A stretch of DNA of 64,000 nt from contig DRKS01000008.1 in NCBI GenBank assembly GCA_011051655.1, forward strand, positions 1-64,000, given 5' to 3'. The number at the start of each line of letters is the position of its first letter. The first letter of the stretch is position 1. Below the pieces are notes generated by a model. That model had not been told where the DNA came from. It saw only the letters and a program-made list of their open reading frames with translations, and made no database searches. This document shows, piece after piece, positions 1 to 64,000 of the stretch. The position numbers were made by a program, and so were the translations under genes. This DNA comes from Sedimenticola sp. Lineage in GTDB: Bacteria; Pseudomonadota; Gammaproteobacteria; Chromatiales; Chromatiaceae.

Positions 1-2
1 AT

Positions 3-356
<354 letters not shown>

Positions 357-362
357 CCGGCT

Positions 363-1760
363 TTATAGGGCAGCGGGCGCCTTTGTCAAAGGCAGGGGCT
401 CCTGTGTCTCCGGCTCCTTGTTTTTCTCATCGTCAAGCCAGACCAGGATGTCGTAATAGCTGCGAATGGAATCCACATAGGCCACCGGCTCCCGGCCCCG
501 CGCATAGCCGTGGCGCAGGTCCTTGTAATATTTTTTTCGGCTGAGCAGGGGCAGACTCTGTTTCACATCGGCCCATTTGTCCGGATCCCCGCCCCGGCGC
601 TGGGTCAATATGCGCGCATCCTCCAGATGCCCGAAACCCACGTTGTAACCCGCCAGCGCCAGCCACAGACGGTCCGGTTCCTTAATACGCTCAGGGATCT
701 TCTTTTCCATCATCCGGACATAGCGGGCGCCGCCCAGGATGCTCTGCTCCGGGTCCATCCGGCTCTTGATGCCAAGCTGTTTGGCCGTCGCCTGGGTCAG
801 CATCATGATGCCGCGCACCCCGGTGGGCGACTTTGCCTTGGGGTTCCAATGGGACTCCTGGTAGCCGATAGCGGCCAGCAGCCGCCAATCCATGCCTGTC
901 TCTTCAGCGGCCTTTTTGAAAAAAGAAATCAAAGGGGGCAGACGGGATGCAACATGACGCTTGAACGTGCGCTTATCAACGAAATTGAGTCTTTCAACAT
1001 ATCCGTAATAGCGCTCCAACAACTGATCCAGAGTACCGTTTTTACGGATTTTCCTGAAGAAGGCCAGCGCAGCATCATACAGGCTCGAATCCCAGGAGTG
1101 GGGAAAGGCCCAGGCCAGACGCTGAGGCGCCGTCAGGTCAAACGCAACCTTGAGCCGCGGATAATAGCGCTGATTCAACGCCACTTCATTGGAGTCCGCA
1201 ATGGTGTAATCAATCACTTGCTCCCTGAGGAGATAAAGCAGCTCTTCACTCTCCACATCATCCCGGGCTTCCCATTCCAGATCAGGATATTTTTCCTTGA
1301 GGCGGATCAGTTCCTCCTCATGGCTGCTGCCGGCGACGATCTCCAAGGTGCCGCCGATAGTGTCGGTGATATGCCGGGGACGGTTGGTCCCTCTCAAGTA
1401 GATCAGCTGTTGTGTGATCTCCTGATAGCTGGAACCAAAGCGCACCATGGACTCCCGCGATTGGGTCACCGTCAGCCCGGCGGCGGCCAGATGGGCCTCT
1501 TTGCGGCTGATCTTGGGCAGGATCTCGGCAAAGCTGTCCGGCACAATAAACCGCGCCTTAACACCTAACTCCTCGGCAAAAAGCTGAACCAGCTCATACT
1601 CCAACCCGGCAAAACCCTCCGGTCCCTCATAATAGGTCGTCGGGCTGTTGCGGGTGAGCACCACCAGTTCCCCCTCCTCCTGGATGAGATCCAGCAAGGG
1701 CGTGGGCCTGCCACAGGCGGCGAGCAGGAGTAACAACAGGACTAAGGGTGCAAATCGCAT
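363..1760 (-). CDS. mltF: Membrane-bound lytic murein transglycosylase F
   Basis: MltF cleaves peptidoglycan glycan strands, forming 1,6-anhydro-muramic ends, and is anchored in the outer membrane. The 465-residue protein begins with a lipoprotein signal (poly-Leu then LAAC, lipid-acceptor Cys at about 16). Next comes a periplasmic solute-binding-like domain (about 25-255), then a C-terminal SLT domain with the catalytic Glu302 in YQESHWNPKAKSPTG. A GYNVGFGH motif and a C-terminal tail ending in KAPAAL follow the family layout. The frame stays open to 1982, but the extra 74 residues read antisense through the tRNA-Ser gene. The ATG at 1760 directly precedes the signal peptide, so I start there. 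Confidence 0.95.
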   Translation of the reverse strand: MRFAPLVLLLLLLAACGRPTPLLDLIQEEGELVVLTRNSPTTYYEGPEGFAGLEYELVQLFAEELGVKARFIVPDSFAEILPKISRKEAHLAAAGLTVTQSRESMVRFGSSYQEITQQLIYLRGTNRPRHITDTIGGTLEIVAGSSHEEELIRLKEKYPDLEWEARDDVESEELLYLLREQVIDYTIADSNEVALNQRYYPRLKVAFDLTAPQRLAWAFPHSWDSSLYDAALAFFRKIRKNGTLDQLLERYYGYVERLNFVDKRTFKRHVASRLPPLISFFKKAAEETGMDWRLLAAIGYQESHWNPKAKSPTGVRGIMMLTQATAKQLGIKSRMDPEQSILGGARYVRMMEKKIPERIKEPDRLWLALAGYNVGFGHLEDARILTQRRGGDPDKWADVKQSLPLLSRKKYYKDLRHGYARGREPVAYVDSIRSYYDILVWLDDEKNKEPETQEPLPLTKAPAAL

Positions 1761-1890
1761 ACCTGGGATTTTAACCCCAATATTCTCGATTGGCTCCTGA
1801 TGTTTATGAGAGCCGAATAGTGTAATATTCCAGCCACAGCCCGTCAGGATAAAGTCCGCAGGGCTTAATAAAAATATGACACAGGTTTTT

Positions 1891-1981
1891 GGAGAGGTAC
1901 CGAAGCGGCCATAACGGCGCGGACTCGAAATCCGTTGGGGGCGCAAGCCCCACGTGGGTTCGAATCCCACCCTCTCCGCCA
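1891..1981 (+). tRNA. tRNA-Ser (anticodon CGA)
   Basis: A 91-base class II tRNA. The acceptor stem GGAGAGG (1891-1897) pairs with CCTCTCC (1971-1977), followed by discriminator G and an encoded CCA (1979-1981). The anticodon stem CGGA/TCCG closes the loop CTCGAAA, giving anticodon CGA at 1926-1928, which reads UCG serine codons. The variable arm GGGGGCGCAAGCCCC is long, as expected for serine tRNAs, and the T loop is TTCGAAT. A run of five T follows the CCA and may end transcription. It is divergent from mltF. Confidence 0.97.
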
Positions 1982-2059
1982 TTTTTCAGCAACGGATCTC
2001 CCCTGTTTATTTAGAACGAGTCCGGGCGATTCAAAATCGCCATTGGCCGCTTAATCCGC

Positions 2060-2995
2060 ATGACACCGACCCGAAGCAGAACCGCCGGCCGCCGGCTCCT
2101 TCTTGCCTGCCTCCTGGCTGCATTTCCCTTCTCCTCTTTCTCCCAGCCGGGTACTGTCGAATCTGATCCCTCGGTCGTCCGCATTCTGCCGAAGAATTAT
2201 CCTTTGAACCGGATAAGGGTGGCCGCTCATGAGTATCCTTGGAGCGCAATCGGCCTCCTTACCATGCTTGGAGGAAGATACTCCTGTACCGGCACCCTGA
2301 TTGCCGAGCGGTACGTGCTCACCGCCGCGCATTGCGTGTTTCCCGTTCGGAACTTTCCCGAAGAAATCAATTTTCTCGGGGGATACGAACAGGAGCGGTA
2401 TGTTGCGCACTCCAGGGCAAAAAAACTGCATATGAGCAAGGCCTTCAGGAACCCGAGGCCGTCGCCGGAGGTATTCGCCAATGACTGGGCGCTGGTCGAG
2501 CTCGAGAAACCCATCGGAAGGGAAACGGGTTACCTCGGTTGGGCCTATTTCGATGCCGGCGTCCTTGAAAAAATGGGAAGCGGCACGGGTGTTTTCAAAG
2601 TCTCGGGCTACCGCCGTGACCGAAGATTCGTGCAAACCGTGGACCACCAATGCCGCATCACCGGTTTTACCGCGGACGGCAAGTTGATCATGCACCGCTG
2701 TCCGATCACGGGCGGTGACTCAGGCGGGCCGGTCCTCTTGCCTTACAAAAATGAATTGCTTGTGGTAGGCGTCGATGTCGGCGTGAAAGCGCAACGGGGG
2801 CCCCATTTGAAACGGGGCGAAGCACGGGAGGGCTATGCCGTCCCCTCGGCGGCTTTCCGGGACAAGCTGACCGGGCTTGGCATTGGCGGCGCCCCGATGG
2901 GCCCGTCCGGCAATCTCACCGGACGCGCCGGGAATGCCCCGCTCTCGCCACCGAGGCGGCAAAAGCCAAGGCTGACTACTCCATCGAGCCGGTGA
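2060..2995 (+). CDS. Secreted trypsin-like (S1 family) serine protease
   Basis: A 311-residue exported chymotrypsin-fold protease. The N-terminus has an Arg-rich n-region, a hydrophobic core (LLLACLLAAFPF) and a likely cleavage near residue 28. The catalytic triad is intact: His91 in TAAHC, Asp142 in NDWAL and Ser221 in GGDSGGP. A Cys pair around the His loop (SCTGTL and AHC) suggests the usual disulfide. The C-terminal 40 residues are Pro/Gly/Arg-rich and look unstructured. The fold resembles V8/glutamyl-endopeptidase-like trypsins, but the substrate is unknown. The 3' end overlaps the 3' end of the convergent secA-like gene by 20 bp. No strong ribosome binding site precedes the ATG, which was chosen because the signal peptide begins there. 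Confidence 0.87.
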   Translation: MTPTRSRTAGRRLLLACLLAAFPFSSFSQPGTVESDPSVVRILPKNYPLNRIRVAAHEYPWSAIGLLTMLGGRYSCTGTLIAERYVLTAAHCVFPVRNFPEEINFLGGYEQERYVAHSRAKKLHMSKAFRNPRPSPEVFANDWALVELEKPIGRETGYLGWAYFDAGVLEKMGSGTGVFKVSGYRRDRRFVQTVDHQCRITGFTADGKLIMHRCPITGGDSGGPVLLPYKNELLVVGVDVGVKAQRGPHLKRGEAREGYAVPSAAFRDKLTGLGIGGAPMGPSGNLTGRAGNAPLSPPRRQKPRLTTPSSR

Positions 2996-4958
2996 AACCG
3001 AGGGCCTTTTCAAGCTGACAATCCAGCTTCGTTTGTTCCTTGCGGGTTATCGCATGTTCCCGCTCGGCCCTGGATTGCGCGCGGCGGCGCATCCATTCGC
3101 ACAGCATCGGGAGCGGCAGAAGGCCGGCCAGCCGCATGTGCCTGGGGGCGAATCGCCTGAACAACTCGTCATCCAGGGCGACGATGGCCTCGGTGGACCC
3201 CGGGTCGCCCTGGCGCGCAGCGCGGCCGAAGAGTTGCCGGTCGATCCGGCCGCTTTCATGGAACTCCGTCAGGATGACATGAAGCCCGCCTGCCTCCGCG
3301 ACGCCTTCACCCAGCCGGATGTCGGTGCCGCGCCCGGCCATGTTGGTGGCAACGGTGATCGCGCCCGCCTCGCCGGCGCGGGCGATGATTGCCGCTTCGC
3401 CGCTGTCCTGCCTTGCATTCAGCACCGCGTGATCCAAGCCAAGGCGCGACAGCGCCTCCGAGGCCTTCTCGGAGGCCTCGACGGAGCGCGTGCCGATCAG
3501 GACCGGCCGGCCCTTTGCGCGCAAGCGCGCCGCCCGTTTTGCGACCAGTTCCCAACGCTTCTCCGCATTGCGCACATAGGTGTTCCCAAGATGCCGGCGG
3601 CGCACCCGGCGATGAGTGGGAATCCTCACCGTGAGCAGGCCGAAGGTGTCCCGGAATTCCCCGGCAAGCTCCGTCCCCGTGCCCGTCATTCCGGCCAGGC
3701 GCACATAACGGCGGAAGAAGCGTTGATAGGTTATTCGCGCCAGGGTCTCTTTCTGACCGGTTATCTCGACGCCCTCCTTGGCCTCGATCATTTGGTGCAG
3801 GCCGCCCTGCCAGCTCCGGTCGGCCATGACGCGGCCGGTGAACTCATCGACGATCTGGACGGCGCCTTCGACCACGATGTAATCGCGGCCGTTTTCGAAT
3901 AACAGCAGCGCCGACAGCGCCTGGCTGACCAGTTCTTCCCGCGCCTTCCGGATGCGCCAGAGGCCCTGGAGGTTCCCAGCCAGCCGTTCGACCTCTTTCC
4001 TGCCCGTCTCTTCAAGGGTCACGCTCCGGTTCATCCGGTCGACCTTGTAGGAACGGCCCTCTTGCAGGCGGCGGGCCATCCCGAGCGCCTCGGCGTAGAT
4101 TTGTGTGCGCTCCGGGTCGTCGGCCGTCGTCGACAGGATGAGCGGCGTTCGCGCCTCGTCGATGAAAACACTGTCGGCCTCGTCGACGATGGCGAAGGAC
4201 AGGCCCCGCAGCAACAGCTCCCCCGCCGCCGCGCCGCCAAGGTATTCGAATGTTCTGCGGCGCAAGGCGGAGCGCTTCTGGCGCAATGCGATCCGGTCGC
4301 GCAAATAGTCGAACGTGAGATTCTTGTTGGAGATATAGGTCACGTCGCAACCATAGGCCTTGCGCCGCTGCGCGGGATCCATGTCGCTGTCGATTACGCC
4401 GCAGGTGAGGCCGAAGAATTCGAACACCGGGCGATTCTCCCCGGCGTCCCGCCCCGCCAGGTAATCATTGACCGTGACGATATGGACCGGGTTGCCCGAG
4501 AGCGCGGCCACCACGGCCGCCGGCGTTGCGGTCAGGGTCTTTCCCTCCCCCGTGGCCATTTCCACCATTCGCCCGTCGAACAGCGCGAGCGCCCCCATGA
4601 TCTGAACCGGGTAGTGTTGCTTCCCAAGGGTGCGCCGGCTTACTTCCCGGACGATGGCGAAGGCTTCCGTGAGGGCGGCCTGTCCACGCCCGCGGCACAG
4701 GAGTTGGGAACGCAGCCTTTGGGCCGCTTCGCGCAGCCCGGCGTCCGGCATATCCCGGTACCTGCCCTCCATCCGCCCCACCCGCCAGGCAAACCAGCGA
4801 AGGCGCAGCCGGTAGAAGGGAAGAAAGGTGTAAGCGGCGCCGACCAGCCGATCCAGCCAGCGGTCGACCGCATTGTTGACGGGGTCGGCAAGCTCGGCGT
4901 AGGGGGCCACGCCAAGGCGGGGGGCGCCAAAGCCGAGCATCCCCTGCGCCTCAGGCAC
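2976..4958 (-). CDS. SecA-like preprotein translocase ATPase, C-terminally truncated form
   Basis: A 660-residue SecA paralogue carrying the motor core. It has Walker A GEGKT (137-141), DEADSVFIDEARTPLI (259-274), a preprotein-crosslinking-like region (about 275-385), AGMTGTGTE (422-430), NMAGRGTDIRLGEG (539-552) and motif VI RIDRQLFGRAARQGD (571-585). Canonical SecA is about 850-900 residues. This one stops soon after the start of the helical scaffold, so the two-helix finger, helical wing and zinc-binding tail are absent. That argues for a specialised accessory motor, not the housekeeping SecA. It is the last gene of the operon and overlaps the M50-HlyD gene by 8 bp. The start at 4958 is a GTG with GAGG seven bases upstream. 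An ATG at 4940, also with GAGG at good spacing, is an equal alternative. Confidence 0.88.
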   Translation of the reverse strand: MPEAQGMLGFGAPRLGVAPYAELADPVNNAVDRWLDRLVGAAYTFLPFYRLRLRWFAWRVGRMEGRYRDMPDAGLREAAQRLRSQLLCRGRGQAALTEAFAIVREVSRRTLGKQHYPVQIMGALALFDGRMVEMATGEGKTLTATPAAVVAALSGNPVHIVTVNDYLAGRDAGENRPVFEFFGLTCGVIDSDMDPAQRRKAYGCDVTYISNKNLTFDYLRDRIALRQKRSALRRRTFEYLGGAAAGELLLRGLSFAIVDEADSVFIDEARTPLILSTTADDPERTQIYAEALGMARRLQEGRSYKVDRMNRSVTLEETGRKEVERLAGNLQGLWRIRKAREELVSQALSALLLFENGRDYIVVEGAVQIVDEFTGRVMADRSWQGGLHQMIEAKEGVEITGQKETLARITYQRFFRRYVRLAGMTGTGTELAGEFRDTFGLLTVRIPTHRRVRRRHLGNTYVRNAEKRWELVAKRAARLRAKGRPVLIGTRSVEASEKASEALSRLGLDHAVLNARQDSGEAAIIARAGEAGAITVATNMAGRGTDIRLGEGVAEAGGLHVILTEFHESGRIDRQLFGRAARQGDPGSTEAIVALDDELFRRFAPRHMRLAGLLPLPMLCEWMRRRAQSRAEREHAITRKEQTKLDCQLEKALGFTGSME

Positions 4959-7101
4959 CGAACCACCTCAGGAACAACTGCCGGGTCCGGCGCGCGATCT
5001 GGGCGGCCACCGTCTCATCCCCGTGCTCAAACCGCACCAGCACCCGCGTCCCGAAAGGCATGCCCCGGAGATCTTCGGGCAGGGCGATGTCAAAAACGAA
5101 AAAGGGCTCCATCGCAGCCACGCCGGTCTCGTCGGATGGGTCCACGAGGATGCGTCCCCCGCCCGCCTGCCCCAACGCGGGACTGGGAAGGGTCCCGAGC
5201 GCGGAGGGTACGGCGCGAATCATCGAGGACTCGTGCCGCTGGTCCAGGTATCCGGAAACCTTCAGGGCAACGCCGGTCAACCGGTCGCGCACCAGGGCGG
5301 CATCCTCCTGCGGCACGGCCACGCGGATCCGGTCGGCGGACTCCGGCAGGATATAGCCAATCAGGTCGCCTTCCTGAACGAACCGGCCCAACATGTCCTC
5401 CGGCGGCAGCGTGGGCTCAAACCGGCCGGCCGTCCCCGCCCGCACCTCCAGTTCCATCGCCCGGCGCGCCTCGCGGTCGCGCTCGGCCTCAACTTCCTGC
5501 ATTTCCAGCCGTGCGATCCCGGCCTCCACCCGGTCCGAGGCCTCGGCCGCAAGGAGCCGCAGCCGCATTTCCCGGACCCTTGCATCGAGCGCCTCTATGC
5601 GGGCGTCCAGCGTCGGCTCGGTGAGCCGGACCAGCAGGGCCCCCGCGGCCACCTCGCCCGAGCGGCCGGCGGCCACGCGCTCGACGAAGCCCGACGTGCC
5701 GGCCCGGACATAGGCCTCGTCGGGCAACCAGATCACCCCCTCCGCGTCGGTCCTGAGGGGAAGCGGGACGGCGAGGACAAACCCGGCCACCGCGGCCATG
5801 GCGCCGAAGGTCCAGCGCTGGGCCCTCCGGCGGACCTTGCGGAGCTTCGGCGATGTCATGACGTGCCGGACATGCCTGAAGACCGGCTTCACCACCGCGT
5901 TGAATATGGACCACAGCGCAATGAGCACGCCGACGACGAAATAGGACGACGCCACGAAGAGCGCAATGCCGAGCATGACATACATCCGGTAGAGAAACGC
6001 CGCCGGGGCGTAGACCAGGAACCAGACCCGTTCCCCCCGGGTCGACGGACTCCGGCGCAGGCGCTTTGCCCCGAAGACGTATCTCTGGATGAGGTAGCCC
6101 AGGTACTGGTTGGCCCGGTTGGCGAGATTCGGGATCTCGAACACGTCCGTGAGGACATAGTAGCCGTCGAACTTCAGCAGCGGATTTCCGTTCACCACCA
6201 GCGTCGAGATCCCGCCGATGAGTACGAGATTGTAGGCGAATGCCGAGACGATGCCCTGCTCGGCGTTCGCCCAGACCATGACGGCAACGGCCGCCACGAA
6301 GATTTCGACAATGATCCCCCCGGCGCTGACCGCCGCCCGGTGCCACTTGTTGCGAAACGCCGCCGCGGCGGACGCATCGACATAGGGCACGGGGAAGAAG
6401 ACCAGAAACATGATCCCCATCTCGCGGACTTCCCCGCCCCATTTCTTTGCGAGATACCCATGCATCAATTCATGCGCCATCTTCATCAGCGGGTAAGTGA
6501 CGAGCGTGATGAGGAGGTTCTCGGCCGCCAACATGCGGTCCGCGATATCAAGCGTCAGGCGGTCCCAGTGAAGCCCGGCCGTCGCCACGCCGCCCGCCAC
6601 CACCAGGAACCACAGAAACAGGCCGAACCAGCCGATAAACGGCCGCACGAACGGCAGGGTCTTTGTCAGGAAGGCATCGGGATCCCACAGGGGGACGCGG
6701 ATCGTCAGCGGGTTCATCAGGTTCTGCTTCACGATCTGGCGGGACTGCCGGTCGTACCGTTGCAGCAGTTCCGAGACGTCGGGCGACCCCTTATACTGAA
6801 TCAGGTCCTGCTGATGCAGGCGGCTCAGTAACTGGATCACATCGTCCTGGCTGGGCGCATCCCTGTCCCGCGTCTCGGCAAGGGAGCGCCAGATCTCATC
6901 GACGCTGTGGGCGCCGTCGAACCGGCCGATCAGCATATAGGCCGCCGGGGTGAACCGGTGAACACGCCCCGCCCCGTGGTCGTGCAGCACATACCACGGC
7001 TGGCCGCGGTAGCGATGGCGATGCACTGTCACATGCGCCCGGAGCCTTGGCCGAAGCCCTGCGACCCTGTACCAGAGCGTGGAGAGAAAGGCCTCTTCCA
7101 T
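4951..7101 (-). CDS. PqqD-like / M50 zinc metallopeptidase / HlyD-like fusion protein
   Basis: A 716-residue membrane protein with three parts. Residues about 15-105 resemble the PqqD winged-helix fold (WYVLHDHGAGRVHRF, FDGAHSVDEIW, LLSRLHQQDLIQ); related domains bind leader peptides in peptide-modification systems. Residues about 150-405 form an M50 intramembrane protease with zinc motif HELMH (210-214) and the second motif NPLLKFDGYY (306-315), plus several membrane helices. After a last helix (about 431-447), residues 450-716 form a HlyD-type barrel-sandwich and hairpin adaptor in the periplasm. This layout matches the putative peptide zinc metalloprotease family found with export systems. 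It lies 6 bp after the GAF-HlyD stop and overlaps the SecA-like start, so translational coupling is likely. All zinc ligands appear intact. Confidence 0.88.
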   Translation of the reverse strand: MEEAFLSTLWYRVAGLRPRLRAHVTVHRHRYRGQPWYVLHDHGAGRVHRFTPAAYMLIGRFDGAHSVDEIWRSLAETRDRDAPSQDDVIQLLSRLHQQDLIQYKGSPDVSELLQRYDRQSRQIVKQNLMNPLTIRVPLWDPDAFLTKTLPFVRPFIGWFGLFLWFLVVAGGVATAGLHWDRLTLDIADRMLAAENLLITLVTYPLMKMAHELMHGYLAKKWGGEVREMGIMFLVFFPVPYVDASAAAAFRNKWHRAAVSAGGIIVEIFVAAVAVMVWANAEQGIVSAFAYNLVLIGGISTLVVNGNPLLKFDGYYVLTDVFEIPNLANRANQYLGYLIQRYVFGAKRLRRSPSTRGERVWFLVYAPAAFLYRMYVMLGIALFVASSYFVVGVLIALWSIFNAVVKPVFRHVRHVMTSPKLRKVRRRAQRWTFGAMAAVAGFVLAVPLPLRTDAEGVIWLPDEAYVRAGTSGFVERVAAGRSGEVAAGALLVRLTEPTLDARIEALDARVREMRLRLLAAEASDRVEAGIARLEMQEVEAERDREARRAMELEVRAGTAGRFEPTLPPEDMLGRFVQEGDLIGYILPESADRIRVAVPQEDAALVRDRLTGVALKVSGYLDQRHESSMIRAVPSALGTLPSPALGQAGGGRILVDPSDETGVAAMEPFFVFDIALPEDLRGMPFGTRVLVRFEHGDETVAAQIARRTRQLFLRWFGA

Positions 7102-7107
7102 CGCCGG

Positions 7108-8967
7108 TCAGGGCTGCCAGGTCCAGGCGAATTCCCGCAACCAGTCGATCAGCCTGCGGGACCAGACCCAGACGATCAATTCCTGCCCGGCATCGATCTT
7201 GGCCACGCCCTTCATCCCCGGGCGCACCCCCTCGGGCAACGCCGCAAGGGTCGCCTCGACCCGGAACGTATTGGTGCTGTCATGGATCTCCGAAACAGGC
7301 GTGATGCGGGTGATCACGAAGTCAAGCGGCGCTTCGGGACGGCCGGTGAGGGTAAGCTGCCCCGACTGCCCCTGTTCCACGTACCGCATGTCGCGTTCAT
7401 CGACGAAGATATCGAGCCGGAAGGCATCGAGGGGGGCGACCTCGAACAAGACCTCGCCGGGTTGAACCGGCGCGCCGAGCCGCTGGCTGAGATCGCCGGA
7501 CACGACCAAACCGTCGATGGGGCTCTTGATCCTGGTGCGGGCAAGCTGGGTGTTGGTGAGCGCGAGCTTCGCCTCCGCCTGGGATATCTGCGCCTCGAGA
7601 AAAGCCACCTGCGCACGCTTGTGCTGCGCCTGGGCGTCCCGCAGCTCCGCCTTGAGGCGGTCGCGTTCGGATGTCCAGCGGAGTCTTTCCAGCACCAGAT
7701 CGGCGCTGTCGAGGCGGGCAAGCTCATCTTCGGCGGCCACCACATCCCCGGCGCGGACTGAAGCCGTCTCGATAAATCCGTTGAACGGGGCCACCGCCGC
7801 GCGCACGACGGTTCCACGCACGACGGAGTCGGCGTTGATCCGGAAGGTCCCCTGGACCGTCGCCGCGGCAATGCCGAGACCTGCCAGGAGCAGGGCGAGC
7901 AGCTTCCAGCTCAACCGGCGCGGACCGAGAAGGACGCCGAGGCCGTGCACCAGCGTGTCCCGGATCCGCCCGCCGATCCAGCGCCGGTTCTGGCGCTTGA
8001 GCTCGATCACCGGTCCGGCCAGGGCGGCGACACTCTCGAGGAGCCTGCGCTCTTGTTCGGAAAAGGCCTCCCCGCTGCGGCGCTCCACCGAAATGACCCC
8101 CACCGGGCCGGCCTGGTCGAGCAGCGGAACCGACATGATGGAATTCATCCGGGAACCTGCGACATGGTCCTGGTGGGCGAAGGAAATCACGCGTTCGGTC
8201 GCCGGCATCGGCGGCACCGACACAGTTGCATTCTGGTCGAACGCCTCCTCCATCGCAGTCTCAAGGCGCTCCGCAACCGCCGAGCGTTTCCGAAACCAGG
8301 CCGAATAGGACATGGCCAGCAGCCGGATCCTCGGCGCCGTGTGGCGGCGCTCGATCATGCCGATCGAGATCTGATCCGCCTTCAGGGCCAATTGCAGCTC
8401 GTTCACCATGGCCATGGCCGCCGCCTCGGGACGGCGGTGCTCGCTCATCAACGCGAGGAGATCCAGTGCAACGGCCGCCCGCGACACCTGTCCCGCCTGC
8501 TCGTCGGCAAAACCGGCCCAGACCTTCGCGGCCAGCCAGCCGGCCGCCCAATGCATTTCACGCAGCGCGGCCTGGGTGTCGCCTTTGTTCGGGGAGGCCA
8601 GCTCGACGGCGATGACCCGGGATACCGGCTGGTCATCGATACGGACGGGATAGGCGCAGTAGGCCGGTGCTTCTCCGACAATGGCCGGCCGGCCGCTGCC
8701 CACGACCTTTTCGATAACGTCCTGGAAAACGGTCAGGTCACGCCGGGGATCGGGGGCGATGGCGGCAGGCACGAAGGCCCCCTGGGCCGGGTCCGCCTCC
8801 ATCACGACGCCGAGGGTGGCGCCGGGCAGCTTGGTCAGCAGCAGCGCCAGCCAGCTGGTGAGGAAACCGGCGTCGTCCCTGGCGTTGATGAAAGAGGCCC
8901 ACAGCCCGGAATCCAGCGTGATGGGCTCATCAGAGGCGGCATCGCCCCGCGTCGTCGAGATCGACAT
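7108..8967 (-). CDS. GAF domain / HlyD-like periplasmic adaptor fusion
   Basis: A 619-residue inner-membrane protein. A cytoplasmic N-terminal half holds a GAF-like sensor domain (about 165-320, with SVPLLDQAGPVGVISVERR). One membrane helix (about 352-371) then leads into a periplasmic HlyD/membrane-fusion region: a barrel-sandwich half-motif (about 380-420), a short coiled coil (about 420-480), the second half-motif TRIKSPIDGLVVSGDLSQR, and a C-terminal beta-barrel ending near WSRRLIDWL. HlyD proteins bridge an inner-membrane exporter to an outer-membrane channel; a GAF domain on such an adaptor suggests the assembly senses a cytoplasmic signal. The start is ATG 8967 with AGGGGG just upstream; its initiation region is tandemly duplicated. 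The next gene follows after 6 bp. Confidence 0.87.
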   Translation of the reverse strand: MSISTTRGDAASDEPITLDSGLWASFINARDDAGFLTSWLALLLTKLPGATLGVVMEADPAQGAFVPAAIAPDPRRDLTVFQDVIEKVVGSGRPAIVGEAPAYCAYPVRIDDQPVSRVIAVELASPNKGDTQAALREMHWAAGWLAAKVWAGFADEQAGQVSRAAVALDLLALMSEHRRPEAAAMAMVNELQLALKADQISIGMIERRHTAPRIRLLAMSYSAWFRKRSAVAERLETAMEEAFDQNATVSVPPMPATERVISFAHQDHVAGSRMNSIMSVPLLDQAGPVGVISVERRSGEAFSEQERRLLESVAALAGPVIELKRQNRRWIGGRIRDTLVHGLGVLLGPRRLSWKLLALLLAGLGIAAATVQGTFRINADSVVRGTVVRAAVAPFNGFIETASVRAGDVVAAEDELARLDSADLVLERLRWTSERDRLKAELRDAQAQHKRAQVAFLEAQISQAEAKLALTNTQLARTRIKSPIDGLVVSGDLSQRLGAPVQPGEVLFEVAPLDAFRLDIFVDERDMRYVEQGQSGQLTLTGRPEAPLDFVITRITPVSEIHDSTNTFRVEATLAALPEGVRPGMKGVAKIDAGQELIVWVWSRRLIDWLREFAWTWQP

Positions 8968-9052
8968 TATCCCCCTGAGGCGGCTTCAAGCCCCCCGCTC
9001 TGCGTCGTCGAAATCGGACATTATACCCCTCAAGCGGGCCTCAAGCCCTCCG
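8950..9052. repeat. Tandem duplication of the GAF-HlyD gene initiation region
   Basis: Two near-identical blocks of 48 and 50 bp, 8950-8997 and 9003-9052, lie head to tail. Each contains, on the minus strand, a G-rich Shine-Dalgarno sequence, ATAATGTC, and a GACGACGC stretch. The functional start at 8967 is in the inner block. The outer block holds a second ATG at 9021, exactly 54 bases upstream and in frame, but a TGA at 8986-8988 separates the two. The copies differ at several positions, so the duplication is not brand new. Confidence 0.8.
8986..9021 (-). CDS. Possible 11-codon leader ORF upstream of the GAF-HlyD gene
   Basis: The outer copy of the duplicated start region gives ATG at 9021 preceded by GAGGGG at good spacing, and encodes MSDFDDAERGA before TGA. 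It ends 18 bases before the GAF-HlyD ATG. Translation could affect ribosome loading on the main gene, or it may be a silent relic of the duplication. There is no homology support. Confidence 0.25.
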   Translation of the reverse strand: MSDFDDAERGA

Positions 9053-9057
9053 GCCCT

Positions 9058-9777
9058 TCAAGCGGACCAGGCCCGCCAGCGACGCCTGAGGGTGAAGAGC
9101 GCGCCAAGGCCGGCCAGCATCAGCGCGCCGAAGGCCGGCTCCGGAACCGCGCTGGCGACCTGGATATTGAAGCTTCCGTCCTGCCAAGATCCGCTTTGGA
9201 GACTGTACGTGTAAGGAACAGAATACAGACCGAAGGCAGTCGTGGGAAGGGCTTCGAACGCCAGCTTGATCTTGGCGAAGCCCTGAGTACCACCCGAGTA
9301 GTCTGTCGCCCGGATACCAAAGTACCCATTACTGGCATTGAAGGGATCGTAACTGAATCCCCACGGCCCACTGCTGCCAGCATAAAAAGTCCCAATCAGC
9401 GTAGTGAAATCTGCTCCATTGAATGAAGAAGTTGCCTCAAAATAGGCTCCTGCGTAACGCTGATACGATGCCATGCCTCCGTCGCTGGGGTCATCGTAAA
9501 TGGACAGCAGCCTGAATGCGGCAGGGACATTCAGCAACAGATCGAAGGACCCAGGTCCCGTAATGCCAAAATCGGCCGTGGCCGTCGTGGTACCCCCCGG
9601 TTCGACCGGGGGCGGATCGGAAATAGGCAACGCCTGCACCGGCAGGGAGCCGGCTATCAAAAACATGCCCACAAACGCACAAAACAGGGATCGGAGCATA
9701 ACATCCATCCGGTGGTGGAAATTGCGTTTCAATACGACGCTTGGGGTGGGATCAAACAAGGCTCTGGACGTTTTCAT
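9058..9777 (-). CDS. PEP-CTERM sorting domain protein
   Basis: A 239-residue exported protein. The C-terminus shows the complete PEP-CTERM sorting signal: VPEP at 211-214, a hydrophobic helix (AFGALMLAGLGALFTL) and an Arg cluster (RRRWRA). In this family the signal is recognised by an exosortase, which cleaves near the PEP motif. The body is a beta-rich domain of unknown role. The ATG at 9777 has AGGA nine bases upstream and gives a long n-region before the signal peptide core (LRSLFCAFVGMFLIAG). ATGs at 9708 and 9699 would give a more typical signal peptide. No exosortase gene lies in the window. The gene sits between the DUF3467 and GAF-HlyD genes; the duplicated start region begins 6 bp before its stop. 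Confidence 0.87.
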   Translation of the reverse strand: MKTSRALFDPTPSVVLKRNFHHRMDVMLRSLFCAFVGMFLIAGSLPVQALPISDPPPVEPGGTTTATADFGITGPGSFDLLLNVPAAFRLLSIYDDPSDGGMASYQRYAGAYFEATSSFNGADFTTLIGTFYAGSSGPWGFSYDPFNASNGYFGIRATDYSGGTQGFAKIKLAFEALPTTAFGLYSVPYTYSLQSGSWQDGSFNIQVASAVPEPAFGALMLAGLGALFTLRRRWRAWSA

Positions 9778-9927
9778 CTTTGTTGTTCCTGGGCAATTTT
9801 TCAGCTTCTGGATTTGTAAACAAAAAGTGCCACAAAGCCATCCGGCTGTAAATAAAACACCCCGCTTTGGCGACTTTTTTTCCTAACAGGCACAGGCTGT
9901 TACGCTTTTTTCCAGCCGCCCGTGAAA

Positions 9928-9943
9928 AGCCCCCATGGGGGCT
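9928..9943 (-). terminator. Candidate weak Rho-independent terminator after the DUF3467 gene
   Basis: AGCCCCCATGGGGGCT is a perfect 16-base palindrome, 49 bases past the DUF3467 stop. On the minus strand it is followed by TTTTC. The stem is strong but the loop is minimal and the T run short. It might partly separate the giant gene from the genes downstream. Confidence 0.4.
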
Positions 9944-9991
9944 GCCTCAAGCCACCGCCATGGGGCGCCCAATATGTTTCATTTTTCTCTT

Positions 9992-10324
9992 CTACCCTTC
10001 GAGTTTCCCATAGCGCGTTTCATGTTCTTCAATCAGGCGTATCATCATGTCCCTCAGCCGCTTTGCGGCATGGGGCGACATCACGATCCGGTGTTGCAAG
10101 GCAACCTCCAGGCGCTCGCGGTTCATGTCCCAGTTTTCGTTGACGCCGAAGTTGATCACCACCTCCTCGCGGGTGGATGAGCCATTGCAGACGTTGCAGT
10201 AGCTGCTCTTCAGGTCGCTGGTGTTGAAAGCAACCTGCGAGGCCCCGCGGGTGGCCTGCCGTGGTTTCGGCTTGGCCTTTTCCGGGCCTGTTTCGCCGTT
10301 GCTCTTGGTTTTCTTTTCACTCAT
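9992..10324 (-). CDS. DUF3467 domain protein
   Basis: A 110-residue soluble protein. The first 40 residues are Lys/Pro-rich and charged. The rest matches DUF3467: a YCNVCNGSSTREEVVINFG strand region followed by AKRLRDMMIRLIEEHETRYG helices. The biochemical role of DUF3467 is not known. The gene starts 31 bp after the giant gene's stop and is surely co-transcribed with it. Its position between a giant secreted protein and its probable export genes suggests a cytoplasmic chaperone or regulator; that is inference. The start is the ATG at 10324, because longer readings run back into the giant gene. Confidence 0.85.
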   Translation of the reverse strand: MSEKKTKSNGETGPEKAKPKPRQATRGASQVAFNTSDLKSSYCNVCNGSSTREEVVINFGVNENWDMNRERLEVALQHRIVMSPHAAKRLRDMMIRLIEEHETRYGKLEG

Positions 10325-10355
10325 GACTGTCGTTTCCGTTTCAGAGGTTTGATAT

Positions 10356-13300
10356 CTATGGGTTTGTGAACGGGATCCTGAATGCGCCCGCCGCTTCCGG
10401 GCTCTCCCGGCCCGCCGCATGTTTGAAGGCCGCGGCCGCATCTGGCCCCGCTCCGTGCATCAGTTCCACCCCGTCCGCCTCGAGCGAAAGAATCCCGATC
10501 CGGCCGAGACGCCGCCCGCGGCGGCCCTGCCTGATCTGCAGCGCCGCGAGCAGAACAACGCCGGCGGTGGAAGCGCCCGGGGCCGACTGAACCGTCACGG
10601 TCGCCCGCCCTTCGGCATCCTGCGCGAGATCGACCTCCACGCCCTCCGCAACCGGCGCGATGCCGGCCAGCGCCAGGGCATCGGGGTCGAAGCCGAGGCC
10701 GATGCGGATTTCCCCGACGCCCTCGATCCCGCTCATGACCAGCGGCAGCAGGCCGTCCGCCAGGAGATCCGGATCGATCAGCCCAGGCGCCTCCACCCCG
10801 GCGCCGAGCAGCGTTAGGTCGACGCGCAGTTCGGCCCGGTCGCCGTTCTGCTCCGCCTCCATGGCCGGTCCGGGCAGCGACACGGCCATGGCGGCTCCGA
10901 AGTCCAGTTCGGCGGCGTCGGCGCCTTCCCGGCCGCTGCCGCCATTGATCGAGACCACGCGCAGTTCCAGCCCGGCCTCTTGCAGCGCCACAACCGGATC
11001 CGCGCTGCTTTCGACCGCAAGCCGCAGAAGCTCGGCCACCGGGGCATCGTAGGCCTTGCCGAAGGTCAGGACCACCCGGAGGTTGCCGTCCTCCCGCAGC
11101 ACCCGGATCTGCGCATCCTCCGGCAGGTCCGCCCCCGGAAGGATGTCGCGGATCAGCACAGTCGGTGCGGCGCGGTGGATTTCGAGCACGATCTCCAGGA
11201 TCCCACCCGCGGCCTCCATGAGCAGCGGCAGTTCAAATGTGTGCGCCGCAGACAAGCCACCGGGCCGGCGGCCTGCGTGGATGAAGCCGAAGCCGCCGGA
11301 AGGCGCCACAGGGAGATTGGGGCTAAAGGACGGCGCGGAGACAAAGGAACTGGACCCAAAGGAACCGGAGCCAAAGGCCGGCGGAGCCGGAGGAGCTCCG
11401 AAGCTCAAGGGGGGCGGAGGATTGCCAAAACTCAGGGTGGCCGAGGAGGCGCCGAAGCCCGAAGTGGAAGCGAAGGGGTCGCCGCCGAACGGGAACACGG
11501 GCGGAGGAGGAGGCAGCGGCTGCACCGGTTCCGGGTGTGCGGTGTCGAAGGTCAGGGTGATACCGTCCGGAATATCGGGGATCAGCGGGCTGTCGAAACC
11601 GAAGAACTCGGAGCCGATGAGGGAGGCGTCCATCCCGGTGATCGCGCCGTCGAGGTTCACATCGGCGATCAGCAGCCCGTCGATGCCGGCCTGCCAGCCC
11701 GGGAGCGAGGTGTTCCCGGTCACATCGAGCACGTTCGCCATTGCGGCGTCGTCGTCGCTGAGGGCGCCGTCACCGTCGATATCGCCCACATAGCCGATCA
11801 GCAGCGTGAATTCCGCGGGGTCCTCCAGCGGATCGGGCGCCTCGCCGTTCACCTGCAGCACCTGGAGGCCGATGTCGCGCAGACCGCCGTAGGGGGCATC
11901 GTCCGCCACCGTGGCGAGCAGATTGAACAGGTCCATCGCGCCGGCCCGGGGCGGCGTCGGCAGGGTCACCGTAATCTGTCCGCCGAAGACCTGGACAGAG
12001 GCCCCCGCCGGGGCATCGGCGCCAAGTACCGCATCGACGGCGGTCAGGATGCCATCCGGATCGATCAGGCCGAATACGATGGAGGTCACCCCAGATCCAA
12101 CCGTAACGGAAACCGGCACGCCCCCGCCCGGCAGCGGCTGGCCTGGACCGGCCACCATGGGGCCGGCGGCGACCGAGACCGTTACGGAGGCCGTTGCGGC
12201 GACCACCTCCAGGCCGACCGTCAGGCGGCCCACCTTCCCGTCCGGATCGGTTGCGCTGATGATGACTTCAGCCGGGCCAATGTTTCCGGTGCTGTCACCG
12301 CTGATTTCACCCGTATCCGGGTCCACCGAAATCCAGCCGGGACCGGACACCTTGGCGAAGACGAGCTGTGCGGGATCACCATCGGGGTCGCTGACCTCGG
12401 GCAGGATCGACAGCGGATCGCCTTCGATGAGCGTCACCGGATCAATGGTGGCGAATACCGGCGGCGCCTGGACATCGACGCTGAAGGTCGTCTCATCCGA
12501 GAGGCCGCCGCCATCGGTCACGCGAACGGTGAAGCCCTGCTCACCCGCAAACCCGGTGCTGTCCCAGGTGACCGCACCGGTGAGCGGGTTCACGGCGGCG
12601 CCCGCCGGCCCGGTAACGAGTTCGAACGCCAATTCCCCTGGCGCCGCATCCACATCCGTCGCAACAAGCTGGACCTCGACCAGATCACCGGCGGTCACTG
12701 CCAGCGGATCGACATCGTCCAGAACCGGCTTGTCGTTCACCGCATTGACCTTGATGGTGACAGTGGCGACGCCGGAGTTGAATTCACCGTCGAACAGGCG
12801 GTAGGTGAAGGCATCCACGCCGTTTTGGTCCCCGGCCGGCGCATACTCGTACTCACCACCGCCCAGGGCAGTCAGCGCCCCCATGGCCGGACCGTCCAGG
12901 ATCTCGATGACCAGCGGATCACCCTCGGGATCCTCGTCATTGGTCAGCAGCGAAACAATCACCGGCGTGTCTTCGTCGGTCTCGGCGGCGTCATCCACGG
13001 CAATGGGCGCGGTATTGGTTGTCAGCCCGAGGAGGCGCACGTCATCGACAATGGCCGAGCTGTCGACCACGCCGAGCCCGATCAGGTCGAAGGACAGCGT
13101 CAGGGCATCCGGCAGGGTCAGGCCCTGGAACGGGACCGTGACGATCAGCCCGCCACCCTGCTCGACAATGCCGACGCCATCGGCGGCACGGCGCGTGCCA
13201 TCGGCCTGGATGTTGAGAAAGGCATCGGTCCGCGTCAGGCCGTCGATCCCGAGGACCGGCTCCAGCTTATCCGGATCCATCAGGGCGACCTCGAAGGCAT

Positions 13301-16300
13301 CGGGCGCCGCACCATCCGTTGCGTTCAGATCGAGCTCCTTGATGACGAACTGCAGGCCGGTTGCCCCGGCCGGCACCACGAAGGTCTGGCTGAGCCCGGT
13401 CATGTCGATGCGCTCTTCGGCCAGAACCGCCTCACCCGCGACAACCGACACGTCGCCGGTGCTCATCCAGCCGTTCAGACCGTCGTTGAACCTGCCGTTG
13501 GTGAAGGGGCCGGCGGCGCTGGACAGCACAGCCGGACCAACCCCTTGGACCTGGGCGGCGGGCTGCGCATTCCCAGTACCACCTGCCTGCGGATTGGACA
13601 GGACCGGCGTGCCTCCCGCGCCATTCGAAGTAGCACCCGGGTCAATCGAGAAATCCCCGACATCCGGTCCCGATGGCAGCCTGCGCATGCCGGCGTCGAT
13701 GACAGGCGTCATGACATAGCCGTTACCCGTGGGGTCAAGAAGATCCTGGAGACCCATCGCATTTCCGGACTCATGGAGCAGGACTGTCAACAGGTCGATC
13801 GAATCGGCCGCCTCGCCCGCAGAAGCCACGAACACGTGTTCGTCGTCGGTAGCCTCGAACTCGGAGGAATCAAGCGGAGTCGGATCGACAAACCAGCCAT
13901 TTCCGGCGGCATCCGGGTCGATGGTGATGACACCATTCTCATACCTCCCCAGTGCTGCGCCATCAAGATCCTCAACGCTGACAATCACGTTATCCAACAG
14001 GCTTTGGGCGCCCGGCACCAGGGCGCTGTCGATCCAGATGCCCTTGGCAACCTCGTAGAGGGCCTTGGCCGCATCCAGGGTAATGGTATCGGCACCCGAC
14101 CCCACGCTGGCTGCCGTTTGATTGGAACCGTTGCTGGTGAACTTGACGTTGTCGATGACCATCACCACTGACACGGCATTGGCCACGGCCTGAATGAACC
14201 CGAAGTTCGTGAAGTAACTTACTACTGCATCACTGAAGCCCTGGACAGGCGCCCTTTCGAGACCGGTATTGCGCAGAGTCAGGTTCGCCACCTTGCCCTT
14301 CACTTCATCGGGAATCTTGAACTTTGCAACCTGGGTCGAGAAGAAGCTTCGATCAAAGGTAAATCTGTCCCTTTCTTCAATGATGCCCGCATCGTTCTTG
14401 ACCAGCGCCTTGGCCCGATACCGGGAACCATCCGTCAAGGTGAAGATGGCCTCGGCCTGGACATCAGGGTTGGGATTGAACGGCAGGAAGGCGTCGAACT
14501 GCACGAAGTCCATGTTTTCGGGCACGTACAGGCGGTTGTGGGTCAGCTTGTCGATCTGGCCAACCCTGTTGAGCACGCCATCAAGTGCCTCGGCAAACAT
14601 CTCCGGCAAGTTGTAATTGTTGCCGCCGACCTCAAATTCGACTTCCGGAATGAAGGTCTTGAACAGCTCCTTGATCGCCTGGGTGCCGCCAAAGATGAGC
14701 CCATAATCGGGCTTGTTGTCGAGACCAAATACGTGGACGACGATGGCCTCCAGGTTCTTCTTGATATAATCGGTGTAGGCCTTTATCGCATCTGCCTTCG
14801 CCTTTGTGGAGGCAGCAATGGTATCGGCATTGGTGTTGTCAATCTGGCGGTCCAGTATCTTTACCAGGGACGGAGCATTGCCGGTGATATCAGCACTGTC
14901 CCCGATATAGGGCTTCAGAAAATCCTTCACATACGGGTCATCGGCGACCTTCTTCAGGGCCACATCGATAATGGCGGCCAGCTTGGTAATGATGACCTTG
15001 TCGTCGATGATGAACTGGGCCACGGCACTGGCATTGTCGGTGAGCGCGGATGCCGACATCAGGATATTGCCGTTATCGTCCTCAATTCTCTGATCGGCCC
15101 CCGTGCCAATGAGCTTGCCCTGGAGCTGGTCAGCAAAATCCTTGCGCGCCTTGTTGTCGATATCGGTCGGTGTCGCAAAATCATAAAGACCCGAAAGGTA
15201 CTTATCAGCCAGTTTCCCGAGCAGCATATCGATGACCGGTTTGATCACCCGCCCGAGCACGTCGAGGAACTCATAGGCGAGATTCTGATTGACGAGAAAC
15301 TTACCGGTTATATCCATGGGCCCATCGAGGCCCCAGCTACCAATATTGCGCCCACTGAAGAGGTCGAAGGTATAGGATATCCCTTCATCCACCGGGCCCT
15401 GGGCATCATCCGGACTGCCGTCGATTCCACCATGCATCGACCAGCCCGGAAGATCGTATTGCAGGGGGAACCGCCCAAGCTCCGGCGGAAGGTTCGGGAT
15501 CGCCTCGGCCACACCGGATGCACTGAGTTTCTTCGGACTGGTCGGCGTCGGGGAGTTTCCACCCCCACCAAGCAATTTCTCCTTCAACTCGGTAAGGCTT
15601 GTCGCCCCCTGGATACGCGCGGTATACACCGACTCGAGCAACCACTTGATGTAATCGGACATTGCGTGGCGGGTTCCGGCCTGGAAATCACCATTGAACA
15701 CGGTGGGGACAGGCTCGTACGACGAGCCCGGTGGCAGGACTGGCCGGTCTACCTCGGTGTTATCGTAGTCCAGCTTCGTCCGTTTTGTTGGATCGGGTTG
15801 AGGCCGAAGCGCTGGGTCACCCGCGACTGCGGAGAAATAGAAACCGGTCCCAACGGCCTCGTTACGGGTATTGTTGGTCCCACGTGTCACCGGGTTGACA
15901 TTGGCATTCTGGAAATATTGCTGGAAATACGACTTGACCTGGCTGAAGTCGCTCGAGAACGCGACCGGATCCACGCCGTACCATGGCCGCTTGTCAAACT
16001 TCTCCCCGAACAGATTGTTAAACAGATCAAGCCCTCGGCGGAAGAAAATACCGAGGACACTGTTTCCCTCAGAAGGGTCTTTTGCCGATCCGACAACCAG
16101 CCCCTCGTCACCGGCGGTACGGGGTATTGTCTGTCCGGCCACATACAGGGAATTGACATCCGCCGTCCCCAGGTACCAGTTGGTGATGCGGCCATGGGGC
16201 CCTGCACCCAGATCATCGTAGATGAACCCAGGCACCCCTGGAGGGGCAGTGAAATTGAGCTCGATATCCGGCTGGCCGATACCGTAAGCCGCCGTCGGCC

Positions 16301-19300
16301 GGTTTCCCGGGCCATCCTTGGATGTCGGTATGGGCGTTCCGTTTGGTGTCGTTACCTGGGTAAACTGAAGGCCAAAGATATCCGTCCAACTCGGGGCAGA
16401 GGATTCCTCCGCAGTCGTCTGGTAGTAATTGTCAGCAAAATCGACATTGGACCAGACTTGCACATTGGGATCCTTGAAATCGCCAAACTGGATCTGTCGC
16501 AGTTGCAGGCCGAGAATGCCGCCAAGATCCATGAAGATCTGCGCGCCCTGTTCCACAGCGTCCAGGACCCGGTAGGCGGTCCGCCCAACGGCAGGATTGA
16601 CGAAGCTCGTCGCCACCGCAGCGAACTTGGCCGCCTTGAGCCAGCTATTGAGGATCTTCTCGGCCTCGACGTTCAGCGTCTGTTGTTTGAAATCGTGCGG
16701 ATCCAGCGTCGTCATCTGGATGTCCATATCCATGGCCGGAAAGCGTGCCCCCAGGCGCTGGATGATCTCGGAGTTGACCGAGGTCCCGCGGCTGTGCCCG
16801 ACAAAATGGATTGGACTGTTCCAGACCTTGTCCGATTGCGTCGCCTCGTTGAAATCCACCAGGGCGGCAAAGAATGCATCGGCCGCCGCCTCTGAGAAAC
16901 CGCTGTCGGAGAGGTTGCTTTCACGGTACCAGTCCATTACCAGCGTAACCGCCTCGTCATTGGGCAATGAGGCAGGATTGACTGGCGAGCGCTCGATCCG
17001 GTAACCCTGCAGTCCGTTGGGATCGTACTTGTGGAATTTGCCGGTCTGCCGGTTGTAGACGAGGATGGTGCCGCCACCCGCGCCTTCGTTCAAAATGGTT
17101 GCATAGTCCAGCCATGCCGCGAGATTGGACTCGGACAACGCGGTATTGGCAAAGTCCGGCAGCAATCCAAACGGTTGGAAGCCATGAGTCAGAACCTGCA
17201 CCGTGGCGAACTCTCCCGGCGAGGTAATGACTTTGTCGGTCTCGAAACTGGCCGCCGCATAGGCAGAGCCACCGGGACGCTGCACCTCGATCCCCCAATA
17301 GTAGGTCTGGGATCCGGTCAGGACGCGCTGCAGGGCAGGATCAACCTCTATGATCACACCCTGCTTAGGATCGTCATTGTCGGTCAGGTCACCCCGATCC
17401 AGCTCACCCAGACGCTCGATGGCACCATCGGCTTTCAACTTGTAGCGATAACCCGACTCAAAGGCCCACGGTTGCTCACGCTTGGTATTGACCAGCCGCC
17501 ACGGGTGCCAGTCCGGCCCGCCAGTAGGCGCGCTATGGCGCCAGGCATTCCTTTCGCGATACGGGTCGGTATCAAAGAGTCCCTCTCCCGGTTTCTGGGT
17601 ACTGAGGAAGAGGTTCGCTTTCCAGGATGTCTGTCCCACCTTGGCGGGATCCAGTTGCACTTCGAATACCAGAGATTCCGCAGTGTCACCATGTACCTGT
17701 TTCTTCCCGCGCGGAGACAGCAGTTCTATACCGGTCTCGCTCTGGATGTCCAGTCCCCGCCCCCAGTAGGCGATATTGAGGCCGGGTTCATAGATCCCCT
17801 GACGGATAATGGGATCGCCGATACCGAACAGGCCCCGCTGGAGATCGACCGGCTTGGTCCGGTTTTTGCCCAGGTTGAATCCGTTCACTTCCCTGTCCGA
17901 GGCAATGATCAGGTTGTCCACGTTCATCGTGGTCAGTGAACCCGACCTCCGAAAATTGGCGAGGAGCTGCGTCCCGTCTGGCCTCAAGGCGATCTCGGTC
18001 AGGTACTGGTCCGGGATCGGGCTGGTCGAACCAACATGTGCAGCCGCACCATATTCGTAGGGCTTGCCAAGTTGGTCCCATTCCTCCCGCCTCATGTTAA
18101 AGGGATTCCGGATCAGGCCGACTTTGTTGCCCAATTCATGTAAAGCCTCGATATAGTAGGGTATCAGGCTATCCGAATAGGTCAGGTAACGCGACAGGTC
18201 GTAATCGGCAACAAAGGCATAGCTAAGATCCGGCATGAGCGCGACCCCGGCCGGATAACGGATATCGAGGTCATAGCGCTGCTGGCTGGAGGGGACATAC
18301 TGGTCGATAACGATAGTCGTAAGGTAAAGAGGAAGAATGAACGGTTCATACCTGACACCGATCTCCTCCTTGTTGAGCTGGAGCGGCATAACCAGGAGCT
18401 GCTCGCTACCCTCCGTGTTGGAAGGCAACCTGGTGCGAATGGCGCTGTAGGCATCGGGATCTTCATTGAGGACGTTGATCGTATAGAAGCCCCTCTTGTA
18501 GTCACCACGAGCAGTAAATACGAGCTTGCTGGAATCGCCCGAAGCGGCCTCTATATCGAAGGGATCCTTGCCGCCGTTCAGCGTCCCGATGACCTGCAGG
18601 TAATTGGTCGGCCCGCTGTTTCCCTGTGGGGCCGTTTCCGGGTCCACGTTGATCACGAAGATCTTGCCCTCGGTACGGCCACCGCGTGCCCAGCCATCCG
18701 GCCCGAACATGCCACTGTAAGGGACAGCAACATAGAGTTTCTTGCCATCGGCATCAAGCTCGATATCGTTGATCTTGCCCCCCGTGAGTTCAGCGGCACT
18801 GGCCGGAATCGGCAAGGCAATCTCTCTTACGCTGAGATATTGGTTGGACGATTGGTCCAGATCGACCATGTGAATCTTTCCGGTACCCGCCGCGTACAGG
18901 TAACGGCCATCGTTGCTTAGCGCGAGTGAGGTGACCATGCCGCCGGGGACTTTTATTATGTTGACGCCAGGGGCATCAGGATTCACGTCATACTGCTTGA
19001 GCGTCAGCATGTCGACCACGGCAATGCCCTTCCTGTGGGCCACATAGGCCGCCGACAGATCGGGCGCCATGATGATTTGCTGCGGCCAACCCCGTAATGG
19101 CACACCACCATCATCGAGAAAGATTTCCTTTACGACGGCATCGGGTTGCCCACCAGGCCCGCCAAGCCCGGCCGCCGCGATATCGAACACCTGCACCATG
19201 GTATCGCCGTAGTGCGCAGGGTCCTCCGAGGAACCACCGACGATACCGTAGCCCTGGGTATTGGCAATGGAAAATTCGACCGAACTCTCCGGCAGGAGTG

Positions 19301-22300
19301 GCATTGGAGCCCAACCGCCGATATTTCCGGGCTGCATTCCATCGGGAGCCCTCTGGAATGTAATCTGGGCCTTGGTGGCAAGAATGGTGTTTGGCACATC
19401 CAGCGCAATAACCGCCCCCTGTTCCCCGGGTGTCTCCGATATCACCTGGAAGTCAATCCCGGGCACATACTCGGTATAATCGCCTATCCTGAATTCCACC
19501 CGGCTATCGCTCAATTCGGTGCCAAAACCGGGGCCGGTGGCAGGATCCCGGTAGAGATTCACGCCCGAGATGACGAGCTGAGTGTTGCCGTCAGGCGTGC
19601 GCTGGACATCGACATCGATAATCCCCGGCGGTTCTCCCGGCGCCGCCAGGTAAGGTTCGTCCGGAAGGCTGGCCTCGAGGTTGATCCGGCCATTTGTACC
19701 AACGACGTTCACGTCGAGCCGTTGTTGGGACCAGTCCCGGCCCTCAAGGAAATTCTGGTAGATGTCTATACGCTGCTGGCCCGGCGACATCTTGAAGAAA
19801 GCATAAGTGGCACCCGCGGCGATGCTCAATCCCGCCAACGCTCCGGGCAGGCCGCCGACTGCAAGACCGATACCCATACCAGCCACGACAGCAACCATGC
19901 CCCGAGCCAGGGTCGCCGCATAGAGCGAGGCATCCTGCAACGGCTGGTTGGCCCTGGCGACAAGGTAGTTGCCACGGTCACTCAGGCCGGGGAAAGGCGG
20001 CGATGCCGTGCGCGCAACACCGTCAGCGCCAACCCTGCCGCTGTCAACCAGGCGCCATATCTTGCCATACTGGCCATTTGTCTGAACCGTAAAGTCGTCC
20101 TGGATGAAGAAGAACACCTCTTCTCCTTCGGAAGCAATCCCCGGGGCCACAGGTGCTGCCAGTTGGAAGGTGCCATCGATCTCGCCGCCGACCACGTCCA
20201 CCGCCACACCACCGATGAAATCAAAATCGGGCGGTACCGGGATTTCAAGATCATTTTCCGAGAGCGTGTTGATCGAAACAGTGGGGGTCTCACCGCTGAT
20301 CACGCCCCTCCCGAAGGTGACCTCTACACCATCGGCATTTCGCAATGCCCCCCCCTCTTCTCCGATCTGGGCCTCGTCCCCGATAACAGGCGGTTTGACC
20401 GTAACATCAATGACCTCTTCGGCACCGCGATAGATGACCGTCACGTTAGTCGTACCCTCGCCCACCGAGTGAATCAACCCGTCGTCATCCACTGTCACGA
20501 TGTCGGTATTACCCGACACATAGACGACGCCATCCTCGGCCCCCTTTACGTAGCGCGTGCCAATCGTGCCGACTTCTGTGACAACCTGGCGGGTGCCTCC
20601 TTCAGGAACGATAGTCACGGCATCGGGATAGGCATCGATCCCGAAGATCCGCGCAATTCCGCCAAGGCCGTCCGTCGGGAAACCAACCGATGCCGCTGTC
20701 GCCGCCGCAATGCTGCCTCGCGCTGCCTGGATATAGGTGTCACCATCGTCCACCGCCGTAATAAGGCCGTTCTGGCTTACCTTGACAACGCCGGGGTTGT
20801 CGCTGATGACATCCACATAATCAAAAGGCAAAACGACATCGGCCTGATCCTCAAACTGTCCGACCACGACCAGTTCGCCCACCTCGCCGGGGTTTTCGAA
20901 ATTGAACTCACGCATCAGAAATTGCATGGAGGTCAGGTCAGCATCAGAGACCTCCACATCAAGCGTAATCTCGCCGGTGGCGCTGAACCCGTCGTCGGCC
21001 ACCAACGTAAGCGATCCGACACCCGAGAATCCGGCCTCGGGGCGAATGCGGATAAACTCGCCATCGGCGGAGAAGCTCGCCGAGACATTGTCGGCAGACA
21101 CCACTCTGAAGAACACCTGGTCGCCATCCTGATCCTCGGCGATCTCGTCCAGTTCAACCAGAACCGGCAGTTCCTCGTGGGTAAAGACCTCCGGCAGCAG
21201 CGTGGCAACGGTCGGTACCGCATTCCTGGTAAGTCCAAAATTGGCATTTAGGATCTGCCTGTCCTGCCCGTCTACCATGCCTTCTCCGGTGATATCGGTC
21301 CCGGCCCCGGCGGCGGTCAGCAATCCGCTGTCAACGCCGTCCACGGCACCGTCACCGTTGAGGTCAGCAGCCGCGGAAATCAGCATTTCAACATTGTCCG
21401 GCGCATCGACATCAAGGCGGAAGAAGCCGGGATCATCGATGGCGAACAGCGCCACGGTCCGGCCTCCGAAACGCACGAGGCTGAGGGGAGCCGCATTATC
21501 GAGTATGGGAGTTGCAGTCTCGGAGGACAATTCAATCCGCAGTATCAACCGGTCGGAGGCGGTGCTGAAAATCTCGCTTTCACGGATCGTAAGGGAATAG
21601 GAGACCGTCTGATCCGCACCGGGCACGGCAACCGTTCGCCCGGTGAACTGGTTCAGACCGCCAAGATCCTCGGTGATCGGGCGTTTGGTGACCGCACCGT
21701 CCGAACCATACTCAATCGTCCACCCCGTTCCGCCGATTTCAGCCAGGACCGTGAGTCCGTCTGCACCATACCCGTAGCGCGCCCCCTTGCCCGTTTCGAG
21801 GTCACGCACCCCAATGAGTCGTCCAGCATCATCATAGGTATAGACAGTGCTCTGGCCATCAGGCGTGGTTGCCCGGATGATTCTCCCCGCATCATCGCGC
21901 AGAAAGCTCAACACGTCGCCGGTTGTCGATGTCACTCCGCTGTCACCGACAAACAAGCGTTCTCCTCCCACACGCATTTCTTGCACTTCACCCGATGAAT
22001 CCAGCACGTAGACGACGCCCTCGGGAGATGCCAGTTCAAACGGGACCTGCCCGCCAACCAGTGGATCGGTCGGGTTATAGGGCAACCCATCCTCGGAGGT
22101 AAAATACTGGCCGCCGGACTTACGCAGAAGGGTCTTGACGGAATTCAATACCCAACCGCTGTCATTATCGGCCTGCCAGGCCGGCTGATAAAAGGTAAGA
22201 CTTCCGACTTCCTCATTTTCGGGCTGAAAGGTGAATCCCATGCGCTCACCGGTCGGCACCGTCAGGTAAAGCCGGTCACCAACCCGCAGGGGGTTGAAAA

Positions 22301-25300
22301 TTCCGAATTCTTCACTCCCCGTCTTTGGTGTGCTGAGCGCCAGGTCAAGATCAAAGCCGGCCGACCAGCTACCGAAATCGGCGTCCGGCCGCGCCATGCT
22401 GTCGTATCGGCGTCGCAACTCAAACGACACAGCTCCCAGATCGAGCGTCCTGTCGATGCGCTCTTCGGTGAACCGCCCCTTCTTCTCATCACCGTTGATC
22501 TCGACTACCACCTCGGTGCGGACGAGCCGTCGCCCGATGTCAGCGGCAGTCAACCTGAGTCTATAGAACCCGTTGAGGAATCTGCCGGTATCGAGAACAC
22601 CGAGAACGCCGCTTACAGGATTGTCACCCGAACCAACCCGGGCCAGGACCCTGTCGGAATCAATCTCCATCAAATCCAACTGCCAGTAGTCCAGGTTCTG
22701 ATCCGCGACGACCCCGGTGATGTCCGCGCGGCCTTCAAGGAAACCGTAGGACAATCCCGGATCGAGCGAAATATCCGGCGCCGTGCGATCCTCCGGATCA
22801 CGCACCTTGAGTTCGAGAGACTGTTCACCCTCATAGCCATCGGCGTCAATGGCAGTGGCCCGCAATCCCACCTTGCCCGGTGAATCCGGAGTGATCACGG
22901 CACGGCCCTTGGCATCCAGGGTGGTTTCCACATCATCTACAAACAACCTGATACCCGCAATGTCCGACAAGCTGTCTGCAACTACCTGCACCAGTACCGG
23001 TTGTCCGGGCACTGCCGGGAAGCTGGGCGTGAGCTCGATTCGAACAACAGGAGGAATCGGTTCGAGGCTGGCGCGCATGATGATGGTCTGGCGTGCCTTC
23101 TGGTCGCCGTCGTTGGCGATAAAGGTGACGTAGTAATCGCCCGCCTGGCCCGGCCCGGGGGTCCAGGTCACTTCACCCGTTGCGGCGTCGAGTTCGGCGC
23201 CTTCCGGCAGGTTCAAGGCTTCAAAAGTGATCTCGTCACCATCGGGATCCGAGGCCTCGAGCGTGAAGCGCTTCTCTTCGCCGATCAGGAAGGCACGATC
23301 GGAGGCAAAGAGCTCCGGCGGGCGGTTGACATTGGCGATGGAGATCGTGACCTCGAGCAGATCGCTGCCGCCGAACGGGTCCTGGGCCGCAAAGGTGACC
23401 ACGTGGTCACCAGACTGATCATACCGGGGAATCCACTGGAACTGGCCGGTTTCCTCGTTGAAATTGGCCCCCTCCGGGAGACCGGAGACAACCGAAAGCG
23501 CAACCAGATCACCGTCCGCATCATCGGCCACCACGGTGAAGCGCATCTCGGCCCGGTCACGCCCGAGCTGGGTCACCATCGGAATGAAGACCGGATCGCG
23601 GTTCTCTTCCGCGATGGTCAGCGACACCGTCTCGGTGGAGGACTTGTTGCCGTCGCTCACCGTGATGTCGATGTCGTAGGTGCCGCCCTGTGTCGGCGTC
23701 GGCTTCCAGGCAAGACGGCCCGTCTCACGGTCGAAGCTGGCGCCGCGTGGCAAATTCGCAGCGGAGAAGGTCAGCTTATCGCCGTCGGCATCCGAGGCGC
23801 CGAACGTCACGTCGAGCTGCGCGTTTTCCTTGCCGGAGATCTCGCCGACAGGATCGAGGATCGGCGCGGCATTGGTGGTGCGCACGGTCACGCCGAACTG
23901 GAGCAACGTGGTGGCGGGCGCCGTCAGGCCGGAGTTGCCGGTGTCGGTGGCCGAGACTTCGGCCGTATAAGTCCCGACCTCGCCGGCGGCCGGCGTCCAT
24001 TCGAGCACGGCGCGGCCATAGATCAGCGGATCCATGGTCAGCACGGCGCCGTCGGGCAGGCCGGCCAGTACGAAGGTCAGGTCGTCCGCATCCAGATCCG
24101 AGGCGTTGAGCTCCAGGATAAAGGTCTCCCCCACCACGGCCATCACGTCGCCCTGGTAGGCGAATTGCGGCGGTTCGTTGTCCGACAGCACGTCGATGAC
24201 GAAGGTGTAGAGCGCACCGCGTTGCACCCCCTGCCCACCGCCGTCATCATGCGCTATCAGGCTGACCGCGTGCTCTCCACGATCGCCTACGCCTGGCTCG
24301 AGCCGGATAACGCCCGTGCCGTCGCCGTTGTCGGTGAAAGTGATGAAGTCGGGTAGAGGCAAACCCGGTTGCTCGTTACGCAAAAGCAGGGTCAGTGGGT
24401 CACCATCCGGGTCACCGGCGGCAACGGGCACTTCGAGGATTTCACCGCGTGAGACCGTGATGTTGTCAACGGGCGCAAGAGTCGGTGAGAGGTTCAGTTC
24501 CAGGACCTCGATCTCGACCGTCTCTTCCACGGTCAGCGGCACCCCCGTCTCGGCGCCATCATCGGTGGCGCGGAAGGTAATCTGGTAGGTACCGGCCTGT
24601 TCAGGGCCGGGCGTCCAGACCAGTTCCCAGGTATCTTCATCGAAGCTTGCCCCGTCGGGCAGGCCCTCAACCACCTCAATTTGTACCGTCTTGGGCACAT
24701 CGGGTGGTTCGATATATTCACCACTGCCGTTACGATAACCGGGCTCATAGAACGGGTTATCGGGATCACTCGCAAAAGCCCGCAGCCGGAACTGCTGTCC
24801 CTCGTACGTCCTCAGGCCGTCGAAGTGATCGAAAACGGGGGCGCCATTGGCCGCCAATACCTCGATGTTCATGGTATCCATGGCCACCCCGGCGCCATCG
24901 GAGACCGCAAACATCACCTCATAGGTGCCGGCCTGGGTATAACCCGGCGTCCAGTCGAATTCACCGGTCGCCGCATTCAAGGTGGCTCCGAACGGCAGCG
25001 AGTCATTGAATACGCCGAACGAGAGCGGCGTGCCCGGCTCTGCCTCGGCAACAAGGTTGAACCGAAGCCGGTCGCCTTCGGTAACCGTCTGGTCACCAGG
25101 CACCCGCAGTACGGCCGGCCGCACACCTTCACTGATCAGAACGTCGACGACCGCTGCAACCTCGCGCAGACCGTCAGAAGCGCGCACGGTGAGCCCGTAG
25201 GTCCCGGCCTGTTCGTATCCAACGTTCCAGGACAGGATTCGGCGGTCCGGATCATAGCTTGCGCCCTGAGGCAGATCATCGATCCAGGTCACTACATCAT

Positions 25301-28300
25301 CGGCATCCGGGTCTGAGGCGACGATCTCGAGTTCCAACAGATCCCCTTCAGTCCCCCGGATGGAAGTGGGCATGCTGATGAAGGCGGGAGCCCGATTGCC
25401 GCCTTTGACATCCAGGACGAAACGCTGTATCCCCACGGCGCCGCGGCTGTCAAAGGCCTGGATTACAACCGGGACCGAGTCCGGGGCGTTCGCGGTCGGG
25501 GTCCACATCACCTCACCCGTCGCGGCATCGATCGTCATGCCGTCGGGCCCGGACAACTGGTGATAGATAACGGTCTGCGCATCAGGATCTTCGGCTCTGG
25601 CGGCATAAACGAATTCCTCGCCGACGGCAGCCTCGCTGGGCGCTTCGCTGACAAAGCGGGGCGCCTGGTTGGGCGTGGCTCCGGCCAGAACCCCGGTCGA
25701 GAACAGAACACGCTGACGCCCGGGCGTTCCAATCGAAATCGTCTCACCGGCGGTGCTCTCACCGGGCGCCAGCCGACCATCAGGCGGCAGCGTGTCGGAC
25801 AGATCGATCAGCCACAGCCCCTGCTCGGTCCTGCCCGCCACATCTTCCGGCAATCCGGCATAACCGCGGATGGGGTCGAGCGTCATCAAGACCGGGAGGA
25901 CGATATCAGTCTCCGACCGGTTGGTGAGCGAGACATCGTATGACAGGGTGCCCAGCGCACGATTGAAGCGTGTTGATCCAAAGTCGATGTCGACGATCGC
26001 GGTCAGATCATCAATGCCTTTGAACGTAGTGGTGTAATCCTCACCCATCCGCAATCCGTAGGCCGAAGTCACCGTTGATGCAACGGTCAGGGTGTAGGTA
26101 TCGGGCAGAAGATTGCCGATCTTCAACAGGGCGGTACGGGAGCCGGCGTCATACAGGACCGCAACAGGCTTGTATTCACCTGTCTCCTCACCAACAAGCA
26201 CGTAATTGTCCCGGTTGACGACGGATGCAGTCGAGGTCGGATCGCCGGCAAACATGTCCTGATCGAAACGCACGGTCAGTACCGACAAGGGCAGTGGCAC
26301 CGTCGCCTCACTGGGTGGATTCGTTGCCACTACCATGGGCGCATAGGCCGGGGAGATGACGTCGACCTGGTTCGACTGCGACAGCAATACACGTCCGTCG
26401 CTTGTGGTAATGACCACGTCTCCACGGGTCCCTCCCCTGGCCACGTCCACCAGACGCCGTGTCGCCTGGTCGATCATCGTGAGGACCGAGCCCTCGGCCA
26501 CCTCCCCGGTATCGGAGATGGGGCCGGTGTTGTGGGAGACGAAGATCAGGTCCTCGATCGCAGTACCAAGCCGGCCGAAGGCGAGGCTGTCGATCTTGCT
26601 GTCGAAGGTGTATTCGATTTGCGCCCGCTGCCGCTCGTTGAAGCTGACCACCTGCGTGCGATCCGGCCAGGTCACGGCCCAGAGCTTGCCGTAGTTGTCG
26701 AATGCCAGCGAGCCGATGCGCAGGTTCTCGTCACGGCTCCACTGCGTGAACTCCTCGGTTGCCGGGTTGAAGGTCACGATGCCGGAATTGGTGCCGACAT
26801 AGATCAGCCCGGTGGCCTCCTCGATGGCCAGCCCCATGGTAATGCCTTTGCCATACCGGGCGATGATTCCGCCCGTGGCGGCATCGAGCTTCAGCAGGGC
26901 GCCGCCGCCGGTGGTGGCCCAGAGATTGCCACCGGCGTCCTCGGCCAGGTTGAAGACCGGCACATCGAGGGCCGCAAAGAGCGCAGCCGGGTCTTCGGCG
27001 CTGCCGCCCTGCTGGCCGAACTTGTAGAGCGTGCCACGGTTCAGGCCGCCGGAGACGAGATAATCGCCGTCGGAAAGCTCCAGCAGCGCCATCGGTGCGA
27101 TGCCGCCGTTGGAGGCCGGCACATCCGTTGCGAAGCTTTGCGCCACGAAAGGCCGCAGTACGCTGTCGAATTCAGACGGACGCGAGAGCGGATCGGCGCT
27201 CGGCACGAGTTCCTCGGCGATGGCGAACAGCGGATTGGATGAAGGCTCCGGTGTCGGCTCCGGCGGACGGCCGAAGTTCGGCGGCGTGGTGCCCTCCACG
27301 GTCGCCGGGGCGCCGAGGTTGACCGGCGAGCCGTCGGACGTGACGGTGGAGCCGTCACGCGGCTCCTCGCGGTTGCCTGCAACATCGGTTGCCAGCGCCA
27401 GAAACTCATACTCTTTGCCCGGCTCGCCTTCGAAAATCTCCACACCCTCGGCGGACTCCACCCGCCGCTGCCAGATCCTGAAGTCACCGCCGTCCTCCGA
27501 GACGTAGAGCGTCACGTGCCTGACGCCCGAGCCGCCGGCATCGTCTTCGGACGACCAGCGCACTTCGATATCGTCCGTCCCTTCGATGGTCGAAACGTCC
27601 AGTGACGTGACTGGCGCCGCGCCGTCGACAACCTGGATCAGCTCCAGCGTCTCCTCGGGCGCCGCCGTGTCGAAAAGCACGCGCGCCTGCGAGGAAATCC
27701 GCGTGCCGGTTTCCACGTCCTCGGCCGGGCGCACGGTATAGGCCACGAAGCCGGCGCCCTTGCCGCCCTCGCTGTTGGGCGGCAAGAGGCCGCGTGAGCC
27801 GTCCTGGATCTGCTCGCCGGTAAGCGGGTCGATCGCCTGGATCACCCAGCGGGCCGAAGCCGGATCCTGGTAGAGGTCGATACCGGCGGAGATGCGCACC
27901 AGAAAGCCAAGGGTGTCGGTGAAATCGATCTCGTCCTGGTAGAACCAGCGGCCGTCCGGGACATCGATGGTGATGTCGCCGATCTTGATGTCACCCAGTT
28001 CGAAGCTGCGCGGATCGAGGTCGGTATCGAGCTGGGTGACGATTTCGATACGGTTGGCGTGCTGGGTCGCCCGGGCGTCGTTTTCGAACTTGATGGTGTA
28101 AGGCAGGCGCTCCCGGGACGGCAGCCAGCCTTCCGTGTCGAAGGTCTGCGGGCCGATCAGCGAGGCGAGCCGCCCCGAGTTCGCCGGATCGGCGAAGTAA
28201 TCCGAGAAGTCGAGCGGCACGAAGTCTTCGCCATCCACCGGTCCGGGCGCGCCGCTGATCAGGAAATCCTCCGGCAGCGCAGCACCCCGGTCCTCGAAGG

Positions 28301-31300
28301 GCACCCAGGGGCTGAAGATGCGCACGGCCTCGAAATTCGTCTGGTTGGACAGGCCCAGATCGTAATCCTCGAATTGAGGCAGCGCCGGGACCGGGATTTC
28401 GCCGATACGGCAATCGCTCCGCCGCTCCTCCCAGTACTCGATGTCGGCCATGAGGGTATCGTCGTTGCCGTAGAGCGTGCGGAGCTGCTCGAAGAAGCCG
28501 AGGATATCGGCGTCCGAGCGGATATCGGCCCCGGCCGGTCCGAACAGGATGCCGGAGGCAAGGGTCGCCATCAGCGACAGGATTTCCTGGCGCTCCCGCA
28601 GCGGCGGCGTATCGCCCTCGTCACGCAGGATGCCCGCCTGTTCGAGGCCGGCGAGGTAGAGTTCAACCCAGGTGTCCGGGTCACCCGCCAGCGCGAGCAG
28701 CGCGCCGGGCGCGTCGTCGCTGGCCAGTATCGCATCGCGCAGATCGAGCGCCTCCTGGGTCTGCTGGGCGACGAACTCGTCCCGCGTCATGGAGGTCGAG
28801 GCCGCGAAGATGTGAAAGCGGAACGGGATGAAGGGAATCTCGCAGCTGCTCGGCTTGGCGGCGTTCTTGTTGTAAAGATCCTCGAACGGGAAGTTGGCGA
28901 GCGCCGCTCCCAGCCCCGGACTGACCTCGGTGGCCTTTTCGACAACCGCATCGAACCAGTCGCCGATGGCGCCCTCTCCGCCTTCTTCGAGGATCGGATC
29001 CAAGTCCGGCAGGACCGACGCCATGCGGGCCCGGAAGGCGTCGAAAGCCTCATCATGCAACTCCCGCAGGCCCGGATAGGTCGAGATATTGAAGCTGAAG
29101 CCGGCGAAGCCGTCCGCCGGCAGGTCGAACAGGTAGCCCTTGGTGGTCAACTGGCCATTGGTGTTGACGATGCTCTCGAGCCCCGCCCAGAAGATGTCCT
29201 CGTTGGGCGTGCCGGCAGCGCCGTCCGGGGTGCCGCGCACGTTGGTGAAGAACTCCAGGAACGGGAGGCCGTACACATAGGGGTTCAGGTGCAACTCGGG
29301 CACGCCCACCTCGAAGAAGGTGTACGGTGCATCGAGGTTGTTCAGGTTCTTCAGCGCCACCGAATAGGTCTCGGTCTCGCCGGGCAGGATCACCCGGCTG
29401 CCGCCGATGCCGATGGTCACATCGCCCTCGACGGCCCGCTCCACGAGGTAGCGGTAGGGCAACACGGCCTGGGCGCCGGAGGGATTCGTGACCTGGATGT
29501 CGTACAGGCCCTTGGGCGCATCCGTCAGATCCCAGATGGCGATGATCTCGGTGGAGTCCACCACCTTCCAGTCGACCGGCGAGAATTCGGCGATGTTGGG
29601 CCGCACCAGCTTGACGGTGGCGTTCTCGGCGAATTGCGCGCCCTTGATCTTGGTGGTGACCCACTTCGAGGCACCGCCGCGATCGCTTTCCACGCTGGTG
29701 ATCACCAGCGGCAGGAGTTCGGCCAGGAGCGTGATGTCCGTGCCCCCGGGGGGGCCGGAGTAATTGCGCACGGAGAGGTAATAGACCCCAGGCTCGGTGT
29801 CCGGCACCACGGCGACGAGATCGCTCGACAGCGGGCCCTCATAGGTCGCGTCGAACAGGTTCGGCGAGGGCAGCGCATCGTGGCGCAGGAAGATCTCATT
29901 GTTGGCCGTCGGGTCGGAGGAGACGAGGGTCACCCTCAGGGTCTCCTCGGGCGGCACCTCGATCCGGTAGAGGCGCTCCTTGCCCCGCCCCAGGTTGACC
30001 GTGAGCGGCGTGCCCAGCAGGAGTTCGTCCACCGCCACGTCCAGCACATCGGCGCTCGCCGTCGTATTGTTCGCATCGTTAACGTCTTCAAAGACCTGGT
30101 TGAAGATATCGGTGCGCACGATGACCCGGTAGCCGCCCGGCGTGGATGCCGGCATCGTGGTCTGGAGTTCGAGGGTGTAGCTCTCGCCCGGCGCCAGGGA
30201 ACCGGCATACTGCGCGCGGCCGATGGGGCGGTCGGTCAGGTCCCAGGTGCCGTCCTCGGACAGGAACACGCTGTCCGACCAGCGGCCCTCTGCGGCGACG
30301 TCATCGGAGCTGTTGGTCACTGTCCAGCGGATGGTGACCGGCTCGCCGGCCCGCGCATTCGCCGGGAGTTCGATCGAGGATACCTGGATATCCGTCGGCG
30401 GCGGCAGCTCCACGATCATCGGCACGTCGGAGCGGCGGTCGTTGTCGGCCTCGTTCTCACCCTCGTAGACCACGCCCTTGCCGCCGTAGCGGTTTGGATC
30501 GGTGACCACGAAGACGTAATAGGCCTCGGTCGGCAGGTCCGTGGGCACCGAGTAGGTGCGCGAGACGTCATAGCTTTCGCCGGCGGCAAGGCCCCCGGTG
30601 TGACGGATCGAGCCGATGAAGCGGTCGGCCTTCAGGTCGAGGAACTCGTCCCGCGACAGGTACACCATGTCATCCCAGGCGGCCTGCTGGAAGGGCACAT
30701 TGCCGCCAATGTTGGTAACGGTGTAGTCGACATCGAACTCCTGCCCGCGCACCGCGCGCAGCGAGGCGTCGAGGGATGTCACCTGGAGGTTCGGCGGCAG
30801 ATAGGGTGATATCGTCACGGCCTGAGAGGTCGTGTTGTTGCCTTCGCCCTGGAATTCGCGCACGACGCCGTTGGCCACCCCTCCCAGGCCGCGCAGCCGG
30901 GGCGAAATGGTGGATTTGGCGTAGCCGCTGTCGCTGAGATCGCTGTCCGCGACGGCCAGGATACGGTAGTCGCCCTCTATCTCGAACGGCAGGGTGACCG
31001 TCACGGTGGCGGTATAGCTTTCTCCCGGCGCCAGCGCTCCTGTCCGCCTGTGCTCGGCCCGGATCTCCTGCTGACCCTCCTCGCGGCGCAGCAGGAAGTC
31101 GCCCTCGTCCAGCGACGGGTCGAGGGACAGATAGACGCGGTCCACCCAGGCGTCTTCGCGTGTCTCCCGGTTGCCGACGTTCGTCACCTCGAAGGTGATA
31201 TCGACGGTCTGGCCGGCCGACAGGCTGGCGGGCACCTGCAGGTCGGTCACCTGCAGGTCGGGCTCGGCATAGGTCACCGGCAGATCGGCGCGCAGCATCG

Positions 31301-34300
31301 CACCCGCCGGGTCCTCGAAGGCATACTGCTTGTGGCGACCGATGTTGCCGTCGTAGGAGCCGCTTTTCTCCGGCCACCTGCGGAACTGCTCTTCCAGACC
31401 CGCCCCGGTGTTGGTGAAGACGTAGATGAAGTAGTCGCCCTCGATTCCGGGCGGCAGCGTGGCCTCGAAGGTACGGGTGTAACTCCGGCCTCCCTCGAGG
31501 GGCGTCGCATTGGAGATGTGCTCGGTGCGCAGCAACGTGGCGCGGCCCTTGATGAAGGTCGGATCCTTCGACAGCCAGATCTGGTCGATCCAGTACTCGG
31601 TGCCCGGCCAGACGGCGGTCTCGCTGTCGTTCAGGACCGTGTAGCTGATTTCCACCTTTTCACCCGAGTAGGCCCCGGCGGGCGGAACGATCTCGGCGAC
31701 CACGAGGTTCGGCTCGGGTGAGGCGACGCTGGTCGCCTCGGTATCGAGGTTGTTGCTCAGGTCGGTGTCACCCTGCTGGCTAACTTGGGCGATCAGATAC
31801 TTGCCGTCGAGGCCGGGCGGCAGCACGAAGTTCCGGGTGAAGCTCGCCACGCCGCCCCCGGCGGGGATTGTCTCACCGCCGAAGCGCCCGAGATGCCATC
31901 TCTCCAGCCCCGAGGCATTCAGCGAGGCCGTCTCGGTCAGGTAGAGATCGACGACGTATCCGCTCGCCGGGCCGTCACCGTTATTGGTCAGCGTGTAGCT
32001 CACCTCGTAGGCGTTCTGGCCATCCACGCCGGCGGTCGATGCGGGTGTGACGGCATCCACCACGATGCCCAGCTCCGGATAGACCACCGGCGGCGGATTG
32101 CCGATGATCTGGATCACTTCCTGGCCGATGAGGTCGGAGCCGCCGGCCTTGTAGTTGTTCGAGTTGATCTCGTTCGGGTCGTCCTCGTTGACGTTGACCG
32201 CCAGGGTGTCCTCCAACAGCGTGGCGTAAGGGTCGACCCAGGGGGTGATGTAGTAATTGCCGGAGACCAGGTTGTCGGGCAGCGTCACCGTCTCCTGCCG
32301 GTCGTAGCCGGCGCCGACCTCCAGGATGCCGCCGTTGTATTGCAGCGTCTTCAGCAGGATATCGCCCTGGCCCGGGTGAGGCCGGTTCTTGTCCAGCGTG
32401 AGCCAGATCTGCTCGGTCCAGGCGCCGAGGTTGGTGGCCCCGGCGCCACGGTTCGTGACCGTGTAGTTCACGGTGACCTGGTTGCCCTCGAAGGCCTGGA
32501 ACGGCGTCACCACATCGTGAACCACCAGATCCGCAAAGGGGATGGGCTCGATGTAGAGCTCGTGCACGCCGAGGTTGTTGTTTTCGTTCGGCCATTCGGC
32601 CACGGCGTTGCCGCTGTCGGTGTTGACGAGCAGGTAGGCCGTACCGCGGAACCGTTCCGGCACGCGGAAATCCACCTCTTGACTGAGGTAGCTCTCGCCG
32701 GAGCCAAGCGCCGCCTCGTTCGAGAAGGAGCCGAGGCGGATATCATCGTAGGAGATCTTGTCATCGAGCGAGAGATAAACGCTGTCCTTCCAGTTGGGCG
32801 TGGTGGTGGCCACCGGCCCCTGGTTGATAACCGTCCAGCGCAGTGAGCCCGTAGCACCCGCGGTAAGCTCGCCCGGCGCCTGGAAACCCGACACCTGGAG
32901 GTCGGGCCTGGGCAGGACGGTCACCAGCACCTGGGCGTCGGCGCTGCTTTCGTTGTCGTCCTCGTTGTTGTGCTCGTAAACCTTGTTGTCGTAATCGGTG
33001 ATAACGATCAGGTCATAGCGGTTGTTGGTCTGCTCCGGCAGCACCACCTGCTCACGGCGGGTATAGCTCGTGTTCGCCTGCAGCGGGCCGTTGAACCTGT
33101 AGGAGCCGATCAGGATGTCCCGCTCGTTGGCGGCGGTGTCCGAGTTGCGCAGATAGAGCCGGTCGGTCCAGGAGCCCTCCGCCGGGCCGGTGCCGTCGTT
33201 TTTCACCGTCCAGGTAACGTCGATGGCGGAGCCTTCCGGCGCCTCGGCGGGCGCCGTGACGCTGGTGACGATCAGGTTCGGCGGCGGGCTGAGCGAGACA
33301 TCGACCTCGTTGGAGACGCCCTTGTTGCCGTCGTCGGTGAAGACGAACTCGTAGGGGGCGTTGTAGCGCGTGGGAGTGTTTGCCCCCGGAACCTCGACGA
33401 AGAAGTAGGCCGGACCTTCCCAGCCCTCGGGCAATGTCACCTGTGCTTCACGGACATAGTTTCCGTTCGGCGCAATGAAGCCGATATGGTCGAATCTGCC
33501 CATGTATATCCGGCCCGCGCCATCCGGATTGTCGGCCAGGTAGACCCGGTCGTCCCAGCGGGAGGTGCTGGTCAGTCCGATCCCCCGGTTTTCCACCGTC
33601 CAGCTCAGCGTCACGGGCTGGCCCGATTGCGCGGTATCCGGCGCAGTCACGTTCGTCACGACCAGGTCCGCGTATGGGATGGGGGCGACATCGAAGAAGC
33701 CCTGCAATGCCAGGGTGTTGTTGGCCTCCAGTTCATTCTCGAATACCGCGTTATCGGCATCCGTGGTGACGTAGAGGGTGAAGCGGCCGTTCATGCCGGG
33801 CGGCATGTAGAGGGACTCGGTCCGTGAATAGGTCTCGCCCCGGGCAAGTCCGCCGGCGTGGGCGAAACGGCCCAGTTCGATGTCGTCGCTGTCGCCGATG
33901 ATGTCGTCGGCGGAGACGAAGATGCGGTCCACCCATGTATCGGTGATCCCGGCGCCGGTGCCGTTGTTCGCCACCGTCCAGCTGAACTCGATCCGGGCCG
34001 GGTCGTCCACGGTCAGGCTGGGTGCGACCACCTCGGTCACCACCAGGTCGGCGTAAGGCGCAAGCGCGATCTGCAAGGGGGCGGCCGCGACATTGTCATC
34101 CTCGCCCGCCGGTTCGACGACCGTATTATCCGCATCCGTCTCCACAAGGACGAACCAGGCCCCCGACACCTCGATGGGGATGTCGATATCGAGGGAGGCC
34201 ACCACGCGCGCGCCCGCGGCAAAGGGCACGGCGGCGCCGGCGGGGCGCTCCGCCAGCAGAATGTCGCCCGCATCCAGCGTTTCGTCCTGGCTCAGCCAGA

Positions 34301-37300
34301 CCCGGTCGGTCCAGCCACTGGTGACGGCGCCCGCCCCGGCGTTCTCCACCGACCAGTCGAGGCGCACGCTGTCTCCGGATTCGAACGGGCCGTCCGAAAG
34401 GCTCAGCTCCGGCACCGTCAGGTTCGGGTAGCGAAGGCCGACCGGGTCGTCCGCGGCCGTGTTGTCCTCGCGCCCGCCCTCGAACACATCGGAGAAGCGG
34501 TCCGTCCGCACGGCGATCTGGTAGTCGTTCTCGGCAATGTTCCCGGGGATGGTCACCTGCACGGCAACCTCGTAGCTCTCCCCCGGATCAAGGTCGAAGG
34601 TCCGCTCGACCAGGGCCAGCCTGCGGCCACCGCCCAGGCCCGGCCCCGTGAGCAGCACCTCGTCTCTCCAGGGGGCGCGGGCGGTTGCCTCCCCGGCGTT
34701 GGTGACGGTGTAGGTCACCTCCGTGGCAAGACCGGGCACGATGGCATCCGGGCCACTGACGGTATCGACCCGGAGATCGGGCGCCGGCGCCGGCGCCAGC
34801 CTGAAGGCGGTCACGGTGGCGCCTTCGTTCGGCGCCGCCCCGATACCCTCAAAAACAGCGCCGTTGGCGTTGGTCTCCACAACCACGAAGAAATCGCCCA
34901 CGTAGCCCGGCGGAAGCTCTATCTCTTCCGAGCGCGAATAGCTTGAACCCACGGCCAGGTCGGATTGATGCACATAGCTGCCGAGGGTGACCACAGCCCC
35001 GGCAACGGTGCCGTCGGTGGAGAGATAGACGCGGTCTGTCCAGCCACCGGCAGGCGCAATCAGCGCATCCGGGCCCTCGTTGGCCACCCGCCAGCCGACG
35101 GTGACCGTCTCACCGGCCGTTTTGGCCGAGACCGGACCCACCACTGCCTGCACCGTCAGATCCGAATAGGGGGAGCTAAGGGAGATCGCCGCTGCATCAA
35201 CGTTGTCGGCGCGGGTGTCGGGTTCGACCACCACCTGGTCTTCGTCGGTTGACACCAGCAGGTAGGCATCGCCCTCGATGCCGACCGGGATCCGGACATC
35301 GGTGGTCACCGCGTAATCAGCGCCCCGGGCCAGGCCGCCGGCGTGCTCGATGGCCGCGAGCAACTCGTCCGAGGCATCCAGTACGGCATCGGAGGAGAGG
35401 TAGACCCGGTCGGTCCAGGCGCTGGCCAGGGTGTCGCGGTCACCCGCGTTGGTGACCCGCCAGGAGACCGGCGTGGTCTCGCCGCCGCGGGCCGCGCCCG
35501 GCACGCCGGTAATGGTCGCAACCAGGTTGGGATAGGGACGTGCCACCGAGGTGACCTCGGTGAAATTGGAGTTGTTGTTCTCGGCCGTGGAGGCGCTGAT
35601 GCCGTCGCGGGCCTCGATCAGGCTGGAGCGGTAACCCAGGTCGCGGTCGGCCTCGACCTCCACGCGGATGACGCCGACGCCGGCGGAACCATCCGGCAGG
35701 TTCAGCGTAACGGTCCGGGTGCCCTCCTCGCCCGGCGCCAGGGGCATGTCCTGAACGGCCACCTCGACGAGGTGCAGCGTCTGGCCCGTGGTCAGGTTGC
35801 GCACCCGCACCCGGTCGAACCAGTTGCCCGGCGTCGGCGCGGCCCCCTCGTTCCGGGTCGTCCAGCTGATCGTCAATGCCCCGCCGGCCTCCGGCGCGGC
35901 CTCGGCCACGCTGACCCCGGTCACGACCAGGTCAGGCGCTGAATTGATGGTGGCGCGCGTGGTGTTGTTGGCCTCGGCGTCCCCCGCCAGGTTGGTTTCG
36001 AAGATCTCACCGAGCGCATCGACAATCACGTCGAAGCGATAGACGCCGGTGGTATCCAGCCCTCCGGGCCAGCCGAATTCCACGCTGCGCGCGACCGACT
36101 GGCCGGCAAGTATCGGATCGGTGGTCTCCCGCAGGTCGAGGCTTTCGACAATACGCCCGGTCGAGGTGTTGGTGACGATGAGCCGCTCGGTCCAGGGCGC
36201 ACTGGCGTCCTTGGTGCCCTGGTTGGTCAGGGTCCAGCCGACGGTGACGGCCTGGCCGGGCAGCCAGCCCGCGGCCGGCGTCACGGTCAGATCCGTGGCG
36301 ACAAGATCACTGTTTGGCGCAAGTTCGGTGACAAAGTCGAGCTCGGCTCCGTTGTTCAGCTCCCCGGTGCCATCGGAGTTCCGCTCGATGACGTCATTGC
36401 TCACGTCGGCCCGCAGGGAAAGCCGCAGGTCGCCTACCGAGATCACCCCCGGGGGCAGGGTCAGTGTCGTGCTGCCGGAGACTGTTCCATCCTCGGCAAT
36501 GGCGTTGGCGCCCGAGGCATCGGTGGGCACCACGACATCGGCCAGCACCGCGCCGGTGTCCACACGCCGGATCGTAAGCCGCGTATCGAAGGTGGCGTCG
36601 ACCGGCGCATTGCCGCTGTTGCGCAGCACCCAGCTCACGTCGACGGCGCCGCCGGAAAGGATGGGGGCCGGCGTGTCGATAGTGAAACTGTCCACGGTCA
36701 GGTCCGGCGCCGGCTCGCCGTCCAGCCCGGCCAGGACAATCGGCTCGGTGATGGGGTTGGCGTAGATATTGAAGCTGTAGGCGCGGGTCTCGGGGTAATC
36801 CCGCCGGCCTTCGATCAGGACCGTGTAGGTGCCCGTCTCCTGGAGGGTGGTCGTGTCCTGGTCTTCACTGAAATAACGTTCCAGGATTTCGCGACCATAG
36901 GGATCGAGCACCCGCCAGTAGGTGCGCGAATTCCCGTTGACCACATCGAAGAAATAACGATCTCCCGCCTTTCCCTCGAAGGTGTAGACATGGGTCTCCG
37001 AGCCGGGTGCAAGCTGTCCCGAGACGGGCGTGCCGATGGTAATCGGGGTGGCGTCCGCGTAATCCAGCACTTGCAGGGAGAACGCACCTGTGGCGCCGGA
37101 GTTCGCATACACGGTCAGGGAATACTCCCCCGGCGCCAGCGGCCCAAAGAAAGGCGGGTAGGAAATGCTGTCCGCATCGCTCGAGGTAAAGGCGCGCGTT
37201 GAGACCTTGCCCCATGGCCCGCGCAGCAGCCAACGGAAATTTCCGTTGTTGGGTGACTGGACGTCGACATAGACCTTCGCGCTGTCGGTCAGCGAGAAGG

Positions 37301-40300
37301 TATAGGTCTGGGTCTCTCCCGGCAGGGCGATTTCACTCTCCACGCGTTCACCCAGTGTCAGCGCCGAGGTGTTTCCGGACAGGGGCACCAGGCGGAAGGA
37401 CTGGGTGCGTGCATCCATATCGTTGACATCGCCTTCTATCAACAGGTAGAAGGTGCCGTCCGTGTTCAGTGTTACCAATTGAATATCGGAATCAACGTCG
37501 ACATTCCCCGCTGTGACAAGGGAGCCGTACTGATTGATGATCTTCCAGCGGCCGTCGAGATTGCCGGAAATCCGGTCGAGGTAGAACTGCTCGCCCTTGT
37601 TGCCGCTGAAGCTGAAGATCTGGGTCGTGGAACCCGGGTCGAAGGTGGCATCCACCTGCTCGCCGGGGGTGATGGGCGTGGCATTGCCGAGCTGCCGCAC
37701 CGCGAAGGAATAGGCGCCCGTCATCAGCCCGGCCGGATCGATGGTGAGGGTGTAATCCCCCGCCGGCGCCCAGATCGCGGTGGAATCACCCCGCCAGTAG
37801 CTGTCGGAGCGGCGCATCTCGTTGCTGTACAGCGTCCCGGACGGACCGCTGAGGGTCATGCGCATCCTGTAGTCGGGTGTCTGACCGTCAAGGTGGATGT
37901 AGCCGTCCTCGGCGAGGCTGAAGGTGTAACTGTGGCGATCCAGCGGCGCGGCGATGGTGCCGGTCGTGATGGTGTCGAGGATCAGCGCCTCACTGCTCGT
38001 GGTGCCACTGTAGGCCCGGAAACGGTAATCCCCGGTGGAGGCATTGTAGGCACGCCCCTCGATCAGCAGATAATAGGTGCCCGCCAGGCTGAGATTTCCA
38101 GTCTCCCAATCATCCCGGAAATAACGCCGCTCCACCACCGTCGAACCGCTGGGGGAAACGATACGGTAGTAGAAGTCCTGGCTGCCGCCGAGATACTCGG
38201 TCTGGAGATAGAAGGGTTCACCACCCGGCCAGTCGAAGCTGTAGATCTGCGTTCCCTTGGGCGGATCGACTGTACCTTCCACCGGCGTATTGATATCGAA
38301 CGGCGTGGCATCGGCGACATCGAGCAACGCGAAGGCATAGGAACCAGTGGAATTGTCGTTGGTATAGATATTGAGCTGATACTCCCCGGGACGCAGCGTG
38401 ATGAACGTCGATCCGGACCCATAGTTCGCATCAGTGGTATCGAAGCGCACCGGGCCAGCATTGGTCGGGCCGGTTAACGACCAGTAGAGACGGCTGTTAT
38501 TGGTCCGGGGGTCCATGACCACGCGGGTGGTCTCGGTGACAGTGAAACGGTACCGGTCCACCGAGGAGCCATGCAGCAGGTCGCCGGTGAATTCATCGCC
38601 AAGGGTGAGCGTCAGTGGCGCTGCGGCTGCGGTTGTATCGATCGCCACGTTGTCGATGGTCAGGCCCATGACCTCGGCATTGGAGCGCGCACTGATGGCG
38701 ACACGTCCATCGGTGAGGTCCAGGCCACCGACGAAGTAGCCATCGATGAAGGTGGTGGTGGTCGCGCCGTCACTGCCGATCACCGAGACATTCACCCCAC
38801 CGTCGGCACGGCTCAGGACCACTTCGAGATTGAGGTCCGTATCCAGCAGATCCGCAACTGTCAGCCCGAAATCAGACAGCGGCACCTCAAGTCGCTTGCT
38901 GCCATGGTGCAGTGAGATGTGCGGAACACTACCGTCACCGCTGCTCTGTACCAGATCCAGCGCGATGCCAAGCGCACCCGTGCGGTTGGCCTCGATATCC
39001 ACCAAAGGGACGGCGCCGCCCAAACCGTATCGCGCCGAAGGCAACCATTCTGTAACCAGACCATGCCCGGCTGTTCCGCTCGCGGGTGATTCCATCCGGT
39101 AGTCGAAAGACCAGCGCACTTCGTCGAAAGGTCCTTCCGCGGTCTGCGAGAAAACGATGCCGGAGCGGGTGTTGGCGGTGAGTGGATCGAGCAGGCGCAG
39201 CACTGTATTGCCGGTACCGTCGTCTTCCTCAATTGGCGTGAAGCCGGACTGGTTGACAAGCACATGGCCAATGCCCGAGCCTCCGCCAAATTCTTCAAGG
39301 GTGTCGCCGGTGGCATCCGGGTAAGTGGGGCTGTTGAGAATGAAGCGGTAGCTGTTGGTGTTCGCGCCATCACGCACATTCCCTTCGAGCAGGAGCAGGT
39401 ATTCCCCGTCCTGCGGCAGGATAAAGCCGCCTTCGTCCAGGAAGCGGCGGCCAGAAACCACCTGCTGGCCCGACGGCCCGATCAGGCGCCAGGACGTGTA
39501 CGTGGCAGGACGGTCAATAACATCCAGGGAGAAAGCCTGGTTCTTCACACCGTCAAGGAAGAAAACCTTGGTGGCGTGGTTCCCCTCCGGCAGAACACCG
39601 AAGGTCTCGTCGTTGAAGAACAGCTCCGATTTCTCGGCATCCACATCGAGCAGACGGAACTTGAAATCGCCCGTGATCTGGTCGGTGCCGTAGATCGTGA
39701 GCTGGTAGTCCCCCGGCCCGAGTTCGAGCAGGGGGTTGGCGGGGTAGCGTTCGGCATCGGTGGCGCTGAACTGGCGGTCGGCGAGGTTGTATCCCTCCGG
39801 CCCGCGCAGGGCCCAGCGGAGATTGCCGCGGTACTCCAGTGAATCCATGTACAGCCGTGCCGCATCCGCGAGGGTGAACGAGTAACGCCTGTAATCGCCC
39901 GGATCAGGAAGGGTGACCGTCGTGACATCGCCCAGGGTCAGGGGAATGCTGTCAGGGACTTCCCGCTCCCAGAAGGCAAAACTGTAGGCCGAACGCCCCC
40001 CCGTACCCACATCGCCTTCAACGATAAAGGTATAAGTCCCGTCATAGGACAGCGTCTGACGGGTGATATCCTCCTGATAGTAGGAGTAACGATAGTTGAA
40101 CACCTGCCGGCCAAAGGGGTCGAGCAGGCGCCATGTCATGCCCTCGTTATGACTGATGTCGTCGATGAAGAGCGAGGTTCCGGCAGTGGCGTCGAAGGAG
40201 TAGAAACGACTCCGGTTGGCCGGGGTCAGTTCTCCCGAGATCACGCTGTCGAGCGTCATTGGCGTACTGTCCGCCAGGTTCACGACATCCAGGTTGAAAT

Positions 40301-43300
40301 CACCCCGTGCATCGCCAACGCCTTGAATCAACAGCGTATAGTCACCGGCATGCAGGTACAGAACCGGGACGGTATTGCCTATACCTCTGCCATCTGTCTG
40401 CGCGAAATGCCGGTCCAGGTAGGTTCCATTGGGCCCGGTCAGTTTCAGCCTCAGGTCGCTGCGATTGGTCAGCGAATCGAAATAGACACGGGTGTCTTCC
40501 GCCAGGCTGAAGGTGTAGCGCAGTTCCTGGCCCACACCGCTGACAGTGCCCGTGATGCCATTGGGAATGAAACTGAGCAACCGGGCATCGAGACTGTTTG
40601 GCCCGGCATCCGGCGCGGCGCCGGCGGCATGCGTATCCAGCGGCAGGTACAATGCCAGACCCTCTTCGTCACCCGCCAGGACCGACTGGTAGGCTGCCGC
40701 GATCTCATCGGCGGTACGCGCCTTGGACCACAGACGGATATCGTCCAGGGCCCCGTTGAACATGGCATAGTCCGATGCTGACTCGCCCGTCCAGCCGATA
40801 TACAGCGGCGCCTCATCCCCATAGGAGGCCGCCGGCGTGGTGCTCATCCCGCGCGAGGCCACCTCGACGCCATTGATGTAGATTTTCTGCACCCCATTGG
40901 CACGGTCGAAGACGGCCGCCACATGGGTCCATTGCCTGGCCGACACCTGGCCCCCGCCGGTCTGGAGCGCTTCACGGCCCCCGTCGGTACGGATGGTGTC
41001 GGCATAGATAGAACCGTTTGAGTTCAGCCACATCGAGTAGGTGCGCTGGTTATGGCCGGTGCCGGCGCTCTTGATCAGCAACGGCGTCCAGGTGTCGACG
41101 AAACGGTCCGGGTTGACCCACATCTCCAGGGTCACGCTGCCGGTCAGATCGATAGCAGGATCATTATCGAGCTTCAGGTGCTCCGCTCCCCGCAGGTCCA
41201 GCGCCTGGCCAATGGCGCCATCGATCACCGGAACTTCACCGCCCGGATTCGGGCCGCCCAGGGTGATCGGCACAGGCGGACTGACGATGGGGTACAGGGC
41301 GAAGCGGTAGGTGAGATCCTGTTGCGTGCCGTTTTGGCGGTCGCCCTCCAGGATCAGGGTGTAGCGGCCATCGAATTCAAAGGTCAGGCCATCGATATCG
41401 CCCGCATTGACCGGGCCGTAGACCTGACGCCCAACGGGATCGATCAGGCGCCATGCGGCATTGTTTGCATTGATACCAAGCGATTCCAGGTCCAGGAAGG
41501 CGCGGTCTCCGGCACTGGCGGTGAAGGTGAAGGCCTTGGCCGCGCGGTAGGTGTCGATGGAGCCTTCGATCTTCGAGCCATCGATGGCAACCGGCTCGGC
41601 GGTGCCCAGGTCCAGCAAGCGCAGGCCATAGGCACCCTTCGCTGTCGAGGCACCATCGAAGGTCAGGGTGTAATCACCCGCCGGCGCCCGAAAGACATAG
41701 TTGCCTCCCCAGTTGGTATCACCGGCCTGCTCGAGCCGCCGGCTGATATTGACCCCCCCCGGCCCACGCAGGGTGGCATAGATATCATTGCGCGGGCTGA
41801 GGGTATCCCAGTAAAGCAGTTTCTCCTCATTCAGCGTAAAGGTGTAGACATCCACCTCGCCGGGCACCTGCAGCCTGCCGGTGAAGCTGCCCTGCATGGT
41901 GTCTGCGTAATCGATGATTACCGGCTGCACGGCGTTGGGACCGGTGTCCGCCACGGCCGTGATCACGCCGCTGGCGGGCGCCTCATCCAGGGGCAGGCCG
42001 ATGACCTGGCCGAAGGCCACCGCCTCACCGGCATAGACCTTTCGGGCATCCTCGTCCGTCAGTGCGCCGTCCCAGAGGACGACACCACGGATGGCGCCTT
42101 CGAAGCCCGCGCTGCCGACGCCGGCGATGCTCCAGGGACTTTCGATCGCTGCCGGGTTGCCACTGATGCCGCTCGTGCCGACCAGGTTGCCGTTGAGATA
42201 GAGCCGCATCTGGCCATTGGTGCGGTCGATTACCCCGGTGACATGATTCCAGTCTTCCCACACGACCGAGTTGTGAGGAGAGTTTATCCAGTTCTGCCCT
42301 CCGGAACTGTAACTCTTGGTGAAATGGACGAAGCCTTGGCTGTTCACCCAGAGTGAATACTCCCGGCCGTATTGCAGGGAGGCGTTGTCCTTATGGATGA
42401 GCGGCTTCCAGTTGCCGGCCGTGAAACGGTCCGGGCGGAACCATAGGGAGAAGCTCAGGTCGCCGTCGATCTGCGTTACCCTGTCTTCGACGACGATCCG
42501 CTCGAAGCCGCTGAAGCCCGGTGCGGTATCGGCGGCGCCCGCGGGGCCTTCAACGACCTCGATGCCCGCATCTGAATCCGTCGCGTCCAGGTCGACGGCG
42601 AATTCCTCGACCGTCTTGTCCTGCAGCAGGAAATCATAGCTGATCTGGCCGGCACCCTCGTAGGTACGGCCTTCGACCAGGAGGTAGTAGGTCCCGGTGC
42701 GGCGGATGGTGTGCAGGTCGCGGTCCTGCAGGTACTGGCGGGACAGCTCGTTGGCGCCGCGCGGATCGATGAGACGCCAGTAAACGCCGTGGGACGACCC
42801 GGTCACCCGGGTCACGTCGACGAGGAAGGTATCGCCGGCCTCAGCCTCGAAGGAGTACACGTGGGTCTCGTTGCGCGGTTCCAGGACGCCGGTCAGCCGG
42901 TCGCCGAGCTGAACCGCCGTCGCCTCGGCGGCGAGGTCCTTGAAGGCGAAGGAATAGCTCCCGGTGCGGGAGCCTTCGATATAGACCGTAATGTCATATG
43001 TGCCGGGAACGACCTCGATGGTGACGTCACCGTTGTTCTCATGGCTGTCCGCATCCCGCAGCCGGTAATTGCGGCTGACACCTCCCGGGCCGGTAATCTG
43101 AACACGGGTGTAGTAGGCATGCGAGGCGTTGCCGTTGATGTAGCTGTCGAGATAGAGCGTTGCCGCCTCGGTCACCTCCAGGGTCATGCGGTGGCGCTGC
43201 CCCACACGGTCGATGTTTCCGGTGACAAGCTCACCCGCCCCGATGGCGCGCGTTTGCGGATCCCGTGGGTCCTGCAACTTGAAGGAATAGCTTGTGGTGT

Positions 43301-46300
43301 TCGCCGGGTTTTCGGAGACATGCCCCTCGATCAGGAGCGTATAGGTGCCATCCCGCGGCAGGGTGAGCGGATCCCGGTTCTGCAAAGAGGTCGAGCCGAT
43401 GATCTGGTTGCCGTAGGGATCGAGCAGCCGGTAGTACGCGTTGTAAGAGCCGCCCGAGTTCGACACATCCGTGAGCGTGACGACCTGCCCGGCCGTGCCG
43501 TCGAACTGGTAGATATCCGTTTCGGTGGCCGGGTCGGTCAACTGGCCTGTGACCGTTTCATCCAGATCGATGGCGGTCGCGGCGGCACTCACATCCAGCA
43601 GGCGGAAGGCGAACCGCGGTATCACGGTACCGTTGTTCGAGGTCACCCGCGCCCTGTATTCACCCGGTACGAGATAGAGCACCGGTGGAGACGAGACGTG
43701 GGGGCCATCCGCCGAGCGCAGGTTGCGTGAGTCGGAATAGCCGCCCGGCCCGGAGATCACGAGTTGTGCATAGCGGCTGTCGAGCAGGCTGTCGACCACC
43801 ACGACCTTGGGCTCTGTGATGCTGAAGCTGTAGGTGGCGGAATCGAACGGGGTGCCAAGCTGGCCCTCGATGGCGTCGCCAAGGACCAGCGGGGCAGTCG
43901 TCTCATGGATGGTGCGCAGTTCGAAGGTGTAATCGTACTGACCCGAATAGGTGCTGTCTTGGATCCGTCCCTCGATGAGCAGCGTGTAACTGCCGGCGGC
44001 GAGCGACATCGGCGTCCCGCCATCGAGGTGCTGGCGGGCCCGTATCTGCCGGCCGTACTGGTCGAACACGCGGTAGTAGGCGTCATGTCTCCGGCCGCTG
44101 TCCGCCGTCTTCTCCAGGTACAGCCGCGTCGCTTCGCTCAGCTCGAAGCTGTAGAGGTCGGTCTCCGCGCGGGGCAGCAGGGTCCCGGAAACGCTGGCGT
44201 CGGGATCGATTGCAGTCGATTGCGACAAATCCAGCACCCGGAAGGCATAGTCGCCCGTCTGGTTCGAATAGCGGTCGATCCGGACCTGGTAGGTGCCGGG
44301 AATCAGCCGGAGGTGCGTATTGCCGCTCTGGTCATAGCTGTCCGTGGAATAGAAGCTCCGGCGGTTGATGAGCGTTCCCGCCGGTCCGTTCAGCGTCCAG
44401 TAGACCGTTCCCGTGCCGCCATAGGAGAGCGCATCGAAAATGACGTCGGTCTCTTCGGTCACCGTGAAGATGTAGTCATCGATTTCGTTGGCCTGACTGA
44501 TGGTGCCGTTGACGGTCTCGCCGAGGACATAGGCCGAGCCCTCGTAGTCGGCGATCGCCGTTTCACCGTTTTTGACCAGCTTGAACTGGACCAGGCGGTC
44601 GCCGCTCGGCGGGTTCGCGGGATAGCCCTCCAGGAGAACCAGGTATTCACCGCCCAGGTAGGCCGTCGTTGTTCCCAGGTTACTGAGGTGATTGTTGTAG
44701 ATCTGGCGGCCGATGGGATCGAGGATGCGGACCCACGCATTGTCGGTGACCCGCGGGAGACTGAACTGGTCGCCACGGGCAGCGCTGAAGCGGAAGGCCG
44801 CGGTCGCATTGCCCGGACTGAGCGCCGCGTCGATCACCGCATCCGGATCGTAGACAATTTCGGTCGCCGTGGCGATATCGAACAGCCGGAAGGCATAACG
44901 CCCGGTCGCCAGCCCCGACCCGTCGATCACGAGGGTGTAGTCACCGGCCGGCAGGTCCAGGAGCCGGTTGGCTGACGTGCCCGAACTGTCGGTCTGGTTG
45001 AAGCGCAGGCCGGAAACCTCGGTTCCGCGCGGCCCGTAGAGGCTCCAGGTGATGTCGGACCGGCTGGTAAGCTGGTCGAAATACAGCCGCGCAGGCCCGG
45101 CGAGTGTGAAGGAATAGGCGTCGGACTCGCCGATGGCAGAGATCTCGCTGTCGATCACCTCACCGACGGTGAGCGACAGCTCCTGCCGGCTCTCCGGCAC
45201 CACCAGGTAGGAAAAATTCCGCGGCCAGCTTTCGAATACATAGCCCTCGATCAGGATGGTGTAGTCACCGTCTCCGGGAATGACCAGGGGGGTGAGGTCA
45301 CCGAGGTCGCGGCCGGAAAGGACCTCGTTGCCATACTGGTCGAATATCCGGGTGTAGAGATTGCCCGAGTTGTAGGCATCGACCATCAGCCGGTCGCCCT
45401 TGGATGCGCTCAGCTTGAGCAGCCGTGTCTCGGTTCCCGGCCCGGCCCCGAAATGGGCGGGGGGGCCACCGGCGACACGGTTGGCCATTTCAGTGCCCGC
45501 GGTCTCGTCGAAGCCGTAGTTGAGCAGAAGCCCGGACTCGTCGCCCTGGAGGATTTTGTCGTAGTTGGCCGCAATCTCAGCCCCGGAGCGGGCGACCGTC
45601 CAGTAGCGGACCTCGTCCATCTCACCCCGGAAGTTGTAGCGGCCATTGGATTTGCCAAACCACAAGGGCACATCGGCGTGGCGGATGGCCTGAGTGATGA
45701 CATTTTCTGCCGCCAGGGCCCCGTTGATGTAGAGCTTCAGGCTCCCCTCTTCGTAGGTGGCGGCAACGTGGGACCAAGCACCCTGGGTCAAGGGCGCCAG
45801 GACACGCTGGCTGTTGTCGTTCCACTGGTTGATGAAAAAGACGACATTGCCCGCCCCATCGAGATAGAGGCCGAAGCCATCGGTCCAGGAACTGGAAGAA
45901 GTCCGCATGGCGAGCACGTCGTAGTTTCGGTCCGCAGTGGGCCTGACCCAGGCCTCGAGGGTAAAGGCCGCTGCGTTCAGCTCGGGCCCATTGTCGGCAT
46001 AGACGCCCGCTCCTCCCTGCCGGAAGCGCACCAGCCCGCCCGGGTCGCCCTCCATCGGCGCATCGGAGACATCGCGCTGGTCTTGCGCGTGGGTACCGCG
46101 ATCGGTCAGCGTGTCCGTGACCAGTTCCCCGCTCGATATCGACCGGGCCGAGGCGTCCGTCAGGATCTGGAAGGCATAGGCGCCCTTGGCGTCGCTCGTC
46201 CCACCAATGGTCAGCCTGTAGTCACCGGCGACAAGAAACAGCTTCGGGTTCCGGTATTGGCCGTCTGCATAACGCATCTCGACATTGGACATGACCGCCC

Positions 46301-47240
46301 CGGCCGGCCCGGAAAGGGTCATGCGGATATCGTCGTTCGGCGTCTTGAGCGTATCGAAATACGCAACGGTGTCTTCCGCCACCGAGAAGGTGTAGGTGTC
46401 GCGCTGTCCCGCCTGCGTAAGCCGGCCCGAGACGACGGCATCCAATTCCATCGCCCCGATATTCTCCACCCGCCGCTCAACCGTGAAGGCATAGTCCGAG
46501 TCGGTATTGTTATGGATGCGGCCTTCCAGAAGCAGCGTGTAGACGCCCGTCTTCGGGATATCGATGCGCACCAGGTCGCGGTTGCCGTTCATGGTGTTGG
46601 GACCAAACACCGTGGCGCCATCGGGATCCACGAGCTGCCAGTAAGCCGTACCGCGGCTGAACACCTGGGAGTCGAAAAACAGGGCCGTGCCGGCCTCCGC
46701 CTCGAACTGGAACAGATCGGTCTCGCGGCCGCTCTGCTCCAAGGTGCCGGTGATCCGGGTGCCAGGGTCCACCGGGCTCGCGTTGGCGAGGTTCAGCAAC
46801 CGGAACTTGTAATCGCCGGTCCGCTCGCCGACAGCGTCCACGCGCAGCGTATAAGTGCCTGCCTGAAGTGAAAGGATACCGCCGCCCTGAGCCCCGTCGG
46901 AGGAAGTGAAGGGAGTCGGGGAAACGATCTGACCACCCGGGCCTTCCAGCGCCCAGGTCATCTGGGAATCGTTGGTCAGCGCATCGAACAGAATCTGGCG
47001 CTCTTCCGCCAGTTCAAACTCGTAGTAATCCGTCTCTCCCGGCACCTCGATCGTGCCCGCAACCGGGATGAGATCGGCGGACAAAAGCAGGCGCGGTTCG
47101 AACGTATCGAAATGCAGGCCACGGGACAGGGAGCTGGAATTTGAGGAAGCCGCGGAGCCTTCGCAGGCCCTTATCTGGGCCTCCACGGCCAGCGCCAATC
47201 GGGACTTCGAGAAAGAATAACAGCCATCCCGGACGCTCAT
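10356..47240 (-). CDS. Giant (12,294 aa) LEPR-XLL-type multi-domain surface/secreted protein
   Basis: One uninterrupted frame of 36.9 kb encodes a protein of about 1.3 MDa. No classical signal peptide is seen; residues 47-56 read FEPRLLLSAD, the LEPR-XLL-type N-terminal motif of very large proteins. Order by residue: PPC-like modules in alternating doublets (about 57-3505) with four LamG/lectin-like inserts; 17 CARDB modules (about 3508-5733); a further PPC-like and an IPT/TIG-like module; a propeller (about 6727-6970); nine cadherin/He_PIG modules (about 7190-8052); YD-repeat remnants (about 8443-8502); a dockerin (about 8624-8667); a hydrophobic stretch (9110-9148); a second propeller; a GHSRG hydrolase module; a zincin-like module; then cohesin, dockerin, a Pro/Phe/Gly linker and two cohesin-like modules. 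I noticed only four Cys. GGAGG nine bases before the ATG supports the start. The likely role is adhesion or matrix formation. Confidence 0.95.
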   Translation of the reverse strand: MSVRDGCYSFSKSRLALAVEAQIRACEGSAASSNSSSLSRGLHFDTFEPRLLLSADLIPVAGTIEVPGETDYYEFELAEERQILFDALTNDSQMTWALEGPGGQIVSPTPFTSSDGAQGGGILSLQAGTYTLRVDAVGERTGDYKFRLLNLANASPVDPGTRITGTLEQSGRETDLFQFEAEAGTALFFDSQVFSRGTAYWQLVDPDGATVFGPNTMNGNRDLVRIDIPKTGVYTLLLEGRIHNNTDSDYAFTVERRVENIGAMELDAVVSGRLTQAGQRDTYTFSVAEDTVAYFDTLKTPNDDIRMTLSGPAGAVMSNVEMRYADGQYRNPKLFLVAGDYRLTIGGTSDAKGAYAFQILTDASARSISSGELVTDTLTDRGTHAQDQRDVSDAPMEGDPGGLVRFRQGGAGVYADNGPELNAAAFTLEAWVRPTADRNYDVLAMRTSSSSWTDGFGLYLDGAGNVVFFINQWNDNSQRVLAPLTQGAWSHVAATYEEGSLKLYINGALAAENVITQAIRHADVPLWFGKSNGRYNFRGEMDEVRYWTVARSGAEIAANYDKILQGDESGLLLNYGFDETAGTEMANRVAGGPPAHFGAGPGTETRLLKLSASKGDRLMVDAYNSGNLYTRIFDQYGNEVLSGRDLGDLTPLVIPGDGDYTILIEGYVFESWPRNFSYLVVPESRQELSLTVGEVIDSEISAIGESDAYSFTLAGPARLYFDQLTSRSDITWSLYGPRGTEVSGLRFNQTDSSGTSANRLLDLPAGDYTLVIDGSGLATGRYAFRLFDIATATEIVYDPDAVIDAALSPGNATAAFRFSAARGDQFSLPRVTDNAWVRILDPIGRQIYNNHLSNLGTTTAYLGGEYLVLLEGYPANPPSGDRLVQFKLVKNGETAIADYEGSAYVLGETVNGTISQANEIDDYIFTVTEETDVIFDALSYGGTGTVYWTLNGPAGTLINRRSFYSTDSYDQSGNTHLRLIPGTYQVRIDRYSNQTGDYAFRVLDLSQSTAIDPDASVSGTLLPRAETDLYSFELSEATRLYLEKTADSGRRHDAYYRVFDQYGRQIRARQHLDGGTPMSLAAGSYTLLIEGRIQDSTYSGQYDYTFELRTIHETTAPLVLGDAIEGQLGTPFDSATYSFSITEPKVVVVDSLLDSRYAQLVISGPGGYSDSRNLRSADGPHVSSPPVLYLVPGEYRARVTSNNGTVIPRFAFRLLDVSAAATAIDLDETVTGQLTDPATETDIYQFDGTAGQVVTLTDVSNSGGSYNAYYRLLDPYGNQIIGSTSLQNRDPLTLPRDGTYTLLIEGHVSENPANTTSYSFKLQDPRDPQTRAIGAGELVTGNIDRVGQRHRMTLEVTEAATLYLDSYINGNASHAYYTRVQITGPGGVSRNYRLRDADSHENNGDVTIEVVPGTYDITVYIEGSRTGSYSFAFKDLAAEATAVQLGDRLTGVLEPRNETHVYSFEAEAGDTFLVDVTRVTGSSHGVYWRLIDPRGANELSRQYLQDRDLHTIRRTGTYYLLVEGRTYEGAGQISYDFLLQDKTVEEFAVDLDATDSDAGIEVVEGPAGAADTAPGFSGFERIVVEDRVTQIDGDLSFSLWFRPDRFTAGNWKPLIHKDNASLQYGREYSLWVNSQGFVHFTKSYSSGGQNWINSPHNSVVWEDWNHVTGVIDRTNGQMRLYLNGNLVGTSGISGNPAAIESPWSIAGVGSAGFEGAIRGVVLWDGALTDEDARKVYAGEAVAFGQVIGLPLDEAPASGVITAVADTGPNAVQPVIIDYADTMQGSFTGRLQVPGEVDVYTFTLNEEKLLYWDTLSPRNDIYATLRGPGGVNISRRLEQAGDTNWGGNYVFRAPAGDYTLTFDGASTAKGAYGLRLLDLGTAEPVAIDGSKIEGSIDTYRAAKAFTFTASAGDRAFLDLESLGINANNAAWRLIDPVGRQVYGPVNAGDIDGLTFEFDGRYTLILEGDRQNGTQQDLTYRFALYPIVSPPVPITLGGPNPGGEVPVIDGAIGQALDLRGAEHLKLDNDPAIDLTGSVTLEMWVNPDRFVDTWTPLLIKSAGTGHNQRTYSMWLNSNGSIYADTIRTDGGREALQTGGGQVSARQWTHVAAVFDRANGVQKIYINGVEVASRGMSTTPAASYGDEAPLYIGWTGESASDYAMFNGALDDIRLWSKARTADEIAAAYQSVLAGDEEGLALYLPLDTHAAGAAPDAGPNSLDARLLSFIPNGITGTVSGVGQELRYTFSLAEDTRVYFDSLTNRSDLRLKLTGPNGTYLDRHFAQTDGRGIGNTVPVLYLHAGDYTLLIQGVGDARGDFNLDVVNLADSTPMTLDSVISGELTPANRSRFYSFDATAGTSLFIDDISHNEGMTWRLLDPFGRQVFNYRYSYYQEDITRQTLSYDGTYTFIVEGDVGTGGRSAYSFAFWEREVPDSIPLTLGDVTTVTLPDPGDYRRYSFTLADAARLYMDSLEYRGNLRWALRGPEGYNLADRQFSATDAERYPANPLLELGPGDYQLTIYGTDQITGDFKFRLLDVDAEKSELFFNDETFGVLPEGNHATKVFFLDGVKNQAFSLDVIDRPATYTSWRLIGPSGQQVVSGRRFLDEGGFILPQDGEYLLLLEGNVRDGANTNSYRFILNSPTYPDATGDTLEEFGGGSGIGHVLVNQSGFTPIEEDDGTGNTVLRLLDPLTANTRSGIVFSQTAEGPFDEVRWSFDYRMESPASGTAGHGLVTEWLPSARYGLGGAVPLVDIEANRTGALGIALDLVQSSGDGSVPHISLHHGSKRLEVPLSDFGLTVADLLDTDLNLEVVLSRADGGVNVSVIGSDGATTTTFIDGYFVGGLDLTDGRVAISARSNAEVMGLTIDNVAIDTTAAAAPLTLTLGDEFTGDLLHGSSVDRYRFTVTETTRVVMDPRTNNSRLYWSLTGPTNAGPVRFDTTDANYGSGSTFITLRPGEYQLNIYTNDNSTGSYAFALLDVADATPFDINTPVEGTVDPPKGTQIYSFDWPGGEPFYLQTEYLGGSQDFYYRIVSPSGSTVVERRYFRDDWETGNLSLAGTYYLLIEGRAYNASTGDYRFRAYSGTTSSEALILDTITTGTIAAPLDRHSYTFSLAEDGYIHLDGQTPDYRMRMTLSGPSGTLYSNEMRRSDSYWRGDSTAIWAPAGDYTLTIDPAGLMTGAYSFAVRQLGNATPITPGEQVDATFDPGSTTQIFSFSGNKGEQFYLDRISGNLDGRWKIINQYGSLVTAGNVDVDSDIQLVTLNTDGTFYLLIEGDVNDMDARTQSFRLVPLSGNTSALTLGERVESEIALPGETQTYTFSLTDSAKVYVDVQSPNNGNFRWLLRGPWGKVSTRAFTSSDADSISYPPFFGPLAPGEYSLTVYANSGATGAFSLQVLDYADATPITIGTPVSGQLAPGSETHVYTFEGKAGDRYFFDVVNGNSRTYWRVLDPYGREILERYFSEDQDTTTLQETGTYTVLIEGRRDYPETRAYSFNIYANPITEPIVLAGLDGEPAPDLTVDSFTIDTPAPILSGGAVDVSWVLRNSGNAPVDATFDTRLTIRRVDTGAVLADVVVPTDASGANAIAEDGTVSGSTTLTLPPGVISVGDLRLSLRADVSNDVIERNSDGTGELNNGAELDFVTELAPNSDLVATDLTVTPAAGWLPGQAVTVGWTLTNQGTKDASAPWTERLIVTNTSTGRIVESLDLRETTDPILAGQSVARSVEFGWPGGLDTTGVYRFDVIVDALGEIFETNLAGDAEANNTTRATINSAPDLVVTGVSVAEAAPEAGGALTISWTTRNEGAAPTPGNWFDRVRVRNLTTGQTLHLVEVAVQDMPLAPGEEGTRTVTLNLPDGSAGVGVIRVEVEADRDLGYRSSLIEARDGISASTAENNNSNFTEVTSVARPYPNLVATITGVPGAARGGETTPVSWRVTNAGDRDTLASAWTDRVYLSSDAVLDASDELLAAIEHAGGLARGADYAVTTDVRIPVGIEGDAYLLVSTDEDQVVVEPDTRADNVDAAAISLSSPYSDLTVQAVVGPVSAKTAGETVTVGWRVANEGPDALIAPAGGWTDRVYLSTDGTVAGAVVTLGSYVHQSDLAVGSSYSRSEEIELPPGYVGDFFVVVETNANGAVFEGIGAAPNEGATVTAFRLAPAPAPDLRVDTVSGPDAIVPGLATEVTYTVTNAGEATARAPWRDEVLLTGPGLGGGRRLALVERTFDLDPGESYEVAVQVTIPGNIAENDYQIAVRTDRFSDVFEGGREDNTAADDPVGLRYPNLTVPELSLSDGPFESGDSVRLDWSVENAGAGAVTSGWTDRVWLSQDETLDAGDILLAERPAGAAVPFAAGARVVASLDIDIPIEVSGAWFVLVETDADNTVVEPAGEDDNVAAAPLQIALAPYADLVVTEVVAPSLTVDDPARIEFSWTVANNGTGAGITDTWVDRIFVSADDIIGDSDDIELGRFAHAGGLARGETYSRTESLYMPPGMNGRFTLYVTTDADNAVFENELEANNTLALQGFFDVAPIPYADLVVTNVTAPDTAQSGQPVTLSWTVENRGIGLTSTSRWDDRVYLADNPDGAGRIYMGRFDHIGFIAPNGNYVREAQVTLPEGWEGPAYFFVEVPGANTPTRYNAPYEFVFTDDGNKGVSNEVDVSLSPPPNLIVTSVTAPAEAPEGSAIDVTWTVKNDGTGPAEGSWTDRLYLRNSDTAANERDILIGSYRFNGPLQANTSYTRREQVVLPEQTNNRYDLIVITDYDNKVYEHNNEDDNESSADAQVLVTVLPRPDLQVSGFQAPGELTAGATGSLRWTVINQGPVATTTPNWKDSVYLSLDDKISYDDIRLGSFSNEAALGSGESYLSQEVDFRVPERFRGTAYLLVNTDSGNAVAEWPNENNNLGVHELYIEPIPFADLVVHDVVTPFQAFEGNQVTVNYTVTNRGAGATNLGAWTEQIWLTLDKNRPHPGQGDILLKTLQYNGGILEVGAGYDRQETVTLPDNLVSGNYYITPWVDPYATLLEDTLAVNVNEDDPNEINSNNYKAGGSDLIGQEVIQIIGNPPPVVYPELGIVVDAVTPASTAGVDGQNAYEVSYTLTNNGDGPASGYVVDLYLTETASLNASGLERWHLGRFGGETIPAGGGVASFTRNFVLPPGLDGKYLIAQVSQQGDTDLSNNLDTEATSVASPEPNLVVAEIVPPAGAYSGEKVEISYTVLNDSETAVWPGTEYWIDQIWLSKDPTFIKGRATLLRTEHISNATPLEGGRSYTRTFEATLPPGIEGDYFIYVFTNTGAGLEEQFRRWPEKSGSYDGNIGRHKQYAFEDPAGAMLRADLPVTYAEPDLQVTDLQVPASLSAGQTVDITFEVTNVGNRETREDAWVDRVYLSLDPSLDEGDFLLRREEGQQEIRAEHRRTGALAPGESYTATVTVTLPFEIEGDYRILAVADSDLSDSGYAKSTISPRLRGLGGVANGVVREFQGEGNNTTSQAVTISPYLPPNLQVTSLDASLRAVRGQEFDVDYTVTNIGGNVPFQQAAWDDMVYLSRDEFLDLKADRFIGSIRHTGGLAAGESYDVSRTYSVPTDLPTEAYYVFVVTDPNRYGGKGVVYEGENEADNDRRSDVPMIVELPPPTDIQVSSIELPANARAGEPVTIRWTVTNSSDDVAAEGRWSDSVFLSEDGTWDLTDRPIGRAQYAGSLAPGESYTLELQTTMPASTPGGYRVIVRTDIFNQVFEDVNDANNTTASADVLDVAVDELLLGTPLTVNLGRGKERLYRIEVPPEETLRVTLVSSDPTANNEIFLRHDALPSPNLFDATYEGPLSSDLVAVVPDTEPGVYYLSVRNYSGPPGGTDITLLAELLPLVITSVESDRGGASKWVTTKIKGAQFAENATVKLVRPNIAEFSPVDWKVVDSTEIIAIWDLTDAPKGLYDIQVTNPSGAQAVLPYRYLVERAVEGDVTIGIGGSRVILPGETETYSVALKNLNNLDAPYTFFEVGVPELHLNPYVYGLPFLEFFTNVRGTPDGAAGTPNEDIFWAGLESIVNTNGQLTTKGYLFDLPADGFAGFSFNISTYPGLRELHDEAFDAFRARMASVLPDLDPILEEGGEGAIGDWFDAVVEKATEVSPGLGAALANFPFEDLYNKNAAKPSSCEIPFIPFRFHIFAASTSMTRDEFVAQQTQEALDLRDAILASDDAPGALLALAGDPDTWVELYLAGLEQAGILRDEGDTPPLRERQEILSLMATLASGILFGPAGADIRSDADILGFFEQLRTLYGNDDTLMADIEYWEERRSDCRIGEIPVPALPQFEDYDLGLSNQTNFEAVRIFSPWVPFEDRGAALPEDFLISGAPGPVDGEDFVPLDFSDYFADPANSGRLASLIGPQTFDTEGWLPSRERLPYTIKFENDARATQHANRIEIVTQLDTDLDPRSFELGDIKIGDITIDVPDGRWFYQDEIDFTDTLGFLVRISAGIDLYQDPASARWVIQAIDPLTGEQIQDGSRGLLPPNSEGGKGAGFVAYTVRPAEDVETGTRISSQARVLFDTAAPEETLELIQVVDGAAPVTSLDVSTIEGTDDIEVRWSSEDDAGGSGVRHVTLYVSEDGGDFRIWQRRVESAEGVEIFEGEPGKEYEFLALATDVAGNREEPRDGSTVTSDGSPVNLGAPATVEGTTPPNFGRPPEPTPEPSSNPLFAIAEELVPSADPLSRPSEFDSVLRPFVAQSFATDVPASNGGIAPMALLELSDGDYLVSGGLNRGTLYKFGQQGGSAEDPAALFAALDVPVFNLAEDAGGNLWATTGGGALLKLDAATGGIIARYGKGITMGLAIEEATGLIYVGTNSGIVTFNPATEEFTQWSRDENLRIGSLAFDNYGKLWAVTWPDRTQVVSFNERQRAQIEYTFDSKIDSLAFGRLGTAIEDLIFVSHNTGPISDTGEVAEGSVLTMIDQATRRLVDVARGGTRGDVVITTSDGRVLLSQSNQVDVISPAYAPMVVATNPPSEATVPLPLSVLTVRFDQDMFAGDPTSTASVVNRDNYVLVGEETGEYKPVAVLYDAGSRTALLKIGNLLPDTYTLTVASTVTSAYGLRMGEDYTTTFKGIDDLTAIVDIDFGSTRFNRALGTLSYDVSLTNRSETDIVLPVLMTLDPIRGYAGLPEDVAGRTEQGLWLIDLSDTLPPDGRLAPGESTAGETISIGTPGRQRVLFSTGVLAGATPNQAPRFVSEAPSEAAVGEEFVYAARAEDPDAQTVIYHQLSGPDGMTIDAATGEVMWTPTANAPDSVPVVIQAFDSRGAVGIQRFVLDVKGGNRAPAFISMPTSIRGTEGDLLELEIVASDPDADDVVTWIDDLPQGASYDPDRRILSWNVGYEQAGTYGLTVRASDGLREVAAVVDVLISEGVRPAVLRVPGDQTVTEGDRLRFNLVAEAEPGTPLSFGVFNDSLPFGATLNAATGEFDWTPGYTQAGTYEVMFAVSDGAGVAMDTMNIEVLAANGAPVFDHFDGLRTYEGQQFRLRAFASDPDNPFYEPGYRNGSGEYIEPPDVPKTVQIEVVEGLPDGASFDEDTWELVWTPGPEQAGTYQITFRATDDGAETGVPLTVEETVEIEVLELNLSPTLAPVDNITVSRGEILEVPVAAGDPDGDPLTLLLRNEQPGLPLPDFITFTDNGDGTGVIRLEPGVGDRGEHAVSLIAHDDGGGQGVQRGALYTFVIDVLSDNEPPQFAYQGDVMAVVGETFILELNASDLDADDLTFVLAGLPDGAVLTMDPLIYGRAVLEWTPAAGEVGTYTAEVSATDTGNSGLTAPATTLLQFGVTVRTTNAAPILDPVGEISGKENAQLDVTFGASDADGDKLTFSAANLPRGASFDRETGRLAWKPTPTQGGTYDIDITVSDGNKSSTETVSLTIAEENRDPVFIPMVTQLGRDRAEMRFTVVADDADGDLVALSVVSGLPEGANFNEETGQFQWIPRYDQSGDHVVTFAAQDPFGGSDLLEVTISIANVNRPPELFASDRAFLIGEEKRFTLEASDPDGDEITFEALNLPEGAELDAATGEVTWTPGPGQAGDYYVTFIANDGDQKARQTIIMRASLEPIPPVVRIELTPSFPAVPGQPVLVQVVADSLSDIAGIRLFVDDVETTLDAKGRAVITPDSPGKVGLRATAIDADGYEGEQSLELKVRDPEDRTAPDISLDPGLSYGFLEGRADITGVVADQNLDYWQLDLMEIDSDRVLARVGSGDNPVSGVLGVLDTGRFLNGFYRLRLTAADIGRRLVRTEVVVEINGDEKKGRFTEERIDRTLDLGAVSFELRRRYDSMARPDADFGSWSAGFDLDLALSTPKTGSEEFGIFNPLRVGDRLYLTVPTGERMGFTFQPENEEVGSLTFYQPAWQADNDSGWVLNSVKTLLRKSGGQYFTSEDGLPYNPTDPLVGGQVPFELASPEGVVYVLDSSGEVQEMRVGGERLFVGDSGVTSTTGDVLSFLRDDAGRIIRATTPDGQSTVYTYDDAGRLIGVRDLETGKGARYGYGADGLTVLAEIGGTGWTIEYGSDGAVTKRPITEDLGGLNQFTGRTVAVPGADQTVSYSLTIRESEIFSTASDRLILRIELSSETATPILDNAAPLSLVRFGGRTVALFAIDDPGFFRLDVDAPDNVEMLISAAADLNGDGAVDGVDSGLLTAAGAGTDITGEGMVDGQDRQILNANFGLTRNAVPTVATLLPEVFTHEELPVLVELDEIAEDQDGDQVFFRVVSADNVSASFSADGEFIRIRPEAGFSGVGSLTLVADDGFSATGEITLDVEVSDADLTSMQFLMREFNFENPGEVGELVVVGQFEDQADVVLPFDYVDVISDNPGVVKVSQNGLITAVDDGDTYIQAARGSIAAATAASVGFPTDGLGGIARIFGIDAYPDAVTIVPEGGTRQVVTEVGTIGTRYVKGAEDGVVYVSGNTDIVTVDDDGLIHSVGEGTTNVTVIYRGAEEVIDVTVKPPVIGDEAQIGEEGGALRNADGVEVTFGRGVISGETPTVSINTLSENDLEIPVPPDFDFIGGVAVDVVGGEIDGTFQLAAPVAPGIASEGEEVFFFIQDDFTVQTNGQYGKIWRLVDSGRVGADGVARTASPPFPGLSDRGNYLVARANQPLQDASLYAATLARGMVAVVAGMGIGLAVGGLPGALAGLSIAAGATYAFFKMSPGQQRIDIYQNFLEGRDWSQQRLDVNVVGTNGRINLEASLPDEPYLAAPGEPPGIIDVDVQRTPDGNTQLVISGVNLYRDPATGPGFGTELSDSRVEFRIGDYTEYVPGIDFQVISETPGEQGAVIALDVPNTILATKAQITFQRAPDGMQPGNIGGWAPMPLLPESSVEFSIANTQGYGIVGGSSEDPAHYGDTMVQVFDIAAAGLGGPGGQPDAVVKEIFLDDGGVPLRGWPQQIIMAPDLSAAYVAHRKGIAVVDMLTLKQYDVNPDAPGVNIIKVPGGMVTSLALSNDGRYLYAAGTGKIHMVDLDQSSNQYLSVREIALPIPASAAELTGGKINDIELDADGKKLYVAVPYSGMFGPDGWARGGRTEGKIFVINVDPETAPQGNSGPTNYLQVIGTLNGGKDPFDIEAASGDSSKLVFTARGDYKRGFYTINVLNEDPDAYSAIRTRLPSNTEGSEQLLVMPLQLNKEEIGVRYEPFILPLYLTTIVIDQYVPSSQQRYDLDIRYPAGVALMPDLSYAFVADYDLSRYLTYSDSLIPYYIEALHELGNKVGLIRNPFNMRREEWDQLGKPYEYGAAAHVGSTSPIPDQYLTEIALRPDGTQLLANFRRSGSLTTMNVDNLIIASDREVNGFNLGKNRTKPVDLQRGLFGIGDPIIRQGIYEPGLNIAYWGRGLDIQSETGIELLSPRGKKQVHGDTAESLVFEVQLDPAKVGQTSWKANLFLSTQKPGEGLFDTDPYRERNAWRHSAPTGGPDWHPWRLVNTKREQPWAFESGYRYKLKADGAIERLGELDRGDLTDNDDPKQGVIIEVDPALQRVLTGSQTYYWGIEVQRPGGSAYAAASFETDKVITSPGEFATVQVLTHGFQPFGLLPDFANTALSESNLAAWLDYATILNEGAGGGTILVYNRQTGKFHKYDPNGLQGYRIERSPVNPASLPNDEAVTLVMDWYRESNLSDSGFSEAAADAFFAALVDFNEATQSDKVWNSPIHFVGHSRGTSVNSEIIQRLGARFPAMDMDIQMTTLDPHDFKQQTLNVEAEKILNSWLKAAKFAAVATSFVNPAVGRTAYRVLDAVEQGAQIFMDLGGILGLQLRQIQFGDFKDPNVQVWSNVDFADNYYQTTAEESSAPSWTDIFGLQFTQVTTPNGTPIPTSKDGPGNRPTAAYGIGQPDIELNFTAPPGVPGFIYDDLGAGPHGRITNWYLGTADVNSLYVAGQTIPRTAGDEGLVVGSAKDPSEGNSVLGIFFRRGLDLFNNLFGEKFDKRPWYGVDPVAFSSDFSQVKSYFQQYFQNANVNPVTRGTNNTRNEAVGTGFYFSAVAGDPALRPQPDPTKRTKLDYDNTEVDRPVLPPGSSYEPVPTVFNGDFQAGTRHAMSDYIKWLLESVYTARIQGATSLTELKEKLLGGGGNSPTPTSPKKLSASGVAEAIPNLPPELGRFPLQYDLPGWSMHGGIDGSPDDAQGPVDEGISYTFDLFSGRNIGSWGLDGPMDITGKFLVNQNLAYEFLDVLGRVIKPVIDMLLGKLADKYLSGLYDFATPTDIDNKARKDFADQLQGKLIGTGADQRIEDDNGNILMSASALTDNASAVAQFIIDDKVIITKLAAIIDVALKKVADDPYVKDFLKPYIGDSADITGNAPSLVKILDRQIDNTNADTIAASTKAKADAIKAYTDYIKKNLEAIVVHVFGLDNKPDYGLIFGGTQAIKELFKTFIPEVEFEVGGNNYNLPEMFAEALDGVLNRVGQIDKLTHNRLYVPENMDFVQFDAFLPFNPNPDVQAEAIFTLTDGSRYRAKALVKNDAGIIEERDRFTFDRSFFSTQVAKFKIPDEVKGKVANLTLRNTGLERAPVQGFSDAVVSYFTNFGFIQAVANAVSVVMVIDNVKFTSNGSNQTAASVGSGADTITLDAAKALYEVAKGIWIDSALVPGAQSLLDNVIVSVEDLDGAALGRYENGVITIDPDAAGNGWFVDPTPLDSSEFEATDDEHVFVASAGEAADSIDLLTVLLHESGNAMGLQDLLDPTGNGYVMTPVIDAGMRRLPSGPDVGDFSIDPGATSNGAGGTPVLSNPQAGGTGNAQPAAQVQGVGPAVLSSAAGPFTNGRFNDGLNGWMSTGDVSVVAGEAVLAEERIDMTGLSQTFVVPAGATGLQFVIKELDLNATDGAAPDAFEVALMDPDKLEPVLGIDGLTRTDAFLNIQADGTRRAADGVGIVEQGGGLIVTVPFQGLTLPDALTLSFDLIGLGVVDSSAIVDDVRLLGLTTNTAPIAVDDAAETDEDTPVIVSLLTNDEDPEGDPLVIEILDGPAMGALTALGGGEYEYAPAGDQNGVDAFTYRLFDGEFNSGVATVTIKVNAVNDKPVLDDVDPLAVTAGDLVEVQLVATDVDAAPGELAFELVTGPAGAAVNPLTGAVTWDSTGFAGEQGFTVRVTDGGGLSDETTFSVDVQAPPVFATIDPVTLIEGDPLSILPEVSDPDGDPAQLVFAKVSGPGWISVDPDTGEISGDSTGNIGPAEVIISATDPDGKVGRLTVGLEVVAATASVTVSVAAGPMVAGPGQPLPGGGVPVSVTVGSGVTSIVFGLIDPDGILTAVDAVLGADAPAGASVQVFGGQITVTLPTPPRAGAMDLFNLLATVADDAPYGGLRDIGLQVLQVNGEAPDPLEDPAEFTLLIGYVGDIDGDGALSDDDAAMANVLDVTGNTSLPGWQAGIDGLLIADVNLDGAITGMDASLIGSEFFGFDSPLIPDIPDGITLTFDTAHPEPVQPLPPPPPVFPFGGDPFASTSGFGASSATLSFGNPPPPLSFGAPPAPPAFGSGSFGSSSFVSAPSFSPNLPVAPSGGFGFIHAGRRPGGLSAAHTFELPLLMEAAGGILEIVLEIHRAAPTVLIRDILPGADLPEDAQIRVLREDGNLRVVLTFGKAYDAPVAELLRLAVESSADPVVALQEAGLELRVVSINGGSGREGADAAELDFGAAMAVSLPGPAMEAEQNGDRAELRVDLTLLGAGVEAPGLIDPDLLADGLLPLVMSGIEGVGEIRIGLGFDPDALALAGIAPVAEGVEVDLAQDAEGRATVTVQSAPGASTAGVVLLAALQIRQGRRGRRLGRIGILSLEADGVELMHGAGPDAAAAFKHAAGRESPEAAGAFRIPFTNP
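10360..12195 (-). repeat. C-terminal cohesin-like / dockerin block of the giant protein
   Basis: From N- to C-terminus: a cohesin-like beta module (about 11850-12195); a dockerin with two Ca-binding loops, DIDGDGALSDDD and DVNLDGAITGMD (about 11600-11800); a low-complexity linker rich in Pro, Phe, Gly and Ser with repeated SFG/FG units (about 11275-11540); and two more cohesin-like modules down to the C-terminus. Cohesin-dockerin pairs bind tightly in a calcium-dependent way. Finding both in one chain suggests self-association between molecules. The linker could space the terminal modules. Confidence 0.6.
13680..14045 (-). other. Zincin-like module with degenerate HExxH in the giant protein
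   Basis: Residues about 11065-11187 resemble a matrixin/serralysin-type metalloprotease module: GIWIDSAL and VSVEDLDGAALGRYENGVITID, then LLTVLLHESGNAMGLQDLL and GYVMTP. The active motif should read HELGHxLGL, but here it is HESGNAMGL, so the second zinc His is replaced by Asn. Met in YVMTP fits the Met-turn. The module is probably catalytically dead or altered. Confidence 0.55.
16165..17212 (-). other. Alpha/beta-hydrolase (lipase-like) module in the giant protein
   Basis: Residues about 10010-10359 read like a lipase-type alpha/beta hydrolase. VQVLTHGFQPFG is an HG-type oxyanion motif after the first strand. SPIHFVGHSRGTSVNSEII carries the nucleophile elbow GHSRG (16785-16799, Ser near residue 10150). 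MTTLDPHDF supplies a plausible acid, and GPHGRI a possible catalytic His. This is the only module in the chain that looks enzymatically intact. Lipase or esterase activity is inference. Confidence 0.6.
19795..19911 (-). other. Hydrophobic helical stretch inside the giant protein
   Basis: Residues 9110-9148 form a Gly/Ala-rich hydrophobic segment (MVAVVAGMGIGLAVGGLPGA then LAGLSIAAGATYAFF). It is long enough for a membrane-inserting hairpin and is the only such stretch I noticed in the chain. It lies after the YD-repeat and Ig-like modules and before the second propeller. Confidence 0.6.
21735..21915 (-). repeat. YD-repeat (RHS-like) remnant in the giant protein
   Basis: Residues about 8443-8502 contain RHS-type units: LRDDAGRIIRATTPDGQST, YTYDDAGRLIGVRDLETGKG and YGYGADGLTVL. 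The preceding region (FELRRRYDSMARPDADFGSW) resembles the entry segment of RHS shells. There are too few copies to build a full RHS cocoon. Confidence 0.6.
23085..25672 (-). repeat. Array of nine cadherin-like / He_PIG modules in the giant protein
   Basis: Residues about 7190-8052. Each module of about 90-100 residues opens with an N-x-x-P motif (NQAPRF, NRAPAF, NGAPVF, NLSPTL, NEPPQF, NAAPIL, NRDPVF, NRPPEL, with one opening VRPAVL). Each carries DPDGD-type calcium-binding loops and a GxxxWTP closing strand. Such modules form rigid calcium-stabilised stalks in secreted adhesins. Confidence 0.75.
30040..36715 (-). repeat. Array of 17 CARDB modules in the giant protein
   Basis: Residues about 3508-5733. 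I counted 17 units, each opening with a (P/A/S)(D/N)L-V-type strand and continuing with W-TVTNxG and a W-DRVYLS motif. Most end with an NN or EDDN segment. This is the CARDB (cell-adhesion-related) family of Ig-like folds. Spacing is about 120-140 residues. Sequence divergence between copies shows an old expansion. Confidence 0.8.
36720..47072 (-). repeat. Twelve alternating PPC-like doublets with lectin-like inserts
   Basis: Residues about 57-3506 hold 24 PPC-like beta modules that alternate strictly. Type A closes with GDYTLxI-TGxYAFRLLDLAxATxI. Type B contains W/YRLIDPxGxQ and closes with GTYTLLIEGR and YSF. I counted twelve of each. Concanavalin-fold inserts interrupt the array: a LamG inside the second doublet (about 45480-46040), LamG after doublet six (41980-42525) and after doublet seven (40620-41230), and a lectin-like module after doublet nine (38625-39300). 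Confidence 0.75.
47073..47102 (-). other. LEPR-XLL-type N-terminal motif (FEPRLLLSAD) of the giant protein
   Basis: Residues 47-56 read FEPRLLLSAD, close to the LEPRxLLSAD consensus found near the N-terminus of very large bacterial proteins. It follows a 46-residue Ser/Arg-rich segment without a hydrophobic core and precedes the first beta module directly. It is a candidate export or processing signal; that function is inferred. Confidence 0.75.
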
Positions 47241-47659
47241 GCTCCCCTACCTCCCCATAAATATTTATATATTATTTAAAGCTATATTATCTGAAGCCGG
47301 ACCTTCAGATCCGATCATACCAAATCCCAGGGGGGCCTCGAAAACGGCCCGTGCAGATGTTCCGGCAACCGCCTGCAGCACCTCACCGCCAAACAGGCAT
47401 ATAATGTCGGTGTTTAGCCTTGGGTTGTGCGGGCAGGCGCGCCTCAGGTCCCCCGGCAATAAAAAATATGCATTCTTTATGCCGATTATTTTTTGTTCTT
47501 GATTTGATTAGAAAAAATATTTTTGCACGTGACAGGACACCATTGAGAACAGCTCAACTGTAAAAAAAACTGACAACCAAACCCCTTTGTCCCAGGCCCC
47601 TTGCAACACCTGAAAGACGGCCCTAACCAAAGACAGCCGGGTACCTAATAGAGATAGAG
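47241..47659. promoter_or_regulatory. AT-rich divergent intergenic region (giant gene / HlyD-like gene)
   Basis: This 419-bp gap separates two divergent genes and must carry both promoters. It is strikingly AT-rich at 47257-47300 and 47460-47530, against GC-rich flanks. On the minus side GGAGG (47250-47254) is the giant gene's ribosome binding site, and GATAAT near 47290 is a possible -10 without a clear -35. I saw no convincing operator, riboswitch or open frame. Confidence 0.5.
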
Positions 47660-48490
47660 ATGCGGAAGCCAATACATTTTTTCAGCGCTGTGGCAACGAT
47701 ACTGGCCTGCGGGGCGCAGGCGGCGTATGCAGACTATCCGGATCCGCTGCGTTGCCTCATCGAAGCAAGCGACACCGTTGAGTTGTCGAGCCCTGTCGAG
47801 GGCATAATCGCGGCCATCGAGGTGGAGCGCGGTGATTATGTCAAGGCGGGCCAGACCATTGCGCGGCTGGACACCCTGATCGAGACAATCAGCCTCAAAC
47901 TGGCCAGGCTGCGGGCAAACAACACCGCCGCGATCCGTGCCCGGGAGGCCCGGTTGGAATTCCTTGTATTGCAGGCCGAGCGCAGCACGAAACTCGCCGA
48001 GCGCAAGACCATTTCGGAGGCCAAGCGGGATGAGGCCTTGCAGGAGGCCGAGGTGGCCAGGCAGGAACTTCAGGCGGCCCGGCTGGATCTGGAGATCGCC
48101 AAGCTCGAAGCCAAAAAGGCCGCGGCCCTCCTTGAGCAGAAAGTACTGCGAACCCCGATCAACGGGGTCGTGGTCGAGCGGCTCCTGAGCGCCGGCGAGT
48201 ATCAGGCCGGCGATACAAAGATCGCCACCATTGCCAAGGTTGACGTCCTCCACGTCGAGGCCATTGCGCCGATCGATTATTACAATCGGCTTTCCGTCGG
48301 AGACATCGTGACAATCCGGCCCGAACAGCCCATAGGCGGGGCATACGAGGCCAGAATCACCGTGATCGACCATGTGCTGGATGCGGCAACCGGCACCTTT
48401 GGGTTTCGCATGGAGCTGCCAAACAAAGACAACGTCCTGCCGGCAGGCCTCCGCTGCACCGTAGAGTTCTCACCGCCCCCGGCGAACTGA
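47660..48490 (+). CDS. HlyD-like periplasmic adaptor (membrane fusion) protein
   Basis: A 276-residue exported protein with an N-terminal signal peptide (hydrophobic core FFSAVATILACG, cut near AYA-DYP). Then come the first barrel-sandwich half-motif (SSPVEGIIAAIEVERGDYVKAG, written here as positions 43-64), a long Ala/Glu/Lys-rich coiled coil (about 75-165), and the second half-motif VLRTPINGVVVERLLSAGE. A C-terminal beta-barrel completes the fold. Adaptors of this size link an inner-membrane pump to a TolC-type channel, but neither is encoded in the window. It is transcribed divergently from the giant gene and is probably part of its export system. The ribosome binding site is weak (GAGATAGAG). 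Confidence 0.85.
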   Translation: MRKPIHFFSAVATILACGAQAAYADYPDPLRCLIEASDTVELSSPVEGIIAAIEVERGDYVKAGQTIARLDTLIETISLKLARLRANNTAAIRAREARLEFLVLQAERSTKLAERKTISEAKRDEALQEAEVARQELQAARLDLEIAKLEAKKAAALLEQKVLRTPINGVVVERLLSAGEYQAGDTKIATIAKVDVLHVEAIAPIDYYNRLSVGDIVTIRPEQPIGGAYEARITVIDHVLDAATGTFGFRMELPNKDNVLPAGLRCTVEFSPPPAN

Positions 48491-48761
48491 CTCAAGGCGC
48501 GGGGCATGGCCGACCACCAGGTCTCCTGTTTGATCAAGCACCGGGGCGCCATATCCGTCCCCGCCCGGCCGGAGCCCTGGATCAGGGCGCTGCTATCCAA
48601 TTCTTCCGCGAGCGCCAATCCCCCGGCCCGTCCGCGCGAACAGTCGTCAAGCATGAATTTGGGCATTTTTCGGATATCGGGGCATGACGGGTAAGCGCTA
48701 ATATGTCAGTCCCCCGTCAAGGCGATAATTTCAGCCAGGAGACGCCTGTACTCCCGATGTC

Positions 48762-50759
48762 ATGGACTATAGCTACCTGAACGACATATTGATCCTGTTC
48801 GCAGCCGCGGTCGCCGTGGTGATGCTGTTTCTGCGCCTGCACCTGCCGCCCATCCTCGGCTATCTCTTGATCGGGGTGCTGATGGGGCCCTACGGGCTGG
48901 CCTGGATAGCGGATACGGGACATGCGCGCGCATTCGCCGAATTCGGCGTGGTTTTCCTGCTGTTCACCATCGGCCTGGAATTTTCCCTGCCGCGGTTGAT
49001 CCATATGAAGAGCGCCGTGCTGGGGCTTGGCGCTTCCCAAGTGCTGTTGACCACCATCATCACTGCGGCGCTATCCCTCTATTTCTTCGGCCTTTCGGTG
49101 GAGAGCGCGCTGGTGCTCGGCGGCGTGGCGGCCATGTCCTCGACCGCCCTGGTGATCCGGCAATTGACCGACCAGGCGGAGCTGCACTCCTGCCACGGGA
49201 GAAATGCCGTGGGCATCCTGCTGTTTCAGGACCTGATGGTCATCCCCTTTCTGATCCTCGCCGCCACGCCTCCCGACACCCTGGACGCCATGCCCTATCT
49301 GGCGGTGGCGACCGCGCTGGGAAAAGGAACCCTCGCGCTGACCATCATCTTCCTCCTCGGCCGCTGGGTGCTGCGGCCCCTGTTCCGGGGCATCGCCGGG
49401 TTCCGGTCGGCGGAGCTGTTCATGCTTACAGCCCTCCTGGTCGCCATGGGGGCCGCCTGGCTTACACACCAGATGGGCCTCTCCCTCGCCCTGGGGGCCT
49501 TCGTCGCGGGCATGATGCTGGGTGAGACCGAATTTCGCCACCAGTTGGAGGCGGAGATCAGGCCCTTCCGGGATCTGTTGCTCGGCCTGTTTTTCATCAC
49601 CATCGGCATGCTGCTGGATGTCCGCTTATTGCCTGATCTATGGCCCCAGGTTTTGCTGCTGCTGGCGCTTCTGGTGCTCTTCAAGCTGATCCTGATCGGC
49701 GGGCTTTGCCGGCTGGCCGGGTGGGACAGCGCGGTTTCCCTGCGGACCGGCCTGGTGCTGGCCCACGGTGGCGAATTCGGGCTCGCCATTCTCGGCCTTG
49801 CGCTTGCCGGGGGCCTGTTGACGGCGGAGGACGGCCAGGTGGTGCTAGCGGCATTGCTAATCAGCATAGGACTGGCGCCGCTGCTCATACGCGCAAACGG
49901 CTCCATTGCATCCAGGCTGCTCCCCCCGGGCGCAATGGAAAAGAGCCGGCAGGAGATCGAGGCGCGGATTGCCGGTACCGCGCAGGGACTTTCCCATCAT
50001 GTGATTATCTGCGGTTACGGGCGGGTGGGGCAAAACGTGGCTCAACTGCTGGAGTTCGAGGGCATCCGCTATGTGGCCCTGGATCTGGACCCGATTCTGG
50101 TGCAAAACGCCATCGAAGCAAAAGAACCCGTCAGCTACGGCGATGCGTCGAACTTCCATCTGCTCGAAGCCGCGGGGCTTTCCCGGGCCGCGGCGCTGGC
50201 AATCTGTTTAAAGGAAACGGAACCCGCCCTGAAGATATTGCACCAGGTGCGCCGGGTCGATAGCGAAATCCCGGTGCTGGTACGAACCGCCGATGAGGCC
50301 CACCTGGGAATGCTGCAAAAGGCCGGGGCAACGGAAGTGGTCCCGGAGAAGCTGGAGGCGAGCCTGATGCTTTCATACCATCTGCTGCTCGCCCTCAAGG
50401 TGCCGATGATGCTGGTTTCTTCCAGGCTCCGCCAGGTCAGGCGGGAACGCTACACCCTGTTGCGGCGGATCATTCCCGGGGAAGAGGCCCTCTCCCCGGC
50501 CGTGGAAGGCCGCATGGAGCGGTTCCGCGCCATAAAATTGCCGGCGGGCGCGTGGGCGGTGGAGCGGCCCGTAGAAGAGCTGGGACTTGAAAACACGGGC
50601 GTAACCCTGACGGCCATACAGCGGCAGGATCAGCGCATATCCAACCCGGCCCGGGAGATGCGGTTGCTCACCGGCGATACCCTGATTCTCTTCGGCGCGC
50701 CAAAGGCGCTTGCAAAGGTGGAGGCCGTCCTGCTGGGCCCGGCAAGCCGGAAGACGTGA
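48762..50759 (+). CDS. CPA2-family monovalent cation:proton antiporter with TrkA domains (KefB/YbaL-like)
   Basis: A 665-residue inner-membrane antiporter. The N-terminal 390 residues form the Na+/H+ exchanger domain with about 12 helices (ILGYLLIGVLMGPYGLAWI, LGAFVAGMMLGETEFRHQ). A cytosolic TrkA-N (RCK) domain follows with the nucleotide-binding motif HHVIICGYGRVGQNVAQLLE and acidic LDLDP, then a TrkA-C domain (about 585-660). Proteins of this kind exchange K+ or Na+ for H+, gated by nucleotide or glutathione. The exact ion is not determinable here. The ATG has no close Shine-Dalgarno sequence; AGGAGA lies about 20 bases upstream. The 271-bp gap before it shows no convincing gene. Confidence 0.9.
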   Translation: MDYSYLNDILILFAAAVAVVMLFLRLHLPPILGYLLIGVLMGPYGLAWIADTGHARAFAEFGVVFLLFTIGLEFSLPRLIHMKSAVLGLGASQVLLTTIITAALSLYFFGLSVESALVLGGVAAMSSTALVIRQLTDQAELHSCHGRNAVGILLFQDLMVIPFLILAATPPDTLDAMPYLAVATALGKGTLALTIIFLLGRWVLRPLFRGIAGFRSAELFMLTALLVAMGAAWLTHQMGLSLALGAFVAGMMLGETEFRHQLEAEIRPFRDLLLGLFFITIGMLLDVRLLPDLWPQVLLLLALLVLFKLILIGGLCRLAGWDSAVSLRTGLVLAHGGEFGLAILGLALAGGLLTAEDGQVVLAALLISIGLAPLLIRANGSIASRLLPPGAMEKSRQEIEARIAGTAQGLSHHVIICGYGRVGQNVAQLLEFEGIRYVALDLDPILVQNAIEAKEPVSYGDASNFHLLEAAGLSRAAALAICLKETEPALKILHQVRRVDSEIPVLVRTADEAHLGMLQKAGATEVVPEKLEASLMLSYHLLLALKVPMMLVSSRLRQVRRERYTLLRRIIPGEEALSPAVEGRMERFRAIKLPAGAWAVERPVEELGLENTGVTLTAIQRQDQRISNPAREMRLLTGDTLILFGAPKALAKVEAVLLGPASRKT

Positions 50760-50804
50760 GCGGGATTTCAATCTTCTTCATCTGACTCCTTTCCGGCTCC
50801 GGCA

Positions 50805-51482
50805 TCACTCATCGCCCCCCAATGCGCCCAGCAGGTGCAGCAGACTGGTGAAAAGATTATAAATGGAGACATAGAGGGTCACGGTGGCCATGATGTAGTT
50901 GGTTTCCCCGCCGTGGATGATATTGCTGGTCTCATACAGAATCAGCCCCGCCATCAACAGGATAAACATGGCCGAGACCGCCAGGGAGAGCGCAGGCATT
51001 TCGAAAAACACCGCACCCAGCCCGGCCAGAAAGGCCACCAGTATGCCCGCCATCAGGAATCCGCCCATGAAACTGAAATCCTTGCGGCTGGCGAGCGCAT
51101 AACCCGACAGCCCCAGGAATATCACCCCCGTACCACCCAGGGCGTTCATCACCACCTGGCCCCCATTCGGCAGGCTTAGGTATGCATTGAGAATCGGCCC
51201 CAGCGTATAACCCATGAAGCCGGTCAAAGCGAACACAAAGATGAGCCCCAGGGCGCGGTCGCGGAATTTGGCAGTCAAAAACAACAATCCGAAATAGCCT
51301 CCCAGGGTCAGCAACAGCCCCGGATGAGGCAAATTCAAAGCCATGGAGATGCCCGCCATCAGGGCGCTGAAGAGCAGGGTCATGGAAAGCAGCATGTAGG
51401 TATTGCGAACGACCTTGTTGACGGCCGCCGCACCGGTCCCCGTGCGGACCGCCGCCATGGCAGGTTGTGTATTCATATTCAT
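50805..51482 (-). CDS. yccA: Bax inhibitor-1 / YccA family membrane protein
   Basis: A 225-residue protein with seven hydrophobic helices. It aligns along its length with E. coli YccA as I remember it: VVRNTYMLLSMTLLFSA, ALTGFMGYTLGPILNAYLS, and the C-terminal ETSNIIHGGETNYIMATV signature of the family. YccA interacts with and restrains the membrane protease FtsH. The start at 51482 has GAGGAG eight bases upstream. It is convergent with the antiporter gene and follows the hpf-like gene on the same strand after about 150 bp. Confidence 0.92.
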   Translation of the reverse strand: MNMNTQPAMAAVRTGTGAAAVNKVVRNTYMLLSMTLLFSALMAGISMALNLPHPGLLLTLGGYFGLLFLTAKFRDRALGLIFVFALTGFMGYTLGPILNAYLSLPNGGQVVMNALGGTGVIFLGLSGYALASRKDFSFMGGFLMAGILVAFLAGLGAVFFEMPALSLAVSAMFILLMAGLILYETSNIIHGGETNYIMATVTLYVSIYNLFTSLLHLLGALGGDE

Positions 51483-51633
51483 ATATGAAGCTCCTCTTTA
51501 AGGGGAAGTCTGGTTGATCCGCCCCCTGATGGATGGATCGGACGCGGATAAGAAAAATGTGGTTTTCCCGCCTTTCATCTTCAATCGCTTGCTGTGATTG
51601 AAAATGGTGGCGCAGGGATCGTTCAGAGTGAGA

Positions 51634-51993
51634 TCATGTGCCGTCACCGAGCAAAAGCGCATTGGCGGGCAGCCCCCTGGTGCGGTCCATCACCCGCCGG
51701 CGCCTGAGGCGGCGCGCCACGGCACGGCCGGCGCGAGCGCCGGCGCGGCTGATGGCGGCGTAGAGGTCGCTCTCGGTATCCTCGACCACCACGTCAGGCA
51801 GGCCTTCGAGTACGACATGTATATGACAGCGTTTGTCCGAGCCGCCGCGCGGGCCGTTGATATCGGACAGCCGCACCATCACTCGCTGGATACTGTCCCT
51901 GCTGGAAGTGAGCGCATAGCACAACCGCCGCTGAATGTGGCTGCGCAGGGCATTGGTCAGGGAAAAGCTCCGGGCCAAAATCTTTACCTGCAT
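51634..51993 (-). CDS. HPF/RaiA-family ribosome hibernation factor
   Basis: A 119-residue protein. The MQVKILARSFSLTNALRSHIQRRL opening (positions 51922-51993), the central RVMVRLSDINGPRGGSDKRC segment and VEDTESDLYAAISRAGARAGR match the beta-alpha-beta fold of the RaiA/HPF (sigma-54 modulation) family. These proteins bind the 30S decoding region and stabilise idle ribosomes. The C-terminus is Arg-rich (RRLRRRRVMDRTRG). ATG 51993 has GGAGG five bases upstream; the frame stays open to a TTG at 52005. The usual rpoN neighbourhood is absent. Confidence 0.88.
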   Translation of the reverse strand: MQVKILARSFSLTNALRSHIQRRLCYALTSSRDSIQRVMVRLSDINGPRGGSDKRCHIHVVLEGLPDVVVEDTESDLYAAISRAGARAGRAVARRLRRRRVMDRTRGLPANALLLGDGT

Positions 51994-52215
51994 GACATCC
52001 TCCAAAAGGTTCGACTACAGGTTCATGCTAAGCGGACGGAACTCTCAGGAAAAGTCGATTATTCTATGAATACAGTTCGTATTTAACGAACTGTTATGGC
52101 GATGCGACAGCTCTCCGGCGATGGCCCCATAAGAGGTATTCCAGATTCACTAATGGTACACTGCCGAAACGCTTGGACAGGCCACCGGCGCAGAGCCGCC
52201 CGGACGCCGCCGCAC

Positions 52216-53391
52216 ATGGCAAAGATACGAATCGAAACAATAAATCCGGTAGTGCTTTCTCCCCCGAACAGAGGGCGCTATTTCATAACCGGTATACCCA
52301 TACAGTGGTTCCGGTTCGGGACCGGCATCGTCCTCCTGGCATTCGTTGCGCTCCTTGGCGGCTGCGCAAAGCTTGGGCCGGCCATGATGAAGGCGGGCCG
52401 CGGCGCCTACAACATTACGATCCAGGCCACCAACGACGAGCAACTGCTGCTCAACCTGGTGCGTCTCAGATACCGTGACACCCCCATGTTCCTGGAGGTC
52501 AGCAGCGTCAATACGCGCTTTACGCTGAACAGCAGCCTGTCGGCCAGCGGTAGCTTTCCAGAGGGATCGGACACCTATGGGATAGGCGGCCAGCTCGGCT
52601 ATTCCGATCAGCCCACAGTCACCTATACGCCACTGCAGGGCGAGAATTTCGTACAACGCCTGCTGGCGCCGGTTGACCTGGATACGGTGCTGCTGATGTA
52701 CCATTCGGGCTGGAGTATCGAGCGCGTGCTGCGGCTGGCGGTGCAGCGCCTGAATGGAATCGAAAACGCACCCAGCGCCTCGGGCCCCACGCCGGCCCGG
52801 GCGCCCCGCTACCGGGACTTCCTGCGGGCGGCAAAGCTGTTACGGACACTGCAAAGGAGCGACGCCCTGAGGCTGGGCACGGTGCAAGAGGGAGACGAAT
52901 CATTCGTGGCGGTGCAAATCGCCCCCCACTCCCTGGACCACCCGGAAGTACAGGAGCTGATGGGCATTCTCGGCCTTGAACCCGGCAGGGCCTTCTACGA
53001 AATGAGGATGGCCGTCAACGGTGGAACCGGGGGCAGATTCATTGCCGTCAATACCCGTTCACTGCTCGGCACCATGTTTTTCCTGTCCCAGTCCGTGATG
53101 GTGCCAAAAACAGATGAGGAGTTGAGACGGGTCACAACCACCCTGGACGACAATGGCCGGCCATTCGACTGGAGGCGCGTCACCGGCGGCCTCTTTGTGG
53201 TCCACTCCCAAAAGCAGCAACCAGCAAATGCGGCGGTGTCAGTTTATTACCGCGGCCATTGGTTTTATATCGATGATTCGGACCTTGATTCCAAGTCAAC
53301 CTTTTCACTGCTTTCCCAGTTGTTTGCCCTGCAAGCGGGTAAGACGAAAAGTGTTGCGCCGCTTTTGACCCTGCCGGTCGGCGGTGGTTGA
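52216..53391 (+). CDS. Uncharacterised conserved lipoprotein
   Basis: A 391-residue protein from the ATG chosen here. A hydrophobic segment ending in FVALLGGCAK gives a lipobox (LGGC), so it is probably a lipoprotein, although its n-region is unusually long. The body contains NDEQLLLNLVRLRYRDTPMFLEVSSVN, best read at 52431-52510, a segment I recognise from a widespread family without assigned function. The rest is mixed alpha/beta with a C-terminal YYRGHWFYIDDSDLDSKSTF. The frame is open to ATGs at 52153 and 52096. No start has a strong ribosome binding site, so the 5' end is uncertain. Confidence 0.7.
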   Translation: MAKIRIETINPVVLSPPNRGRYFITGIPIQWFRFGTGIVLLAFVALLGGCAKLGPAMMKAGRGAYNITIQATNDEQLLLNLVRLRYRDTPMFLEVSSVNTRFTLNSSLSASGSFPEGSDTYGIGGQLGYSDQPTVTYTPLQGENFVQRLLAPVDLDTVLLMYHSGWSIERVLRLAVQRLNGIENAPSASGPTPARAPRYRDFLRAAKLLRTLQRSDALRLGTVQEGDESFVAVQIAPHSLDHPEVQELMGILGLEPGRAFYEMRMAVNGGTGGRFIAVNTRSLLGTMFFLSQSVMVPKTDEELRRVTTTLDDNGRPFDWRRVTGGLFVVHSQKQQPANAAVSVYYRGHWFYIDDSDLDSKSTFSLLSQLFALQAGKTKSVAPLLTLPVGGG

Positions 53392-53862
53392 TTATTTGGG
53401 TACCGCCTGAGGCAAACATCCTGCCAATGGTGCTTCACCTCCCCCAAGCGCACCGCATTTCAACGCGGTCCCCGCATCCCCATTAGTCCCTGGGCAACAG
53501 AAAACAATGAGGATACGGTTGGGGCCGGCAAGGGATAAAATGCGGCGGCGCAAAGAGACCAGCGATTGCAAAAAAAGTTCACACAAGCCGGCATAAATAG
53601 GGGGTTTATTCCTTTTTTTTGTAGGGTTTATACAGGTCGGATGCTGCGCTTTCTTATTGATTTGATTGTTATTTTCATGTGCACGCCGTTTTTTAAGAAA
53701 TGCTTAAGGAATACTGTTTTTTTCTTCCCTTCATTGTTAGTATACGAGCTGTAGGAAGTACGGCCTGTAATTAAGAGAGAGCAGATCCACAGGATCATTA
53801 TCGTACCCGCCAGGGTGTGATGACTAACGTAAAAAAACCGTGAGGGGCAGGAGGATTAGCTT
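53392..53862. other. 471-bp intergenic region before the octaheme cytochrome gene
   Basis: The first half is GC-rich; the second (53560-53760) is AT-rich with long T runs and probably holds the cytochrome promoter. A short hydrophobic frame at 53566-53754 (62 codons) lacks a ribosome binding site and gene-like composition. TTAAGAAATGCTTAA near 53694 is a small inverted repeat. GGAGG eight bases before the ATG at 53863 is a clear ribosome binding site. Confidence 0.5.
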
Positions 53863-55506
53863 ATGAGTCGAATCCACACATACATTTTTGGTTTTATGTT
53901 GCTGGCACTAACAGCAACGGCGGCGTGGGGGGCGTATCCACCGCCGCCAGTCAACCAGAACCTGGGCATCCCGGATTCCCAGTTCAACTTGTTTGCAAAG
54001 GAGATTTGTTGGAGATGCCACAAGCCTCAAAACCTGGGTTTCTCCGAGCCTCCGGCCGGTGTTCCAGTAAAGACCACCTATCTCCCGGACCGGCATCACC
54101 AGCATGTCAATACAGAAATTTGGGGCGGACCGGAAACACCGCCCTTTCCCGATGCCAATGGTGATGGCATAGAGGACACACACTACACCTGCCTCAACTG
54201 CCATGAACTGGCCCAGAACCCCGATACCGGCTATCTGGAGCTGGTACAGAGCTTCAGGGACTGCCTGTTCTGCCACCAGGTGGAAGGGGATGAAAGAACC
54301 GTGCATCACGACACCCCCTGGGCAAAAAAGGCCCAGTGCGCCCATTGCCATGGCAGCCTGATCCGCAGCTACGGCCTCAAGCCGGGTGAGCCGGATATCT
54401 TCGATGTCTTTCCTGACAGCGACACCATCCCGGCCAACTACCGCGACCTTCCGCCGGAATATCCGCCGAGCATCATCACCCCATGGCGGAGCGGGAAGGT
54501 CAACGCCGATGACAGCATCACCAGCTCGGCCGGCACTCATCCGGGTAACTGTAACTTCTGCCACAACACTGCAGATGGCCAACTTGACGGCACCCAGAAC
54601 GTCGAGAGCGGATTTGGCCCGATCACGGTGTTCACCAATCAGCAGAACCACCACGGCACCGGCGTTCCAACCCTGACCTCCGACCATCTGGCCGAAGTGG
54701 ATCCGCGACTGCCTGACATGCTGGGACAGGTCTGCACCTGGTGCCATAACATCACCAGCCCGTCAGAAGACCAGATCCGCGGCTGTCAGAACTGTCATGA
54801 CAGGACATCGTTGCACAACATCGAGGCCGACGTCGCAGGTGACGGCATCATTCCCGGAGCCGAGCAGGCCTACAACGGTCATATCGGTAATACGGACAAC
54901 TGCTGGGGCTGTCATGGCAACAATGGCGAAGTCCCGCAGGCTCAGTCCCTGGGGATCTCGATGACCACGGAAACCGTCCCGCAGTTGAATGGCGCCAACG
55001 CCCTCAACTGGGAGCAAGGCACCGAGGTTCCCGTAACCCTCAGCGGCAGCGGTTTCTCAAGCCTCAACGAGGCCAACCGCGCAATCGTGCGGGTCACCGA
55101 CGACAATGGCAATACCATGGAACTGGTGCCCACCACGGTGGCACCTGACTACATCGACGTGACCTTCCCGTCAACAATGGCGGCCGGCAACCACAGTGTG
55201 GTCGTCTGGAAGGGTAATGAGCACAGTGCCCCGCTGGTCGTCAGCATCAGTCAACCGCTGGAGATCAAGAGAGCCATGTGCTACAGCCGTTATGGCCTCG
55301 TCATCCTTGGCGGCACGGGCCTGAGTCAGTACATCGACGCAGCCGGCTCGGGAACCAGCATTACCGGCGACGGCGTGGGCGCCCGCAAGGTATATCGTTG
55401 GGGCGGCGGCATGATTGCGGCCCAGTTCCCGAGAGGATGCCCCTCCACAGTTGAGGTCACCAACATTTTTGACAGCGTGACCATCGACAACCTGCGTCTG
55501 TTGTAA
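53863..55506 (+). CDS. Octaheme c-type cytochrome with C-terminal Ig/IPT-like domain
   Basis: A 547-residue exported protein with a signal peptide (core IFGFMLLALTATAA, cleavage near AWG-AYP). Eight CxxCH heme sites appear at about residues 49, 110, 134, 159, 230, 291, 308 and 347. His residues outside these motifs (DRHHQH, VHHDT, NHHGTG) can act as distal ligands. Residues about 375-455 look like an Ig/IPT-type beta domain (EVPVTLSGSGFSSLNEANRA), followed by a Cys-containing C-terminal region. Multiheme cytochromes of this sort carry electrons in the periplasm or to the outside. The redox partner is unknown. Two hairpins follow the stop. Confidence 0.9.
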   Translation: MSRIHTYIFGFMLLALTATAAWGAYPPPPVNQNLGIPDSQFNLFAKEICWRCHKPQNLGFSEPPAGVPVKTTYLPDRHHQHVNTEIWGGPETPPFPDANGDGIEDTHYTCLNCHELAQNPDTGYLELVQSFRDCLFCHQVEGDERTVHHDTPWAKKAQCAHCHGSLIRSYGLKPGEPDIFDVFPDSDTIPANYRDLPPEYPPSIITPWRSGKVNADDSITSSAGTHPGNCNFCHNTADGQLDGTQNVESGFGPITVFTNQQNHHGTGVPTLTSDHLAEVDPRLPDMLGQVCTWCHNITSPSEDQIRGCQNCHDRTSLHNIEADVAGDGIIPGAEQAYNGHIGNTDNCWGCHGNNGEVPQAQSLGISMTTETVPQLNGANALNWEQGTEVPVTLSGSGFSSLNEANRAIVRVTDDNGNTMELVPTTVAPDYIDVTFPSTMAAGNHSVVVWKGNEHSAPLVVSISQPLEIKRAMCYSRYGLVILGGTGLSQYIDAAGSGTSITGDGVGARKVYRWGGGMIAAQFPRGCPSTVEVTNIFDSVTIDNLRLL

Positions 55507-55515
55507 CCTCAACCG

Positions 55516-55546
55516 ATAGCCGGCGGGCGGGATGTCCGCCGGTTAT
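55516..55546. terminator. Hairpin 1 between the cytochrome and subtilase genes
   Basis: ATAGCCGGCGG (55516-55526) pairs with CCGCCGGTTAT (55536-55546) across a nine-base loop, with one G-T wobble. It starts nine bases after the cytochrome stop. No T run follows, so it may end transcription Rho-dependently or protect the mRNA 3' end. Confidence 0.45.
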
Positions 55547-55563
55547 CCCTTCCCGGAAACAAA

Positions 55564-55593
55564 CGCGGGCAAGGGAGCCCTCCCTTGCCCGCG
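55564..55593. terminator. Hairpin 2, perfect 14-bp inverted repeat before the subtilase gene
   Basis: CGCGGGCAAGGGAG (55564-55577) and CTCCCTTGCCCGCG (55580-55593) are perfect reverse complements with two bases between them. The repeat ends 26 bases before the subtilase ATG. There is no T run. It could be a terminator, an mRNA stabiliser or a block on translation of the downstream gene. Confidence 0.45.
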
Positions 55594-55619
55594 CCCTCCA
55601 AGTAAAAAGCGGACCGGCA

Positions 55620-57128
55620 ATGAGCAAACACTCGCAAAATACCCTGCTTTTTATAGTCCTAATGAATCTGTGGCTATTTCTGCCCTCCGCGGCCATGGCG
55701 GGCGAACGGCGGGTTATTGTCGGATTTCACCAGACGCCCGGCGCCGCCGCTGAACACAAGATCATAAAGCGCCACCGAGGCAAGCTGAGACGCAAATTCA
55801 GGCGGATCAAGGCGCTATCGGCAAGGCTTACGGACCAGGCCATAGCCGAGCTGCAAAGCGACCCGGCGGTAGCCTACGTGGAGGAAGACACGCCCATAAC
55901 CGCCATCGAGCCCGAATTCGGCGGCAGTGAATACCTGGAGGCCTGGGGCGTCTCACACATCGGCGCCGCATCCGTGCACGCCAGGGGCATAAAGGGCGCC
56001 GGCGTCAAGATCGCCATACTTGACACCGGCATTGATTACACCCATCCCGACCTCGATGACAATTACCGGGGGGGAATCAACATCATCGATCCGGCCAATG
56101 CCGCCGACCCTTTCGATGACAGTTGGAACAGCCATGGCACCCATGTGGCCGGCATCATTGCCGCACAGCTGAACGGCAACGGCGTGGTCGGCATGGCCCC
56201 GGAGGCATCACTCTACGCCGTCAAGACGCTGGATGCCGGCGGCAGCGGCTACATCAGCGACCTTATCGCCGGCATCGAGTGGGCTGTCGCAAACGACATG
56301 GACATCGTCAACATGAGCATCGGCATGCGGAAGGACTCCCAGGCACTCGCCGAGGCCTGCGCCAACGCCTGGGAGGCGGGCGTCCTGCTGGTCGCCGCAG
56401 CGGGCAACACCGGCATATTCGGCCTTGGCGATGTTCTTTATCCCGCCCTGTACGATTCAGTCATCGCAGTCGGCGCAACCGACGCAAACAATACGGTCCA
56501 CTATATTTCCGCCGCGGGCGCCGGCATAGAATTCGTGGCGCCCGGTGACAACATCTATTCGACGGCCGTATACGGCGGCTACGGTTTATTGACCGGCACA
56601 TCCCAGGCCTCGCCCCATGTGGCAGGCGTGGCCGCCCTGGTCCTTTCAGCCGGTCTCGACGATCTTAACGGCGACGGAGCGGCCGACAACCGGGATCTGC
56701 GAATCCAGTTGCAGGACACCGCCCTCGATCTCGGCGAACCGGGATTGGACGACACCCACGGTTACGGCCTGGTCAGCGCCGAGGCGGCCGTGGCAAAGAG
56801 CCTGGAAAAGCATCTCAGCCTGGTCCAAAACAGGGGCGGCCACCGGGACAACTCCCGGCGCGTCATACTGAAAGATGCCGTCTATACCGTGAAGCTTGCC
56901 AGCAACGGCGTTCGCAAAATCATGGTCAAGGTGTTCGAAAACAACAGGTATCAACGAGCCCTTTCAAACATATACAGCTTTGGCCGCCCGGGCGTATCCA
57001 GGCGCAGGGCCAAGGGTCCGAATGGGACCACCTTTACCCTCGATGCGCGCGGCCGCACCCTCAATGTCATTTTCATCCCCCGGGGCAGACGGGGAAGCTC
57101 CGCCGACATATACATTAACAGACGATGA
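55620..57128 (+). CDS. Secreted subtilisin-like (S8) serine protease
   Basis: A 502-residue exported subtilase. A signal peptide (LLFIVLMNLWLFLPSAAMA) is followed by an I9-type propeptide (about 30-95, VIVGFHQTPGAAAE to VAYVEEDTPI), an intramolecular chaperone removed on activation. The catalytic domain has Asp135 (ILDTGIDYTHP), His172 (SHGTHVAG), oxyanion Asn263 (AAGNTG) and Ser328 (GTSQASPHVAG). The Ser motif has Gln where Met is usual. A DLNGDGAADNRD loop (about 348-359) looks calcium-binding. The last 90 residues are Arg-rich and beta-like. The stop overlaps the start of the downstream foldase gene (ATGA), so both products are made together. Confidence 0.92.
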   Translation: MSKHSQNTLLFIVLMNLWLFLPSAAMAGERRVIVGFHQTPGAAAEHKIIKRHRGKLRRKFRRIKALSARLTDQAIAELQSDPAVAYVEEDTPITAIEPEFGGSEYLEAWGVSHIGAASVHARGIKGAGVKIAILDTGIDYTHPDLDDNYRGGINIIDPANAADPFDDSWNSHGTHVAGIIAAQLNGNGVVGMAPEASLYAVKTLDAGGSGYISDLIAGIEWAVANDMDIVNMSIGMRKDSQALAEACANAWEAGVLLVAAAGNTGIFGLGDVLYPALYDSVIAVGATDANNTVHYISAAGAGIEFVAPGDNIYSTAVYGGYGLLTGTSQASPHVAGVAALVLSAGLDDLNGDGAADNRDLRIQLQDTALDLGEPGLDDTHGYGLVSAEAAVAKSLEKHLSLVQNRGGHRDNSRRVILKDAVYTVKLASNGVRKIMVKVFENNRYQRALSNIYSFGRPGVSRRRAKGPNGTTFTLDARGRTLNVIFIPRGRRGSSADIYINRR

Positions 57129-58132
57129 CCCCCTCCATAGCGGCAACACCCGGGCGATTTGCATATCTGCTGTTTTTTCTGGCTGCAAGCCTGGTTCTGC
57201 CGCTGCGCTCCCAGGCATCGGCCACCGCCACAGCGGGAACAGCTGCGTCCGCCCCCCCGGCCCGCACCATTGTCGCCAGGGTGAACGGGCAACCGATTTT
57301 CGAGGATCAGTTGGAGCCCAAAATACGGGCCGGGCTGCGCAAATACAAGCGCTTCAATCCAGGCAAGCCCCTGCAGGCGGTTAAAAAATCACTCCAGGCA
57401 AAGGCCCTGGAGGAGCAGATCATAATCGAACTCTTCTACCAGGAAGGCCAGCGCCTGGACATCCCGGATGCTGAAAAAAAGATTGCGCAGGAAGTGGCCA
57501 AACGCAAGAAAAAACTTAGCGCGGACAAGCAAGAGATCGACGATGAAGCCCTTTGGGAATCCGCCCGCCGCCGCTTCTATGTAAACGAATATCTTGTGGC
57601 CAACGACCTGCTAAACCCCCAAGTGCCGGAAGAGAAAATCAGGGCCTACTACGACAGCATAAAAAACACCAGTGCCAGCAAGACGGATACCGCTCATGTG
57701 CGCCACATCCTCATCGAGGCGGGAAAAGACGCCACCGCCGAGGAACATGAGCAGGCGCGCAAGAAGATTGAGCACATACGCCAACTGATCCAGGAGGGAA
57801 TGCCCTTCGACAAGGCCGCCGAGGAATATTCACAAGACACCAATGCATCCGCCGGCGGCGACCTGGGCTATATCCAGCCGGGCTATATGCCGCCCGAGTT
57901 CGAGAAGGTGGCCTTTTCCCTGGGGGTCGGAAAGACCAGCGATGTCATCAAAACCCAATTTGGCTACCATCTTCTGGAGGTATTGGACTTCAGGCCCAAG
58001 GGAAGCCCTCCAAGATACGAGGACACAAGGGCATTCTTCGAAAAATATCTCCGGAATGAACTGATAAGAAAAAAAATGGGCGCCCTGGTGCGCCGGTTAA
58101 AGGAAAAGGCCGAGATAGAGATATTGCTTTAG
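57125..58132 (+). CDS. Parvulin-type peptidyl-prolyl cis-trans isomerase (SurA/PpiC-like)
   Basis: A 335-residue exported foldase. A signal peptide (AYLLFFLAASLVLPL) leads to a SurA-like N-terminal helical domain (IVARVNGQPIFEDQLEP onward), then a parvulin domain at about 192-290: AHVRHILIEAGKD, FDKAAEEYSQDTNAS, GGDLGYIQPGYMPPEFEKVAF and TQFGYHLLEVLD. These cover the usual active-site and substrate-binding strands. The C-terminus is helical and basic. Because its start overlaps the subtilase stop, it may help fold that protease or its substrates in the periplasm. Confidence 0.9.
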   Translation: MTPSIAATPGRFAYLLFFLAASLVLPLRSQASATATAGTAASAPPARTIVARVNGQPIFEDQLEPKIRAGLRKYKRFNPGKPLQAVKKSLQAKALEEQIIIELFYQEGQRLDIPDAEKKIAQEVAKRKKKLSADKQEIDDEALWESARRRFYVNEYLVANDLLNPQVPEEKIRAYYDSIKNTSASKTDTAHVRHILIEAGKDATAEEHEQARKKIEHIRQLIQEGMPFDKAAEEYSQDTNASAGGDLGYIQPGYMPPEFEKVAFSLGVGKTSDVIKTQFGYHLLEVLDFRPKGSPPRYEDTRAFFEKYLRNELIRKKMGALVRRLKEKAEIEILL

Positions 58133-58157
58133 CCGGATATTTGCTTTCTCCAATGCC

Positions 58158-58850
58158 TTACCAATCCGCCGCCCGGTAATCCAAAAAGATATCGACGCCC
58201 CCTTCGGGCGCGATATTGTTCGCCGGGATTGGCGCATCGGCGCGCCAGCGTCGCACGGCTTCCTGCTTGTGGCGGCCGGTCAGCATGAAAAAAACCCGGC
58301 CTGCCCGGCTCAAGCGCAAGGCGCTGAGAGAGACCCGCTCCGGAGGCGGCTTGGGGGCATCGAACACCGCCACCGTATCGGACAGATCCAGGGTTTTGCC
58401 ACCGCCTGGAAACAGGCCGGCGGTATGGCCGTCCTCTCCAAGGCCCAGCAGCACCAGGTCGAACGCCCCTTGTCCGGACAGCCTGTCTGCGTACCGCCTT
58501 GCCCCTTCTTCGGGACCGAGTTCCGCGGGGATGCTGTAGATCCGTTCAGGAGGTATCGGAACCCTGTCCAGCCAGGCCGCCCTGGCCATCAGGTCGTTGC
58601 GCCGCGCATCCCCCGTGGGAACGCATCGCTCATCGCTGAAATAGACGCACCAGTTTTTCCACCCGGTTTCGGCCCCCGCCAGGGAGCGGTAGAGCCGGCG
58701 GGGCGTTTCACCACCGGCCAGGACGATATCGAAGCGCCCCCGCTCCCGTATCGCCCTGGATGCCAGATCCACTATCAGGGGATGCAGGGAGCAGATCAGC
58801 TCATCCGCATCGGGGAAGAGATGCCAGCGGCGGATCTGTCGAACCATCAT
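58158..58850 (-). CDS. pgl: 6-phosphogluconolactonase
   Basis: A 230-residue cytosolic enzyme of the DevB/SOL type that hydrolyses 6-phosphogluconolactone to 6-phosphogluconate. Visible family motifs are VLAGGETPRRLYRSLA, WCVYFSDERCVP, LGLGEDGHTAGLFPG, and the C-terminal FFMLTGRHKQEAVRRW. It lies 16 bases after zwf, as the last gene of the gnd-zwf-pgl operon. ATG 58850 has GGGA upstream; the adjacent ATG 58847 would serve equally. The frame is open far upstream, but that part overlaps zwf and is not real. Confidence 0.93.
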   Translation of the reverse strand: MMVRQIRRWHLFPDADELICSLHPLIVDLASRAIRERGRFDIVLAGGETPRRLYRSLAGAETGWKNWCVYFSDERCVPTGDARRNDLMARAAWLDRVPIPPERIYSIPAELGPEEGARRYADRLSGQGAFDLVLLGLGEDGHTAGLFPGGGKTLDLSDTVAVFDAPKPPPERVSLSALRLSRAGRVFFMLTGRHKQEAVRRWRADAPIPANNIAPEGGVDIFLDYRAADW

Positions 58851-58866
58851 GCTGTTTTCCCGGGGA

Positions 58867-60351
58867 TCAGATACTGTTGCGCCAGCACTGGTCATCGCCG
58901 TCAAACAGGCGGTCTGCGCCTTCCGGCCCCCAGCTCCCGGCCGGATAGGTGTGAATGAACCCCGTCTCCCGGGCCCAATGATGCAGGATGGGGTCCACCA
59001 CCCGCCAGGCCAGTTCCACTTCGTCAAACCGCAGGAACAGGCTGCGGTCGCCCTGGATGACATCCAGCAACAGGGTCTCATAGGCGTCCAGCGGGACTTC
59101 ATCATGCCTGCGGTAGGAGGCATCCAGCCTGATCATGCGCGTGCGCATGCCAAGCCCAGGCTGCTTGGCGTGGATCTCCATATGCATGCACTCCTTCGGC
59201 TGGATGGAGAGGACCACCCAGTTGGGATCCACATGCTCCATGGGGGTCTCCCGGAACAACTGTTGAGGGGGCTGGCGGAACCGGATCGATACCGCCGACA
59301 GGGGTTCGGCCAGGCGCTTGCCGGTGCGCAGATAGAAGGGCACGCCTCCCCAGCGCCAGTTGTCGATGTAGAATTTCGCCGCCACATAGGTCTCGGTGGT
59401 TGAGTGGGCGGCGACGCCCGCCTCATCCTGATAACCCGGGACCTCCTTGGCGCCAACCCTGCCGGCGGCGTACTGGGCGCGAAAGACAGAGGCATGGGCG
59501 GCCTGCCTGGCGATGGGCCGGATAGAGCGCAACACCTTCACCTTCTCATCCCTCAGGGCGTCGGCCTCGAGGGTGGCGGGAGGCTCCATGGCCACCACGG
59601 TGAGCAGTTGCATCAGGTGATTCTGCAGCATGTCCCGCAGGGCGCCGGCATGGTCGTAATAGCCGGCCCGGCTGCCGATCCCCTGCTGCTCCGCCACCGT
59701 TATCTGCACATGGTCGATATAGTTACGGTTCCAGACGGGTTCTATCAGGGTATTGGCGAAACGGAAGACCAGCAGGTTCTGCACCGTCTCCTTGCCGAGG
59801 TAATGGTCTATGCGGTAGATCTGCTCTTCATCGAAGTATCTGTGGAGCAGGGCGTTCAAGGCCCTGGCGCTCTCGATATCCTCGCCGAAGGGCTTTTCCA
59901 GCACGATCCGGTGGCGGCCGGAGTGCTTGGAAAAACCCGCCTCCGAGAGCCGTTGGGAGACGACACCGAAGTCCTTGGGGCTGATGGCCAGGTAGAAGGC
60001 GATATTTTCGCAACTGCCCAGGCGCGGGCGGCTCAAGGCCTCCACCAGCCTCCGGTAGGCCTCCGGGTCATGCAGATCCCCCGCGACATATTCGAAGCGC
60101 CCGGCAAAACGGCTGTAGGCCTCGGCGCTGAAACGGCCGCCCGCCTGCTCCTCCACCACCTGCCGCATGTGCCGCTGCCACTGCTCCTGATTCCAAAGAC
60201 GGCGGGAAAAGGCAAGCAGGCGCAGATCATCATGCAGCCGGCCGGCGGCCTCCAAATGAAAAAGCGCCGGCAACAGCTTCAGGCTGGCCAGGCTGCCGGT
60301 GGCACCGAAAATGACGAAATAACAGGGACCCGGCGGGGCGTCCTTATCCAT
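58867..60351 (-). CDS. zwf: Glucose-6-phosphate 1-dehydrogenase
   Basis: A 494-residue enzyme oxidising glucose-6-phosphate to 6-phosphogluconolactone, the entry step of the oxidative pentose-phosphate pathway. The coenzyme motif is GATGSLASLKLLPALF (16-31), where family members usually have GDLxxRK. EKPFG (152-156) and the substrate/catalytic motif RIDHYLGKE (180-188) are intact. Length is normal. The ATG at 60351 lies within the 3' end of gnd (8-bp overlap) with a G-rich ribosome binding site, so the two are probably translationally coupled. Confidence 0.95.
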   Translation of the reverse strand: MDKDAPPGPCYFVIFGATGSLASLKLLPALFHLEAAGRLHDDLRLLAFSRRLWNQEQWQRHMRQVVEEQAGGRFSAEAYSRFAGRFEYVAGDLHDPEAYRRLVEALSRPRLGSCENIAFYLAISPKDFGVVSQRLSEAGFSKHSGRHRIVLEKPFGEDIESARALNALLHRYFDEEQIYRIDHYLGKETVQNLLVFRFANTLIEPVWNRNYIDHVQITVAEQQGIGSRAGYYDHAGALRDMLQNHLMQLLTVVAMEPPATLEADALRDEKVKVLRSIRPIARQAAHASVFRAQYAAGRVGAKEVPGYQDEAGVAAHSTTETYVAAKFYIDNWRWGGVPFYLRTGKRLAEPLSAVSIRFRQPPQQLFRETPMEHVDPNWVVLSIQPKECMHMEIHAKQPGLGMRTRMIRLDASYRRHDEVPLDAYETLLLDVIQGDRSLFLRFDEVELAWRVVDPILHHWARETGFIHTYPAGSWGPEGADRLFDGDDQCWRNSI

Positions 60352-61270
60352 CTTGCCCCCCCGTTTCCGGTTTGACCGCATGGCCGCCAAAACCGCGCCG
60401 CATCATGGCCAGGAGCCTGGCGGGATAATCGTTGTTGCCTTGAGATGCATAACGCATCATCAGGCTGAGGGTCAAAACCGGCGCGGGCACCGCCTGCTCG
60501 ACCGCCTCCAGGGCCGTCCAGCGCCCCTCTCCCGAGTCGGCCACATAGGGCTGTATACCGGCAAGATCCTGGTCATCCCGGAGAAACTCCGCGCACAGAT
60601 CCAGCAGCCAGCTGCGCACCACGCTGCCGTGGCGCCACATTTGCGCAATCTGCGCCAGATCCAGCCCGAACGCCTCATGCCCCTTCAGCAGCGCAAAGCC
60701 CTCGGCGAAGGACTGCATCATGCCGTATTCGATGCCGTTGTGGATCATTTTCACGAAGTGGCCGCTGCCGGCCGGGCCGCAGTGCAGCCAGCCCTGCTCC
60801 GGCGAGGGGGCCAGGACCTTCAGATAGGGCTCCACCTGTTGGACCGCCCCGCGCTCGCCGCCCGCCATGAGGGCATAGCCGTTATCCAGGCCCCAAATGC
60901 CGCCGGAGACGCCGACATCGACAAAATGAAGCCCCCGGCCGTGAAGGGATTCAGCACGGCGGACCGAGTCCTTGTAGAAGGAGTTGGCACCGTCCACGAG
61001 GATATCCCCGGCGCTCAAAAGGGCAGCCAGTTGTTCGATGTATGAGCCCGTCACCTCGCCGGCGGGCAGCATCAGCCACAGGATTCGGGGCGGGCTGAGG
61101 CGGGAAACCAGATCCTCCAGGGTTCCGGCCGCCTCCAGGCCGGTTTCTTCCGCCAGCGTCCGGGTTATTTCGATATGGCGGTTGTAGGCGATGAGAGGCA
61201 CGCCTGCCCGGCGCAGCCGGCGCGCCATATTTCCACCCATGCGTCCCAGTCCGATCATGCCCAGATTCAT
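60344..61270 (-). CDS. gnd: 6-phosphogluconate dehydrogenase, decarboxylating (short form)
   Basis: A 308-residue enzyme converting 6-phosphogluconate to ribulose-5-phosphate and CO2. The Rossmann motif GLGRMGGNMARRL opens the protein; VDVGVSGGIWGLDNGYALMA (452-bp into the gene) and GSGHFVKMIHNGIEYGMMQ are the substrate-binding signatures. About 300 residues is the length of the short form (YqeC/GndA type, often NAD-preferring), against about 470 for the long form. It is the first gene of the operon. ATG 61270 has GGGGGAAGAAC directly upstream. Confidence 0.93.
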   Translation of the reverse strand: MNLGMIGLGRMGGNMARRLRRAGVPLIAYNRHIEITRTLAEETGLEAAGTLEDLVSRLSPPRILWLMLPAGEVTGSYIEQLAALLSAGDILVDGANSFYKDSVRRAESLHGRGLHFVDVGVSGGIWGLDNGYALMAGGERGAVQQVEPYLKVLAPSPEQGWLHCGPAGSGHFVKMIHNGIEYGMMQSFAEGFALLKGHEAFGLDLAQIAQMWRHGSVVRSWLLDLCAEFLRDDQDLAGIQPYVADSGEGRWTALEAVEQAVPAPVLTLSLMMRYASQGNNDYPARLLAMMRRGFGGHAVKPETGGQDG

Positions 61271-61368
61271 GTTCTTCCCCCTTCGATGCGCCCCGTGGTT
61301 CCTTAATTGTAGCCGGGACGGCAGGATGCTGTTCGGTTCCAGCCCGGGCGAAAGCACCCGGGCCGCCT

Positions 61369-63201
61369 CTACAACGGGAAAAATACCGGCAGCAGCAGCG
61401 ACAGCGCAATCCAGACAATGATCGTCAGCGGCACGCCCACCCGCATGAAGTCGGAGAACTTGTAACCCCCGGCGTTGAAGATCAGCAGATTGGTTTTATA
61501 GGACATGGGCGTGGCATAGCTCATGTTGGCGCCAAACATCACGGCCAGGACAAAGGCCTCGGGCGAAAGCCCGAGGGTCTGGGCGATGCTGATGGCAATC
61601 GGCGTGCCGATGACGGCGGCCGCATTGTTCGACACCATATTGGTCAGGATGGCCATCAGCAGCATCAGGCCGCTCATCACCACCGCCGGCGGCAGGCCGG
61701 CGACCAGTGAGACATATTTGTGCGCCAGATATTCGGCGCCGCCGGTGACCATCAGGGCATGGCCAAGGGCCAGGCTGACGGCGACGATCAGGATCACCTG
61801 GGTGCTGAGCGCATCCGCCGCATCGCGCCAGCTCAGGCAGCGGGTCACCAGCATCAGACCCATGCCCGCAAGGGCGGTCACGCTGATGGGCGCAATGCCG
61901 AAAGCGGCCAGGGCCACGGCCAGCAGCATGATGGACAGCGCCAGGGGGGCCTTGTCGGTATGCGGCAGGTCAACGGTGGCGTCCAGCACCAGCACGTCGC
62001 CCCGGTTCTTCAGCTCCTTCAGGCTGTCGGCGGAGCCCTGCGCCAGCAGCACATCACCAAGCCGCAGGGCGGTATCGCTGATATCCCCTCCCCTCAGGGA
62101 GGCGCCGCCGGCGCGGTGGATCGCCATGATCACCAGCCCGTAGCGCTCCGCAAACCGCGCCTGGCGGAGGGTGGTCTGATAGAGGGGGGAATGCTCCGTC
62201 ACCACGATCTCCGCCAGCTGCTGGCCCTCCGCCGACAAGGGGTTCTCATCACTGACCGGCTTCTCGATGTTCGAGACGTTGTAAAGCCTCGCGCCAAGCA
62301 GACGCTCGAACTCCTTGAGATTTTCCGGCAGGTCCCGCACCAGCAGGCGGTCCCCCTCCTGAATCACGGCCGTCGGCAAGCGGCTCAGCCTCAGATTGGG
62401 ACCCCGGTAGATGGCCTCGACCTTCATTTTCCGGCCGGTCTTTTCCAGGAGTTCAGCCAGGGTTTTGCCATTGGCGAAGCTGTCCGCCTCTATGTGCAGC
62501 AGCGCCTCGAACACCCGGGGGGAGGTATCGGCCAGCAGCGGCGCCCGTTCGGGCAACAGGCGCGGGGCAATCAGCCACAGGTAAATGATGCCGATGCTGG
62601 CGGCGATCACCGCGGGCCAGATGAAATCGAACATCCCGAACCGGCGTATCCCCAGGTCGGCCGCGATCCCCACCACCAGCAGGTTGGTCGAGGTGCCGAT
62701 GGTCGTGCCCATGCCGCCGACCAGGGTGGAAAAACCCACCGGCATGAGGATGCCCGATACGGATTGTTTGCTGTGCAGCGAGGCGCTGATCAGTATCGGC
62801 AGCAACAACACCACAATGGGGGTGTTGTTGAGGAAACCGCTCAATACCGCGGCGATAAAGAGCGTCAGCAACAAAGACAGCATCGGCGAGGCGGACCACA
62901 GGCGGGACAGGAAGGAGGCCAGCGGGCGCAGGGCGCCGGTGGTTTCAAGCCCGCGGCCAAGGATCATCAGCGCGCAGATGGTGACCAGGGCCTCGTGGCC
63001 GAAGCCGAGGAAAAACTCTTTGGTGTGCAGCTCCACGCCATTGCGCTGGTAGGGGAAGATCTCGAACCCCACCACCAGCGCAATCAGGATCAGCAGGCAG
63101 GAGGTCTCCAGCGGAATGCGGTCGCGGGTGAACAGGAACAGGGCGACAGCGATCAGAATGAGGACGCCGAAGGTATGGGCGTCTGGACTTGTAAGGAGCA
63201 T
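61369..63201 (-). CDS. SLC13-family permease with two RCK_C (TrkA-C) domains
   Basis: A 610-residue inner-membrane transporter of the SLC13/DASS type. The first half (about 1-210) and second half (about 415-610) hold the helices, with the paired hairpin motifs FLNNTPIVVLLLPI and MVSNNAAAVIGTPI. Between them lie two cytosolic TrkA-C domains (about 225-310 and 325-405; IQEGDRLLVRDL, LRLGDVLLAQGSADSLKEL). Relatives carry dicarboxylates, sulfate or other anions with sodium. The substrate cannot be read from the sequence. The ribosome binding site is weak. Confidence 0.88.
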   Translation of the reverse strand: MLLTSPDAHTFGVLILIAVALFLFTRDRIPLETSCLLILIALVVGFEIFPYQRNGVELHTKEFFLGFGHEALVTICALMILGRGLETTGALRPLASFLSRLWSASPMLSLLLTLFIAAVLSGFLNNTPIVVLLLPILISASLHSKQSVSGILMPVGFSTLVGGMGTTIGTSTNLLVVGIAADLGIRRFGMFDFIWPAVIAASIGIIYLWLIAPRLLPERAPLLADTSPRVFEALLHIEADSFANGKTLAELLEKTGRKMKVEAIYRGPNLRLSRLPTAVIQEGDRLLVRDLPENLKEFERLLGARLYNVSNIEKPVSDENPLSAEGQQLAEIVVTEHSPLYQTTLRQARFAERYGLVIMAIHRAGGASLRGGDISDTALRLGDVLLAQGSADSLKELKNRGDVLVLDATVDLPHTDKAPLALSIMLLAVALAAFGIAPISVTALAGMGLMLVTRCLSWRDAADALSTQVILIVAVSLALGHALMVTGGAEYLAHKYVSLVAGLPPAVVMSGLMLLMAILTNMVSNNAAAVIGTPIAISIAQTLGLSPEAFVLAVMFGANMSYATPMSYKTNLLIFNAGGYKFSDFMRVGVPLTIIVWIALSLLLPVFFPL

Positions 63202-63421
63202 GTTCAGTGGCGAAGATGTGGGCTGTCAGGGGCTTTTGGCGGCATCCGGTCCGGTTGTTCGCGCATCGACGAGGTTTTTTTGATATCGGCCATGACAGGA
63301 TGATAAACCACAAAGCCACGGGCCGCCTCCCGGAAGGCCCATGCGCCACCCTGCCCCGGCTTTGTTATGATTCCGGGCTCCGGCCTTCAACAGCCTGCCT
63401 ACAGACCCAGGAGATCACCCC

Positions 63422-63751
63422 ATGTCCAATAAAACCATTTCAGTTCTGGCGATGACAACCCTGCTGATAACAGGCTGCGCATGGGTCAAGCTCACGCCAC
63501 CGGGAGAGAAAGTGCGCGTATTGGAGGCCCATGAGGTATCCACCTGCGAGGAGCTGGGCAAGACCACCGCCTCCCTGGCAGACAAGATCGCCGGCATCAA
63601 GAGGAACCCCGGGCAGGTAAAAAAAGAGCTGGAGATACTGGCCCGGAACAGCGCCGCAAACATGGGTGGCGACACCATAGTGCCGATCACCGGGGTCAGT
63701 GACGGCCAACAGAGCTTCGCCGTATATAAATGCGTAGGCGCGGCCCGCTAA
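63422..63751 (+). CDS. DUF4156 domain lipoprotein
   Basis: A 109-residue small lipoprotein. LLITGCAW gives a clear lipobox with Cys19. The body shows the DUF4156 pattern: VRVLEAHEVSTCEELGKT, then LARNSAANMGGDTIVPI and a C-terminal FAVYKC; the two body Cys may form a disulfide. The function of the family is unknown. AGGAG eight bases upstream supports the ATG. Confidence 0.88.
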   Translation: MSNKTISVLAMTTLLITGCAWVKLTPPGEKVRVLEAHEVSTCEELGKTTASLADKIAGIKRNPGQVKKELEILARNSAANMGGDTIVPITGVSDGQQSFAVYKCVGAAR

Positions 63752-63795
63752 GGCCAATGGTTTTCAGCAGGCAAAACGGCCCGCTTGCCGGCATT

Positions 63796-63845
63796 GGAGA
63801 GGCACTCTCCCCGGCCCGGTATTGACCAATCGACGGACCGGGGAG
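63796..63845. terminator. Candidate bidirectional hairpin between DUF4156 and Hsp20 genes
   Basis: GGAGAG-GCA-CTCTCC (63796-63810) is a perfect six-base hairpin. It overlaps a wider pair, CTCCCCGG (63807-63814) and CCGGGGAG (63838-63845). The position between convergent genes fits a shared terminator, but no T runs follow. Confidence 0.35.
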
Positions 63846-63877
63846 ACGTGATAAAACCCGGCGCGGCCCTGTGAGGG

Positions 63878-64000
63878 TCAGGCCGTGCGTATTTCAATCT
63901 TGCGGGGCTGATGCTCTGCAAGCTTGGGGATACGGACGGTCAGCACGCCGTCCTTGAGGGAAGCATCGATCCTCCCGCTGTCCAACTCCCGGCTGAGCAG
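63878..64000 (-). CDS. Hsp20/IbpA-family small heat shock protein, C-terminal fragment
   Basis: The last 40 codons of a gene that continues past the right edge. The visible part ends an alpha-crystallin domain: RIDASLKDGVLTVRIPK, followed by a tail with the IEI motif (KIEIRTA) that mediates oligomer assembly. Hsp20 proteins hold unfolding proteins in solution under stress. Confidence 0.88.
   Translation of the reverse strand: MLSRELDSGRIDASLKDGVLTVRIPKLAEHQPRKIEIRTA

Follow-up and report, generated by a model that had tools for sequence, protein, structure and literature searches.

A gene cluster of Sedimenticola sp. probably (probability about 0.7) encodes a dedicated, type-I-like exporter that works without an ABC transporter, together with its substrate, a giant surface protein. 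The cluster bears on the question of how bacterial proteins of 4,000-15,000 residues are exported when no obvious exporter is at hand. The class of proteins carrying the LEPR-XLL leader and the gene pair encoding GAF-HlyD and PqqD-M50-HlyD proteins co-occur, co-locate and co-evolve across genomes, and the link of the module to the LEPR-XLL substrate is strong. The membrane route and the energy coupling of export are what we infer from the anatomy of the proteins.

Results

Organization and composition of the locus

The window, a 64,000-nucleotide stretch at the start of contig DRKS01000008.1, contains a giant gene that is followed 3' on the same strand by genes for a DUF3467 protein, a PEP-CTERM protein, a GAF-HlyD protein, a PqqD-M50-HlyD protein and a SecA-like protein of 660 residues (Table 1). 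The GAF-HlyD and M50-HlyD genes are 6 bp apart, while the M50-HlyD and SecA-like genes overlap by 8 bp; the genes, order, strand and spacing given in the initial annotation were borne out. The listed DUF3467 open reading frame has its start, at 10441, within the giant gene; the gene itself probably starts past the giant's stop.

Table 1. Features of the proposed export locus and the gene of its candidate giant substrate in the window.
Feature	Position	Strand	Evidence
Short SecA-like motor, 660 aa	2976..4958	-	SecA_DEAD, SecA_PP_bind and P-loop_SecA; Pfam/NCBIfam, alignment, AF2 model, PDB match
PqqD-like + intramembrane M50 metalloprotease + HlyD, 716 aa	4951..7101	-	Pfam, daptide model, motifs, AF2 model
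GAF + HlyD adaptor, 619 aa	7108..8967	-	Pfam
PEP-CTERM protein, between DUF3467 and GAF-HlyD	9058..9777	-	Pfam/NCBIfam
DUF3467 protein, about 110 aa (probable start)	9992..10324	-	PF11950, Pfam E 2e-17
Giant LEPR-XLL protein, 12,294 aa	10356..47240	-	ORF, Pfam/NCBIfam scans
LEPR-XLL leader motif FEPRLLLSADL of the giant	47049..47117	-	NF012209
Small HlyD adaptor, 276 aa, divergent from the giant	47660..48490	+	Pfam

Membership of the module was counted by all-ORF clustering over 90 loci, since greedy longest-ORF calling hid core genes behind shadow ORFs in GC-rich loci; SecA was of little use as a search key on its own, as the housekeeping SecA matches every time. M50-HlyD is accompanied by GAF-HlyD in 82 of the 90 loci and by a SecA-like gene in 81; small HlyD homologues occur in 56/90 and DUF3467 at the same position in 26/90, and this grouping exceeds chance. 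DUF3467 is a frequent member, and some branches dispense with SecA. PEP-CTERM does not belong to the module in general. Its homologues, 33-34% identical, occupy that position in only two of the 90 loci (L094 and L095), and it was rejected as a part of the module on that count. The genome encodes two exosortases. The small HlyD, previously taken for a lone adaptor, is indeed divergent here, but in most relatives it is the operon gene after SecA, so that it represents the usual fourth operon member, moved in this genome.

The giant LEPR-XLL protein

LEPR-XLL (NF012209) is known as a motif of very long proteins; it spans 24 positions close to the N-terminus of such a protein and is called above 17 bits. 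The giant shares this motif with the family, at residues 42-64, scoring 30.1 bits in the protein scan and 37.5 bits (E 7.8e-9) in the genome search, against a cut-off of 17 in both; what sets the present case apart from the family description is that our analysis ties the motif to an exporter.

Pfam scans of the giant in three overlapping pieces revealed CARDB, Laminin_G_3 and He_PIG/Big_9/cadherin-like repeats. None of the pieces contained a C-terminal barrel or a TPS domain, and autotransporter or two-partner secretion was rejected on these grounds. Four cysteines are present in the 12,294 residues, there is no GGxGxD nonapeptide repeat along this length, and no RTX model appeared in the Pfam scans. 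The first 120 residues are free of a Sec-like hydrophobic stretch, with a maximal KD value of 1.46, as compared to 1.8-2.3 in three presumably exported neighbours.

Co-occurrence of the module with LEPR-XLL proteins

In a phylum sample of 348 genomes the LEPR leader was detected in 36 and M50-HlyD (E<=1e-50) in 73, and all 36 LEPR genomes carry M50-HlyD (P about 7e-29). Close M50-HlyD homologues occur in 33 genomes of the sample, 29 of which have a LEPR match; among the four without one, a giant ORF adjoins in G264, G104 and G134 (G177 was left out). Likewise, 41 of 48 named module genomes contain LEPR, with no match in the remaining seven, versus 0/14 control genomes. These LEPR counts stem from whole-genome searches; counts within 10-kb flanks are too low because genes of 30-45 kb begin outside the flanks. 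The absence of co-occurrence, named with the initial annotation as an outcome that would speak against it, is therefore excluded.

The association is also one of position. Half of the LEPR genes (24/48) have an M50-HlyD gene no further than 10 kb away, in most cases on the same strand at a distance of about 2 kb. Of 57 long module loci, 40 contain a same-strand giant-like ORF, compared to 2/20 arbitrary 20-kb regions scored on either strand. The distance matrices of GAF-HlyD, M50-HlyD and SecA correlate at 0.88-0.91, with shuffles reaching no more than 0.18. We found no paper that treats the module together with giant genes; a link to the giants of Chlorobium chlorochromatii was suspected, but the paper on that symbiosis makes no mention of SecA, HlyD or type I secretion.

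The PqqD-M50-HlyD protein

The M50 part carries the catalytic motifs HExxH...NPLLKFD, which agree with the HExxH/distal NPxxxFD signature of site-2 proteases, and the HExxH and FD motifs are retained in 86 of 86 homologues. In the AF2 model helices surround HExxH, and 6-7 transmembrane helices are predicted; proteins with this number of helices are not known to act as protein channels. The PqqD domain is matched only just above the Pfam cut-off (24.5 bits versus 23.4). At E 0.01 it recurs in 29 of 38 homologues, and it was absent by Pfam from the one M50 protein of the distant branch that was tested. The model for the daptide biosynthesis intramembrane metalloprotease (NF041824) matches with E 1e-41 over 359 of its 379 positions. 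The protein resembles the PqqD/RRE-bearing leader proteases of ribosomal peptide pathways in combining PqqD with M50, but it scores below the equivalog cut-off (143 versus 300 bits), bears a HlyD adaptor and would serve giant proteins. A literature search returned no paper joining PqqD, M50 and HlyD.

The short SecA and its relation to chain length

The SecA-like protein is the second SecA of the genome, the housekeeping SecA having 939 residues. It consists of NBD1, the preprotein clamp (PPXD), NBD2 and only the start of the scaffold helix; in an alignment to the 939-residue SecA it lacks the helical wing, the two-helix finger and the C-terminal tail as well as most of the scaffold. Walker A and DExD motifs are kept in all 74 short-SecA homologues examined, while the C-terminal zinc motif is found in 0/74. 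Among known structures the AF2 model is matched best by a SecY-bound SecA (6itc, TMq 0.83), and the NCBIfam SecA2 models score 404-526 bits, below their cut-offs of 725-1100.

Several branches of the module lack SecA, which therefore cannot be universally required, and the substrates of such modules fall into the same leader class. Giants accompanying SecA-bearing modules measure 4,161-14,920 residues (15 genomes), those with SecA-less modules 1,765-4,504 (seven genomes; p about 2.3e-5, a statistic that ignores phylogeny). The SecA-like motor is present where the chain is very long.

Concerning the outer membrane, the operon of one distant branch without SecA includes an OEP/TolC gene, next to giants with the variant leader ALEPRMLFDGAAV. 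In the present genome TolC-like OEP proteins are encoded on other contigs and none in the locus. No ABC exporter was found among the window proteins scanned, and a genome search with the LssB-type T1SS ABC model, the one T1SS ABC type searched by model, yielded no match over cut-off.

Discussion

The initial annotation knew of no described system with exactly this gene set, yet the locus had already been reported by Kamneva, Poudel and Ward (2015; PMC4452313), who found SecA_DEAD, GAF-HlyD, Peptidase_M50-HlyD and HlyD (biotin_lipoyl) proteins encoded together. In their account the SecA_DEAD protein is short and without the wing-scaffold domain, the locus has spread by transfer and contains no ABC transporter, and M50 and SecA were proposed as possible membrane part and ATPase, respectively, while the role was called 'completely unknown'. 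The words 'LEPR', 'giant' and 'adhesin' are absent from that text, and no substrate is named (Kamneva et al., 2015). Our locus agrees with theirs in a second SecA_DEAD protein without wing-scaffold, adjoining GAF-HlyD and M50-HlyD genes and a HlyD/biotin_lipoyl protein, here divergent and on the far side of the giant gene; their description does not cover DUF3467, the LEPR-XLL leader, branches without SecA or a relation to chain length. The gene set itself is already known, and it is the substrate that appears to be new. The reading as dedicated export holds up in the co-occurrence with LEPR-XLL but not in the novelty of the set or its exact membership, and overall we regard it as only partly supported, because the set has been known since 2015, membership needed editing and the steps of the route are ones that we infer.

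Type I systems are built as HlyB-HlyD-TolC, with LapBCE serving giant adhesins. The present locus shares with them HlyD adaptors (three HlyD-bearing proteins here), very long repeat proteins almost free of cysteine as presumed cargo and, presumably, a TolC-type partner. It differs in that no ABC transporter was found among the window proteins scanned, in the additional GAF-HlyD, M50-HlyD and SecA proteins, and in an N-terminal leader motif, where type I substrates carry a C-terminal RTX/secretion signal. Classical type I export was rejected on the tested features, with no ABC transporter among the scanned window proteins and no RTX repeats in the giant.

We propose that the LEPR-XLL leader would be held at the inner membrane by the PqqD-like winged helix of M50-HlyD and trimmed at the M50 site, and that the three HlyD proteins would form a conduit across the periplasm that ends at a TolC-type channel whose gene lies elsewhere. 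Having retained its motor and preprotein clamp but lost the SecY-engaging parts, the short SecA could use ATP hydrolysis to feed the unfolded chain into the conduit; in branches with short substrates, where the motor is absent, another energy source would have to suffice. The proposed recognition by PqqD, cleavage by M50 and pushing by SecA are consistent with all of the anatomy. In its most specific form, a SecA independent of SecY would dock on M50-HlyD and push LEPR-XLL chains as long as about 15,000 residues from the cytoplasm to the surface in one step, replacing the type I ABC transporter, with the presence of SecA setting the manageable length. This version we put forward tentatively, at somewhat less than even odds.

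Alternatively, the short SecA could be an accessory SecA2 acting on ordinary SecYEG, in which case Sec would bring the giant into the periplasm and the HlyD proteins would help only across the outer membrane. Accessory Sec also pairs a second SecA with special, large surface substrates, and the protein is a true SecA with motor and clamp intact, whose top structural match (6itc) is a SecY-engaged SecA and which the SecA2 models do match below cut-off. The scores, however, fall far under the cut-off for every such model, and the protein lacks SecY-engaging parts: wing and two-helix finger are gone, little of the scaffold is left, and the C-terminal tail is missing, as is, in all 74 homologues, the zinc motif. 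With envelope crossing probably HlyD-based here, no Sec-like hydrophobic stretch in the giant's first 120 residues and the same leader class served by SecA-less modules, we consider this explanation unlikely.

Slightly less probable still is that the module is a control device, in which GAF senses a signal and M50 cuts an anchor, so that the surface giant is retained or released while an ABC type I exporter elsewhere carries out transport. LapA-type adhesins are retained and released by periplasmic proteolysis, GAF and M50 domains commonly serve in sensing and in proteolysis within the membrane, and the M50 catalytic site is invariant. Against this, three HlyD adaptors together with the operon-encoded OEP of the distant branch amount to a whole conduit, the giant has no RTX repeats, and the genome search, which covered LssB-type ABC exporters, gave none over cut-off. 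A mere coincidence of two widespread gene sets could be argued from those giant genes that sit on contigs other than the module's, but it is extremely improbable: chance adjacency is rejected by the co-occurrence counts, with M50-HlyD in every LEPR genome of the phylum sample, and module and giant also lie side by side in distant genera and paralogous branches.

A dedicated exporter without an ABC transporter thus remains our preferred reading, and it connects the whole LEPR-XLL class with a single conserved machine whose description in 2015 named no substrate. It suggests that SecA is able to work without SecY, and it predicts that the longest chains need the SecA motor.

Gene content of the locus

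Scans with Pfam and NCBIfam models bear out the gene positions of the initial annotation, which had proposed these genes as the dedicated export system of a giant protein carrying the N-terminal leader motif LEPR-XLL (NF012209). The giant is composed of Laminin_G_3, CARDB, He_PIG, Big_9 and cadherin-like repeats and contains four cysteines; GGxGxD repeats are lacking, as is any Sec-like hydrophobic stretch near its start. For the DUF3467 gene, 10324 is the most likely start, 31 bp past the stop codon of the giant gene.

Features of the window, with domain matches from Pfam and NCBIfam scans for the module, PEP-CTERM and DUF3467 genes
Feature	Position	Strand	Matches or remarks
Trypsin-like protease gene	2060-2995		converges on SecA gene, 3' ends overlap by 20 bp
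Short SecA	2976-4958	-	SecA_DEAD, SecA_PP_bind, P-loop_SecA
M50-HlyD	4951-7101	-	PqqD, Peptidase_M50, HlyD_3
GAF-HlyD	7108-8967	-	GAF, HlyD
Direct repeat, 54 bp, two copies	8949-9052		between PEP-CTERM and GAF-HlyD genes
PEP-CTERM gene	9058-9777	-	PEP-CTERM
DUF3467 gene	ORF end at 9992	-	DUF3467
Giant ORF, 12,294 aa	10356-47240	-	LEPR-XLL at residues 42-64, FEPRLLLSADL
Small HlyD	47660-48490	+	HlyD
Subtilase and PpiC/SurA-like peptidyl-prolyl isomerase genes	55620-58132	+	Peptidase_S8; 4-bp overlap

The PEP-CTERM gene lies within the module and has weak homologues in the same position in L094 and L095, both Rhodobacteraceae loci. The genome encodes two exosortases, both on other contigs. In L093, from the nearest relative, a homologue of the trypsin-like protease (54% identical) adjoins the module, and the subtilase and isomerase genes near the small HlyD gene are a possible envelope protease-chaperone pair.

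Co-occurrence of LEPR-XLL proteins and M50-HlyD

LEPR-XLL occurs in 7 of 55 relatives, all seven with M50-HlyD at E<1e-100; three more relatives (G001, G005 and G041; 83%, 69% and 75% complete) carry M50 without LEPR. The co-occurrence expected under the initial annotation was also found in a phylum sample of 348 genomes, each at least 90% complete, where LEPR is present in 36 and M50-HlyD (E<=1e-50) in 73 genomes, including all 36 with LEPR (hypergeometric P 7e-29). Close M50-HlyD homologues (E<1e-120) occur in 33 of the 348, 29 of them with LEPR. Three of the four lacking a LEPR match were inspected: in G264 a 2,843-aa protein with PLEPRLLFSATLD adjoins the module, and in G104 and G134 it is the 3' part of a giant. 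An M50-HlyD gene lies within 10 kb of 24 of 48 LEPR genes, mostly on the same strand and about 2 kb away, the length of the GAF-HlyD gene. Among named module-carrying genomes LEPR-XLL was found in 41/48, with many of the motifs inside reading frames of 8,000-15,000 codons, and 40 of 57 long module loci have a same-strand giant-like ORF, compared with 2 of 20 arbitrary 20-kb regions, either strand counted. Comparative data show LEPR-XLL giants to be the substrate class, and genomics alone could hardly make the link between machine and substrate stronger.

Composition and inheritance of the module

Scanning named genomes and relatives for M50-HlyD yielded 90 module loci, with GAF-HlyD in 82, SecA in 81, small HlyD in 56 and DUF3467 in 26, and this comparison shows the module membership. 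Median spacings are 7 bp from GAF to M50, -8 bp from M50 to SecA, -4 bp from SecA to HlyD and 35 bp from DUF3467 to GAF. Because of these counts and spacings, the small HlyD, initially described as a lone adaptor, is rather the usual fourth gene of the operon, here placed across the giant. Two layouts recur: the giant directly precedes the module genes (giant - DUF3467 - GAF - M50 - SecA) or directly follows them (GAF - M50 - SecA - HlyD - LEPR giant). Correlations between the GAF, M50 and SecA distance matrices lie at 0.88-0.91, against at most 0.18 after shuffling, and the module parts are therefore inherited together. In the M50 tree the window clusters with a single gammaproteobacterial MAG and with members of the Rhodobacteraceae, Pseudooceanicola batsensis among them, a position that points to transfer.

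SapC-family genes (PF07277) lie in or beside the module in 20 of the 90 loci, in some cases separating M50 from SecA (L111 14229-14972; others in L114, L121, L122, L123, L127, L234, L235 and L237). In Campylobacter fetus, SapC is encoded with an S-layer type I exporter.

Anatomy of M50-HlyD and the short SecA

The M50-HlyD model (pLDDT 84.8, pTM 0.61) comprises a winged-helix-like unit at the N-terminus, a set of 6-7 membrane helices surrounding HExxH, and a barrel-sandwich that bears a short hairpin, resembling MexA and MacA. All 86 homologues (86/86) have both HExxH and the NPL..FD motif. The closest curated model to the PqqD-M50 part, daptide leader metalloprotease (E 1e-41, under the model's cut-off), suggests that this part may bind and cleave leaders. 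Among the leaders collected, those of the main branch share the consensus [L/M/F/I]EPRx[L/M][L/F][S/A/N]AD and those of a distant branch LEPRx[L/M][F/L]DGA; a basic stretch precedes the motif.

Aligned with the genome's own 939-aa SecA and divided by generally accepted SecA domain boundaries, the short SecA has NBD1, the preprotein clamp and NBD2 and breaks off where the scaffold helix has only begun; the helical wing, two-helix finger and C-terminal tail are absent. By TM-score its AlphaFold2 model (pLDDT 84.9) best matches SecA engaged on SecY (6itc, TMq 0.83; 5eul, 0.81) and also truncated E. coli SecA-N68 (5k9t). Walker A and DExD occur in 74/74 homologues and the zinc motif in 0/74. Comparative data show that SecA is truncated and that the active sites are conserved. 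The G104 module encodes a strongly diverged SecA-like protein (L185 3946-5811; 621 aa, 26% identity) with a weakened SecA_DEAD match.

SecA-less modules and chain length

Five genomes (G007, G011, G023, G264, G377) have GAF-HlyD, M50-HlyD, small HlyD and a giant, with no SecA gene in the stretches read. In the distant branch of M50-HlyD (E 1e-74 to 1e-105) SecA is likewise absent from the stretches read. Modules of this branch contain a shorter GAF-HlyD or HlyD and in many cases a small HlyD as well, and where tested the operon encodes an OEP/TolC protein; the giants of the branch bear the variant leader ALEPRMLFDGAAV. Giants measure 4,161-14,920 aa in 15 SecA-bearing and 1,765-4,504 aa in 7 SecA-less genomes (Mann-Whitney p 2.3e-5, not phylogeny-corrected), by which comparative data show SecA presence to be associated with chain length. 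At L072 (10709-13612) a hybrid histidine kinase (PAS, HisKA, HATPase, receiver, Hpt), possibly a regulator, directly follows the LEPR gene of a SecA-less module.

Proposed mechanism and relation to earlier work

In the mechanism we propose, the LEPR leader would dock on PqqD and be trimmed by M50, the HlyD proteins would form a conduit leading to a TolC-type channel, and SecA would push the chain. OEP proteins are encoded elsewhere in the window's genome.

The initial view that no described system has exactly this set does not hold, as the machinery was already described by Kamneva, Poudel and Ward (2015; PMC4452313), who suggested a function related to type I secretion in which SecA serves as the ATPase, and described the broader biological role as "completely unknown". 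Neither LEPR nor giant proteins nor adhesins appear in their text, and no substrate was found in the later open papers searched. The machine-substrate link appears unreported in the searchable literature.

Follow-up and report, generated by a model that had tools for sequence, protein, structure and literature searches.

A short SecA motor without the two-helix finger in a HlyD cassette whose probable cargo is LEPR-XLL giant proteins

A short SecA protein encoded by Sedimenticola sp. is an intact SecA motor (NBD1, PPXD, and NBD2) that is naturally devoid of the wing and the two-helix finger. On the evidence of gene content and sequence, we consider it fairly probable that this protein is the dedicated ATPase of a cassette exporting LEPR-XLL giant proteins, which would make the cassette a SecA-powered exporter of the type I kind without an ABC transporter. 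The gene cluster, known since 2015, probably encodes an export apparatus devoted to some of the largest bacterial proteins; its likely cargo is new here. The window, that is, the whole stretch of DNA analyzed, comprises 64,000 nt (GCA_011051655.1, contig DRKS01000008.1, positions 1 to 64,000).

The short SecA gene (2976..4958, reverse strand, GTG start) encodes a protein of 660 aa. Pfam places SecA_DEAD at residues 54 to 436 (346 bits), SecA_PP_bind at 284 to 392, and P-loop_SecA at 460 to 551, and by Pfam and NCBIfam the protein is a SecA through residue 551, with Walker A, Walker B, PPXD, and motif VI all in place. Its scores stay below the cut-offs of the NCBIfam SecA equivalogs (NF009538, 599 versus 814 bits; TIGR00963, 592 versus 800 bits). 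Pfam SecA_SW, which spans the scaffold, the wing, and the two-helix finger, has no match in the protein, and a zinc-binding C-terminal tail is absent from a sequence that ends in LGFTGSME, without CxCGSG. An AlphaFold2 model of the protein alone (mean pLDDT, 85.7; pTM, 0.84) superposes over 587 residues on 6itc_A, the SecA of a SecA-SecY complex (Z of 42.6, rmsd of 2.6), and is a SecA fold that stops at residue 612 of Bacillus subtilis SecA or approximately residue 661 of Escherichia coli SecA (2fsf). By this superposition, the first helical-scaffold helix retains ∼40 residues (617 to 656; 2991..3110, reverse strand), and the wing, the two-helix finger, the linker, and the zinc tail are missing. 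The domain search, the model superposition, and the C-terminal sequence thus confirm the preliminary description, made from the sequence alone, of a SecA-like ATPase lacking the finger, wing, and zinc tail. Its further statement, that the motor motifs persist through motif VI and the protein ends at residue 660, also holds: 76 residues follow motif VI, compared to a median of 82 in 60 relatives.

A pseudogene, a frameshift, or an assembly artefact could in principle account for a short SecA, and nothing except the short length speaks for such an origin, which we regard as having next to no probability. No frameshift is seen at the 3′ end of the gene, where a trypsin-like gene on the opposite strand (2060..2995, forward strand) overlaps its stop and occupies the downstream sequence; the claim that the missing domains are not encoded just downstream is accordingly borne out. 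The genome to which the window belongs (3.12 Mb in 103 contigs, 96% complete) also has a full-length SecA gene on a different contig (a frame of 976 aa, with CPCGSG), and this protein holds the only SecA_SW match of the genome. Full-length SecA was likewise found in 33 of 34 named cassette genomes, the exception being a MAG with no long SecA frame and no SecA_SW. Across the own genome and the 34 cassette genomes, no SecA_SW encoded in trans was found outside full-length SecA; a second match in one genome covers only 31 residues, falls below the cut-off, and lies within that genome's short SecA. With SecA_SW restricted to full-length SecA in the own genome and in 33/34 cassette genomes, a frameshift or split gene is ruled out. 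The motor motifs are intact, and 65 complete relatives share the same ending, so the short SecA is not an artefact.

These relatives were collected through a neighboring gene, using the window M50-HlyD protein as the query. In a species-wide collection, at least 587 stretches matched, and the nearest 80 were kept as named loci. A SecA match follows the M50-HlyD gene in 75 of these best 80, a figure biased upward because the loci retained are the nearest relatives. Two loci have no SecA match behind M50-HlyD and belong to genomes with a short SecA elsewhere; in three more, the sequence ends before the SecA position. From the best 80 of at least 587 loci, 70 SecA matches exceeded 150 bits, 65 of them complete at the 3′ end. 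All 65 end at the same place and have Walker A; the standard motif VI is present in 60, and 62 carry a conserved C-terminal motif resembling LAFSGRxE, which in the window is the terminal LGFTGSME (2979..3002, reverse strand). The neighbors in four loci are weak, divergent SecA-like proteins, one of them with a SecA_DEAD score of 42.8 bits. SecA_DEAD, PPXD, and P-loop_SecA were detected in 43/43 aligned family members and SecA_SW in 0/43. In a tree computed without the very long branch of locus L062, a single branch separates 59 short SecAs from 35 full-length ones with an SH-aLRT of 100. When canonical sequences longer than 780 aa (29 of 31) were compared with 43 short ones, the short SecAs were found to keep 53/84 canonical-invariant columns in NBD1, 12/21 in PPXD, and 57/85 in NBD2; the scaffold fragment keeps just 4/17, so the scaffold helix has been repurposed.

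The cassette follows the order giant gene, DUF3467, GAF-HlyD, PqqD-M50-HlyD, and short SecA; in many cases, an additional, third HlyD gene is present. Annotated plasmids show the same order, with the SecA labelled “translocase” or “DEAD/DEAH box helicase,” and the segment from GAF-HlyD through short SecA recurs in Pseudomonadota, Nitrospirota, and Thermodesulfobacteriota. In the window, the DUF3467 protein (9992..10324, reverse strand; PF11950, 63 bits) lies in a frame open to 10441, and its start was put near 10324 because overlap with the giant gene is thereby avoided; in many relatives, too, a DUF3467 gene precedes the cassette, and its cluster occurs in 22 of the best 80 of at least 587 loci. 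The GAF-HlyD adaptor (7108..8967, reverse strand) has 619 aa. A third HlyD adaptor (47660..48490, forward strand; PF16576/PF13437), encoded divergently from the giant gene, has a clear signal sequence; it clusters with HlyD proteins of other cassettes and is a probable accessory component.

The PqqD-M50-HlyD fusion (4951..7101, reverse strand; 716 aa) is encoded directly ahead of the short SecA, and the end of its frame shares 8 bp with the beginning of the SecA frame. The same overlap, in which the SecA start precedes the final base of the M50-HlyD stop by 7 bases, is possible in 51/70 loci as well as in the window and points to translational coupling. Residues 37 to 101 of the fusion (6799..6993, reverse strand) form a PqqD-like domain of the leader-binding type, with a PF05402 score of 24.5 bits (cut-off, 23.4) and a match to the solved PqqD structure 3g2b (E = 5e-6); 21 of 40 aligned M50-HlyD proteins have the PqqD Pfam match. 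The window protein scores 23.6 bits for Pfam M50, below the cut-off of 27.2, and the M50 motifs, HExxH and a distal NPxxxxD, are conserved in 40/40 aligned proteins. The adaptor end has a MacA/HlyD-type fold (Z of ∼14). For the N-terminal part, the PDB fold matches were GdmN and Rv2067c chains (Z of ∼10.9).

No TolC-type outer membrane protein (OEP) occurs among the window proteins scanned, and a TolC-type OEP cluster is present in 11/80 loci (best 80 of at least 587), with PF02321 in 3/3 members scanned; a SapC gene cluster, verified in three members, occupies another 11 of the best 80 of at least 587 loci. An ABC transporter is absent from the window proteins scanned, and no conserved one was found among the neighbor clusters inspected, where the sole ABC-type cluster occurs in 8/80 loci (best 80 of at least 587) at scattered positions. 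This last result bears on an explanation in which the short SecA is a targeting or unfolding factor that keeps the emerging giant from folding and delivers it, the pushing being left to a different ATPase. The loss of the substrate-moving finger fits such a role, as does E. coli SecA-N68, which has peptide binding and constitutive ATPase activity without translocation (PMC5603524). The cassette nevertheless offers no other conserved ATPase to do the pushing, and we judge the explanation improbable.

The probable cargo is encoded at the head of the cassette, a giant repetitive protein of 12,294 aa (10356..47240, reverse strand) in which the parts scanned contain laminin-G-like, PPC, and CARDB repeats. 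Its N terminus bears an LEPR-XLL domain (FDTFEPRLLLSADL; 47049..47117, reverse strand; NF012209, 34.3 bits, cut-off of 17). The domain was detected in 30 of the 34 named cassette genomes and had no match in the other 4. In a sample of 274 genomes of the same class, 36 of which have an M50-HlyD match, LEPR-XLL is found in 19, and 17 of these also have an M50-HlyD match. Among the 21 genomes whose M50-HlyD match is strong, 15 have the domain, versus 4 of the 253 others (Fisher p = 1e-16, a value that overstates independence since genomes of one class share ancestry). In the cassette genomes, 31/43 LEPR genes share a contig with a short SecA at a distance of no more than 50 kb; 12/43 are not near one, several of which may reflect contig breaks. 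Multiple short SecAs occur in nine genomes, and seven of these contain an equal number of LEPR genes, one SecA copy being weak in three of the seven. In six plasmid records, the match of the encoded giant to the window giant extends through the LEPR region (starting at query residue 40 or 41), and all six carry a short SecA; the cyanobacterial records in the same plasmid listing match it only in the repeats after that region. In Methylobacterium extorquens AM1, the cassette corresponds to META1p2399-2402 (PMC4452313), and an island starting at CDS 2402 contains META1_2412, of 15,831 residues (PMC2680597); on our reading, the META1p and CDS numberings of the two papers agree. LEPR-XLL giants are therefore the probable cargo of the cassette, as judged by these genomic associations.

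Obligatory linkage of short SecA and cassette was considered and rejected, as three loci have no SecA beside M50-HlyD. Genomes G206 and G190 possess GAF-HlyD, M50-HlyD, and an LEPR protein with full-length SecA only; in G081, a short SecA is present away from M50-HlyD; and in G052 and G094, where the cassette runs off the contig end, no short SecA was found. Among nine more distant M50-HlyD loci (L054 to L062), there is one SecA neighbor, the divergent protein of L062. No short SecA was found in 7 of the 19 LEPR genomes of the class sample (G052, G076, G177, G190, G206, G213, and G224), and two of these, G076 and G213, are also without an M50-HlyD match at E ≤ 1e-20. Conversely, LEPR was not matched in five genomes of the class sample that have a short SecA. 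A Vibrio LEPR-XLL protein also bears C-terminal RTX domains (PMC10868602), which suggests ordinary type I secretion in that case. Considering this protein and the exceptions in both directions, the LEPR link is strong, not one-to-one, and entirely genomic.

None of 28 LEPR leaders reaches a mean hydropathy of 2.0 over 12 residues (median, 1.34), whereas five cassette signal peptides give 1.7 to 2.6 by the same measure. A leader without a Sec-type core makes a dedicated reader plausible, and because PqqD binds the PqqA leader, the PqqD-like domain is a candidate for that reader. Under the mechanism we propose, M50-HlyD would use the PqqD-like domain at its cytoplasmic end to bind the giant's N-terminal leader, which is seen in the sequence to have no hydrophobic core. 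The short SecA, whose motor and clamp are evident in sequence and model, would then grip the chain with its PPXD clamp and drive it by ATP hydrolysis; translationally coupled to M50-HlyD, it would probably dock through the altered scaffold helix and the LAFSGRxE motif. The three HlyD-type adaptors and a TolC-type pore would assemble to carry the chain in one step across the periplasm and the outer membrane, resembling type I secretion minus the ABC transporter, and the intact M50 site may trim the leader or control the gate. The inner-membrane conduit would be either M50-HlyD or SecYEG.

Laboratory truncations of E. coli SecA bear on this choice. The N649-N668 fragments, cut at about the same place as the short SecA, are hyperactive ATPases that open SecYEG channels and moved 0% of pOmpA (PMC5456053), and SecA-N68 binds SecYEG with high affinity and cannot translocate (PMC5603524). 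They lend weight to a different assignment, in which the short SecA is an accessory motor in the manner of SecA2 that feeds LEPR giants to ordinary SecYEG, the HlyD proteins being periplasmic only or receiving the chain from SecYEG. Retention of PPXD agrees with such a role, as do the cassette genomes in which the housekeeping SecA stands alone. The fragments' failure to move pOmpA counts against it, however, together with the poor conservation of the scaffold helix beside the lost finger, the lack of a Sec-type core in the LEPR leaders, and the absence of a second SecY from the window proteins scanned and of a conserved one from the neighbor clusters inspected. We hold this assignment to be unlikely, if credible, and prefer the dedicated cassette ATPase.

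Since similarly cut E. coli SecAs hydrolyze ATP yet move no pOmpA, the short SecA needs another coupling to movement, and the cotranslated M50-HlyD is the best candidate for providing it. The preliminary description had proposed that a motor without the finger could not work through SecYEG in the canonical way and would perhaps be coupled through operon partners. The second part is well supported, in that the cassette recurs across three phyla; an inability to use SecYEG is not supported, given the channel opening and binding by the E. coli fragments. That description drew no connection to the giant gene of the operon, and it missed the earlier publication of the family and its locus. A bolder version of the dedicated exporter, tentative at best, would be independent of SecYEG and act in one step: M50-HlyD would be the inner-membrane conduit, its PqqD-like domain would read LEPR-XLL as a new class of N-terminal leader, and the finger-less SecA would thread proteins of 5,000 to 14,000 residues outward through HlyD and TolC. 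If this were true, SecA could move polypeptides without the two-helix finger and without SecY.

Part of this system was described in 2015 by Kamneva, Poudel and Ward (PMC4452313), who reported a second SecA_DEAD gene, from which SecA_SW is entirely or mostly missing, at loci with M50-HlyD, GAF-HlyD, further HlyD, and sometimes OEP genes, and proposed that SecA_DEAD is the ATPase and M50 the pore, replacing an ABC transporter. The broader role of these secondary SecA_DEAD proteins was termed “completely unknown,” and LEPR, PqqD, DUF3467, and giant proteins have no occurrence in the main text. The window matches that description, with a second SecA_DEAD gene lacking SecA_SW and M50-HlyD plus GAF-HlyD at 4951 to 8967, and its gene would belong with those proteins as assigned by domain content and locus. 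Added here are the LEPR cargo link, the PqqD-like domain, the C-terminal motif, the 8-bp overlap, and genomes without a short SecA. The open-licence literature yielded no link of LEPR-XLL to the short SecA cassette, a PqqD-like reader, or the C-terminal motif, and nothing on the cassette system under combinations of SecA, HlyD, PqqD, M50, and giant proteins; the available portions of its papers on LEPR-XLL gave no account of export machinery. Little is understood of how bacteria export proteins exceeding 10,000 residues, and what these SecA paralogues do and export was left unknown in 2015; joining the family to LEPR giants makes a specific, testable system. As SecA motors kept by evolution without the two-helix finger, the family also provides a natural test of the finger's purpose.

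The short SecA can be compared with three known systems. SecA-N68 and N649-N668 share its domain content (NBD1, PPXD, and NBD2), N649-N668 also sharing the partial first scaffold helix; they are translocation-inactive laboratory truncations, whereas the short SecAs occur in nature as a family that has a C-terminal motif and partners of its own. Like SecA2 of the accessory Sec systems, the short SecA would be a second SecA for a subset of cargo. As far as is known, SecA2 proteins keep the two-helix finger, in contrast to the short SecA, which scores far below all four NCBIfam SecA2 cut-offs (TIGR04397, 526 versus 1085 bits; TIGR03714, 479 versus 930; TIGR04221, 428 versus 725; NF012136, 404 versus 1100). 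With type I secretion, the cassette has in common HlyD adaptors and, as its probable cargo, very large repetitive proteins, and a TolC-type outer-membrane protein would be shared as well, its gene cluster being present in 11 of the best 80 of at least 587 loci; it differs in having a SecA-type ATPase and a membrane M50-HlyD fusion, with no ABC transporter among the window proteins scanned and no conserved one in the neighbor clusters inspected, and the signal proposed for its cargo is N-terminal, whereas that of type I secretion is C-terminal.

Phylogenetic trees placed the short SecA and the full-length SecA of the same genome (L001, encoded on another contig) discordantly. L001 falls among gamma- and betaproteobacterial SecAs, whereas the sister of the short SecA in the window is a Rhodobacteraceae copy with 67 to 68% identity. 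This discordance in the sequence-based trees suggests horizontal transfer of the cassette.

Related M50-HlyD loci, considered here among the best 80 of at least 587, vary in gene content. A SapC (PF07277) gene lies within or adjoins the cassette in L094, L095, L102, L103, L108, L116-L118, L130, L139, and L144 and, in several of these loci, is located between the M50-HlyD and SecA genes. At four loci (L112, L120, L135, and L136), the SecA-like protein adjoining M50-HlyD is strongly diverged, with a SecA_DEAD score of only 42.8 bits in L135, and perhaps represents a decaying or repurposed motor.

In the window, a gene for a secreted trypsin-like protease (2060-2995, forward strand) converges on the short SecA gene and overlaps its end. 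A tRNA-Ser(CGA) gene (1891-1981, forward strand) is located approximately 1 kb past that end. tRNA genes are typical borders of genomic islands. In Methylobacterium extorquens AM1, the island holding the giant protein META1_2412 likewise has a tRNA at its end (PMC2680597). On the forward strand at 53863-58132, the gene for a cytochrome-c7-like protein with several CxxCH heme motifs precedes those for a subtilase and a PpiC-type isomerase. A PEP-CTERM protein gene (9058-9777, reverse strand) separates the DUF3467 and GAF-HlyD genes, whereas the annotated plasmid relatives have no gene at this position.
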